Positions 1 to 64,000 of a stretch of DNA of 64,000 nt are shown here, in pieces (position 1 is the first letter of the stretch; each line of letters starts with the position of its first letter). Source of the DNA: Branchiostoma floridae. Its lineage: Eukaryota; Chordata; Leptocardii; Amphioxiformes; Branchiostomatidae. The stretch is from NCBI RefSeq assembly GCF_000003815.2, contig NC_049979.1:15619240-15683239 (forward strand), in the 5' to 3' direction. A program made the translations under genes and the position numbers. The notes beneath the pieces were generated by a model, which did no database searches, had not been told where the DNA came from, and saw nothing but the letters and a program-made list of their open reading frames with translations.

Positions 1-1513
1 GTATTCAGTTGTAAAACATAGGGGATAAGGAAACATTTGACATAATTATGAGTAATATAGCACAATCATAGTTCTTAAAGGGACATAATGTAAATAAGAA
101 AGTCACTGTTTTCGGCCATTTTTTTACATTATGAGTTGATCTACCTTATTACACTGCACAGCAATATTTACAACGTATTGATACGACTTTGTTGTGCCGC
201 CAGAACGTCTCGAAATATGCGCACTTCCCTTCGCCGCTTGAGTTGTCCGCCATTTTATCCAACTCTCCGACGAACCAAAGTGCGCTTTAGAACGTGTTCG
301 GTGGTTTGCTCGAATCGTTACTAAAGTTTGTTGAAAGTCCCTCAGCCTGCGAAGCTCCGAGGATCTGCGACCGCAACGGTCGATCTGGAAATCTACGGCC
401 GGCTTACTTCCGGTAGGCTGCCCGGAAGTAAGTGAATTTGGTCGTGGCTTACTTTGGCATTGTTAATTAGTGCTAGAAATGTGATAGAATGATGAAGATA
501 AGTTGGAAATAAGTTACAAATGTCAATATGACTGGAGATTTTAAAGTTCAGAACCTTTGAAATTTTGGCGCCAAATTTCTACAATATGTCCCTTTAAAGT
601 TTTGGTAGTTTGTATGCTGCCTTCCTCAGGGCTAAAGTGACTGATGCTGAAAACATAGGAAGGTACCAGATAGCCTACTGAAATACTGGCATTTAAGAGA
701 AATTTAATGATTGTGTACAAGAAAATACCCAATGATCTACATGTACCATCCTGATAAAAATTGTTAATAGATCAGTGTAAAATTTCTGCCACTCAGGTGA
801 AGAGGACTGACCGACAGTTCTCACCTGTCATGACTTTATCGTTTCACCACAGCAGAGCATTATGACTCAAACAAGGTCATTTGTTTCTTAGTGTAACTCT
901 TACTCATATCCTGATGTGTATGACTGGGCCTTCAGCTGGGTTAGTCTGATGCTCTGTGCATCATGTGAATAAAGCTGTGTTTTATGTGGTAAACCTATCT
1001 GTGGAGCCTTCTGGCATCTCGTCATAGACCCAGTAAGACCTGTTAAGACTTCAGAAACCTCTATGATCTGTGACCTGTGTAAAGGTTCAAAATACCATGA
1101 ACTCGGGACAGAAACTTTGCATTTTACTTGAATCACTTAAGGGCTTAAGTACAGACATATTACAATCTTTCTGTAATGTTAAACCCAAAGAAGCTTTCAT
1201 ACAACCGACATGTTGATTCCTACTTCTCAGGAAGTACATATGACAATCTCTGTCCAATGTGCTTTAAATGTACTTGGCCAGTTAACTTGATTATATCATG
1301 GTGTCCTTGTGACCCTTCCTAAATGAAACAGGAACTGTAACATCATTGTGAGTAAAGCCAAAGGGGTAATCTAACACTGCAGGCTCCATACTTAATCTCT
1401 CCAAACCTCTTCTGACCTTTGATAACATGTACATCAAACCAAAGTATCATTGGTGGTAAAACTCACAGGGATAGACAAACCTGCAGACCTGGTATTGCTG
1501 ACCTACATTAACG
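1..1513. other. Gene-free left edge, includes IYD 3' flank
   Basis: I find no convincing coding exon here. The part next to 1513 should contain the 3' UTR of the minus-strand IYD gene, but I see no canonical AATAAA on that strand to place its end. A short inverted repeat lies at 403-432 and is listed separately. Confidence 0.5.
403..432. repeat. 11-bp inverted repeat (hairpin)
   Basis: CTTACTTCCGG (403-413) and CCGGAAGTAAG (422-432) are perfect reverse complements separated by 8 bases. Each arm carries an ETS-like CCGGAAGT core. It could be a small fold-back insertion or a paired ETS site. No gene start is visible next to it. Confidence 0.6.
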
Positions 1514-4296
1514 TTACATCAGAACCATGATGTCTTTGAGCTCTCTCCTCTGAAGGTCAGGGACTGTGGCATTGTGAGCAGGATAGCCGATGGGTAGGAG
1601 TAACAGAAGCTTCTCGTTGACTGGCCTGCCGAGTAGTGTACGTAAGGCTGGGCCAGCATTCAGTGGTGTGCTGGTGACTGTGACAAGTCCTGCATTCTGG
1701 GGCACAAGTATGTCAAATCTTCATATAAGTGTCAAGAGATGTTACCCGTCTTATATCAATGAGTAGTTCCAAAATGTTTATTTTCTACAAAATAGTGACA
1801 TGTTAGAATCAATCTAATTGGCTTTATTGTCGCACACATTTTGTTGTGTTAATAAATTTGTTTCACATCTCTACTGTTAGATTTTTCAGCTTTCTGTGAA
1901 CATGATCTGATGAGATCAAATTCTGCAAAGTAATTCTGGCAAGGGAATCAACACATTAGAGCAATTAGTACAGAAGCTCCCTCTAGTGCCCCAAGTTGAA
2001 ACCACAGCAATATGTAAATACTTCCTACGCCTAAGTGTTCACGTGCATGCCCACCATCCTGTCTACACTGATACTTGAAAGGGTCTTAACTTTTAAAGAA
2101 TACTTTGTTGACACCACCCTGTCCAATCATAATTTTGATAACCAGTTATGATATTTGATGTTTGCAGTCCTGAATTTTTTAAATTCCCTCATGGTAGTCA
2201 GTACCCACCTGCATACTGGAGCTGCAGACAGAAACTAACCAAAATGGTTAGTGGATAGCAACTGCCGGGGCAGGTGTGACAGTGACCTGGGTGGTACCTA
2301 GATTAATTGTTACCTGGATTGCAGCAAGAAGAATGCCCACAGAAATGGAGATGCTGATTTCGCTGTAGTAGTGGTTTAGTCGCTCCCCATTTGGTCCGAT
2401 CCCATACGTCTGTTTGAACACCATGATTAGATAGGGTGCTATATCCAGGTATGGCTTCTCCCATGTTGTCCGAAACTTTTCCAGGTCTTTGACCCACGTG
2501 GCACTCATTCTCTTCCTGTAGTTTTATTTGTATTTGATATAAATTTGATATTATTACATGTAAATAAAATACAAACATATCAGCAGCACAATAAAATCAT
2601 TTGTATATGTATGATGCTATTTGATTACCATCACTCATTTTATATTGTAATCATTCAATAATAAAACATAAAATATAACATGACATGTAACGTTATAGTT
2701 CTTACAATATAACTGTTAACTGTTACATGCAATGAAAAGGAAATGTGTGAAGGCCAACCCCACTCATAAACTTAGAAAGCAGCTGGTAGATTCTGCAGTT
2801 TTAGCTTGATAACATGATTTTGGCAGATGAACAGAGAGGAGTAAGCTAACCTGTAGTTGATCTCCTCCTCTGCCTCCACAATTTCCCTGATCTGATGTTT
2901 CAGACTGAAGTCCTGCACAACCACATATGTCCATGGCTGGGTGTGGGCTCCACTGGGTGATGTACCTACAGCATGACACATTGTGTAAAGAAGATTGTCT
3001 AACATTTAAAGTCGCCCATTACAATTTTAGGGCCTTGAGAGTCATTTTTTTTCAAATTCAATTTTCAAAATTGCAGACAAGAAACCATTACTGGCTTGAT
3101 CCTGTGTTGATTAATTGTGGGGCGCAATAAATTCTTCTTGTCCTTTTTCATCCTGTCGGCCAGTTCAGATGGACTAAGCAACTTGACATATTTTATAAAT
3201 AAAGGGGTCCATTTGCAGCATCTTTGCACATTCTTTTTAAACACTCAAAGTATAAAATAATGATACAAATGTGTTAGTATGGTGAAGTAAATGTCAATAT
3301 TGTACCAATTGTGTTTTCGAGGATATTTCCAATGTTAAAGCTCTAAAATTGCATTGAGTGCCTTTAACAGTGTCTAACTGACAACTACAGAATGTACTTT
3401 CAGTTCATCAAATTTAGTGCTAGTAAAATTTTTGGTGCCAAAAGTGCTTTCAAGACGTCCTGATCAGAGCACAACAAAGTCATATTCATACATCGAATAT
3501 TGCTGTGTTTTGCAATAAGGCGGATTCAATTCATAATGTAGACCAAAAACAGTTTATTTTTATGACACATCCCTTTTTCAGGTTAATTAATATAGCAATA
3601 ATAGTTCATTTGTAGCAAGAATGACAAAATTACCAGTGAGGTCCTTAAAAGGCCCTCTTTCCATTTAGTGGCAATCACGGTGCGACCAAAGTGCAACCAA
3701 AATTAAATTTTGATGTCCTGAAATCCATAATTGTTAAATTTCATATGAATTATGATGACTCCATAATGCAAGACATATGAGTATGATTTAAAAGACAACA
3801 ATACACACGAAACGTTTGAAAATCGTTCTTCATATGAAAAGCATTGGTTGCAAAACGGTTGCTGCCCCAGTAGAACTGAGACTGAGAGAGGGTAATGTTA
3901 CCAGACCACGCCCCCTAAGTTACCTGCTGTCTTGATCAGTGTTTGCACGACCCCTAGCGGCACAGGATCGTCACTGAAGAATCGAACGGTCCTTCTCTGG
4001 TCCATCAGTCTGTAAAACTCCACCGATCTTTGGAGCATTTCCTTCTCTGTGTACCTCTTCGGGCGATAAGGAATATGTTCCGTCGTTTCTTCAAGACCTA
4101 GAGGTCCTCCCGCTACTTCTTGGTCTTCCTCGTGGTCATCATCCAGGTCCAGTTGGCGGGCGGGATCGTAAGAAAAACGTCGCCTTCTTTCTTTTCCTGA
4201 GAGACGTTGGGCCAGGAACTTGAGGGATAAGTAGCCGATCAATGCTATGAGCAGATGAGGCCAATACTTGGTCAGAAATGGAGCTGAAAAGTCCAT
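1514..4296 (-). CDS. IYD: Iodotyrosine deiodinase (4 exons, complete)
   Basis: Flavoenzyme that removes iodide from mono- and di-iodotyrosine so that iodide can be reused in thyroid hormone synthesis. It is a membrane-anchored member of the nitroreductase-fold family that uses FMN and NADPH-derived electrons. Exons on the minus strand are 4296-3924, 2965-2851, 2515-2314 and 1696-1514. All junctions are GT-AG and the phases (1, 2, 0) agree, giving 290 aa, close to the roughly 289 aa of the human enzyme. Residues 10-28 form a transmembrane anchor ([18 protein letters not shown]). [14 protein letters not shown] matches the arginine-rich FMN-binding start of the catalytic domain, and [13 protein letters not shown] follows. 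The substrate-lid residues are conserved: Glu and Tyr in EEEINYRKRM, and Lys in TWEKPYLD. The C-terminal part has [25 protein letters not shown]. The stop codon lies inside a TAACGTTA motif. In a chordate with an endostyle this enzyme fits iodide recycling (inference). Confidence 0.95.
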
Positions 4297-5519
4297 TGTC
4301 GTTCCCCTTCTGTTTTGCTAGTGTAGATACCACTGGAGTAGAAAGGCGCCAAGGTAGATGTAACCCGGAAGTGAAGTGGTAGAGGTCAACAGCTGACAGC
4401 AACAACAAAACGTGGGTGGGACACATCGGTAAAGGCCGCATGTAGCCAGCATACAGGTAATGTAATTTTTTTGGGGGGAAGACACTGGCAGCACAGCAGA
4501 TTAGTGTTATCAGTTGTCTTTTGTTACTTGCTTTCAAATTGTCATGTCACACACTAGGACGTCTTGTAAAAGAGAGGCAGCGGCTGTTTTATCTGAATCA
4601 CTGACCAGGTCCTACATGCATGCCAGAGCGCGAACGCTATCTCCGACTCCGTAGGTGCGGTGCAATATTTTATCTGTAACGTTATATTATTCATATTCAC
4701 CTTGCATCCAGCCGATAGGTACCCTTGTCGGGTAATGAGGCTGGTAGCACGGCGGTCGGTTGCTAGGGTATTCTTTCCCGTTGCTATGCGAGTTCGAAAG
4801 AGTATCGGGTTACAAGAGGCCTACTATTTGCTAACCGTAAAATATTTCAAAATAAACAAGATGTTATGACAGGGAAAATGTATTCAAAATAAGATTAAAT
4901 TCGCAATTTTAGATAGTTTGAATCTTCCCGTTTGAATTGAGATAGTTGTTTCGTTTCGATTTTGCTTCCAAAGACGATTTTTTTTCTGTTTCTAGGAAGG
5001 CCTTCAATTTGACCATACTCTTGATAAGATGGGCCGCAAGTGCCATGGCAAATTCTCGATTTTTATATTTTTCGTCATCTGAGAGGCAAATAAAACTTTC
5101 TGTTTTGGGGATTTTTTAATTTTTAATTTTAAGCAAAGTTACAGTCAAAAATATGCGTAAAATGGCATTTTTCGCACTTAATTACCAATAATTCAAAATC
5201 TAAGGCATTTTTTAAAAATCCCCAAAACAGAAATCTCGGGAAAACCGTTGCGGTCATTTTGAGCCGTCAATGAGTTATGTTGGACTATTCTTGGTGGAGA
5301 TCTTAAACGATGTTTGCACGCATGTCATGCTGCACGGAGAGCGGGAGGGTGTTATTGATACCGGTGTAAACAACACTTATGATATTCAAGGTCACCAACA
5401 AAAACGCCAGTAGCTTCGTTACATATTACAGGTTCCAAACAAAGTGAAAGCATAGATGTAATGTCCAGAAAATTGTTTATATTGGTTAAAAACTATATTT
5501 TTCGCCTGATTCAAGTTAG
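4297..5519. other. IYD upstream region, no identified gene
   Basis: This holds the IYD promoter side and then AT-rich sequence. Short plus-strand open frames (for example 4660-4869) show no recognisable domain and no clear donor site. A fold-back repeat is at 5097-5233. If the exon candidate at 5520-5643 is real, its upstream exons should lie here, and I could not identify them. Confidence 0.4.
5097..5233. repeat. Fold-back element with about 22-bp inverted ends
   Basis: The left arm at 5097-5119 (starts TTTCTGTTTTGGGGATTTTT) is repeated in inverted orientation at 5212-5233 (AAAAATCCCCAAAACAGAAA), with about 90 bp of AT-rich sequence between. The structure is MITE-like. No target-site duplication is obvious. 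Confidence 0.6.
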
Positions 5520-5643
5520 TTGGGAGGAAAATGCCAGAAAGCACGGTTTTCCTGCAATGACCGCAGATGACCTAAATAGAACACGGGTTCCGTTCGAATT
5601 ACGTCAGATGGAACATCATCGAAGAAGGTTCGAATTCGGCTAG
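5520..5643 (+). CDS. Possible terminal exon of an unidentified gene
   Basis: After an AG acceptor at 5518-5519 there is an open frame of 40 codons to a TAG at 5641-5643. It is hydrophilic and basic: it starts WEENARKHGFPAMTADDLN and ends in RQMEHHRRRFEFG. The composition looks like the end of a small nuclear-encoded protein, such as a mitochondrial or ciliary factor, but I do not recognise the family. The upstream polypyrimidine tract is weak and no partner exons were found. It may be a chance open frame; the minus strand is also open here. Confidence 0.25.
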
Positions 5644-5879
5644 ACATGGGAGATTTTGAGCCCGTATTTGACCACCGTGTAGAATCGGTATGTAGATGGC
5701 GCAGGGTAGAGTGGAGGAGGCTTTGATATGTAGGCGAGGAATTAAAATGCAGACCTCTTGGAAGATTGTTCAAGCGCCACCAACTGACCAGTCTAACGTG
5801 TACGAACCTTTTAAAGGTTTTAATGGCTAAATTGGCATTTAGACCTGCCATTGTTTTCTCATTAATGAAATAAGAAAGA

Positions 5880-6416
5880 ATGGAGTCGTAACTAATATTG
5901 ATAGATGGGCATGGAAGAATTCTAAATCTGATTTTTTTGGGCCCTATATATGATGTTATCAGGTTTTTATTGCCCCAAGTATAATTTTTTTCTATGAGAA
6001 AATACAACACTTTGGTACATACCACTGCAATGAAGCTATGTTTGTTTCTAAGCTATGCACATAATCATAATGATGAAAGCTACAAACTCACATTTGCGCA
6101 ACTTGATGTCTTTTAATAATCTGCAGTTATTAGAGAATAATTGTTTTCATCTAATTGAAATAAGTCAATTTCTAATAATCATAGATCGTTAGAAGATATG
6201 AAGTCGTGCAAACCTGAGTTTGTAGCTTTCATCATTATGTAACGTTACATGAAAAACATAGCTTCATTGCAGTGGTAACGTTATGACCAAAGTGCTGTAT
6301 TTTCTCATAGAAAAAGTTATTTGAGGCAATAAAAGCTGATGATGTCATCCATATGGCCCAAAAAAACCAGATTTAGAATTCTTTCATGCCCATCTATCAA
6401 TATTCGTTACGGCTAC
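5880..6416. repeat. Long imperfect palindrome (fold-back element, about 535 bp)
   Basis: The left arm from about 5882 (TATTGATAGATGGGCATG near 5896) is repeated inverted at the right end (CATGCCCATCTATCAATA near 6387-6404). The match continues inward through GAATTCTAAATCTG, TTTTCTATGAGAAAATAC, ACTGCAATGAAGCTATG and CATAATGATGAAAGC almost to the centre near 6150. The arms differ by scattered substitutions and by a 6-bp TAACGTTA-type insertion present only in the right arm (6276-6283). No coding capacity is supported. This is a non-autonomous fold-back DNA element. Confidence 0.8.
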
Positions 6417-9400
6417 ATCTACTTTTGCTGACCATATCCATACTATCTGCAAATTGCCCCCATGAGTATACCTATCTATACAGATGTACCCTGGGTGGCA
6501 GGATATATGATTTGATATGAGTTGTTCAGGTGATCCTAACATCTCGGCCATCTCCTAATTGCTCCCGTGAGAACCTGCAGCATATCTTCTTTTTTTGTAC
6601 TGGTATCCCATGGAGAAGTTTCTGAGGTCCACAAGTATCTAATCAGTGCAATCATTGCTTGCTCTTCATTCATTTCCTGCATTGTTGTGCCATTGTGAAG
6701 ACAGAATCAGAACAGGTACACAGAAGAGAAGCTTTAATGCTTTGTGAGGATGTAATGTTTTATTTCCTTTTTCCTACTTCCTGCACTTATTAATTGGGCC
6801 TCCATTTTGCACTGCTCTTCCTTTCAGTTGCCAGGAATCAATCCCTATTATAGCCACTTGGTCAATTCTGGCCTCCAAGCAGAGCACTTCTGGCAAAGGA
6901 AGGACCAGTAGTGTGACTTGGCCAACATTTAGGGTTTTGATGATGTTGTATAAGGTTATCTGTTGGGTTCTCATTTGATATTTTGCAAAGTAATTTTTTT
7001 CACACACAACCACCTCTGAAGTGTCCCTTGCTAGAGTTAGGTTAATGGGATCAGATGACTTCTTCCTGCATACCTTATCCAGGTATTCAGGCAACTAGAT
7101 CAACAGTTGATGATATCATACATATTACATGATGTAACCTGATTGATAACAAAACTCATTGACTGGTTACCATTCATCCCCAAACACTCTGTGTTCTTGT
7201 TGCCTGTTGTACTAAAATGAATCAGCCATTCAGAATACACCCAGGTATTGTTGATCCTGGTAACTTGAGATCATGTTTGGTTGGATGGCCACAAGAGAGG
7301 CCCAGAGGGTCTAATCCACTGTTGACCCCCAAATTGGGTTTGCGGATTTCCTGCAAAGCATAATCTTACCACAAAAATTCCACAGCTTGTTGGTACACAG
7401 GCTTCAGTTCAGATGTCAGAGGAAGAAAATGCACATAATTATATCTATAACTACAGTAATAACACATGTTCTGCTAAGCGTATGCCACTCTGAGTAAAAG
7501 ACAAAATACAGCTTAATACAACAATACCTGGTTTTCCAATGAAAACAAGTATGTTTTGAAAGATAACATATTTTATTATATCATGGTCTGCTTCTTCAGT
7601 ATCACTTGGCAATTACCGGATCTTTTGCTGGGACCTCAGTTGTTGGTCAATATTTGGGTTGTCTAATGTGTGAGGAATGGTGTTGGTAAAGGGGTTAGTG
7701 TTAGCACACTACAGCAAATATTCTACACTCATGGAAAGTGTGGTGATGGCTGAAAAGAGGCTGGTAAGAAAACTGGAGGTCACAAAATTTAACATCAAAT
7801 AAAGGAAAACAACAGTAGAAAGAATAATTGTAGTTAAAGAAAAGCTAGCATTTTTCTCAAATTGTGTTTGTTTGGTCTTCAGCCTTTATGCAGGCTTTCC
7901 TGTTATTTTCATGCCCCCTGTGAAGGACATGGTATGACCCATGTTAAAAGATGTATTGGACGTAAGTGAACATTGTTTTTTCAACAGCCACTCTGCACTG
8001 GGGAAATACTTGTCAGCTGAAGAGAAACACAGTTCTGAAACAGGTGTGCTATAGCAGGTGTTTTTAGAAGGTGAGTTTTTTTGGCTCAATCTGTTGACAC
8101 TTAAGTGCATGGCCACTAAAAATCTGCTGTTGTATGGGTCTGTTACGGCATGCTCATTCAACATGATTCCAGAACTACTCGGTATAAAATGTTCATAGTC
8201 AATCTACAAGAAATTTATGTTGAGAAGAGCATGTGCAATTTGGTCATAGGAAAAATAAATCTCCTCATGCATAGAGAGTATGATTCTTATGTGTACTAGG
8301 TACAAATTTTGGGTCACAATAATTCTTTGTGCAGAAGTGAATAAATCAGCTAACTTTGTAGTAAGTGTGAACAAAACAAAATGACTTTGGGAAAGAGACA
8401 GATATACATTTCTGAAGACCCTTAAGAATTTGCAGACATGTAACATTACAGTTTGTACATATAATGTTGTATAGAATGGGTGGAATGGCTCACATTGTCC
8501 CAACAAAGCTTTATTGGATAAAACCTTGTCAGTTAACATTGATAACATTTAAGGGTCTAAGTCAGCTTTGGTTCATTCATATAAGAATTCTTTGCCAATG
8601 ATCTACAGTCCATAACTGAAAGGTGTTTTGTATGTATATGTTGCCACATTATTTCCCATGATGTCTAGCGGACAGTGACACTCATTCAACATTGACACAT
8701 GTAATGTTAGGGGACTTCTTTTTGAACATGCAGGAAAAAACAGATTGACAAAGTAGAAAATGCCAATCAAAGGTCTAGCTGAATTTCTATATATTCTTGG
8801 TCACAAAACCTACCAGGTAGTACGACATGGAGAACAATCATGCAAATCTATCAAAGTGATGCGATATTTGTCCTTGCTGACAATATCTTTTTCCTGGTCT
8901 ATTGTATGCATTGTATTCATTGATAAATCCTTCTTGATTTCCGCGTAAGGCCTTTCTTTTGTGGTGACCATGTTCTATTCTAGAAAATAGCTGGTAATCT
9001 GCAAATTTAACATCAGTAAAGGATGAAGTATCACAAGACCAGCAAATAGTACTTGCACTGCAATAAAATGTATCGTCATTGCTGCAGTAAGTGTGCTTAA
9101 CTCATAGTGACCTCCTGTGAATTATTACCTTGCCCTTTTCCTTTGACAGCTCCTTGTGCCGGTTTCTTGGTTACAGAGGCATTGTCAGCAGGTACAAACT
9201 TGACAAATAAGATTTACAATTACACAGGGCTAGCATAGATTTCTTGCTGAGACAGCAAGGCAGACTACAGAAATCGCTCAACCAGTCCTCCTCACAAGAC
9301 ATTCATTTGAAGCATAGCATGTCTGTCGCACGATTTGCTCCAACTCAAATCTTTTGTCCGTGGGGTTTTTCAAATTTTCTCCACACCAATTACTCGTGTC

Positions 9401-11467
9401 CAGCCCCGTGGGACTATTGTCGCTAAGCAACTGTTTACAAACCGTAACAGAGTGCGTGCTGCCATGATTGGGATCCTGTTAAGCAACTGCATGCTGTGAC
9501 ACAATCTGTAGTTACCCCTGAAATTCCCAATAGACACCTGAAGATCTGTCCACACAGGTGAGCAACAGCTAGCAGCAAATCTAGACATGGTCAAAGAATA
9601 GTACTGTTGGTTCTAGACCTATTTATACAGTAAACGTGTACTTGCCTTGAACATATATTTTCTGCTAAAAGCGCTATTGTGCTTAATCATTTTATTGGTC
9701 TTTGTAGCAAAGCAAGTTAATATCATGATCTTTTGTGTGGACTCAGCTATTTAAATGTGAGTTGTGCTATAGAAAATAAGCATGATTTTTTCAGGTTGTT
9801 GATAACCCCACACAACTGTGCTTTGGGTTATGTCATGTTAAATCATAGATAACCTATCTACATGTATGCTATAAAAACATGTTGAAGATTGAGATGAGGA
9901 AAGGGTAATCTTTTAATACAGAGTTATATAACTTATATTTTAGCATATCCTGAAAGCCACAGAGGTGAACAGGATGTAAAAGTGCCCTTCTGGACTACCT
10001 GAAGAGCTCTTGTTTACTACTTCAGCCATTCTGTCAGGGGTCAGATTAGACAGGTTAAACCTGTGCTTGTAAAACAAATGTAGTCCTGCATCACACAGAG
10101 GGGATTAAAACTGCCCAGCTGTTTGTGTAGGAAGGCCAGAGGTATCTGTGTAACCCAGGGTACAGGGGAGGCATCCTCGTTTTTACGGGCTGACGGTTAC
10201 CTTTCTTCATAGAGTAGGCTAATTTCATCTTGTATGAAGGCAAGATAGCAGTGGTTTTTAATTAAAGATTATCTCTCATAGTCTCAGTTAATCAGCCTTT
10301 ATGGTGCTATAAATGCTTTAAGTTGTCTGAAATGTAATCTGTTGTTGCTGTGTCCCCAAGGGCACCTGTTTTGATGACATTTTTGTACAGGTTGATGCAT
10401 TTTAACATTTTAAGAGTTGTTACACACAAATTATGAGAACAACTTGGGTAAATGTAGTTTCCCAGTTTTCTTGAATTGAACTCTAAAGAAATCTGGCAAT
10501 TAAGAGCGTGACACAGACATAGGCAAGACTGAAAAGTAAAACAGGTGTTGTCAGGGGTGTTGTTTTGTACTTTTTTGTGGCTCATAACAATGTTGTCAAG
10601 TACCTGCTGTTTGCCAAGGGCGGCAATGCAAAGAAAACGGGCCAATAAGTGCCAGCTTGATATTAACCCCCCAATCTGTATTCTCATATTGCATGCCATT
10701 GTAGGTATAGTAAATGGAACATAATACTTGTAACGTTACATGATTTTTGTTGGAAATATGGCTTTCATTTTAATATCTTAGATTGTGGTAAGCAAACAGG
10801 ATGTATACACTGTAATTTTTGTTACCTTGCTTTGCACTTCCACAGACTTTCCACTTGGATTAATTTCTTCTATACATTGAGACATAGTCATTTGGAAAAA
10901 AAATGATAGAACTGTTATGAGGTCTGAGGAAATTTTTTTGGCCTTAGAGGCAGCACTATTTACTCTCTATGCACACAGACCTCAGGGAGGGAAAAGACAG
11001 TAGGAAAACATGACAGTTCTCTCACCCCTACATCTGTTTGAAATCAATTATCTGGAACCTCCTAATTGATTAATATCACCCTAGGGGGGACAGTCCCATT
11101 GGGGTATACAGCATGGGGCCAATTAACTGGCTTGTCTTTATTATCTGATCTGAGTCAATTGAGGTAAGATGTCATCCCAAGGGATCTACTGTACTAGGGA
11201 GGGAGGGATAATGCTATCCTGGCTGGTTAGCAAGTGAAAGTATTGAGGCAGAAGTGACCACAGAGAATGGTACTCAGGCTAGGATAATGACACTGCTGAA
11301 CTATATTTACTGCAGTATGTCTGGCAGTTCAAGAAACAAAAGACTTTGCATTTTGATAGAAGACAAGAAAGTGACTCTTTTGTGTTACAGTTTCTTAAGG
11401 CACTCTACCATGACTAACGACATCACTGGAAAGTTGCAAACTTGGCTGAACTGAAGAGGCCATAGTA
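6417..11467. other. Intergenic, no supported gene
   Basis: Five kilobases of AT-rich sequence with only short open frames on both strands (the longest are about 90-130 codons, near 8204-8548 and 10307-10699). These have no recognisable domain and no convincing splice context. The right end must include the 5' UTR and promoter of the ankyrin gene. An in-frame TGA at 11447 precedes the ATG at 11468. Confidence 0.45.
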
Positions 11468-14400
11468 ATGACTGAGCCAGAGAGGATTGATGGCATGACC
11501 CTGCTTATGCAGGCCTGCTTAGAGGGAAACACCAAGGCAGTACAAGCTATCTTACAGAAACAGGTGGGTTTACAACTACATGTTTGAAACTGCCAAAAAA
11601 AGACCAGAAAGGATGCTACATTGTATGTTGGGTGAATCATTTGACAGAGAAAAGGTTATATCATTTCTTATTGAAATACCTTTTAATACCCTTGTAAATG
11701 TCTCAAAATTTGTTTTTTTAGATGCAATGATTGTACAGAGTTTCCAACACAAATATCATAATATATAAGGTGGACCTAGAAGGATTGCATAGTGGAGGGG
11801 ACTTTGAGTACAAGATATACTGGAGCTCTTAACAAATGATGTATCTGAATTTTTCTCCTGCAGCCTTCCAGTGTGCATGAAAAAGACTCGTTTGGCAAAA
11901 CCCCACTCCACTACACTGTAGAGAACACCCATCCTGACTGCACTTCTGTCCTGCTCGCCGCAAACCCCAGGCTGGTCAATGTACAAGACGGTAATGGCTA
12001 CGCAGCGCTGCATTTTGCGGCGATGGCAGGAAACACAGTTGTCCTGGAGAGACTGATGCAGTCTCCAGATGTGAATGTCAACATTGAGGATAATGAGAAA
12101 CATACCCCTGTCCACTGGGCTACAGGTATGCATCATTCAGTATTCTAGCGAGCCTGATTTTTTTCTGTTCCCTGGATTTTGGATGGAACTCCTGTCAAGC
12201 GCGGAAGGCGCGATGATCCTTGGGGTCCAAGAAATGTTTACATCTGACCCTCTGAAATGCTATTTTCTGCGTGTTGGAGGGCAAATTTTGATGGTAGAGT
12301 AGTCTCAGCTTCGTTCAATGGCATCTGAACTGAATTTCAAATTTTTGCAAAGATCTTTTCATGCCAATGGGCAAAATTTGTGTCCATCCCCAGCTGCAAA
12401 AGTCCGTCAAATGTTGGAAGGACAGATGCTGGCTAGAACACTTCTTTCTGCCAAAGTCTCAACAACAAAAAAATTTTCTGTTATCTTTTATTAGATGACT
12501 TGCAATGTCTAGACACTGACAATTTGAACTATCTTAACCAATTTAGTTTGTGGGCATCCAACTTGCATTGAGCTCCTGGTTCATCACGATGCAACGGCGG
12601 AAACAGCTGACATCCACGGAGCCTTCCCGCTGCACTATGCTGCCCAGATGTGTGGGACAGAGTACGAGGTACCTGGTATCGGCATGCACTGCCTCTCCAA
12701 GCTGGTACAGAGTAGAGCAGACGTCAACTGTGTGGACGGCAGCGGAAGAACACCTTTGCTGTGGGCTGCCAGTGCAGGTACAGGAACGCAGCGNNNNNNN
12801 NNNNNNNNNNNNNNNNNNNNNNNNNNNNNNNNNNNNNNNNNNNNNNNNNNNNNNNNNNNNNNNNNNNNNNNNNNNNNNNNNNNNNNNNNNNNNGTGCTGT
12901 GATGTGCTGATCTCCCAGTGTGGCTGCCCCGTGGACAGTCTGACAAAAATCAGTGCACACCTCTGTTCTATGCCATATCGTTTGGGCATGGAAACTGCAC
13001 TTCTCTTCTCTTACAAAAGGGGGCATCACCAAATCACCAGGACATCAAAGGAAGGAGGTAAGATGTTTCTAACCCCAAGCAAATATGTGGGTGTTTCATT
13101 GACTGGTAAGTTTGCAGTATTTTAGGTAATCACCTGAGTAGTAAGGGTCTTGATGGAAAATTGTTCCACCAAGCATATGGAGAAACATGGGCGGAGGTGA
13201 CATCTGTATAGATAATAAGTTCCTATAAATAAAGACAGCATGAGTATAACTAATACAATAGAATCTATTAAAAAATCATCATTAGGGTTTTCTTAGATAT
13301 TGCTTTTCACATGCCAATGTTAGGATATATTACTGTTGTAAGAGACAGACTCATAGAGTAAAACAATATACTGCTGCCTACCTGGAATAGCACAAAAATG
13401 CTCAGATATGCAGACATCTTTAACACTTTCCCCCTGAGTGATAGCCAAACAATAGCATTAATGTCACATTTATATGCCTGGAAATTGCCATAAATAAGTT
13501 TAACAATACATTTGACAAAAGCACTTTGGCCTTTAAAGGACAAACTTTTGTTTGAGGTTATTGTCATTGGATACCTTTTGTCCAGTAAGTAGGCTATATA
13601 TATGACACACTCTAGATCTAGACTGAAGAATTAAAGCTTAACATATAGACATAACATTGTTGTTTGGTGCTACCACAGTCCTGTGGTGCAGTTAAAACTC
13701 AAACATGTCAATGCCCTTCTGGAAGAGGATGCGTTATTTCTTTACGGCAGGCTTCAGATGGAAAAGGTAATTTTTCTGTATGATGACATATTTGTTAAGG
13801 ACTTTTGCTCTAAAAGGTTGATTTTTCACCTGAACGTATGGCAAAGTGGCTCAGACTCGGACTGATGTTCTTCTGCTTTGAGTATTGCATGAAGGCTGTA
13901 GTTCGTCAGGATCAGCCATGAGGTGCCAGGAAATTTCAACACATTGTTCCAACTCCAGTCTTCACTGAGGTTCCTCCTTCCACGTTGTCATTGATTACTA
14001 GTACTAGCATATGTCTCCATCTTTTGGCGTCTGGTCTGTCTCTTTCCTTGTGGCTTCCGCTGTAGAACTTAATTGGTTTGCAAATCTTTCCCTTGGAAAT
14101 CTTGCAACATGACTGAGCCAGCTGGACCCTGGCTTTTTTGATATGACATCAGAGCCTAAACCATGTATTTTTTCCGTACCGTGTCAGTCCTGCCTACTGT
14201 GCTGCAGCGAAGGGCCAGACCTCCATGGTGCCCTTCCTCATAGAGCATGGTGGGTCCCTGGATGTCCCCACTCAGGACGGGGAAACGGCACTGCTGGAGG
14301 CTGTCAAAGGAGGACATACAGGTGAGGCAAAGGGAGAAACAAGGAACTGCTTTCAGTTAAAGCAAGTAAGATAATTTGAATGAAAGAGCTGGGGCATTGG

Positions 14401-17400
14401 GAGGCCTTAGTAGATTAATTTCTGTATTTGGCACTTATATGAAGGTAGTAAGGCTTGTTCACCTTTATCCGCAGGGTAATCTATATCTATTGTTTTTAAA
14501 AACAACGTATTTAGGGATATCAAGTCGACAAAACAGTTTTCCCGCTACAACATTTTGAAATTATTGCAATTGAAACCCATTTGTCGACCTGATATCTCTA
14601 GATACGCTGTTTTGAAAAACAATGGATATGCGTTACTCTGCTGCTAAAAGTGAACTAGCATCAGCGTCAAAACTACCTGTGCACATTTCATGTCTTCAGG
14701 AATAGAAGAATGCTTGGTAAAGGCCTCCACAGTTGTATCTATTCGTGTTCAAGTCTTGAAATGCAGTGTTCTGGAAATAATATTCACAAATGACCTGACA
14801 GAGAAAGATTAATGACCATTAGATTTAGGGATGTGATGAACTTTACCATTTTCTCTTCTTCTTTGAATGACACTACAGACATTGCAAGAGTATAGGATGT
14901 GTAGAATCTGCCATCTATCAGTCTTGTAAGATTCTACAAGACCAAAGACTTATCTTTCCCTCCACATTTCAGACATGGTGAAGCAGCTGCTGGCGGCTGA
15001 CTGTGATGTGAATGCTGTGACAAGATCTGGCAGGTCGGCCCTACACGAGGCTGCAGAGAAAAACAACCTGGAGATGTGCCGTCTGATCATAGATGCTGGT
15101 GGCAAGAGGAACCTGCTGGTCCGGGATGGACAGGTGAAACTGAGAATTCAACTTTTTAAGTGAAAATTTGAGTAAATATTTACATTTCTGGTATATGAAA
15201 TGAATTTGTTGTTAAATTCAGACTACGTAAGCCCCACTGATTTTCAGGTATAAAACCTACAATTTGAAAGTTCTGAGCAACACTAATTTCTTGTACTTTG
15301 TTTTGTCAGCATGGTACTAGTAAGTGGTAAGTAGAATTGGAGGCTGTAATAGGGGGCAATGATCTTAAATCATTTTGATGGTAAATGAATCATCAGATAT
15401 TATCATCCTAAGACTACAAAATATCAGGGACTATTGTAACAGAAATTCACATGTGTTGACAAAGTTTCTCTCCATCATAGGGCAACAGTATGACAGCAAG
15501 AGAGCTTGCTGAGCATAATGGACACAGAGAACTGGCCAACTACCTGAGGTCCAGGGGAACAGCAGAGTCTGCAAAAGTCAAGAACCAGGCAGCCAGGACA
15601 GTCACCCGTGCTGTCCGGAAGGCTGGGTCCATCAGGAAAGGACAAAAGGAAGAGGAAATGAGACAAAGAGAAGAGAAGAAAGAAGGGGAAGAAGAGGAAC
15701 AGAGACAAAGAGAAGAACAAATGCAAAAGGAGGAAAAGCAAAAGATGCAGTTTGTGAGGGAAGAGGCCCTGAAACAACAAGCTAAAGAACTTGTTGAAAC
15801 TGTGATACTAGAAGCTTTGTCTGAAGAGGAAAAGAGGCTAGAAGAAGAACAAAAGGAGAGTGAAAATCAGAGAAGAACTAATGACAGTTGTGAGATGGAA
15901 GCTGAAAAAGGTAATGACGATTATAAACAAACTACAGAGGCAAAAAATATGGATGTCTCTGATGAACAGACTGTTAATCCCAACAAAGACGAAATACTGA
16001 AACCTATTGAAACAGGTTTAGAAGATGAAAAGGCAAAGGATGACACTAACAATTGTTGTCCTTCTGATACAGAGGAGCAAAATGATGCTAAGGAAGAGAC
16101 AATGAAAGCTTCTCACCCTGTTGATGACAAAACAGGAAAACTTCCTGAAACAGATGAGCAGACAATGTACAATGTTGAAGATTCCTGTTCCTCCAGTGAA
16201 GAGGAATGCGATGAGGAGGAGGATTTTGACCCTGCTCACCATGGCAATGACAATGAAGTGAATCCTGTTGGAGCAGCCTTAAAAGGTGAGAAAACAACTG
16301 AAGAGGCTAATGAGGACTGTTCATCTGATGTGGGAAAACATTCCATCATCAGCTTTGGCAGTCGATCCTGTTCTCCGTCATCTTCTCCACAGCATCACAG
16401 CTCTCCCAGCCCAACAAGGTATACAGAGAAAACAGAGGGAAAGAAGAAAAAGAAAGATAAAAAGGGAAAGGCATCAAAAGAGCACTCAGACAGTGACGCA
16501 CAGACCACAAAAGGCCCAGAAGTAACACCAAATGTTCAAACATGGGACATTTCATCAGACTTCAGTAATAGTGTACAAACAGAAGATAACAAGCAGGAAG
16601 ATACATTGGAGAAATATGACTGTAAGGAAGAAGACAAGAGATCTACTGTAACAGGGGATGATGAAACAACAGACGGGGTAGATAGAGAAATGGATGTAGA
16701 TAAACACAGAGACAGCCAGGAAGACTGCAGTCTGTCTGCAAATAAACTTTCATCCCCTCCAGTTGCTTCTGATGAGACTAAGGAAGCTGACGATGCAAAG
16801 GTTGGGCAAAATGATGTTGAGGTCAATCATCCAATGCAGGCATCTGATGAAATCAACTCTGGGTACCAAGAAAGCAAGACTGCAGAGCAAACCTCCGAGA
16901 CACCAGAAACTCAGCCATCCATGCAGATCCTCCAGACTATTTTGCAGGATGAACATGAAGACAGCGAGCAGGATCAAAAAGCCAACAGCAAAGAAAAGAA
17001 GAAGGTTCACATCGTTGCTCCCACAACCTCCGATAAAGTTGACAAGACTGTGTCAGCACAGAGGGAAACAAAGTGGGTGAGAAATGTGAAGATACAAGCC
17101 AATATGGACGTGAGAACCATGCGCAAGTCAGCAGGGATTCAGTGCAACTTTGTCAACACACCTGCATCTCCAAACTTGATTAAGGGGATTCAGGCTAACC
17201 CCCTGTTTCAGGACAATGTGAATGTGAAAGACATGATGGACAACTACTACCTGCAGAACAGACGGAGACGGCTGCGGCCGAGCTCAGCTCCCTTCCCTGT
17301 TGCCCTGAACAAAAGTGTTCTGGTGATGAGTCCAAGAAAGAGCAGGCTACAGGAGTGGAAGAAAGATCTTGATCAGAAGATACCAGAAACAGTTAAAGAA

Positions 17401-20400
17401 ACTGACAACCAACAAAATGGAGGGATGCCCTTTTCAGCCCTGCTGCAGGAGGAAGAGAGGATTTTGAGGGAAGTCAGTGCCAGCACAGGTCCAGAGCAGA
17501 TAGAGCACTTGAAAAGTATGTATGTGCACTATGCGATCTTTATGGTTACATATTATTTTGTCTACTTTATCTGAAGAGTGAATATTTGAAGTTTTAAATG
17601 TTGTTCTATCAAACTAAATTATTTCAAGTTGTTGTAGACCATAGTTTGTCGGTGTTTGATCATTGGTCACGTTTGATTTGCTTTGCAGGGAGACTTGCCT
17701 ACATCCAACGTCTGCTACAGTTCAATGCTGAAGTCACCAGGATGGCAAAGGTAAAAATCAGCTGAAAACATGTTATCCTTTTTTTACCTGAGAATACAGA
17801 AAAGTTCATTTCTTGGTAGTATTACCATAGTAATCCAATTTTGTGTACCTGTAGGAAGAAGAGAGGAAGCTATGCAGGGAACTGTTAGACCAGGAGAGAC
17901 AGCAGAAGCAACTGAAGGTTAGTCACCTGTCTGTCATATAGTTAGCAGGGTAAAACTATTTCAGAGCTGCATACATTTGGGTTGTTATTAGATTAGATGT
18001 AAGATTATTTCACCTCTTTACATTTGTCATCATTTGAATCACTGCTGTGGTAACTACAACATAGTTTGCCAATTTCCCTGTTTCAGGAGAGAGAAATGAG
18101 GAGGCAGCAGATGGTGGAGGAGGAAATGAAGGCCATGACAGACTTCTTTGAGGTATACTTCAGGATCTCTTCACTTCCACCACTACTTCATTACTGGCAT
18201 CTATGTCCATGAAAAGGGTGTTGTGTGCAGTTTTTGATAAAAGCTTGTAATTTGGGCCTTGGCACAAGTACAAGTTTTGAAAGACAATCATTGTTGAATA
18301 TTGGAATCATCTTTTCATTAAGTTAATTGTCAAAATCTTAAACCCTAAAGATCTGTATTGGCTGTAGGTATACTGACCACAAAAAAATCAATGATTATCC
18401 CTGTTGTACCATTTCAAATTTCAGAACCTGAAAACTCAGATCAGCCCAGGTAGCGGAAGCCCCAATGGAGAGGCATCCTCCCAGACATCTCCACGGTCTG
18501 CAGCCAGCAGGGAGCACTCACCCCCCTCCCACAGTAACTCATCCCACCACTGCAGGGAGCCCTTTCACACCCGTCATCAAATCGAGCATTCTACCCAGAC
18601 GGGCCAAGACAACAGAGACAGCTACGATGAATTTTACGACGGCATTGTGCTGCCACCTCAACCCAGCAGGGCCTCGTTTACACACAGGGAGCGATCATCA
18701 CGCCGCAACAAACGCTCTCCGCACCGCAGGCATCATTCATCTCCACGACAACATCAGCAATCACCAGAGTACAGGGATCTCACCCCACCCCACCATAGGG
18801 AGAAAACGTACAGCCGCCACAGAGGACCCTCCCCTCAGCACAAGAGCAGGCATCGGTCATCAAGCTCCAGTCCAAAGCCAGGTGAGACACGCCACTGATC
18901 AACTCTATGAAGCAATACATTTTGTCAATGGCCTAGATGAAAAAGCTTGGAGCTTTTAAAAAGGGTTTGTTCTCTGAATGACGATTACTTAATCAACCCA
19001 CCNNNNNNNNNNNNNNNNNNNNNNNNNNNNNNNNNNNNNNNNNNNNNNNNNNNNNNNNNNNNNNNNNNNNNNNNNNNNNNNNNNNNNNNNNNNNNNNNNN
19101 NNNNNNNNNNNNNNNNNNNNNNNNNNNNNNNNNNNNNNNNNNNNNNNNNNNNNNNNNNNNNNNNNNNNNNNNNNNNNNNNNNNNNNNNNNNNNNNNNNNN
19201 NNNNNNNNNNNNNNNNNNNNNNNNNNNNNNNNNNNNNNNNNNNNNNNNNNNNNNNNNNNNNNNNNNNNNNNNNNAGACACCCTCCCATGACAAGTACTCC
19301 TACAGCAGTGATTCCTTTGATGAAGACTCCTCTGAGGAGGAAGACTCCATCTCAGACACAGAGAGTGCACTCTCCACACCCCCTGTGGGGCAAACCAGGT
19401 CAGTAGTAATGATTTTCCTGTGACTACGAACCCTGTCTTTTTTTCTCAGCATAACCGTGTACAAGGCATACTGTTTGCATTCTCAGGTTGATCACCAGGT
19501 GCTAGATGCAATTTTCATGAACAACCACTTGGTTGTATTTAAGAATTATGCCAAAATTACCACATATATTAGAAAACTGGACAGTACTGGCAACCCTGGT
19601 AGTTGTCAAGTCATTGCAGACAGGCAAGCCCTTCTCTTAGGTCTTTTGTGGTGTCAACAATAAGTTTATTGAAAGAGGTACATAAGTGGTCTGGTAAAAA
19701 AATTACAAGAACTCAATTGTTTTTTTGTTGTTGTCTATGACAGATTTGTCTTGTCTCCTACCTTTGTATGACAAATTTCTAATCAAACATCAAACTGAAT
19801 GTTGAAGGTGGCTGATCCATGTTCACCTATTTCCTCCATCCATTCAGTTCTGAAGACGGCCCCAGAAGGAGAGGTACCCAGGCCTGGGACCAGCCTAAGG
19901 AGCTGCCACGCCTCCCAAGACAGCCCCATCCACCTCCAAGGAGGAACCCACAGAGGGAGGCTGCTTACAGACAGAAGGGCTACATATACTACCCACCTAT
20001 TCCACGAGGTACAGTACTGGTGCCACAGTTAATTGCAGTCTGATTTGCTGTTTCCATTTTCCTTTCTTTCTGTGCAATGACAGTGCTATTATGCATTGCA
20101 ATGTCAGCAATGATTTACCCTTTATATGACCATGACCAGCTGAATAGACCGATTCCATAGCCCCCACCCACCTCCGTCAAAACCTACATTTCCCTTTCAG
20201 GTTCTCTGTAACTATTTTCTGATTCTAGCTCACTCTCTATGACACCATTTTGCACTACATTAGCAGCTACTTGAGACATCATGGCAATCAAAGGACAAGG
20301 AAATACGATCGGTATTCTTGTAATAACTTTTAATTGCAAAATGAACATTTCTCCTGTACCTTCTTTACGTAATCACAATGGTTTTGATTGTTTGCTGTGT

Positions 20401-21205
20401 TTTTTGTGTGACCTTTCCTTCTCCTGTCCTCTGTCCTTCCAGTGGAAAGTCTTGATACACACACGGCAGCTCTCTACAGCCACCTTCACAATTCCCAACA
20501 CTCTCTTTGCTTGAAACCAGACAAGCCCCTCAAGCCTTTAGGAAAAGCCAGAGAGATGCCGAGTTCCACCAAGAAGAACCTGAAGCCATCCTATGTAAAG
20601 TTAGACTACTGCAACCGAGCAGTGGAGAAGCAACGGGAGGGGAACTCAGCCTCTAGTGGATATGTGAGTGAGGAGCCTCCCAGGAATGGAAAACCCATTC
20701 CCATCAAGAGACCTAAAAGTAAGGGGAACATACTTAATAAAGAGCACTTTTGTTACTGTCACTTCTCATTTGGTTTGGCACAGTCATTCCAATGGTCAAA
20801 GCAGTGGCCAGACTGTTGGCAGGTAAAACACTCTTGAAGCTCCTATATAAAATAGTTGTGCAAGAAGAATCCCATTTTCCAATACACTACAAAGCTGATT
20901 GCATATTAGATTATTGACACATAAAAAGCATAGCAACTTTTATAAGGTCTGCTACAACTACATATGTGAACAAACAAGTGTATACAATGAATTGCCTGCA
21001 CAAATGTGTATGAAGTATCAATATATCAACATGTGTCTTATTCCATGATACCTGCTGAGAGATTTCCTTTAACACCAGCTTTCTCTTCAACCCTACAGCA
21101 GCCTCCAACCTGATCTACTCCCCCAGGAAGAGGACCATTTACCCAGAGGAGGAGGAGCTCTGGAATCTGCCATCTGGGAACAGACAGACTGTCATCAGCA
21201 GATAA
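11468..21205 (+). CDS. Large ankyrin-repeat and coiled-coil protein
   Basis: A multi-exon gene of a family I do not recognise. Exons: 11468-11563, 11864-12125, 12547-12777, (gap)12894-13057, 14188-14321, 14973-15133, 15481-17515, 17689-17750, 17855-17917, 18087-18152, 18425-18881, (gap)19275-19398, 19848-20008, 20443-20718, 21099-21205. Phases agree across every junction not interrupted by a gap. About 1,466 codons are visible. The first six exons encode about nine ankyrin repeats (for example FGKTPLHYTVENTHPDCTSV, GYAALHFAAMAGNTVVLERL, GRSALHEAAEKNNLEMCRLI). The 2-kb exon begins with the last repeat and then encodes a long acidic, low-complexity E/K/D/S-rich stretch, followed by a conserved-looking segment (RRRRLRPSSAPFPVALNKSV). 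The next exons form a charged coiled coil (LLQFNAEVTRMAKEEERKL and REMRRQQMVEEEMKAMTDFF). The C-terminus is Ser/Pro/His/Arg-rich and ends in LWNLPSGNRQTVISR. It is probably a cytoplasmic scaffold, inversin-like in layout only. One base appears to be missing near 12940. Confidence 0.85.
12794..12893. other. Assembly gap (100 N)
   Basis: Exactly 100 N, typical of a placeholder gap. It hides the 3' part of one ankyrin-gene intron and the 5' end of the exon that continues at 12894. Confidence 0.98.
14441..14682. repeat. Intronic fold-back element
   Basis: The left arm (about 14441-14530, including GGGATATCAAGTCGACAAA) is repeated in inverted orientation at about 14579-14682 (TTTGTCGACCTGATATCTC). 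A weaker outer match pairs GTTCACCTTTATCC with the inverse of AAAAGTGAAC. It lies in the ankyrin-gene intron between the exons ending at 14321 and starting at 14973. Confidence 0.65.
19003..19274. other. Assembly gap (272 N)
   Basis: A run of N inside the ankyrin gene. It hides the start of the acidic exon that continues at 19275 and possibly one or more whole exons after the donor at 18881. Confidence 0.98.
21097..21102 (+). promoter_or_regulatory. Tandem NAGNAG splice acceptor
   Basis: The last ankyrin-gene intron ends CCCTACAGCAG, so the exon can begin at 21099 or at 21102. Both keep the frame: they yield Thr-Ala-Ser-Asn or Thr-Ser-Asn. This is the classical NAGNAG configuration for one-residue alternative splicing. 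Confidence 0.55.
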
Positions 21206-23073
21206 CCTTCAACTGATGTTGTCTTTGTTACCACAGCAACACTGGTAGATCCAGGACAGAATTTACAACCAAATCTGTTGACATTGTTGATAACTCTACC
21301 TCAACATCAGACAAATGTTTATTGGAGTGAACATAAACCTAACCAGAGGAAATACATCAAATGCCAACAAACTAACCCTTTCAGTGACTACTTCTACTTC
21401 CACCTCTCGTCACTCTGTATGACTGGCAGCTCTAAAAGAAATCAGAATAGAAATAAACAGGACTGAATATGTTTGATACTGCTGCCAGGCTGTCAGTTAG
21501 GTCTAAATTTAAACATTCAGGTTTGATCATCACATAGAATTGCCTAAGTAATGAGGATAGTGTTGAAATCTGTTTGTTTGCTCATCACCTCCTCATGACA
21601 AGTGAACATCTCTGCACTGCACACTGCAAAGTATCATTTAGAGTCATTCCTCTTTTACCTTTTGGTAGCTGCTAGGATATTTAACCTCTCTTTTTGTGCT
21701 ATCAATTGTGATAATGTGGTAAAGAAGAAGAGACAAAGACAATGTACTGCTGTAATATCAGTATCATTTTATCAGTGATTTCTTTTGTGTTTTAGCAAAA
21801 CTGTATCATCAATTCTTGCAATACTAATTTAAGCAATGTAATGGTAAAGATGAAATTTTACTCAAGACAAGAAACGAAAAGAGTCACCTAAATGTGTGCA
21901 AATTTATTTCGTGGAAAATAGTTGTAGAATTATGTGCAATCAATACTATGAGAGATATAAATATTTAAAGCAATAAAAAAGAAATTCTATTATACACAGT
22001 GCAAACACAAATATGTAACTCTATTGAGTGATAAAAGAATACTATTTTACACTTCATGTCACCTATAGAATGTGATGTACATAAGATTATGTAGTGAATA
22101 CCAAAGTGATGTAACAGCGACATGTTGTTGTAATAAACTCATTGATTTATGAACGACTTGATGAGCACTATGTTGTCATATGTTTCCGGTGGCCAAATTG
22201 TGGAAAATTCCTTCTTGTTAATTATGTGCAATATGACAGGGAAGAAATAGCGGAATAGTTAAGTGTATTTTACAACTGCTTAAATTGAAACTTTACAGAA
22301 TTCCATAGCTTACGGGAAAATTTTGCAAAAGTATCAGAGTGCTGGGATTAAACATTTATCAGTGAGTAACTTTCACAATCTTTTGGTTTCATACCACGGA
22401 GATTCAATACGACGTTCTTTGACTATATAAAGCTCTTTTCTATTGCTATCCTTATCTACAAACTGCAATGATATCCATGTAAATCAACAAAATGCGTCCT
22501 TTTTTCATTTTATAAGAAGACTAGTATCATGCTCCACGGGCTACCCGCTACGCTTTCGCCTGGTGTCTAAAATGATTAGGCGCGATTCGATCGGACGACG
22601 AGTCTGTGAGCTCTAAATTACGAGGAGGCATTACCCTGACGGGAAGGGGGAACTCTGCCATTTCTTCGTCGGCATCAGGGTCAAGGGGTATAAAGATAAC
22701 CATCACCGTAGCGAAGCGTCGCATGACGGTATATACCGTTTCCAATGTAAATAGGGCCTATCTCTCTGTACGCATGTGCAAGCTATGCATGACACTTAAC
22801 AATTTGGTATCATCTTGGAGGCATCAGATTTCCACTATAGTGCGGAATCAACACACCAAAACGCCCTTATTGACTCTTTCTTTAGTCTCAACAAATGTCA
22901 CGAGCCCAGATAAAACAACCTGACAGACAGGTTCCCGTTCCCATGGTAAGAGTCAACAAAGGCGGTCTAACAAGATCATGTGTCGCCATCTTGCTGCTGC
23001 CTTTTGTCGAGTTACTAGCATGCTAGTATGTAATACGTCCTGCATCTGATCTTTGCCTCTCAGCTGTGTGAAA
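21206..23073. other. Ankyrin 3' UTR and kinase upstream region
   Basis: Candidate polyadenylation signals (AATAAA) are at 21452-21457 and 22133-22138. From 21383 to about 22437 the sequence is copy A of a 1.05-kb duplication whose second copy lies downstream of the kinase. From 22440 to 23073 is the presumed kinase 5' flank. A 65-codon minus-strand open frame at 22548-22745 has no recognisable domain. Confidence 0.6.
21383..22437 (+). repeat. Duplicated 1.05-kb segment, copy A
   Basis: This aligns over its whole length, by eye, with 24541-25595 in the same orientation. Shared landmarks are GTGACTA(C/T)TTCTACTTCCAC at the left end, CATTTAGAGTCATTCCTC, GAACGACTTGATGAGCACTA, TTTCCGGTGGCCAAATTGT and ATCAGTGAG. 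The copies differ by many substitutions and small indels, so the duplication is not recent. Two of the indels are exact 6-bp TAACGTTA-type insertions found only in copy B. Confidence 0.85.
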
Positions 23074-24408
23074 ATGGGGTGTGGAGCTAGCAGTTCTTCT
23101 CCAAAAGTGCCTGACACTCTCACTCACTCCCAACAAGCAGAGGGCGGACAGAAAAACGCGGCGGGCCCAGTGGAATGTACGAAGGGTTTGGATACGAATC
23201 CCGCCCGTCAGGGAGGTGTGCCGACAGCAGCGGTGAAGCCAGTGGAGCGCATCAGTATTCTAAATACAAATACGAATCCTGACGACGAGGAAAAAGAGGC
23301 GAATATGGACCGCTCTTCGAAATGCTTGAACACGGATCCTGAATCAGAGGAAAACCAGGCGACTCGACCTCCAGGTATGGAGTCCGCGAATGATATAAAT
23401 ACGAATCCGACCTATCAGGAAAAACAAGTGACTCCCATTGTAGGACCGGAAAACGTAACACGTTTCAACATTTCTGATATGAGTTTTGACCGAGTCATCG
23501 GTGAAGGGTCCTTCGGATCGGTCTTCCTATCCCGGAATAAGTTGTCTGGAACTTACCATGCTTTGAAGAGGTTGAATATAGGACAGGTAATACGTCTGCA
23601 ACAGGTAGATCACGTCAACAGCGAGCGAATGGTTTGGGCAAGTCTTCGCCACCCATTCATATGTCGGCTTTTTGGTACTTCTCGCGATGACAGATATCTG
23701 TACCTACTCCTGGAGCTTGCACATGGGGGAGAGCTGTTCTCAATGCTGAGGAGAGAGAGGAAGTTGTCCAACGAAAGGGCGAAGTTTTACGCCGCCGAAA
23801 TAGCTCTTGCGCTTGACTATCTTCACAGAAATGACATAATATACAGAGGTTTGAAGCCGGAAGACATCCTGATATCCAAAGAAGGCCACGTGAAGTTAAC
23901 CGACTTTGGGTTTGCCAAAGTTGTGTCCACTCCGACTCGGACGTACACGCTTTGCGGCACCCCGGAATATTTGGCTCCCGAAATATTGCTCGGTAAAGGT
24001 CACGGCAAACCGGTGGATTGGTGGACGTTTGGAGTACTTGTGTACGAAATGCTGGCGGGGCAGCCGCCATTTTGTGACGAGGACCATATGGGTATCTACC
24101 AGAAGATTTTGACTGGAATGGTGTACTTTCCCCGGTATTTCCCGTCTGATGCAACGCATTTAATCAAGGGACTGCTCCGTGCAGACCTGAAGAAGAGGAT
24201 GTCCTCTTCTGACATTTTCCCTCACCCGTGGTTCAGGGACATTGACTGGGATAGCCTCCTGGCTCAGACAGTTCCACCTCCATATGTGCCTACAATAGCT
24301 CATGATGGCGACGTCAGTTGTTTTGACACATATCCTGAATATTCCCATGACTCCTCAGTTTCTGACATCGAGCAAAGCGTTGCAGAAGCCGCTTTTGTTG
24401 GTTTCTGA
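23074..24408 (+). CDS. PRKX/PKA-like predicted pseudokinase, intronless
   Basis: A 444-residue AGC-family kinase homologue in one uninterrupted frame. The ATG at 23074 is chosen because it gives the lipid-anchor start MGCGASSSS: Gly2 for myristoylation, Cys3 for palmitoylation and Ser6 favouring N-myristoyltransferase. Residues 2-125 are low-complexity with four NT(N/D)P-type repeats. The kinase domain has the glycine loop GEGSFGSV (143-150), the ATP lysine in HALKRL (K165), the helix-C glutamate (E184), DFG (277-279), TLCGTPEYLAPE with the activation-loop threonine (T292) and DWWTFGVLVYEML. The C-tail ends FVGF, keeping the FxxF motif that docks in the PIF pocket. RLQQVDHVNSE and GIYQKILTG point to the PRKX branch of the PKA family. 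The catalytic loop reads YRGLKPED instead of YRDLKPEN: the catalytic Asp is Gly259 (codon 23848-23850) and the metal-binding Asn is Asp264. Phosphotransfer is therefore expected to be lost or weak, while ATP binding may persist. The single exon suggests a retrocopy. Confidence 0.92.
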   Translation: MGCGASSSSPKVPDTLTHSQQAEGGQKNAAGPVECTKGLDTNPARQGGVPTAAVKPVERISILNTNTNPDDEEKEANMDRSSKCLNTDPESEENQATRPPGMESANDINTNPTYQEKQVTPIVGPENVTRFNISDMSFDRVIGEGSFGSVFLSRNKLSGTYHALKRLNIGQVIRLQQVDHVNSERMVWASLRHPFICRLFGTSRDDRYLYLLLELAHGGELFSMLRRERKLSNERAKFYAAEIALALDYLHRNDIIYRGLKPEDILISKEGHVKLTDFGFAKVVSTPTRTYTLCGTPEYLAPEILLGKGHGKPVDWWTFGVLVYEMLAGQPPFCDEDHMGIYQKILTGMVYFPRYFPSDATHLIKGLLRADLKKRMSSSDIFPHPWFRDIDWDSLLAQTVPPPYVPTIAHDGDVSCFDTYPEYSHDSSVSDIEQSVAEAAFVGF

Positions 24409-24540
24409 ATGTATGTTGACTAATTGTACTTCGTTCACGCAATAGGAGCATCCCTTCGTGCAGTTTTACCGACTATACCCTACAGTCCCCAATCTAATGG
24501 GTCAATGAGTTTCTGTGATTTAAACATAGTATCAACGACT

Positions 24541-25595
24541 AGTGACTATTTCTACTTCCACCCTGTATGGCTAGCTGCTCTAAATAAAAACAGAATAGAA
24601 CTAAACAGGACCGAATGTGTTTTATACTGCTTTCAGGCTGTAAGGTGCAAGTTTAAACATTCATGTTTGATCAGAGAGCAGGTGTACATGTGTGAGTCTA
24701 TACCAAAGAATTGCCTAAGCAATGAGCATAGTATTGAAATCTGTTTGTTTACTCATCATCTCCTCATGACACGTGAACACCATCTGCACTGTACACTGAA
24801 AAGTATCATTTAGAGTCATTCCTCTTTTACCTTTTGATAGATGCTAGGATATTTCTCCTCTCTTATTGTGGTATCATTTGTGGTAATATGCTAAACAAGA
24901 AGACAAAGAGAATGCACCGCTGTAATATCAGTATCATTTTGTCAGTGACTTCATTTGTTTTTAGCACAGTTGTATCATTATTTTATATTCTTACTATACC
25001 ACTTGAGCGAGCGGTGATAAAGATGAAAAGGAATTAAAAGAGTGCAAATTTCAATTAGTGGAAAAAATAGTAGACTTATGTGCAATCAATACCATAAGAT
25101 ATGTAAATATTCAAATAAAAAATAAAAATGAAAATGTAAATATAGACAAGAAATTACACTATACACAATGTATGCACAAATATGTAACGTTAACTCTATT
25201 GAGTGATAGAAGAACCTATAAAATATGATGTAACGTTACATAAGACTATGTAGTGAATGCCAAAATGACGTGAAAGCAACATGTTGTTGGAATAAACCCA
25301 TTGATTTATGAACGACTTGATGAGCACTATGTTGTCATGTGTTTCCGGTGGCCAAATTGTAGAAGATTCCTTCCTCCTAATGCGACAATGTGACAGGAAA
25401 GAAATAGCGGAATAGTAAAGTCAATTTATAGCTGCTTGAATTGAAACTTAACAAAATTCAATAGTTTGTGTGAAAATTTTGCAAACGTATCAGAGTGCCG
25501 GGGTTAGGTAGTTATCAGTGAGCGACTTTCACAATCTTTATGGCTTCATGCCATTTGAATGGGATTCAATATGATCTTTGGCAATATAAATAAAC
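24541..25595 (+). repeat. Duplicated 1.05-kb segment, copy B
   Basis: Direct-orientation copy of 21383-22437, starting about 130 bp after the kinase stop codon. Compared with copy A it carries two extra TAACGTTA motifs (25185-25192 and 25231-25238), each created by a clean 6-bp insertion. It also carries its own AATAAA at 25291-25296. Confidence 0.85.
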
Positions 25596-25762
25596 ACTCG
25601 TTCTCATTGAAATGTCGAAAATAGCATTTTTTTGGTCGAAAAATAAATCGGCTTTATTTTCAGTGAAAACTACGTGGTTGTTTAGGAAAATTCCTCTTCT
25701 AACCATAGCTAAAAAATGGCAACTTATTATTTTCGGTCCCATTGGTAATGCATTACAGGGCA

Positions 25763-26143
25763 GGTAACAAACGTTACCGGTAACGTTTGTTACAACAGTA
25801 GACTTTACCCTGTCTTCTTCGAAAGGACTCACCTTACTGACTACATTATTTAGGTATAAGTGGACGTCCCTAGGAACATTTAAAAAGTGGGCAGCTTTTT
25901 TACACCAGGTCAAATAGAAAGCTTAGACAGCATCGAACAATGGTAACGTTTGTTACAGTCATTTCTGTACAACATTTTGTTAAGCAAGGTGGGATACAAA
26001 TGACAGTCAACAACCCTTTCTTGTTTCTTAATTTAGAAAGCCATAAAAACTGTACAGCGTCACAAAAACGGCAATTTCTAGTCTTATACATGGATAATAT
26101 AACCGTGGTAACCATCGTACTCATGGTGGTAACGTTTGTTACC
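25763..26143. mobile_element. MITE-like element, TIR ACAAACGTTACC with flanking TA
   Basis: The 16-mer GGTAACGTTTGTTACC or its inverse marks both ends (25763-25778 inverted, 26128-26143 direct). Two more near-complete direct copies lie at 25779-25793 and 25942-25956. Read as a TA-flanked transposon, the left terminus is TA + ACAAACGTTACC (TA at 25765-25766) and the right terminus is GGTAACGTTTGT + TA (TA at 26140-26141). The first two copies abut and form a perfect 30-bp palindrome at 25764-25793. There is no transposase reading frame inside, so it would be non-autonomous. The family assignment is inference. Confidence 0.5.
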
Positions 26144-26754
26144 GAATCTGGCGACAGGCATAAACCACCTCACACAGCCTCCAAGATCAGTGACAGTAGC
26201 GATCTGACGTGATCGGTCAGAGGGTCTGGTCCGATGGTTTCACCTGCCGAACAATCATTCTGGAAACTGAATTGTTACATTTTTGGCTACTATTTGAATT
26301 CTTCGTTTCTTCTCAGGCGACAGCCATTTTTTAGGGGTTAAAATCCCACCCGTGGCTATAATAATCTTCTAAGCCATTAACCAATACGAATGTTGTTGTG
26401 CATCTTGTGTAAAACATTGCAGGGGTTGTGGAAAAATAAAGGAACCAGTGATGTTGTCTATAATTTGCTCCATATCAAAGCGTAAATTCAGGCGACATCA
26501 TTTCGACATTTAAATGAGAACAAGCCAAAGCGTCCTCATCCCTGTTGCTACTCCTGACCTACAATCCGTTCTGATAACCATGTAAATGAACGCAGCTCGC
26601 CCTTTACAAATGGTGAGCTGTTACTTGTGAAACTAGTAAACAGGTTTTTTTTTTTTTTTGTAAACAGAGTACGCAGTTCAGCTCTTTTGTTGCAATGTTC
26701 TTGCCTTCGTGGATCATACATTCGTTAGATTGATGTTTCATTCTAGAAAACAAT

Positions 26755-29586
26755 TCAGTACTTGAAGTTGAAGATGTCGAGAAAGTCTCCGGACTGGAAA
26801 GTGTCCTTCTCCAGCAGGTTGAGCAGGTGCTCCGCGGAGTCGGCAGGGCTCAGGATCATTCCGGAAGACTCCATGGAGGTTAATCTGTAGATTGGCGGGA
26901 GGAAAGTGTGATTACTCGTTGACCAGGCATTTATACCATGCAATATATTACAAGTCATGTGTGATTAGTCAGAAATCTAGCCTTGCTAAGCTTTAGTCCG
27001 CTCATATACACTTAACCAACCTGACAAGAAGTGAAATTTGTGTCTGGGACGGGATCTCAGTCTATGGTATACTGCTATCCAGAACAAGAAGTATTGTGTT
27101 TTCAGATGCAATATATTGGAAACCAAATACATTGGAGCTGATAAAACGAAAAGGGTCTAATGGAACTATAGTTTTTTTGTTATCTAAAAAAGATAATCGT
27201 TGTATGGTTTTAAATGCTAATGAGATGACGCTGCAATAAGAAAGCAAACTATCGTCAAACGCCGTCGTTCTTGTTGTGCTGGACTGAATTTGCTATAGAG
27301 GCAAAATTAGCCACACAATCAAAGTCAGCCGCCACATAATGACTATACGCACAGGTCCTCCACTCCTTTGTTCCCACACGACCTGACTGTGTGCAACATG
27401 TCGGTGTCCAGCGGGCCGGGAGAGTAGCTTAGCACGCGCACATCCGGGTCCTCTTCTGCCATCACCTGTTGAACGAGAAACAAACGAGAACACGAAAGGT
27501 CGTAAAAGGTCAGGCTCGGCGAAGAAATTAAGTTGATACCACCGTAGGTCAGGTTTATCCCCTGACAAACTTCAGTTTTGTGTTTTGGTTTGTTACACCC
27601 GTCGGCATGTAGGACAAGCAACTACAATAATGGCAAATCAAACGTCTACCTACATGTAATTCCCCATAGAAAATTTTTGCTAGGAGAAATTTTATCGTAC
27701 CAACAACCTACTAGTTCATGATACTCGGGGCAACTGTTACAGAAATGCCCTAACCTTGAAGAACATGTTCCTGGCCGCCTTACCGCTGCAGTACAGCGAG
27801 TGGTTCACCAGGGGGTTGATGGCTGAATCAGAAGTGATGTTAACGACCGTCCGTCTGACAGTGGTGCTAGGGAATATCTGACACGGGAACACGTAGTCTG
27901 AATATTTGTAAAGAAATTTTCAAACCAGCATTTATGAATCCCATGCAATATATGCTCTTCATCCCAATCATCTCATCAATTGTATTACTTAGATAGACCG
28001 ATCCTGACTGCAGTTCGACCAGTAAGATGGTGACGGTATGTTTGCATTCTTATTCTTTCGTTTTGCATGTAACGGAGGTTGTCGGGGGACATTGGGTCGG
28101 TCTATTCAGTTGGTCATGGTCGTTAAGGGTACATCCGCTAACCGTATGGGCACCTGTATCTGACTCTAACATTAGCCGTGACGAGGACAGATGACCCTGT
28201 CCTTGGTGCTGAAATACTTTCGGGTGCTTGTAACGACGCGCTGTGTTTACAGCTCGCGATCTTGTGATCAAGAATCACAGGTGACTAACCGCAACGACAC
28301 TACTAAGAATTACTGAGAATTACTGAGAATTTCTACATCCGATGGTTTGATAGATTGTTCTCTGGTTAACGTTAAGTGTCTACCGCCGGTTGATAGCGTA
28401 GCACACATTTCTGTTTTTCTAGATGTAATATTTTGCAGAGCTAAGAAGTTTACACCAAACAAATCTAACGCTTTTAAAATGGACAATACAATGCTTCTAC
28501 TTCCCACAATCCCCAACAAACCTTCATGAACTTGGAAGTCAGGGTGATGACTGACGTCAGATTGGCGGCATAGTATTTAGTCAGAATCTGCGGGTCCGAA
28601 TGTTCCGACGCCTTCTTGGTACCGTCCCCCAAGGTTGCTGCGTTGTGGATCATCAAGGCGTTCTTAAAAGTGCCTAGGCGACAGCGGCGGTGGGGTTACT
28701 GAATTGTGTTCACAATTAGGATGATATGTCTGAGAAAGATGTCAAAAAAGAAGCAATGAGAAAATATGATGGTAAAATTAATCTGGTGTTTAAACCAACG
28801 ACTGACTCTCATCCTGATCGAAATTTGAAATGAGTGCAAAATTTACACGTGCAAAATGCATCCCTAGTGCTGCCATGCCGTAACTCCCGTGTGTAGTTGA
28901 AGGGATCGTGCAGTAAAGTGTCTAAGCCGAAAGACCACCAGATCTGCTTGCAGCTAAAGAACACGAGATCTTCTGCGCCCCCCCCCCACCCCCCCCTTAT
29001 CCATGGTATTTTTTTCAAAAACTTCTGACCCACAATCTCCTGGCATGATAAGCCGTCCATACATCGTTAGCAAATCATCACTGCAGTATAGTACCATAGC
29101 ATACCAATCAGGATGGAACCGGCAAGTTCCATACACCGCTATCCTGGGCCCGAAGCCAGATCTTCCTTCTTGCTGAGCGGGTTGCCACATCGAACAGCTG
29201 TCCCAATACCGGGCCTGATAGTACACGGTGGATAGTTGGGGGATCCATAAAAACCTACTCTGAACAAAAATTAATGACGGGGCCCCATGTACTTATAGTA
29301 AGGCGTCACCTTGCTGTGCGTCTGCAAATATATCACAGAAGTGAGCGGCGTGGGCGGCGGAGTCCTCCAGATCCCCCGTCACCAGCTTCACCTCCAGTTG
29401 ATTCGGGCTCTTCTCTTCCACCTGCCGTTTGGTTTCTTGTAGACCCTGAAGGGAGCGACCTGTCAGTACCAGGCGGGAGCCCTGCCCCAGTCGCCCCGCC
29501 AGCAGCACGGCGATGCTCCGGCCCAGCCCCCGACTCCCTCCTGTAACAGCACAGAACGTAGCTGGTCCGAACACAGCTGACGCCAT
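26755..29586 (-). CDS. SPR: Sepiapterin reductase (5 exons, complete)
   Basis: Short-chain dehydrogenase that performs the final NADPH-dependent reduction of 6-pyruvoyl-tetrahydropterin to tetrahydrobiopterin, the cofactor of aromatic amino acid hydroxylases and nitric oxide synthase. It is cytosolic. Minus-strand exons are 29586-29310, 28673-28522, 27877-27755, 27465-27353 and 26884-26755. Phases (1, 0, 0, 2) match and give 264 aa, against about 261 in human. The N-terminus MASAVFGPATFCAVTGGSRG contains the TGxxxGxG nucleotide loop (TGGSRGLG). LVTGDLED carries the expected Asp, and NAATLGD replaces the usual NNAG. NITSDSA, then SLYCSGKAARNMFF, give the catalytic Ser and the YxxxK pair. DVRVLSYSPGPLDTDM is the SPR-typical PGPLDTDM signature. 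The C-terminus LLEKDTFQSGDFLDIFNFKY matches the family tail with a substrate-binding Asp. The end of exon 4 is set at 27353 because only that donor (GTGCGT) keeps the frame. Confidence 0.95.
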
Positions 29587-30006
29587 GGTCAGAACCCCAG
29601 AGATAGGACAGCGCCGTTAAATATAGACGTCACTAGATTGTTGGTTCAGCGGCCCCACAAGAGCTGCTCCACAGGACGTATGGGGCTAGCTGTCCGGGCT
29701 GGGAATTGTAATTCAGGTCATGTGTCCGTGTACATAAGGTCCTGACCTTTGTCGCGCACTGGATAAAGGCTTGATAACTGTGTGGACATAGCCTCAAAAG
29801 CAGGCTCCATAATGAGATTGAGCAAAATTATCAGAATAAGCACGGATATCTACAAAGAAGCTTTGTCTTGGTGCTCTTTGTTGCAACTGTCTGGTCTTGT
29901 TTAGGGCCATTCCAGCGGACAGACTCATACCTCCGACATTCTTCCCCCGACAGTAACATTTTTACAGTAATTGATGATAGAGAAAACTATCTAAGGAGGC
30001 AGCACA

Positions 30007-30090
30007 TTTTGACTACTAGTAATTTGTACTTTGTTCATGTAATAGGAGCATCCCTACAGTGCCCAATTTAACAGACCAATGAGTTTCTGG
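30007..30090 (+). repeat. Diverged copy of the kinase 3' flank
   Basis: The segment running TTGTACTTTGTTCATGTAAT, GGAGCATCCC, then AATGAGTTTCTG matches 24422-24515 (TTGTACTTCGTTCACGCAAT, GGAGCATCCC, AATGAGTTTCTG), with a gap. It lies in the same orientation, about 5.6 kb away and beyond the SPR gene. Confidence 0.6.
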
Positions 30091-30423
30091 ATTTTGATAT
30101 AAATTCTATTTGGTATCACAACGAGAGAATAGGTTCGATCTCAGTTACCAATTTGGATGATCTCCTACAGATTATCATCTTTTTGTCACCCCATTGATAC
30201 AGTAAAACACGTACAAGGTTCTGTCACCCTCTGGTTCATATAAGCAAAAGCAGCAAAGCAATCACCGCTCCACCTTTCTAGACACTTGGCAGATTCTGCC
30301 ACTTGGCGGATAATGTCGAATCGGATATTAGGGTCAGTATGCAGTTTGCATTAGACACTCCTGTTACCCGGTAAGTCGGCAAGCTTGCAGAGTGACACTC
30401 AATGACAGTACCCTTTTGACAGT

Positions 30424-30427
30424 ACAC

Positions 30428-30458
<31 letters not shown>
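30424..30458. repeat. (CA)n microsatellite
   Basis: About 17 CA units with one CG interruption near the left end. The open frames across it are repeat artefacts. Confidence 0.9.
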
Positions 30459-33400
30459 GCAATCAGCGACCTAGTACAAAAAGAAATGGCCAGCAAAAGT
30501 GCCAAAAAAGTCCATAGAGAGCCTGCTATGGAGGCTACATACACACACTGTCACGTTCATTGGGCCATGAATGTTTTGATCCTTATGGTCCACACATTGC
30601 GGTTCGAACCTTGGGTACTTTCAAGGGGTAGTGCACTCGTATGTTAATTATTGATGACGAATAACTATAACGTTATATACTGAAATTACATACATGTACC
30701 TGAGGGCTAGATTGCTACAATATTGCTAGAAGAATAGTAAGACTTTTTCCTTTGAGTATTTCTGGATATTGTTTTTTTTCTTGTTCCCTCTGTTGAAAAT
30801 GAGCGCAAACCGACCTAACTGCGTGATGATTCTTATCATGGTGAAGAAATGATATGCGCATGAACTTAACATGTCATATCACTTGTCTGAACTGACAACC
30901 TGGTTGTTGGCATTCGGTATGTACGCAGAAGAGTACCAATATGCATCAATGTGCCTGTTTAAACAGTCCACGTGTTCACGTATAGTTATTTTGGAATCAT
31001 AACATGCAGCAACGGATGTAACGTTGAAATATTGCCTCTCGATTTCGATTAAGATGTATGGACAGATGTTTGATCAGTGTGCAAGAGTTTTTCCCTGATC
31101 ACATACGGGGCACAACGTATTTGCCTCTGCTATGTACAGTCGGTTAACGGAAAATAACGCTCGATCTGAATCCTGTGTGTCAAAATATGTCACGTTATGC
31201 AAATAAAAAATACAAGTAGACGGCTTTTATGGTGTGTGCCCTTGGTTACAATTTAATTCATGGCAAGCGTTTACTTCGCTGTATACCGGGTTGATTATAG
31301 GTTGGACCAGTGGACCAACTGGTCAAGCCCCTGCGGGGAAGGACTCCATAGAGCCAGTGGACAGAAGCACACATATTCTTGATTGCAACGTCATGTTGTT
31401 GGCTGCAATACTTACAAATACCGCATGGAAAACAGTACCAGTAGCCAGAAACTGCTGGAGAGTGTGCACTGGTGGTACACCGAATCGCACCTCCTTCATA
31501 CCAGTGATCGCGTCACGGTGACGCAGTGGTAGGAAAAAACAAAATGATTTACACATTAACCAGTAATTTTATCTGCTAATCTCGATATTATTTTTAAATC
31601 CAATCTACTGACGTCCTGGTAGGCACGAGCCGTCGAACACCCCTGATATAGACAACAACAGCGATCGCTCGTATACGAGTAGTATCAAAGATATGCACCC
31701 GATTCAGCTTGTAGGCTGTGATAATCTAAACACTGGCGGTACAGTGCCACTACGGAGACTAGAAAATAAAGCTATCATTAGCGGATTGCAATTAAATCCT
31801 ATCCGCAAGACGACCCCACCCATGGGCAACGTGAGGGACCACTACTGCCACTACTTCAAGCAACAACATAAATGCACGTGTCCAGTGTAAGTGCAAGCGT
31901 TTCTGTATTATCATGATGTATCCAATATTCACTAAGTTACTCCAAAATCCACCTGAACATTGCATAAAAGTGTTTTTAATCTATTTTCCATAAGGCAATA
32001 AAACGACAGTTTGCACACAATGCATGGTGTTTTTCATCATAAATGATAAAAATGTAAAAATCAAAACGATCCCACAGTTAGAAAAACAGCACTGAGTGTT
32101 TTTGAATGGGTTAAGTCTGCCATCTCTAATTGCCTTGAACTTGAACTTTTTTACTTATTGATAATAACACGAGTAACCAAAATCCAATCCACATGACCAG
32201 AAAACGAATAAAACTTGTGAATCAGCATTCTCATGTAGAGGGAGATTCCTCTTGTGAAGCGTCATTTTTTCCAGTTTCTTCCTGAAGGTTCGCTACACTA
32301 CATCCCCGCTGCCTCGTAAAATTGCCCAGCGATGACTTAGAATGTAAATGTCTGAAAATGTATCCACAGGCTCCTGCGCCAGGTAATATGCCAGAACGCC
32401 ATCGTCTGTTTCTACGTCACCCAGTCACCCACGCATGGTTGCCTTCAATGGGGCGGTTTGTCAATCATTTGATAATTATTTTATGACGGTTAAGGTTACC
32501 CACACTCACGGAAAATTCCACGGATGGCAGATTTGGGCGAGGGCCAAGACGGGGTCAAGCAAGCTAACGCTGGTCACGTGGTCCGTGTCAAACAGAGACT
32601 ACGCCAACATACACTGTACAACGGACGGGCGGTATCGCTCAGCTAGGTGGAGCTTGATGAATAGATCGGTTCGGGCGTAACCAAAACACACTGAGGGCCA
32701 CTCGAACCCCACATGCCAGTCAGTCGTACCAGCGTTGCTACAATATGGTAGACATTGCGGGGAGGATTCAGCGAACCAGGACACTGCTATCACGTCAGTA
32801 GAGATTGCAGGTAAAGGCAGTACAGGTAAGGGGACATCATTGGGGCAAACCGCCTGCTCGTGGACACACGCGTGACTGTGGTGGTTTTATCTAAGCCATG
32901 CCTACAACGATTATAACAGTGTAGACTGAGGGTTGCCTGTGAGTGCTGCCATATTTAAATTTGTGATACGTGCATGGATATGTGCGTCGTCTCGGTGCGT
33001 GGTGGGCGGAGGATATGTTAGGCTTGCTGCCCGCATGAATGGCGGCCAGGCTGCGTGACTGCCCGACCCCGTGCCACAGTGAGTGGGCCGATAGCGGCCT
33101 TGGCCCCTTATTAGGCTTAGGTCACATTTCAAAACCGGGGCCCGGCCGGGATGTTTAAAGAAATGAAAAATTAAAATGTATACCTAGAAATATACGCATG
33201 TAATTCCCAAGAATCTTATGTTGACATTTCGTGTATTTTGATGTCCTTTATATCATTCTTTTCCCTCCCGAAAGCTACCCGGTCGGGCCCCGGGATGGCA
33301 ATTGTGACCTAGGCCTTAGATAAACCGGGTGACGGAGGATCCTTGAGAATGTAAACCGGCGCTCCGTAAACCACTCCTTACACCTCTCAAGGCGCTATAT

Positions 33401-34467
33401 CAACTTGTAAAGCACCATCTTCCAGCACGTCAGGTACACACTTACTGACAGCCCGTACATTAGGCGGAGCTGGCAGTCACGGAGAGTAGGATTTCAGAAA
33501 TCGATGTGATCATGACGGCTACTTCGGCATCACTTGTTACTGCTTGTCATTTGTCTTCCGGTGAACTGGCATATTAAATCCTAATTCAGGGACGTAATTT
33601 ACTTACCACTATCAATCTATCGGGTCTTCTTTCCACACATGAAAGAAGAGCATGAAATGGTGCTTGTTTTAACATCATGTCATGATTCCATGATTTCTGA
33701 AATGTCCTTAATAACAGCCCCAAACAAGACTTTGCAAAAACGTCTACGGAATCGTGTAGTTTAAGGAAAAATATTTACATACGTCAGCGACTCCGAGCAA
33801 AACATTGTGTGTTCTGGATTTGCAGCTGATTAGCAGGTTTGCCTTTTAATAGTACGCTACAGCGTAGGACATGTACATATGCCGTGAAACAATATGATGT
33901 AACAGTATGCCTCGGGAGAAACGGCCTCCCAACCCCCAATGTACATGTACTTGAAAAATATCGACTTCCCAAGATGTACAGGTGGAAGTACTTGCGTATT
34001 GAATGCAGAATGCGCTCCGAGTCTTCTGCCGACCATAGGGGGAGGACAGACCCACTATTGAGTCATCACGCCGAAGACTGACGTGTATTCATCATCTTGT
34101 ATCACCTGTCGATGACCTAACCAACTTGTCTGTCCATCACTCTCTCAATATGTGTCATGAGTCACTTCAGGACGTGGGGAACACAAAGACCGTTTTGCCC
34201 AGGGTGATATCGTAAGTGGGCATGCACCACAATGGGCGTGTGGGTAGGAAATAACCCCCTTTGTAATCGACGACAGGTTGGATTGTTGTGAGTTTGTAAC
34301 CACGGGATTTGTTCTGCCGCCCTTAGACAAACCGTGAAGATTAGGGTGTCATGGCAGCCCACGAGTACCTTACTACGCCGGTGTTTACAGATTTCTTTTG
34401 AGACTGAACAGAGATGGGCCAGCGCCGATCTCTTGTGGATGACATATATTTTGCAAAGTTTGCTTTG

Positions 34468-34485
34468 ATAATAATAATAATAATA
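34468..34485. repeat. (ATA)n microsatellite
   Basis: A short trinucleotide tract of six units. It produces a poly-isoleucine stretch in the overlapping open frames, which argues against those frames being genes. Confidence 0.8.
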
Positions 34486-36585
34486 TCGGGTGTATTTTGC
34501 AGCCAGTATGTACCCAAAGTGTGGGTAATGAGGCTGTTTAACGTGGTCGAGGCACCTCCTCGAGCACGGGACCCCCGTTTTGCGTCCCTCCCGGAAGACG
34601 ATTTCGTGGAAAGCTTCGTGAGGCTACAGCAATCCGGACGTCCTTGGTTGGTCCCCCATCCAAGCACTATCCGGACTTTTACGTATGTGGTCATTCCCCA
34701 ATTGTTTTCATGGTTTTCGGAGAAGTGTATTGTGGCAACAAGCAGCAAGGATCTCATCAGAAAAAAAGTATACGGCATGCTGAAACAAGCTCAAATCAGA
34801 ACTTGATAACTTCAAGATTCTAACAATTAACACAAGTCCATCATGCATATATCTGATATGTTGTGAACGCTGGGTTGTCACCTTCGCTCTATTAGTCTCA
34901 TCCTTAACCCTGGTTGTTGTATTTACTCGGTAGCCACGGAACAACAAATATTGAATTTTATTCTCATCCCAATGTGATCAAAAGCGTGCATAAACTGAAA
35001 CATGAGTGCAAAAATACTGCAAACATAACGAACCAGATAATCTGGTTACACACCCTTTAAACACAGTGAGTTTTGTTATTTCCGTTTGTTTAAACAATTC
35101 TCTGCGAATTTCTAAAACTGGCCTATGTTTCTTATTCTATCTGTTCTCCGGAAGTTGAGGAGGATCTTGTCTGTACCAGACACTGAAACAAAGGGCATAT
35201 TGTGGTACCGACTGGCAAAGCTTTGGATACAAACCAGGTGTCCGTTCTGTGGAAAGACAACATACAGTTGCCAATCTCACCACCTCTTTACTGAGTCGAC
35301 ACTACTTACATACATGTACTTTGTTTCTTTGAACCATATCCCTCACTACCATAGTGACCATACCATACCATATGTCTGAGACCTTTTATGATCTTTTATT
35401 AGCCCCCACCATGTCATGGAGACAAGATCACGACCAAATTCAATGCCCATGCTACGTATATTTTATGTACGTCCATATGTCAAAACCTTGACGATACTTT
35501 TACGAATGCAAATTGGGGACAGTCTTTGAATGATCGCGGAAGTCTCGTGCAAAGTTCAGCTCACGGTTTAATGATAGAAAAAGGCTGTCGTAGATTCTTA
35601 TCAACAGTCGAGTTTGTCCTAGCCTGACTGAAAACCGCACGTCGTAAGTGTATGTGGCTGCGACTTTACTAGAATCAGTGATACTTTACAGTTTCCATGA
35701 CCACACCTTATACTATGCTATCTTCGTGCATTTATGTTTTGCCATTTACTACTAGCATGTATCGATTACGTTGGGAAGGATACAATAGACCATTAAAAAT
35801 CTTTGTACTGTTCCTGTATCATCAAGGTCCTTCAAAACCTTATCGGGACGTCATAATATATAATTATGTTTCTACAGATTGGACGTCCCGTGCACCAATC
35901 ATTGCCTCACGACAGGTTTCGTGACGACGAAGTAGTCTCGAGCCGTAACCATTGCGTCACTTTCCTTCCCGGCTTCCCTCGCGATCGAGCTTGAAGGGGG
36001 AGGGGTGCGCTGACCAGACTTGGCTCGTTCGCCAGGTCACTGAACTCCAGCGTCGTCATTCTGGTCATGACAAACTACACGTGAGCCTCACCTACACCTG
36101 TCGGACATTCTGGAAAAATCCCCAGAAGGTACAGTATCTTATGTTTTAATAAAAGCACTCCTCGGTTTGTGTACACTGAATGGTACGAGTAATATGTTTC
36201 ATACCTCATCATGGTATGTCCCTGTATATTCTCAGGTGTACGTAGACGCTGAAGAGTGATACGGTCACCCAGACGTCATAGTGATATCGGCATATTACTT
36301 TATCACACTTCCCGCTGTTCTGAGGTGACTGTTCGGCCGCCACTCCCGCTACACTAAAAATACCCGTGAGTACAATCTTGTACTGTGTAACTGTACCTCT
36401 TCCTTCTCGGGAAACCGCTACTTCCGGGATATGGGTTAGGTCCGCGTTGTCGAATTTTTTTAATAACACAATTATGATCGATTATGTCAGTTATCGTCCA
36501 AAGATATAAATAAGAAACTTTTAGACTCCATAATCCTGTTGGCATGGTTGGTGAGATTGGCTATTTTACAGAAGAGTGGACAGTA

Positions 36586-36604
36586 ATATATATATATATA
36601 TATA
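36586..36604. repeat. (TA)n microsatellite
   Basis: Nine to ten TA units in intergenic DNA. Confidence 0.85.
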
Positions 36605-37408
36605 AACCGACAACACCTGGTCGTGCAACCGTAATCCCGTAATGTGTCAGCCTTAATTCTGTTCTGGTGAGATTCAGTGCGTTGACTTCCGTTCATATAA
36701 TAAAGAATAGCATGCACTTAAACCTTACGAAGATGATATTCGCATATTTCTTAAGCAAGTACGATCTAAGAGTTACTAAATACACCGATGGAATATTCCC
36801 TAAATGTAAGAGTTCTCACTGTCCATGCAGCAGGTGGCTGTTGATGCCCCCTTTACCCAGCACATGCTTAGAATACTTTATGTAGAAAGCCATTTGCAAG
36901 TTACATGCACATCTGAGCAATATTTCTTATATTCAACTGTCCGGTAAAAGAATACGATCTGTTAGATAGCTTCGACAGGCGTTTGTAGGTCATCCCCCCC
37001 AACGAAAGTGAGCAGTTCTGTCGGGAAGACAAGAAAATAATGGTTTGATATCGATTTATTGGGCAAGTAATTTACAGGCGGCCGCTGGATTCGAATAAAA
37101 TCAGCAAAATGCTCTACTACATATCACTGAAAAATACACACACCTCTCTGTTCCGTTTTCCTGCCGTTCGAGTTTTGTGCATGAGATGTGTAAAGATCGA
37201 TCTGCTGTGTAACGTTATACTTTACCAAAGTACCAATAAAAGCTGACGATACATTCTGAGACAACACAAAGACACAGATCATACGGGATAACACTACTGA
37301 CTGCGCGGCCGCTCAGTGGTTTGTACAAACGCTAAATACCTGAAATGGGTAACAGGGAAAGGGTGTCATTAGCGTCATTTCCACATCACGTAGTGGAGTT
37401 GTATTTTG

Positions 37409-37456
37409 CACACACACAGAGAGAGAGACACACACAGACACACACAGCCACGCGCG

Positions 37457-37520
<64 letters not shown>
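37409..37520. repeat. Compound CA/GA/CG/TA microsatellite
   Basis: Successive (CA), (GA), (CA), (CG)7 at about 37452-37465, a long (CA) run and a terminal (TA) run. The uninterrupted alternating purine-pyrimidine stretch from about 37451 is strongly Z-DNA-prone. Confidence 0.9.
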
Positions 37521-40500
37521 CTTACACAGATACGCACAAATAGACAAACAGACATACACATGGTATAAAAATTAAGTGCCACTGAGACGTTACATCAACT
37601 TTATGCGTCAGGTGTTTGTCGTGTGGCCATTTCACCAGATCCTTTATGCTTACCGTTAAAGTTTTCCAGACTAAAGCAACCAGGAAGAGGAAGTGTTTGT
37701 AGCTCTTCCCTCTCAAGCTTGACCGTAGTGACAGAGGTTCTAAGTACAAGTCATGATGTTATAAAGCTGAAGTGACTGTTTCCTTTTCCGGGTACCCACA
37801 GCTTGGGGTAGAGTGAGGTACTTTTGCAAGTTGATGTCTGATTTAATATTGATCACACGATGCACGATTCCGTGGAATTCCCAAAGCTACTCAAACACTG
37901 CCACCTCCGGGCGTGAACAATTATAGCCGCCAGTTCATGTCAGGTGAGCAGGCAGGTGCGCCTTCACATCGGTCCAGGAAGAGATCGCACATGAACACAG
38001 GCATAGTAGGCTAGCCAGCAGTTGAGACGGATTTGGCAGACGGTTGCGGACAGAAAGCGGGGACTACAAAGAAGAAAAGGTGGCTCAACAAAGCACTTAC
38101 AGTTGCCCAGCAGATGTCGAGGGCTAATCCACTGTCTTTTTATGGTAAAAACGTATCGAAGTGTAGAAATAATTATATAATCGAGCCGTCGTTTGGGCGA
38201 TTGAAGATTACCGTAGCTTTCGACATCGGAGTGTTTTCAACATGGTCAAGATGCTTCTTGTGAAAGGGAAGCTTTACATCATGCTGGGCATTTCTGTGAC
38301 CTACAGCGTGTCTGCCCTTTTTGTCAGCGTTGTAATATGGGTTTGTATAGTCTTCTGTCGATAACAACACCCAGGTACTGAGGAAAGGAGTCTCCCTGTC
38401 TGGTGAGTGGTATTTACCGTGGAGCTCTTGCTTGCTCTGTCCTTCCATTTCAATTAAACAGCCCCTATGACCCGGTCCCCAGGTACAGTAGTGAATCATG
38501 TCCCATATGGATACACTACTAACGATTATGCCGTGGGCTTTATAATACAGTGCATGGTGTGTTAGACGGGGTTATGTAATCAGCAATTATTTTAGCGAGC
38601 ATCAGTTTGATATTGTGTTCACTTGCTGTTTTCTGTCTGTTATCGTGTTCTGGTGATTGCCGTTTCACACGTACGGGCACAGACAATCAAGGCCAATCAT
38701 ATTCATCAGAAGAAAAACGTTCAGACGGCGAATGCATTGGCGGGCAACGCTGCGCAGTTATACACAGTATACATGTAGTTTCTAGGTCACACTGATAGAG
38801 GTACATGTACAGACATGTAGCCATGTTGAGTCATGGGTCTAGCTTGAATGTAGGTCACTCTACATTAGAAAACTACAGTTCGTAGACTACGACATGTCCT
38901 GCATTGCCATCTTACTATATTTGAGATTTACCACACAACTGTGTTTCATTGAAAAATCAACATAATACTGCTAGACTGACGCGTATTGCCTCAAGACGTG
39001 CGGAAACTAAACAAGCGAAGATCGTACCCTCTTTGGCAAAGAAAACATGGAAATTTGAGTACGTTGTAATTGTAATTGTAAAACACGTCACGTCGACTCA
39101 ACAACATCTTTTGTAGTGTGTAACACATGTTTAATAGTATGCATAGTTGTATCTTTGCGGCTGTGACTGTGTACAGGCACATGAATTAAGTGTTCTCATC
39201 AAGGTCCTTGGTCTCACATACCAGTGCTCTGATCTCGGCCGACTATAATCTTATATGCGTTTATATATGGTGCTAACCGGAGACCAGCTATCCAAAACAT
39301 GTTCCATCCTTCGCGACTTGATTGAATGTCAAAAATTAACAATTTATCTTCGCGGTCCCTTGTGTCTTGTGGAATAATAGCGCAATTATTACAATACGAT
39401 GTACATTACTCGGTGATTGTGTAAAAATAGGGCATTCAGTAAACTTACGATATTCCTCTTCTAACATCTGCTTGGCTATGTGTTAAATGTATGTGTGAAT
39501 CCTACTTCTGTGTTTCGGCGTGTGTCTGCTATCATACCTGTCATTGGTTTACCAATTTACCACGTACTCTCACGTATTCTTCATCACAGGATATGGAGAT
39601 ATTCTTCACGATGTATCTCATATCTCATAAATTGTGGTGTGATTGAATATTGATACATTTTGTCTCTGGCTAGCTATGCATTGGTTTTCTATCGTCAATA
39701 GACTCATTTCTCGCTTTTCTTGGAAACTGCCTTTAGAACTGTTCCTGTAATTCGCCCGGTTCTATTTTATCACCCGCTCACCATTCTTTCTCAGTGCCAA
39801 GCAGATATTGGGCTGCAGCATCAACGTCATCGACTATTAAAAGTTGGTGGTGCCCTGTATGTTTGTTTGATGATGTGTATATGCCATTATATTAGTCTAC
39901 GCATTACTGACTAAAAGACTAAAAGCTGGTGTAATTATTTTGTGTACATTTGCAGTACGCAAATGAGACTACGTGTGCGTAGAGTGTAGCAGACCGTGTA
40001 GAGAAATATGCAATCTTCCAAGTTAAAATATACCCACGTGCTTCGTGTTTACAGCTCCCAGACACGTACAGACAAGGCATGGCATGCTGGGGCATGAATG
40101 TTGGGGGGAGATTGCACCGGTAGCCGTCTTGAGTTTATTCTAGCATGACAAACTATGTCATGATGAGTTCAGTCCTCAAGGAGAACTGTCAACATGTTAC
40201 TGTACCGCAGTGTTTGTTTGTTTGTTTGTACGTTTTGTGTGTAAATGTTTGTGTGATTATTAAGTTTGTATGTCTTTATCAATAAGAATCATTGTGTCAT
40301 CTTTTTTTTCTATGATGGTGACTGACTAGGCTGTTCCCTCTGCCAAGATGGTTCGTCCCGACCCACAAATCAATGCAGTATTAATTCAAAGCAAACCCTA
40401 GTTCAGTTGGAATCACCCGCTGTATTCCTCTTACCTTGCAGCATTATTTCAGCAATGTCGCTGTAGCTGGGCAGAGACACCAGAATCAATAATCTCCCTT

Positions 40501-40786
40501 TTTCTCCAGAACCGTGAGTTAGAATTATGAGATTTATGAACTTCCTTTCCGCTGAAAGGTTCGGCAGGCTGGAATTTTTTAGACGATGAAGATGGATTGT
40601 CCGTCAGTCCTACTGAAAGGCTGGGAGACCTTCAAAAGATCGGAATAATGGAGAGACATGGAGTTTGAGGTAAAACGAACGAATTGCGGAGTAAGCGGGG
40701 TGCCGGGCGGCGAGGAAATTATTTGCCAGCTGCTCATCCCAGTTTTTACATGGAGGCAGGAGGCGACAGCATTAGAGAGCTGTATT

Positions 40787-40830
40787 GTAACCAGCCAAGG
40801 AGGTTGAATTCAACCTCCTTGTAACCAGCC
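40787..40830. mobile_element. Perfect 24-bp palindrome flanked by 10-bp direct repeats
   Basis: The palindrome at 40797-40820 has half-site AAGGAGGTTGAA. It is bordered immediately on both sides by GTAACCAGCC (40787-40796 and 40821-40830). The direct repeats look like a target-site duplication around a minimal inverted-repeat insertion, or like the footprint of a larger element that has left. Compare 50528-50574. Confidence 0.6.
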
Positions 40831-42494
40831 CAACTTTTGCCTTCACAGTTAAATGACGGCGTCAAAACAACATTTACTTAACGTCCAGGCTTTCACTGCC
40901 TTGTCTGTTGTAGTTCTTGTGTAGGGTGAAAGTGAGAGTGGGTGCGCAACCCGAACTTTGAGGACCAAGAATCGACACGTTTCTTATATCAGTGTATGCA
41001 GCAAAGTGTAACCTGCGGCAGTCAGAAAGCTGACTTGCATGTTGACCTCTAAATCGTCGCAAGACATGTTGTCGGTGAGGATGACGTGGCATCTTTTTTT
41101 CAGTTCGATGTTGCGATGTCATTCGTCCGGTCTGCTGGCTTGACAAGCACAGATCATGACTGGAATCACTGTGTATATCTCGACAAAATGGAGGTCAAGA
41201 TTATGTATGACCCATGCTGACAAGGCCATGAATGTAAGGTCGTCTTCACTAGCTGTCAGATTAAAATACCTAACGTTACATCATTTTCGTGGTATCAGAT
41301 AACAGCCATAGTTAGTAATTGTCCCTCGATTGTCACAACGGGTCGTTTCATTTTCACATAGAGGGGCGTACTCTGAGACCCTACCTTCTCCGTTCGGACT
41401 CGTTATTTTCAAAATAGTGGATTTCTTTCCTCCAGTACACTATCTTCTTGACGTTTATGCCCGCCCATTCAGTTAAAATCCAAAATAAACCACATTCCTT
41501 GTTGTTTGATTTCCAAGGCTCTGTAATAGAATAGCCCAGATCACTGCAACAGAAAAAATATGACTCACGACCGCCGATATTTTTAGCTGGTGTCGTTGTG
41601 TAAACAAAAGACGTATCCACTGGGCTGTTTTAAGAAGGAGGAAGCAAAGAAAACGAATTTATGTATTTAATCAGTAACAAACGACCTCCTATGAGAAACT
41701 TTGGCCAGCGTCAGATATATTGGATTTGTGATAATTGCTCTGAAATGAAACTTTTAAGTAAGTGATTAAGGTTGTTTTACTGTTGATCGATATCAAGTCA
41801 CAAGTCTGTTATGTTAGTGCTTTCTGTTTGTAATGTAGAAGCGTTAGCTCCAGATCACACGTTGTTATCATTAGTCCGATCACTGGCTAGAATTTGATTA
41901 CGCTGTGGTGCAGAGGTGATAACGCTATCTCTGTTTAATAGTCATTGCTGATCTTCAACCGGACTGAGAGCTTTTCCTGTCTGCACGCTTGTATGAAAAA
42001 GATTCCACTTGGTTTGATAAATCTACAGATAATACAATGACCAGTGAGGACCTAATCATTCTTTGAACAATTTCACGGAATTTTCGTCATCCCGTTCCAA
42101 TTGACATCTTGGATTGTGAACAAAAGTAGTTTGACAGAGATGGACCGACATGAGGTTGTATGGTTGTCCGGGGAACGGGACAGTGCCTGGCGGTTCTAGG
42201 TTACCCGTGTGCTCGGTGCCCCGTCCACGCCTGGCGACCGTCACATGACCCAGCGGTAGATAGTTGGTGGCACACGTCAGTTGGTCGCCTGGGCGGAAAG
42301 ACGGGCGGTGGTCCAGCAACTTACCACAAAGGTCAAAGTTCGCAAGCGGGGGTTGGATGAAAGTCCGAGGTTCAGCAGCGTGGGGTTTCAATGCTTTGTT
42401 CCTCACCCAGTTTTTATTTTCACCTGGCGAAAGGTGTGGCCAGGTTGCTCCGGTGAGACCGCTTTGTCATCTGAAGCCCTGTCGTCATCCGTTG

Positions 42495-42502
42495 TGACGT
42501 CA
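42495..42502. promoter_or_regulatory. Perfect CRE (TGACGTCA) in the BAHD1 promoter
   Basis: The full palindromic cAMP-response element lies 37 bp upstream of the proposed BAHD1 ATG at 42539, in GC- and CpG-rich sequence without a TATA box. CREB/ATF factors bind this sequence. Its position close to a likely transcription start supports function (inference). Confidence 0.6.
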
Positions 42503-42538
42503 GCGCCTGGGTTCGCGGGTCTCGCCAGCCCAAACAAG

Positions 42539-45500
42539 ATGGCGTCGGACGTTAGGAACGTTCCTACGCGCGTACTACAATGTGGGATAGAGGGCGATCT
42601 GCCGGAGGTGAGCCTTGTCCTGGTTGAATGTTGATGCCGAAGTGATGGCAGTGTGCCTGTGGCCTTGGCCGCATTGTGTTTTATGTGTGCTAGAACTGCG
42701 TTGCGTCAGGTAACGAGGCGAGCTGATGTGCGTGTCCCACCATTGACCAAGCGACCAGTTAGTTAGTCCCTTGTGTAAGGAGGCAGATGGTGCTGGATAC
42801 CGGTACAATGTGCACAGTGTGCATGCCTGGCGTAATCGTGCGGTAAACAAGGTTTACTGCTGTTTAGGTAACTTGCAGTCGTTGTGGTTGTTTTGTAGAT
42901 AAGGTGGGTATGTGTTGTTGTCTTGGCAGCACGATTTTAGAATCGAGGGGGTTGGACCGGAAGGTCGATTGGATGGGAGGGACCTCTCATTCTGTGAACG
43001 ACCCTCCCCCTCTCTGCGTAACTGTACGTTACCGCTACCATTAACAACGACGACATATGTTTTTATGTATCACGTATACGTTGTTTTCCGCGTTGTTTAT
43101 GATACTGGTTTTATTGATGTGCGCAGCTCCCATAGCGTCCAAAGTTAGAGTGCCCATGACCCCGTTTCGTGACCCACTATTATGATTAACTGTGTCAGTG
43201 AAAGAGCAAAAACGCCCCCAGTTCCAATCACCATTGAACCGTTCTGCTTTCGCCGTTAGACTATGCTTTATGTATCTGCCCGGATATTCTAAGCAAGGAA
43301 AGGGTGTTTAAGGAATTCTGTAGTACGTCAGTAAGAGAAAGTGTTTTAGGAAGGAAAACAGGAATCTCAGGAGGGGCATGAATAACGATAGGTACCCAGG
43401 TGTGAATGGAAAGAACGAATGAGAGAGAGAGTGAGAGAAAAGGCCGACGTGTCCCGTTTGTGTTCAACTGTTTTACACGTGCGAATTTGTATTTGTAAAT
43501 TGACATGAAGTAGACGTCACTTAAACCGCTATTTGTTCATGTGTGGTCAAATTAGGCCGTGTGCTTGGGGATTACGGTTCCTGCTGAATAAACCGGAACC
43601 GAAAAATGTGCCCGATCTCCCTTCCCATGTAACCTTTGCCCCGCCAGTAGTTCGATCTCCCCAGGCCGCCCATTGGTTAGAAGGATTTATGTCGCTTGTT
43701 CTGTTTTGTACCTGTGCAATTTGCTCTGGTACAGTTTAGTTCTAGTTACGAGGTTTCGTGACGTTACCTCTCTGTGTTTGTTTGCTTTACTGTGAGGGTT
43801 GGTCGTGTATTCTTGAAAACCAACCTCGTGTAACAATAGTACACAAGTGATCAATAAATCTCTCACTTGTGTTGTTTAGAGTACTATCAACGCCCTGTTG
43901 ACCAACTGGCGATAGTGGTCACCTGTATCGTAGGCCGTGGCAAATAGCTAGTCTATTGTGTACCTGTGGGATATACACTATTAGACCTTAAACATGCATA
44001 TCAGGGATATGTTTCGTCCGATATGCGATACCATTCCATTGGAACGATCGGGAAGACACATTCGTACACGTCACGTTCACAAAACATAGGGATGTCACAT
44101 GACACTAAAACGTTTCACCATTGGTCACTGGAAACGGTTACACGATTTCCCGCCATGAAAAACAACGACCGAGTCACACCTTGTCATTATCACATTTTGA
44201 AATTACTGGTTACGGTATTATGTCTGTTGAAAAGGCGGGGTTCGACATAGGGACAATTTCATGGTGATCTCCAAGCAGATGTTGGGAGAGAATGTAGATC
44301 GTAACGTAGTCTGTCTGTCTCAGATTATAATGCAGCCTGAGTATCACCCTGCTTTAGTTTACCGGGGCTCCCATACTCCTTGGTGAATCCTTGGTGAGGG
44401 GGAAACATGGGAGCCCCGGTAAACTAACCAGGCTAACTAGCATGTATTTGGCTCCGCAGAATACGTTACGTTCTTTTTACTTCCATCATCTGCTGGAGAT
44501 TTAATTCATTTATGTCAACAATTTCTAGATCGTTGATCGTATATTTGATTGAAGGAAATGGTTCTTGAGAGCGACAACACAGTACTTTCACTAACGCAAT
44601 AATGACGACAAGCATAGCGGTTGAGTGGTTGGAATGTCGGCAAATTAGCCCTTCCCCTTGGACGAGCCCTGAGAAGTAAACAGGAAGGATTCTACTGGCG
44701 TAGAGGCACTTCCTGCCTGGATGGGCGGAGGTAGTCTTCGAGCAGATGTTAAGATGGTGAAACGTAATGATTTTTACTGTCCTGATTTTTTTCTTCTGAT
44801 ATCCAACTATCATTAGCATTCAACGCGAGCTCCCTTGGTAGCACAAGTCAAGTTGTTCTCCAACCAGATTTTCGGATGGGAAATCGCAGCGTTTGTATAA
44901 GGGGTGCGGGTCAGAAGAAGACGGGATAGCCAGAAAACGTTACGATCCCCCTTTCAAGATGTACTTCGCCTTTGGGACTAAAACAAAACATCGTGTTCCT
45001 GTCGACAGTGTAACAGGACGTAAAGAAGAGAAAGGGCAGTGCCATGATGTTGAACAAAAAGGAAGCTAAGATAAGATAAGAAATACCGGAGAAATAGAGA
45101 AAATTTTGCATTGTTGACGGTGTTAGATTTGCCGTCTCACACGCCAGTGTCGCTAAAGGCAAGCAGACCTAAAGCCAGCAGAACGGTGAACTATGTTTGA
45201 ACCCTTCCTCACCCTTTCTAGTGGTACGAGACAAACCTATAGAAATTACATAGCTGTTGTGTCGGGATAGCAGAAGATCGCCTGGTCGTGTTTTATAGGA
45301 CACTTCTATTTGGGCTGCTATTGAACCTCTCTTAGACGATTTCATAATTTAGATTCAAAAGCCTTTGCCATTTGTGCTAATAAATATCCAAGGGGCAACA
45401 CAGCATTCTACTAGGCGTGGCCAACTTATACTATTTTCATAGTTACAATCTGAAAGACACTCCATTGTTGCAGTCGATGTTTACATAAAAACCGATAGTC

Positions 45501-48500
45501 AAAATAGTACTGAAGTTCCTGAAGAGGAAGGTGTAAAACAATACCATGCACACTTGGCTACAGTGGGTTCACATTTGTTCACTTCTCTCACGGCCAAATT
45601 GATACACTGTGTGCTTTGTTTCCACTTTGCCATTGTCATGGCTAACTGTATTTCTGTTCCACTTTCAGAAGCAAGATCTCAGCATTGCTATACTAGGAGC
45701 AAGAGTTCACGAAGAAGGCAACCGAAACGCGGACTTTAATAAGTCCGAAGAATTATTTTTCGGTTCCACTGGAGAGCTGAGCTCATGCCTTAGCGGCAAA
45801 ATGACTCCTGTTACCGCCGACGAGGGGGACCGTGGAGCACCGAAGGGTCACGTTTCCCCGCGAAGAAGCCCGAGGAACAGCCGGAGCAAGTCCGACAGAG
45901 TGGCGAAAATGTCCGAGGTCGCATCAAATGGCGGGAATAGAAACACTACTGTCAAACGATCAATGGAAAACGTTGCAGGTTTGTGCAATGGTCATCGGGA
46001 TGAGCAGCCGAGTCGGGAATTGATGGAGAACGCTAAGATCGGTTTGTCGCCCAAAACAAAAAGCGACCTGAAATTGAACGGTACGAGTCCACCATGTGCA
46101 AATCAGTGTATGTCGCTCATTAAGAGTTCTCCCGCGGAAATTTTCGTCAGTTCCTCCTGTGGGAAGAAGTGTCATGTGGAAGACAGTCGTCATGGCAATC
46201 GAACGCCGTGTTCTAACGGGATCGCGTCGTCCGTTGTGCGCGCCATCTGCTTCGAGGAGACGGACGTCAGAACAGAGGAATGTCCGGAGAGAGAAGGCAT
46301 GGCCTTGGTGACGTCCTCGGATGACGTTTCCACGGAAAAGTCAAATTTAGAGGAGAATCCTCAAGTGGAAAAGACCAACATTCCAGACCCGGACTGTCGG
46401 GAAGGTGAAGCAAATACCTCCGATGTTTCCCACGAAACTAAGATTCAACAAGGCAGCAACAGAAATAAAGGGAAGAAGAGGTCGTCTGGGGACGTCGTGT
46501 CAGTAGTTCCCAGAAAGAGAAGAATGGCGAGTATCACAGCCGAACTTAAGGTAAACCTCATGTACGAGAAGGACGATTGGAAACCACCAAAGAAACCGAG
46601 AAAAGGAAAAAACCTTTCGTCGTCCAGCAGTGATGGGGAAGTCTTTACGACTTCACCCACCGACTCTTCCAAACTGGACATGTTTGGAAATGGACAAGTG
46701 AACGGAGGATTTCCCACCGACCCGGACCAACCGCTGGATTTGTCGATGAAAAAACGACCAATCGCAGTAGCTAAGAAGGTCAAGTCCAACACAAAAGTGC
46801 CCGGGGCCACGGAGAAGAAGCAGAAATCTCGCAGCAAGTCGTTTCCACCCCAGAAGGGCAGCGGCAATGACAAGGTGTGTGGGCACACCAAGCGCATGGC
46901 CGCGCTAAACGCCCAGGCGATAATGACTGCTTACAAAACGGCAGACGACGCATCACAGACCAAAAAGAACCAGCGAGGAAAGTCTAAGAGCGGAGGAGGA
47001 CCGGCCAAAAACGGGTACAAGAGGCACCAGCATGCCACCAACTTCAGACTTCTCTGCGGAGGATTCAACAGGAATCGTACGTCACTGCTTGCGTCATCAG
47101 GACTTCCGTCCATGCACGCACGGCCCCCTGGGATCGTTAGCCCCGTACCCAGCCACCCCCAGACGCTCATGTTGACGGGGCTTGCTAACCTCAGCGCCTC
47201 GCAGATTCTCCCCAACGGCGGCATCAGCCCCACGACGACCGATAGTGCCTTCAGTAAATTCACTTCTGCCAGGCTGCATAATGGTAGGTGGGATAGTACA
47301 CAACGTAGGTGGGGATAAGATATGTCTACCTGAAGTACTTTGCAAGCAAAGGGAATGGCGAAATTGTTTTGTAGTTCTAAATAGTAAGGTATATTCTATT
47401 ACGATTGCTTGGAGTTGGATGCAAAATGGCGCAATTCGTTACCGATTTTCGTACAATGTTTGTGGGCAATGCCTTACATTTTTTTCTAAATCGCGCGTGG
47501 TGCGTCCCATATCACTCTCTTAACGAACCTACCGGCCTTGTGTATTTCACGATGCCTCGCCGAGCGTACTGTAAAGACGCACCATTCAGTTACACGTGAC
47601 CACGGCTCATAATTGGCTACTCACTCCCTTTTTGCGAAAGACGCCCGATATCTAAAACGTTGTTAATGATAATTGCCCCTTGCTCGGCCTTAGCCGTGTA
47701 ATTTATTATCATGAGCACCGGGTCTGCAAATTTAATCCATTCTCAAGGCTCGCTAGTGTTGACTATCTCATTTTGCACGAGAGCGTGGCTCCACGTGAAC
47801 GCCCGAGAGTAGCATATTGTAAAAAACAAATGGCGTTCAGTTCTTCCGTATGTCACCCTGTTGTAGCGCACATTTTTAAAATCAGCCAGTTTGCCTCACG
47901 TTGTAACCATGGTTAACTGATTGGTCTTAAGAATACAAAAATATGATTATGGTTAGTAACCTCTGACCACGCCGGGTTGACGTAGGAGACATGATTGTCA
48001 TGACCTGATTATAGCTGGATGTTGTTATATATACTGTTGTTTAGGTGTATGGTACCAGACGGCGGGGCCTTTCCACCAGCCTCTTCCCTCGGTGTTGTCG
48101 GCCCAGGTAGGCCCTTCCCCCGACAGAAAGTCTCACCCTTCTCCCGCCCTGGACACCGTGAAGGCGCACAACTACAAGTTCGCCACCAGGACCAAACGGA
48201 AGAAGTCCACCAACGGATGGAAGTGGCAGGGAGAGCCGTACGAAAAGATGGTGTTTTCGGCGGTAAGGCCATAACCTAATTTTGTGTTGCTAGTATCTGA
48301 AGTGGCGATCTCATAGGGCTTATTAAAACCGGCAGGAAATTGTCATACCTGCGTCAATCACATGATAGAACACCAAAGGCTAGTTTCAAACATGCGAAAT
48401 GCCCGCGTCACACATACCCCAGAGTTAAGAGATGTTGCAGCCATTTACACACGTTACACATCTTTGACGAATAACCTCGCTACAAACGATGTTCCACGAT

Positions 48501-51500
48501 AAAAGCATTACTGCCTACCGGCCATTTGCAAACCTTTAATAAAGCGATTCCGCCGTGGGAGCCTCCACGTACGCAAATATTGGCACGTCACTGATGTACC
48601 AGATTAATACATTGGTCACAGTTACTGTATACACGGACTGCACCCAGGGAAGCGGCCAGCACACGCATATCATGAAAAGTGTCATCTACTCTTATTCGTA
48701 CCGTACTACGGTAGAAAATTTTTGTTCAAATGAAGGACAGTAAACGTGAAAATGTTTCGAACATTTCGGTATTTCATTTTTCAAGAAACGGAAACGTTAT
48801 CAATAATATCAAGCGCAACTGACTGGATGCAAAATACGAAAACAAGGAATCTAAAATGTCGTATGTGTTTGTAACCTGTTGACGCCCTGACCTTTTTTTT
48901 CGGCGTTAGCATGCACTAGAAGGTAAAAGCTAGAAGTTAGAATCCCTGGAAATTGAATTAGTCCAGCTGTAGGTGGGGAATCCAAGTCCTAGCAATGCAC
49001 ACGTATTGTTAAGCGTCGTGCCAGAGAGGAGAAAACATCGTTATCAATGATCACGACACCGAACATCAAGTAGACAACCCAACAATGGTTAGTGGAGCCT
49101 GATAACATTCATATCAACAGGCAGTTCTACAGGAAAATTATGAGTACAAGAATAACATAATGAAAATCTTGTCACAAAATGTGAGCAGCAATAAGACTGA
49201 GACGGAAAACACATTGACGTTACCAAGACCGTGCACGACACATCAGTAACCTGTCCATGGATTCTCCTGTCTAGTACAAACACATTAACCGAAAGTGAAT
49301 TGAATGGCATATAGTGACGGAGCGGCCCCAGGTGCTGATATCCACCTACAAACGTACGTTTGGTATCTGCAATTTGTACGGGATTACCGAGTAACAGAGA
49401 ACGGACTTAATGTAATCACAATCACAGACCCACAGGAGACAGTGCGGATAAAGGGCGCCCAGGTACATTCATTCATCCGGACGCTATTTAACCAATAGAA
49501 CCTGAGTTATGCAACAGTGTACATGTGTAGTTCGTTTGTACTTTGTTGTAGATTTACAGACAAACACGAATTGGTTGCGCAATCAGAGGTCATAGTACGT
49601 GAAATATATTAAAAGAAAACGACACAAACACTATAGTCAAACCTGTAACTTTTTAACATAATAATTGTGTAGCCTGTAACACAATTTGATTATTTTGTAC
49701 TCATAATTTCCATGTACAACTGTCTGTTGATATGAATGTTAATTGACCTAAAGGTAACAGGTACTAAAATATCAAAAGCTTTATTCTAAATCTCTGTTAA
49801 TCGTTTTTGGCATCATATAGGATCACCTAAACGACTAATCAAGATCATGTCATGTCCGAACATACAATGTACAGATCGCCCCTTATACAATTACGAACTA
49901 ACAAGTCGCCCACATACAAAAACGTCCCGAGAACAATACAGTAGCAGGTAACCGCTTAGTGAACGGTGTAGCCCTCGTGTTGTAATGGATCTGTGGCGTG
50001 AACAGCATATGTAAACACACACACAACAAAGCCTGCGCGCTGCGAGGGGTGAAGGTCAGCCGTTGCTTAGTAAAACTCTGGGCAGCGCTAAATCAGACAG
50101 CTATCATGGTGTGAGGCTTCAGAGTTGTCACGTGGATCACATGGCCAACCGTACTATGGCGGGAACAAGACTTTCGGAATCAGCCGATCGCTGTTTAAGC
50201 TGATCTTATATATTATTAAGTTGCCCTTTTTTCAGCCTGAAGAATATGAAATGTGGACGGCACACCGCAAGCGAACAGCGTAAGATAACTTCGTTGTCGG
50301 TTCTGACGACTTTGTACGATCGACTTTGTACGGAGTCCAGATAGAGATGTTGTTAGATCTGCTACTTACTCTCCAAGCAGAGGTTGGTGGGAAAAATCGT
50401 GACCTTTTCCTTTCATAAGTTTTTTTTTTTCGACCGGGTGGTGTCATACTCCACCAACTACGCATGTAAAAGCCCTGTGTTCATACGATACGGAAATACG
50501 TGTATTGGGTAGGATGGTGATGACTCACTAGGATCAAGGAGCTTTTATCCTGATAAAAGCTCCTTGCTAGGATCTAATTTCTGAAAACGCCAGAAAACTC
50601 GGACCATCTGTTTCCACATCACTGCTAATTACGCATGCCGAAACAGAGAAATATGACGATAATGGCAATGTGATGCAACTCGGTACTGTCCACGTATGTA
50701 ACACACACACTTAGCTATTATAGACACGTACCCCCACAAAACTGACAACTATGTCAAACAACTCATGGTATAGCAAGCGACAAGGTTTATCTGTTCCTAA
50801 CAGGCTAAGCTAAGCCATATAATTTGAAGAATGAAAAGAGGTTCTCTCCTTCCAAACTGTGACGGACTGACTGTAGGAAATTCGAAGAGGTTTATCATAA
50901 ACCGGATAGTCGCATTTGTGTGCTGTCGCAGTCTCCATCGATGTAGAGTGCTACCGCAAACCGTGCCATAATTTGTCGTAAAATGGTTACGCCGTGGTGC
51001 AAATCAAAACACATTTATGGTCGCACGGCGCGAAACCTATTGCACCACGTGCAGTTCATTGGGCCTGATTTACTACCGATTGGGAATGGTTGAATGGGAA
51101 ACTGATAATCGTTCCGACAAGTTGGACACGTTCCAATCGGGCCGGCGGCCCAGCCATGCACGCTACCCGCGCCAGGACAGAAGCCTGCTAATATTGATTA
51201 CTGCAGGTCAGGAGGGAGAAGGTACCACCAAGATAGCCACACTGGAACAGTCATAGTAGTCTGATGGGAGTCGGTAGACAAAATATGAAACGCTGTCTAA
51301 TTGTTTGAGATCGCGAACGTTCACTGATCCTCGTGCCGTGGAGTTGCTGGAGATATAAATTGATAACGATTTGTCTATGCCGGAGTGCCTGTGCCTTGCT
51401 GTGAAGAATAACCACTATGTATATTTCCAGGTGCAGGGGAAGCCCGTACGGCGGGTGTGTTACCGGGGGATGTGCCGGGAGGAGGACCTGATACAGGAGA

Positions 51501-54500
51501 GGGACACGGTCCTGCTCAAGTCGGGGCCGCGCAAGAAGGACCTGCCGTTCGTTGCCAAGGTTACGGCGCTGTGGGAGGATCAGGACGGTAAGGCACAGCT
51601 TACCGTTGAGTGACGTATATGAGAGGATATGAAACTATAAGGAATGTTTTAAAACTACGTGATGTATATACGTATATCTATATTTTTTTAATTAGTGTCT
51701 TATTTTAATAGGGCAAAAAACTGTATCACAACCATCAGGTGGCTGAATACAGAATCAGTTTGCGTTAAACAGAACATCTTCAGTTTAATGCAGTTTCAGC
51801 AACAACAAATAGTGTACAAAGATTATTGAATAAACGTACAATGGGACACTGATTTAGGTAACGTGGGAAATCTTAGATTGTGGAAACTACGAGACTCCAG
51901 TGTTACAATACGGGTGATGTGTGAGGAAAGTTTGATGTCCTTGTGTGTGTGTTCTAGGTGAGATGATGATGAGTCTACTGTGGTACTACAGACCGGAGCA
52001 CATCGAGGGCGGAAAGCGGCCTCAGCATGGAGAGGTAAAACACAGTCATATCATGTTGTAATCATCAGGAGGGGCTAGGATAGGATAGGAAGGGATGAAA
52101 CTTCTGGAAGATTACACGGTGCCCATCGAACCTCCCTCGGAGGTATACAATTTAAAATATTGTGTGAAGTATAGACAACTCGTTAAAGCAAACAAAATCT
52201 TACGAGCCTTCCTATGCCGTCTCGAATAATACATTTTACTTCAAGATTCAAGCACTGCTGATAAATGGCTGATAAAGGGATTTTAGACACGTACTCCAAA
52301 GGTCGTACAGCGAGCGGAAACCGGTGTATATTGACGCTTTTTGACATGTTACAGGCAGAATAGCGCATCCATTTCATATTAGGCATGGTAGATATGGTGG
52401 AAACCTTTAAGGTTAAAAACACCGAAATTTATCTAGAGGATGCCGATTGCAATCAAGAAAGTAGCTGCGCAGTGTCTATTGGGGAAGCCCTGACGGCAGA
52501 TCCTGCATCCATCACCACAGTAGAGACGTAACGTTACCCCATCCGCCCGGGCGGTGGTGTTGTGGATCGGCGTGATTTAAGCCGTCTCAATCCCTCCTCA
52601 TCGCGCCCCCTTCCGGACTAGACGGACGCCATTAGCGCAACATTTACGGTAATTTCGCCGTATTGATTTTAGCCTGGAGGTTCCAGGAAAATGGCTGTTC
52701 CGGGAAGCTGCCGTCAGTACCCAGCCACCTCAGCCATCGCCCGAACAATGAATAATTGAATTTCTACCGTAACCTAAAAGGCAACGCCGTGGTTGCTTGA
52801 ATTCATTATTTTCGGTTGGGAAAAACGATATTTTCTTTTTTAAATGACCGGGTTAATTGCTTGGCAAAGTGGGCAAGTATTTTAAGTGATCTAGTTATTA
52901 CGGCAAGTACCAGGGCTCCAAATGCCGTTTTGTCTTGTACAATATACCATATGGTTCCTAGTTTCTATTTTTTTCAGCTTTTTATACCAAATCCGTCTGC
53001 AATCTCAGTTGTTTTACAATTCCAAGCCCTATAGGTTGGTATCTCAAGTTCTGAAATGTGAAAATTTCTATCTTATCTGGATAGCGGTATCGTATGTTAC
53101 AATCGTACATTTTGATGTAGACCACAATTACGAAGGAACATTGATTGGGTGTTCATGTAGTGAACTCCATACAGTTAGTAAACGTACCAATAGGGAGACT
53201 TTAAACACGACGGCGTGGTCTAGGAATTGTGAAAACTGTTGCATTATGAACGTCATAACAACAAGTCATACGGAAGCTTCAGAACCTGGCGCTTAAGGCG
53301 ATAGTGCGACAAAGGAATTACTGTATAGCTGACGCCAAATCACTATAAGAAACCTAATGTAGTATTTTCGTCACGATGTTGTGTGTTGTTGAAGACATCA
53401 TAAATGTGCATAGTCTTGTGATTTGTGGTTGTGACGTTTGCAGGCAAGACAGGTGTTTTAGAATCTACCAGGACAGGCCAACGGGTGTCCCGCGACTCGT
53501 TAGTGGGGCGTCCTCTTCCCATTGCGTCATGGCCGCATGATTAACCCATTCGTGCCCGACATGTGCGCACTTCAAACGTCAACTGCCACTTTCAAGTCCC
53601 GAACGTGGGCGCGTCAAATGTTCCAAACCTTCACAAATGGAAGAGCTCGCTTTGACGTGCTCATTAGGAAATGTACCTGCCACCTCCCACGTGGGCATGC
53701 GTCATGAAACGTGCTGGTTACCGCGGCTACTCGGGCACTTCAGGCCAGGGGAGTATGTGAGGCCAATGTGCTAACGTTAAGTGTACACATGTAGCTTAAC
53801 GTTGTTCTGACACATCAAATACACGCACCGGATTTTCCGCTGATCTGATGTATCATAAGTGGCCTTGTGATGTTACAAGATAAAACGTCACTAAGTGTGT
53901 GAGGTATGGATGTTACACAGACATTTGACTTCCCCACTCGTCGTGGCTAATGCTTTGGTCACGGATTGGAAAAGGGGCCCTGCCCTGTTCACGGGCTTTT
54001 TTTGTCACTTTCGGGCGTGACCCCTACCTGTCTCCTCGGGGCATCCTGCGACTGCGGGATACTTTGGGTCATGACCGGACCCCGGATTGATTTTAACTCG
54101 GAGTTAAAATCAACCCGGGACCCGTTAACAAATAGACACCGTAAGGTCATCGTTACGCCGAGAGGTACCCCCGCGGTATCCGGCAGTCCACCGGGACAAA
54201 TTTGTGGCTTCGGGGCCCTGCCGGGGTTACACCTCCTATGGGCACCGGTGTAAATGTGACTGAAGCATTCGTCACCATTTATGGGGGAGCCTCTGGTGTT
54301 AACCTAAGGCGGCAGATCTCTGCACGCCAAAGGACCCAGCACACTTACCGAGACGGGTAGGGATGGTCCGTTGTGTTTGGCTGGTAAACGCAAGCTGTGC
54401 TGAAGTACAATTGCATTATCACTCTGATCAGCTATAAAAAAAATTAAAAAAAACACGTTACGCTCGGTCTGCCTTAGTTTACCTGCAAGAGCTTGAAACT

Positions 54501-56135
54501 TGGTTTCCACTCAGATGCCAGAATCAGATAAGAGGCCGCTTAAATATTAACGTGAGATATACAGACTCCGTAGCTGGAAACAATAACACCAGATGATTTG
54601 GCGAAAAGTCTTAAGAAAGCAGACGGCGCACTTCTTGGGTCAGCGATCCCCAAGACAGATGGATAAGGAAATCAACCGGGTAGGAAAACAGACCGGCTTG
54701 ATAGGAGGGTGAGGGCTCAATGTGGTTCACCCGTCCTACAACTGATAGTACTGGACACTACTGGTAACATCACCAAAATGGTGTCGTACTGGAAAAAAGA
54801 AAGTTGCTAAGATTCTGGCTCAAGTACAAAGCGCAAGGGGGTGCAATGGTATCTTACAAGAACATTGTAACCACTTTTGATTGATGGTAGTAAAAATTTA
54901 ATAACCGCTTGAGAGATATGACACGCTTGGACACTAAAGTTGACGTTTTGTCGAAGTGGACTCGTCCGTGGGGAGATGTCTAGCTTCATAAGATGGTTAC
55001 GGAGGTCTTACCTTTCCGAAAAGCTTACATTAACCGCAGAGGGTTGATTGTTAGACACACTCCAGACGTGCGTTCAGCCACGTGCTTCTATTGGCATTCT
55101 GGAGTGTGGCCAGCCCGCCCTGGCAGGCGTTCTCCTGACGTCAGGTCACCGGGAAATGGAACTGCTCGTAACTCTTCCCCAGACGGAGCGGCTTGACTCC
55201 CGGTCATGGTTAGGGAGAGGGGAGGACACGTAGGACGTTATCATCGGTGCAGCACATTATCTCATTTTGTTGATAGCTGGGTAGCAGAAAGGTTAATTGC
55301 AGGATGCATCAAATACAGTACTTAGAACCATACACCAAAATCACGTCGGTGTAAAATTGAATATTGAATATTTTGATGCAACTTGCAGATCTGTGAACAC
55401 ATTTTAAAAAGAAGCAGATACTTTTCCTTGGAATCCAAAAGAACAGTTAATTCTGCATCTAACTAATTTCCTGTTCCCCCTGTGTTTCAGTGTGAACTGT
55501 TTGCGGCTCGTCATCCAGACGAGAACAGTGTGGCTTGTATCGAGGACAAGTGTTATGTGCTCACCTACTCCGAGTTCTGCAGGTCAGCAAACCCGCATCA
55601 CTATCTTTTGTCCAGATGTTGTTCGATATCGATTGATTCTAACTTTCCCTCATCACAAACAATTTATAACTGTCCTCCGTTCGTATGTTCCGTCGAAAGC
55701 AAGTTTTGATAAACCATCTCTCGTTAACCCGTGTCAATCTGATAGATTAAAAGATATTCAGAAGTTTTACAAGCCATGGTACAACCCTACTAGGTTTGAT
55801 CTCGCCCCCAACCTTTACCCACAACAAACAGTGACAGGGAATGCAGACTGTGAGGTTGTTACCCCGTCTTGTGTGTTCTCCTCTCAGTTAGAGCCTGTCG
55901 TTCAATCTATTATAATCCCGTTATTTCTTCACAACCCAGATTCCGACGGCAGTTGAAAGTGCGAGGGGCAGACCGAAGCAGCTTGAGCTCACTCGTGCCG
56001 CTGGAGGAGGTGGACTTCTCGGCCTTCCTCCCTCCTCATCGCCGTCTCCCCGACAACGTGGACCCCGAGAGTGTCTACTTCTGCCGGCGAGTCTACGACT
56101 TCCGTCACGGCCGCATGCTCAAGAACCCCATCTAG
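42539..56135 (+). CDS. BAHD1: BAH-domain chromatin silencing protein BAHD1
   Basis: Nuclear protein that promotes heterochromatin and gene silencing in vertebrates; its BAH domain reads histone H3 lysine-27 trimethylation. Exons: 42539-42607, 45669-47283, 48045-48262, 51431-51587, 51958-52034, 55491-55582, 55940-56135. Phases (0, 1, 0, 1, 0, 2) agree and total 807 codons plus stop, against 780 aa in human. Recognisable human-like blocks are [13 protein letters not shown] and [11 protein letters not shown] in the disordered N-terminal half, a PLDLS motif at residues 378-382, then the BAH domain. That domain includes [75 protein letters not shown] and the C-terminal [13 protein letters not shown]. 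Exon 1 ([20 protein letters not shown], 23 codons) is assigned because its donor phase and ATGGCG context fit. If it is non-coding, translation would begin at the ATG at 45801 (residue 68). Candidate poly(A) signals are at 57277-57282 and 57412-57417. Confidence 0.92.
44356..44425. repeat. 19-bp perfect inverted repeat in BAHD1 intron 1
   Basis: AGTTTACCGGGGCTCCCAT (44356-44374) pairs with its exact reverse complement at 44407-44425 across a 32-bp spacer that contains CTTGGTGA twice. It would form a strong hairpin in the intron RNA or DNA. Confidence 0.75.
50528..50574. mobile_element. 15-bp-arm palindrome flanked by 8-bp direct repeats
   Basis: CAAGGAGCTTTTATC (50535-50549) and its exact inverse (50552-50566) are separated by 2 bp. 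CTAGGATC occurs directly on both sides (50528-50535 and 50567-50574). The layout and the AAGGAG-N-TT start match the palindrome at 40797-40820. It lies in BAHD1 intron 3. Confidence 0.6.
52035..55490 (+). other. Long BAHD1 intron 5, no other gene seen
   Basis: A 3.4-kb intron between the exon ending HGE and the exon starting CELFAARH. It holds a TAACGTTA at 52529 and another at 53772, plus a hairpin at 54087-54113. Open frames inside it are short and featureless. Confidence 0.6.
54087..54113. repeat. Near-perfect 27-bp palindrome
   Basis: TTGATTTTAACTC and GAGTTAAAATCAA are exact inverses separated by a single G, within BAHD1 intron 5. GC-rich imperfect inverted sequence continues on both sides. 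Confidence 0.7.
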
Positions 56136-57035
56136 TGAGGTAATTGTGAACTGCACCTATCCGTGCCGTGCTACTACAGCCTTCCACAGCGTCGTCAAGC
56201 TTGTTCATCCGTGAAGAAATAAGGAAGTAGTACCTAGTGTTGATCAACAGTTTCCCTCTTAGACAGTGTTTGAGTTGTGAAAGATTCATCATCAGGAGAG
56301 ATTCGTTTAACGTGATGTACTTATTTTTAAACACCAGACTTGGAGGTACTTTCTGTCACCATATGGTCACTCCACTTCTCTAACTTTCCGGATCCGAGAC
56401 ACAGACCAGAAGATATGGACGGACTATAGGACAAGCAGTTTTCTGTATAAGCTACTAGGATGTGTTTGTACAAAACTGAAGCTGTCGTCGACTATCCCAT
56501 GTGTGTGTGCATGTATCATGAACATACATGTCTAGTATAATTAGGAGAATTCAAAAGAAATTTTCACGATATTTATTTTCTTGATAGCCAGAAGAGGACC
56601 AATGCAAACATTTTTCGCTTGCTTCGTTGTTTATCGGGTGTGCGCTTTAGTAGCATACAGAACATGGTGTTAGGCAGTGTTACAGTGTTTGTTTTGTTCG
56701 GTTAACTATCTGAAGTTGTCGTTGCCTAATGGATATAAAGCGTGCTACTGTGTTTTATGAAGAAAAGCTATAAATGTGTTTGGTATAGTTGTGACATATG
56801 ATATGGTCATCAACACAAAAGTCGTAGCAGGTAATAGTGTCACACGGTTTACGAAAATGTTAATTCAAACATGGAAGATGATATGACAAAAATTGTTTCA
56901 AACTTCAAACTAGCTGTACTCAGAATAAGAGCTTACATGTTGAACTAATGTTGACATGCGGTTTGAAAAGGACGCCTGTGTCCAGGAAGTGAGAACGCTT
57001 CGTTGTTGTGGAGATTACGTAATGCTAGCTATGGG

Positions 57036-57251
57036 CACGCACCTGTACAGTTGTGTATAGAGAGTCGGGCGAGAATACAGAAATCTGCGATAGTATTTTG
57101 CTTAGAGAATCGCCGGATCACCCCTATTACTAATCCCCTTGTACACGCACCTGTACAGTTGTGTATAGAGAGTCGGGCGAGAATACAGAAATCTGCGATA
57201 GTATTTTGCTTAGAGAATCGCCGGATCACCCCTATTACTAATCCCCTTGTA
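57036..57251. repeat. Perfect tandem duplication, 2 x 108 bp
   Basis: 57036-57143 is repeated without any difference at 57144-57251. The unit starts CACGCACCTGTACAGTTGTG. As 108 is a multiple of three, open frames run through on both strands and create a false 36-residue protein repeat. It lies in the presumed BAHD1 3' UTR. Confidence 0.95.
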
Positions 57252-57494
57252 CATAGACCAAGAATTTGTTGAAAGAAATAAAGAAAAATCCTCTATCTTT
57301 CCTGAAGAGAGAGAATATATAATTTATTCTCATGTACATGTACTCTGTTCCACTGTGCATATACTCCAGAGGCAATGTAAAGAGAATCACCGAGCCTTCG
57401 CAGATCGTACCAATAAAGACGCTCAGAAATCGCCTGCGTGTATTTATTTCTTTGAATTACATCATTTTATGAATTCGAAAGTTACATAGAAGCA

Positions 57495-57775
57495 AACTAT
57501 TGCCACTTCTACTCAATGCTACCTCACTAGTGTCACTTCTACAACTATACTCAATTGAGATACAACACTGGTGTCACTTCTATACATATACTTGAAGCTA
57601 CCACACTATACATACTGTCACTTCTACAACTATACTCAATGCTATTACAATAGTGTCACCTCTACAAGTGTATTCAATCTTACCTTACTATATATACTGT
57701 CACTTCTACAACTATGTATAGTGTCACTTCAACAACAATACTCAATGCTACCACAATAGTGTCACTTCTACAACT
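57495..57775. repeat. Diverged minisatellite (GTGTCACTTCTACAAC units)
   Basis: About seven irregular units of roughly 25-50 bp built around GTGTCACTTCTACAACTATA followed by CTCAATGCTACCACA. The units are variably truncated. Confidence 0.75.
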
Positions 57776-58187
57776 AGATGAATCAAATGCATAATTATGT
57801 GAAGCATAGGAACCTGGAAATACAGTCGATAATTGGTTAGGGGTAGCTATGGACTTGCTGGTCTTCATCTGTTGCTTGAACAGGAGTTGCTACGGCAAGA
57901 AAGTAGAAAAGGGGGATTTTCCCATAATTCAACATTTAGAAACAGTACGTCTCCATCAAACATTTGACCGATTCTTTTTTCTCTTTACTTTCAGGCAGAC
58001 AATGTGGCACTGCACTCAAATCATTAACTTATTCTAACAGTACCACATACAAAGGGCAGACAGATGGTGAATGTAGTCTCATAGCCTTTTGAGTCTGTAA
58101 GGGCAGTGGGTCTATGCACGGTAGTGGATGGCTGTGCCCCAAATCGTCATGTTACGTACTGTAGTGTTTCCACGCTTTGGTATCAGA

Positions 58188-60407
58188 TTATACAGGATAC
58201 AAAGGTTCAGGATTACCTTCCTCCTTGTTGTATTTGACCCTTTGTTTAAATCGCCACACCAAGGTACCGATGAGCGTCAGCACAACCACTGATGCAACAA
58301 TCGCTGCGACCGGACCCGGACCGAGAGTGGGACCTGTGGAGCAAGTGCATCTGGGTTGAACGGGGATCTCTTTAGCAAATCATGCAGTATGTATTCGAAC
58401 CTGGGATCACAAACTGACCACACAACTGCGTACATACAGACAAAAGGACGTATTTGACAAGAGTTACATCTGGACATACGAACACAAAGGGGAATCGTTT
58501 TTTCCTTCATATTTTAATTAAGGTCAATCATCACACGTTGATTTTGTAAACTTGACAACTTAATGTAATATGAAGAAATTCTTACCTAGCTGTACTTTTG
58601 ATGGATTGGAGCTGGTTGACATGGAAATGATGTTATCTGGAAAAAAAATGATGCCAAGGAACCACAGTGAATTGTTTGTCATGTTGCAATCCACCCCGGG
58701 TTGGGGTTTCTGTGGTATACGTAAGAGACTCGTAAACGAACATACGTTAAGTCTCCAATACCTGCACTTTTACTGCAGAAATACATAAGAGATTTGGCAA
58801 TATGTATTGATCTCAGTTCAGCAATGTATCAGATGAGATGTTTTGCTGTGGCCAAGCAGTCATTTGTGCACATGATGATGCAATCTACAAACACCGTTGA
58901 CCAAAGTGTAAAAAAAAATAAATAAATAAATTCTGCTGAAAAGTTTATATTCATTCCACCTACTTGTTGGCTTTGTTGATTCTTGTTTGGTTGAAGGTGG
59001 CGGCGTTGTTTGTATGATAGTATGCTGTGTCTGTGTCTGTGTACTGGTTGACATGGTAGTACTTGCAGCAGGTCTCGCAGTAGTTTGGGAGGCGAGCCAC
59101 AGCTGACAGTACCTGTGGTCTGCTGGCGCGTACACACACGAATGGCAGTACCGTTGGTCAAGGTAGTACCTGTGCAAACAATGTGGAATTCAGATGAGTA
59201 TCATTAACGTTTTATATATGATGCATTTGTGATGTGATCATCTGTCAAACGCGATAAGCTACACATACATTGCGTACAAAGAAAGACATACTCACTCAAA
59301 GAAACAAATAAAGACATGCACACATCACACTCCATCATACGTAAACACACACACACATATAAACAAAGTTCTTCTCTATAGGCATACCCTGGAAAACAGT
59401 CTCCACAGACAGCATCGGACTGCGGGAGGCAAGGCTGCAGAACTTCCCTGTTCTGGTCCTGGCAGACCGTACAGGATATGCACCACGGTTCCATGTAGTA
59501 CTTGTTTTCTGGGCAGTCATCCACACTGGCTGCACGTGTACATATCTGGGGTTTGGCGTTTTATGTCTTAAGTTAGATATTTGCTACCAATTTTAACCAA
59601 TCTTAAGTGGGATATTTACTACCGATACTAACCAATCTTAAGTTAGATATTTGCTACCGAAGTTAACCAATCTTAAGTTGAATATAATCGTAAGTTAGAT
59701 ATTTGCTACCAATATCAACCAATCCGTACCATGAAGTAAAATAGTCCAAGGACGACCCAGTAACTTTTCTTGTCTGTGACGTTCTCTCTGAAAAGAGTGT
59801 TTCATCAGTAGATTATTGTGTGGACGTACAGAGTTGGGTCGCTCAAATAGTATGCTTAATGATTAAACACAAACTTAAGCGATAGCCTGATTCATGATCA
59901 ATTTTATCACTGGATACAGTGCCAATATCCGGTATCCGGCCTGAAGTTTATATTGTTAGAGAACTTTCTCGAGTCTGCCGTCATCACCTGACGACGGGAA
60001 ATCCCAAACGTAAGACACGTCACCATCACGAGTGTTCGTCAAAGTAGTTGTCCCAGGATATTGATCTTAAGCGAATACCATCTCATAGAAAAATATCTAC
60101 CTGAAGCCTCAAACTCCGCCGTACTAACTTTACCCACCCTGACCCGAGTTAAACAGACCCGTGCAGTACAGCGATTTAAGGATGAGCAGATTTGAATACG
60201 TGCTATAACATGTTGATATATGACTGTAATAGTGCGCGTTGGTATTTTTTAAACTTCTTGGCGAGACGAGAATACTACGGGTAGAATTCTATTAAAGATA
60301 TCAAAAACCACTTCGTGTGACATAAAGAACTTACTGCGACATTGCTGACAATAGCACGCAGATGTCTGACATGACCATGGTGTCCTCTCCACTGTCCAGG
60401 AGTGGCT
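58188..60407 (-). CDS. TNF-receptor-superfamily protein, EDAR-like, partial 5' end
   Basis: Type I membrane receptor with cysteine-rich repeats. Minus-strand exons are 60407-60335 (its start is uncertain), 59529-59388, 59169-58964, 58636-58586 and 58333-58188. Phases 1, 2, 1, 1 agree. The ectodomain has SACYCQQC, CPENKYYMEPWCISCTVC, then CLPQSDAVCGDCFPGYY and YCHSCVYAPADHRYC. The CGxCxPGYY...C..C arrangement resembles the EDAR/XEDAR/TROY subgroup. A Ser/Thr/Pro-rich stalk follows (STTMSTSTQTQTQHTIIQTT), then a transmembrane helix (VAAIVASVVVLTLIGTLVW) and a basic stop-transfer segment (RFKQRVKYNKEE). I end the gene by reading through to the TAA at 58190-58188 (tail GNPEPLYPV). A donor at 58216-58215 would allow a further cytoplasmic exon, but none was found in the 0.7 kb before BAHD1's 3' end. 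No death domain is seen. Signal-peptide exon(s) are not identified and should lie above 60407. Confidence 0.78.
59567..59725. repeat. About 41-bp tandem minisatellite, four units
   Basis: Units read TTAAGTTAGATATTTGCTAC followed by C(A/G)A-TT-AACCAATC, four times with substitutions and one truncation. It lies in the receptor-gene intron just upstream of the exon at 59529. Confidence 0.85.
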
Positions 60408-62125
60408 CTGCATGCCGTGTAACGTAATATATACTGTAGTATGACTCATGATTCTCATGATTGCCATATCATTTTTCCGGTTATATACAAACATTATGAT
60501 ACTTGCTCAAGAACTGGTTATATTTGCTCAATGACTGGCACCTTATAGCTTATCAGTTAAATCTGACGTAACTTTAGCTGTTGTGCCCTCATTTATAATG
60601 TCCAAAGAAACGTGCCTAACAATGGCTATGCTGTGGCGATGGCTGTGGTTATTGCTGTGGCTGTGGCTAGGGCTTGTACTTAGAGTTGGGTTTAGGGCTT
60701 GGTTTGTTGTTGGGGGTTAGGTCTAGGTTTGAGGTCACACGACACCAGACTACTGCTTGGAAATGACTACACCCTACAAGTGTGATTCGCGTATTTCTTC
60801 TGAGGTTTACTGAAAACTCACGGACAGTGTCGGAACAATTATGTGGCAGTGACTGTGGCCGACACGCACAAGTTTCTGTACGCCTGCTTTGGCTGCACTA
60901 TACTACACGCCTGTTTAGTTGCGCGACACCACTTCGCGGTTTACTTTCCTTTAATTGACAGTATCCCTTCTACTTTGATAGTTTATATTCTTGTTGCCTG
61001 TGTAAAATACATGTAAAGATCACCAGCGCAACTGACTTTCCCCTTGCAGGCCATGCAAGAGATGGGCAAACAAAATTCAACGTGACTTCATTGGTTTGTC
61101 TTATCTAGAAAGTAATGCACATTAAACCGACATGTTTGATTTGAAAGCTTTATTGTAACATTTTTCACACAGGTGCAGCATTCTCACACTTACTGTGGTT
61201 ACATACGTTCGTGGAGCTATTGGTGAAAATAGCTATTGGTACAGATATTGTAATCATACACTTGAATATGTGGATTAATGTACTTCTACATTCGTCATAT
61301 CTTCATATCGGAGGATTTTGGTAGTCCAACATACTACTCATTTTGGATAACTACCAAAATTCTCCAAGTCATATTTAAAGGGTGTTTGCACCTGAAGAAT
61401 TATACCAGTAAACAAGCATACATGTAAAGCAACTTCACAGCTCTTCAGACTGGACATAGTTTTACAGACTGGACATAGAATAATCCAGACACTAACAGAT
61501 AACTATTGTGACACATAAACCATACATATATATATATTGTATTTGCAATGTCAAGTCCACTGAATCATCTTGTTGATTAAATGCTTGAGGATACACGCGA
61601 CAAGCGGGCCAACAATGATGTTGCTATGATATACGTGTTCCATTGCTCTTATTTGATTTTTTTTCATCCTGGTCAGTTTTGAGAACTTGCTACTAGACCG
61701 TCGATATGACGTTTGGTAAGATAATCCAGGTGATTTAATGATGGTTCTAATAACTGCGGCAAAGTGAAGCTTGATTACTGTTAATAAGAGTCATTCTGCC
61801 TTTCTTGACACAAAATGACTTCATCATGACCTTGGTCATCTTCGCCAACCTTGGCGCTGGACCTTTATGCCACAACTTAGTACGTTCAACTGAGAACCGG
61901 TTCTTGCAGTTCTGACAGCTAGGTCTTCTTACTCGTGGAGACCATATTAGTGTCCAGAACACTTTTTTCACCCTTAAGACTTTAGGTGGCTGTGTTAGGA
62001 CCTACTGGCACAGGTATAGCTATTGAAGAGAAGATGGTATAATCATGGACAATACACACTTCTCTTCCCTTGCTATCCCTGTGGCGAGGTTCTGCGCGCA
62101 TTTATTCACGGTTCTTTTATGCAGT
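60408..62125. other. Spacer between the two TNF receptor genes
   Basis: The minus-strand AATAAA at 61154-61149 would end the 3' UTR of the right-hand receptor gene about 970 bp after its stop codon. Below that, 60408-61140 should contain the missing 5' exon(s) and promoter of the left-hand receptor gene; I could not pick them out. A G-rich plus-strand tract (TGTGGC and GGGTTTAGGG-like units) lies at about 60620-60730. A 16-bp hairpin with one mismatch is near 61311-61366. Confidence 0.5.
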
Positions 62126-63961
62126 CTACTTTGGTACAGTGGCAGCATCTTCATCGTCAGAAATCAGGGGCCATTGCTCATCAGAAGGCTGTTGTTGTCC
62201 TGTTGATGGAGCTGTTTCAGTAGCAAAATCTTCAGAACCAGCATCTTCCTGCACCTAAGGTATGATAGGATGCATGTCAGCCATGCATATGTCACATGCA
62301 GAAGCTATGTGTGGACAGCGCTACAAGACACACATACATGAAGGCATCTATGCGTACATAAAAACAGCACATAATTTCCAATATACATAATTTAAAATTT
62401 GTAGGCCACATTGTAAATTGACTAATAGGAGCTTTTGAAAAGAAACTGTTAGGATATGAGTGCAATTCGGGACCAACTGGTAGACAGAAACACACCTGTA
62501 TTGCGATTGAGGTGGGCTCAGTGCGGTCTTGTCCACTCTCCTGCTCGGCTTCGACTGTGACTGCAGGTCCTGCAGGCGCCTGAACGACCTCATCATCTAC
62601 TGGTGCAGGGGGTACTGGAATCTGTACGAGACCTCCTTGATTTTCTATAAGTACAAAACCGGATTAGCTAGATACTGTGGCAGCTCTTCTGCTAAACAAG
62701 GAAACCGTAATCTAATTTCATAAAGGAGATGATGGCCTTCTTTTTATCAACTACTGTTTACTCTGTAGTGTTGTAAAATCAATTATCCTGTAATGTTTAT
62801 TCACTTATTTCTATCGTGACGCCTTCAACAAGCTTGTGTAAATAACTACTTGTATTGTGCCGTTACCTTGGTCCCTGTGCTGTTCCTCATCATGGCGCCT
62901 TCTGTACCACAGCTTGTACAAAAGGACCGCAGCCAGCATGGACAGCACCAGGACAGGCACTCCAACACCCACTCCGATCTTCCATTGATCTGAAAGAGAG
63001 AACATTTGTATGCCATTAATTGTGTATCAGCATGTAGAAAAGCAAGTTTAAGATGGTATTGACAAAATATTGTTTTCCTACAAGTATCCCGATGGGTTGT
63101 TTTCGATCAATCAATCAATCAATCGATAGATCGATAGATTGACTTAGATTTACTAAGAAACAAACGTTCTGAAGAATGTGCCATTTGATCCTTGTTGGGG
63201 AATCCCCAATCGCTAGGCTTTTGAAGGCAGAGGCAGAGTAAATATGAGCTAATGGGTTATGTCATTCAAAGTAAACATTGCTTTGTTCTTGAGTCTTGAC
63301 CATATAAGGCAACAATACTCAGTCACACATTTTTGTTTGTTTTCTTTCGATCACTCCTTACCTCTGAATGTGGCCTCTGACCCAAGGTTACTGCCATTGA
63401 ACTAACGTTATAGGGAGACTACAGTTCTTGGGAATTCACCAACCTCTGATGAGTTTTCGTACATGATATGATATGATGAAGTGACTTAGACATAGAACTG
63501 TCAATAAAGATTACTTACCAGGCGTCTTGGAACCTTTTCCTGGTGTACCTTCAAGAAAAACGTCAACTTGTCAGGTGAAAACGTATCTGTACAAAAATAT
63601 CTTAGAAGTGGCTGCATCTATTCATGCTATATGCTATGTGACAGATAAAATGAATAGGAAGACAATTATATATATAAACTTAATTCAGATCTAATCTATT
63701 ACCAAAAAATGACACAATGATACCCTGCAGGAGGCAAGCCAATAAACTTTTCTGTGTCATTTCATTTCATTATATTGTAAATAGCATGGTCGCCGATAAA
63801 AAGGAAAAGGGAAAACAAGAAGTAGAACTCACCACAAAGTGCGCAATATGGAGAATCCGGGTACTTGGTGCATGTATCACACGCAACACAGTTCCCTAGG
63901 CCATCGGGCACTTCACCAGCGGCACATGCAGCCAAGGCTATATTAAGTGCGGCAGGTGCAT
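62126..63961 (-). CDS. TNF-receptor-superfamily protein, Fn14-like, 5' end outside the window
   Basis: Minus-strand exons are 63961-63833, 63548-63519 (30-bp mini-exon), 62989-62867, 62644-62496 and 62254-62126. Phases 1, 1, 1, 0 agree, giving 185 residues to a TAG at 62128-62126. The ectodomain exon has six cysteines: C-x11-C-x2-C-x2-C-x8-C-x2-C (ending CVACDTCTKYPDSPYCALC). This is almost the spacing of Fn14/TNFRSF12A, the TWEAK receptor (C-x12-C-x2-C-x2-C-x8-C-x2-C). Also as in Fn14, it sits close to the membrane. A transmembrane helix (IGVGVGVPVLVLSMLAAVLL) and YKLWYRRRH follow. The tail of about 105 residues is acidic with no death domain. AEQE fits the loose TRAF2-type [PSAT]x[QE]E pattern, and DEQWPLISDDED resembles an LC3-interacting motif. 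Signal-peptide and any further repeat exons must lie beyond 64000. Confidence 0.83.
63107..63141. repeat. (AATC)n/(GATA)n short tandem repeat
   Basis: Four AATC units followed by CGATAGATCGATAGATTG, partly self-complementary. It lies in the intron before the transmembrane exon. Confidence 0.75.
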
Positions 63962-64000
63962 CTGTAACAGCAGAAGGTATGGTCTAAGATTTGACAGACG

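Follow-up and report, generated by a model that had tools for sequence, protein, structure and literature searches.

A recurrent TA-flanked palindrome in a 64-kb amphioxus window and its probable origin as a transposon excision scar

Enrichment and specificity of the palindrome

The question raised by this locus is why a single 8-letter palindrome, TAACGTTA, should recur along a 64-kb stretch of animal-like DNA, in which one reading frame matches iodotyrosine deiodinase, another encodes a kinase, and ankyrin repeats are present (the whole stretch analysed is called here the window). We found 15 exact copies, located at 1509–1516, 2688–2695, 4677–4684, 6240–6247, 6276–6283, 10731–10738, 25185–25192, 25231–25238, 28367–28374, 30668–30675, 37210–37217, 41271–41278, 52529–52536, 53772–53779, and 63403–63410, and every one of the 15 start positions listed in the initial annotation, which had read the word as a transposon footprint, was exact. 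The second-order Markov formula for the window gave an expectation of 0.67 copies, 60 second-order simulations yielded a mean of 0.57 (maximum 3), and 100 dinucleotide shuffles a mean of 0.97 (maximum 4), so that the earlier estimate of about one copy by chance agrees with the 0.6 to 1.0 obtained here. On the second-order formula, the simulations, and the shuffles alike, chance or base composition was rejected as the cause of the count. Of the 8-mers occurring 7 times or more, (AC)n alone had a z-score above that of TAACGTTA, which ranked first by z among all 256 palindromic 8-mers. When words composed of 2 TAs separated by 1 to 6 inserted bases were compared, only TAACGTTA, TATATATA, and TACATGTA, together with the longer TATATATATA and TAACGTTATA, exceeded z = 5. 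The distribution of the 15 sites did not deviate significantly from evenness (p = 0.32), and none of them lay inside six hand-picked gene-like reading frames. The pattern is real and specific.

The excess shrinks at higher Markov order because the fifth- and sixth-order models are trained on sub-words of TAACGTTA itself. The fifth-order model expected 4.9 copies (P(≥15) = 1.7 × 10−4), and the sixth-order model expected 11.8, which absorbs the excess. Taken at face value, the latter figure would favor composition, or an unrecognised longer repeat, as the source of the count, and so would the flanks of site 2688, which match 8435–8468 along 36 bp (83%; E = 0.002), where the one-mismatch form TAACATTA is present at 8441; this pair may conceivably descend from a longer common sequence. 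However, the sixth-order model has been trained on the motif's own 7-mers, and blastn of the 80-bp flanks (hits starting less than 90 bp from the query site were dropped) returned the two known duplications described below and otherwise just matches of 15–38 bp, of which that between 2688 and 8435–8468 was the most notable. A longer repeat shared by the sites was rejected on this result, and we give very little credence to composition or an unrecognised repeat as the explanation.

Rfam searched at gathering thresholds gave 0 matches. Among the literature matches listed, no title or abstract start treats TAACGTTA as a transposon scar, and the motif is likewise undescribed in the titles and abstract starts of the best matches on amphioxus transposons, footprints, and Minos. 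On footprints, PMC9209771 and PMC9635669 yielded nothing usable.

Six-base presence and absence in duplicated DNA

A second copy within the window exists for 4 of the 15 sites, in a duplication and in a large palindrome; the other 11 gave only the short blastn matches already mentioned. The duplication pairs 21383–22431 (copy A) with 24541–25590 (copy B), with 844 of 970 aligned bases identical and 29 gaps. The palindrome extends over about 540 bp (5880–6418), with arms of about 270 bp around a centre of about 6 bp, 226 of 259 aligned bases identical (approximately 87%), and 14 gaps. At 3 of the 4 comparable sites (25185 and 25231 in copy B, and 6276 in the right arm of the palindrome) the counterpart is shorter by precisely ACGTTA and retains a single TA. 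The partner of 25185 is a single TA at 22016–22017 in copy A, that of 25231 is the single TA in ATGTACAT at 22078–22079, also in copy A, and that of 6276 is a single TA at 6020–6021 in the left arm. The three homologous comparisons on which the footprint reading had been built are all real, each with an exact 6-bp difference at TA.

The duplication contains four gaps of 6 bp, at each of which copy B has the additional bases; two of the four correspond to TAACGTTA at 25185 and 25231; the palindrome has two, one of which is the motif at 6276 set against the TA at 6020. Without the motif, the alignment score rose by 10 at all 3 sites. In a control that deleted all other 6-mers one at a time, the score improved to some degree at 104 of 1044 positions in copy B and at 22 of 267 in the right arm; a gain of 10 was also obtained at both copy B gaps of 6 bp that do not involve the motif. 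The 6-bp gaps at the motif are exact, though they are not the sole 6-bp gaps. The fourth comparable site, 6240, is confined to the right arm, as is 6276, and its left-arm partner reads ATGCAC, which is not a clean empty site: an empty TA is reached only by assuming a T-to-C change, a tandem duplication of CATAAT, and one more gap of 6 bp. Removal of the motif at 6240 gained just 1 in score, and the site was not counted as clean.

These comparisons bear on two further explanations. The first is that TAACGTTA is ancestral and was precisely lost, perhaps through a microhomology deletion between the two TAs or the action of an excising enzyme, which would suit the TA flanks at both ends and a comparison of two copies that fixes no polarity. 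Such a history would require three losses with the same breakpoints, and the motif is found in both copies at none of the 4 comparable sites; we regard it as very improbable. In these two-copy comparisons, a gain of 6 bp is the simpler and more probable reading. The second is that the word is a binding site under selection, gained or lost by small indels. A palindromic and highly enriched word with an extended flank consensus, ATGTAACGTTACAT, has the appearance of such a site, but in all 3 clean comparisons the sister copy is short of the motif by exactly 6 bp with TA left, and selection leaves the fixed length and position of the indel unexplained, making a binding site an improbable source.

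Between the two copies of the duplication (21.4–22.4 and 24.5–25.6 kb) lies the kinase reading frame (23050–24408; 452 codons), as if bracketed by direct repeats.

Target preference and uniformity of the product

With the 6 bp subtracted, the 15 sites resemble ATG-TA-CAT. Over the 30 half-sites, A was present at position −3 in 57% (17/30), T at −2 in 60%, and G at −1 in 50%. Against a background of 5000 draws of 15 among 4144 TA sites, the information content of the flanks was significant over 3 positions (p = 0.0004) and over 5 positions (p = 0.0002). The match to ATG was 50 versus 26.3 ± 4.5, a comparison made with a post hoc consensus, and the exact ATG/CAT was seen in 9 of 30 half-sites (p = 1.6 × 10−8, with the consensus chosen from the same sites), while palindromy of the flanks by itself was weak (p = 0.02 and 0.05). 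CAT stands directly after the motif at 1509, 10731, and 41271, ATG directly before it at 2688, and both flank the site at 6240. The flank GTAACGTTACAT, on which several sites had been said to agree, occurs in full at 3 of the 15 (6240, 10731, and 25231) and is not carried by the rest. The TAACGTTA sites display the TA-centred target preference expected of Tc1/mariner footprints.

A spread of sibling products is usual for such footprints, although not defining, and it was not found here. Two-base AC and GT overhangs processed by ordinary end joining predict TAACTA and TAGTTA as siblings. These single-overhang forms occurred 12 times (11.65 expected) and 11 times (10.81 expected), respectively, or 23 jointly versus 22.5 expected, with a 95% upper limit of the excess of about 10. 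The one-base-trimmed forms totalled 9 versus 6.6 expected; TAAGTTA (7 versus 3.4) and TAACTGTTA (2 versus 0.34) are at most in slight excess, TAACTTA is not in excess, and the three-base form TAACATGTTA has 0 occurrences in the window. The 24 one-mismatch neighbours of the motif sum to 29 occurrences versus about 20 expected, with ATG before in 5 of 29 and CAT after in 0 of 29 (joint p = 0.01), and some decayed scars may exist among them. When TAAC and GTTA were spaced apart, only the 4-base spacing stood out (5 versus 1.0), and 4 of these 5 belong to a local repeat at 25.76–26.14 kb.

The scar is strikingly uniform and its siblings are not in clear excess, which favors either a self-complementary ACGT overhang or two-base overhangs that are both always retained. 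Of the scheme originally proposed, in which an element starting AC and ending GT leaves TA-AC-GT-TA, the geometry, the TA-centred preference, and the existence of an AC...GT element hold up, whereas TAACTA and TAGTTA remain at background. The main rival explanation is that the 6 bp were inserted directly as an extremely short palindrome composed of ACGT and a duplicated TA, either by a TA-cutting transposase that joined only end fragments or when a break at TA with a two-base stagger was repaired. Direct insertion accounts for one uniform product and for the missing sibling footprints, is in keeping with the scarcity of evident donors relative to the 15 scars, and fits the presence/absence data equally well. 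Nonetheless, we know of no transposase mobilising anything as short as 6 bp, and an inverted-repeat element with AC...GT ends and TA flanks does exist in the window, so that we consider direct insertion rather unlikely.

The region 25763–26143, which contains the local repeat mentioned above, carries three copies of the 15-mer GGTAACGTTTGTTAC (at 25779, 25942, and 26128) plus one in inverted orientation that faces the first head to head, the two making a perfect 30-bp palindrome. This array is either a local repeat or an element whose inverted ends are 16 bp long.

The ends of Minos, a Tc1-like element of Drosophila, start ACGA, not ACGT, and would leave a nearly self-complementary four-base overhang. 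Minos is reported to leave a 6-bp footprint, like the one seen here (PMC10992017), and among the systems compared it is the nearest precedent for the model of a four-base ACGT overhang. Sealing by a self-complementary four-base overhang, as proposed for ACGT, is reported for the TTAA overhang of piggyBac, which seals cleanly (PMC3408717), but piggyBac restores the empty site without extra bases, whereas 6 bp remain at TA in the window. More generally, Tc1/mariner footprints are described as a duplicated TA plus overhang bases (PMC3878927, PMC7827188), and the present sites resemble those of Sleeping Beauty, Frog Prince, Himar1, ZB, and Passer in having TA duplicated and a few terminal bases between the TAs (PMC3878927, PMC7913693, PMC9976928, PMC7827188). 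They also resemble Passer, a pogo-type element, in their palindromic TA-centred target, which is given for Passer as AAGTACTT (PMC9976928). Unlike the Tc1/mariner footprints in these accounts, which are variable (C(A/T)GTA for Sleeping Beauty), the window holds one symmetric four-base remnant at a density of 15 per 64 kb. Such a uniform product is unusual beside the mixed footprints reported for rice, where only 8 perfect cases were counted among 94 putative excisions (PMC4423477), for ZB and Passer, whose excision leaves 0–3 bp (PMC7913693) and 0–4 bp (PMC9976928), respectively, and for the Stowaway MITE in Triticeae, which leaves 1–4-bp end fragments in several forms (PMC1925063). Stowaway is similar in that comparing homologous sequences reveals natural scars at a TA (PMC1925063) and dissimilar in that it has several footprints at one locus, with asymmetric end fragments.

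Candidate donor, proposed mechanism, and a possible second scar

One candidate donor-type element was found at 49103–49741, consisting of TA, 635 bp (ACATTCATATCAACAG...CTGTTGATATGAATGT), and TA, with inverted repeats of about 53–60 bp that are 83–91% alike. It begins AC and ends GT, that is, two bases are matched at each end, and no link ties it to any of the sites. Positions 3 and 4 of the element are AT (it starts ACAT, not ACGT), its flanks, CCTGA and ATTGA, show no match to ATG/CAT, and it has no Pfam domain in six frames and no second copy in the window. Longer or asymmetric footprints that its ends could have left were also considered, and none was clearly in excess. The initial annotation had asked for an element with terminal inverted repeats starting AC; one of that form is present, although luck could provide one. 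When the window was scanned for inverted repeats flanked by TA, with the first 3 bases required to be exact, no fewer than 14 of 16 matching, a spacing of 60–4000 bp, and low-complexity ends excluded, 11 hits representing five independent structures were obtained, one of them beginning AC. AC follows 5.9% of TA sites, so that among five structures luck would produce at least one AC start with a probability of about one quarter. Applied to direct repeats as a control, the scan returned 47 hits versus 11, many in tandem arrays. A looser scan for AC-start inverted repeats (at least 9 of 12 matching) also gave 47 hits, and some of the top 20 pair two TAACGTTA sites, which we take for chance.

The end pattern of the 635-bp element had 0 exact matches in viral_contigs and 0 in genome_contigs, which are viral and prokaryotic collections and say little here. 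No Pfam transposase (E up to 0.001) was detected in six frames of 1–15000 and 24501–39500 (30 of the 64 kb); elsewhere in the window the Pfam search covered three chosen reading-frame pieces and the 635-bp element only. At about 29296–29550 on the minus strand there is a Pfam adh_short match (E = 2.9 × 10−7), a short-chain dehydrogenase that is probably an exon or a relic.

Other repeats were noted in the window. An inverted-repeat element at 75–600 has ends AAGGGACATAATGTAA and the reverse complement of AAGGGACATATTGTAG, with TTAA-like flanks, and its internal piece 125–197 recurs inverted and diverged at 3469–3540. Segments 20112–20177 and 28072–28135, each of about 66 bp, are diverged copies of each other in inverted orientation (79%), perhaps a dispersed repeat. 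At 57036–57251 and 57510–57799, a 108-bp unit is exactly duplicated in tandem, and a degenerate tandem array comes after it.

We consider that most copies of TAACGTTA are probably excision scars of a TA-inserting DNA transposon working like Tc1/mariner. The transposase would pick TA sites resembling ATG-TA-CAT, and the transposon would insert at TA, duplicating it. On excision, staggered cuts within the element would leave its terminal bases attached to the flanking DNA, to be sealed by end joining as TA-ACGT-TA. A single product would arise if a four-base ACGT overhang paired with itself and was cleanly ligated, or alternatively if both two-base overhangs (AC and GT) were kept every time. The gain of the 6 bp, their origin in an excision, the kind of transposase, and the overhang length are what we infer from the sites. 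TAACGTTA appears to work like a Tc1/mariner footprint; membership in that family is not claimed because neither the element nor its transposase is in hand.

The related word TACATGTA occurred 12 times in the window versus 1.5–2.4 expected, at 738, 2555, 9859, 27651, 30691, 33942, 35311, 38770, 38802, 57335, 61008, and 61419. It has A at −3 in 15 of 24 half-sites versus a 30% background (p = 0.001, at a position picked after looking), the same base that is common at −3 of TAACGTTA (17/30). The full ATG/CAT is present in just 2 of its 24 half-sites, and none of the 12 sites lies within the window duplications. TACATGTA may represent a second scar class, as the ends of a CA...TG element would leave.

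Excision of transposons is often self-erasing or leaves mixed scars, so that past departures are hard to count. Scars of this kind are known; the uniformity and density of TAACGTTA would be new if they hold genome-wide. We put forward, tentatively and as a conjecture that could well fail, that identical ACGT scars occur in very large number across this animal genome, that a self-complementary overhang seals every excision alike, making past excisions readable as one 8-mer, and that TACATGTA may add a second class derived from CA...TG elements. If the 6 bp were instead inserted directly, they would constitute a new kind of micro-insertion needing explanation. If the excision reading is true, a uniform and dense scar would provide a genome-wide record of excision, datable by decay and by presence or absence among haplotypes, and the TAACGTTA scars would test how the sequence of an overhang decides the outcome of repair.
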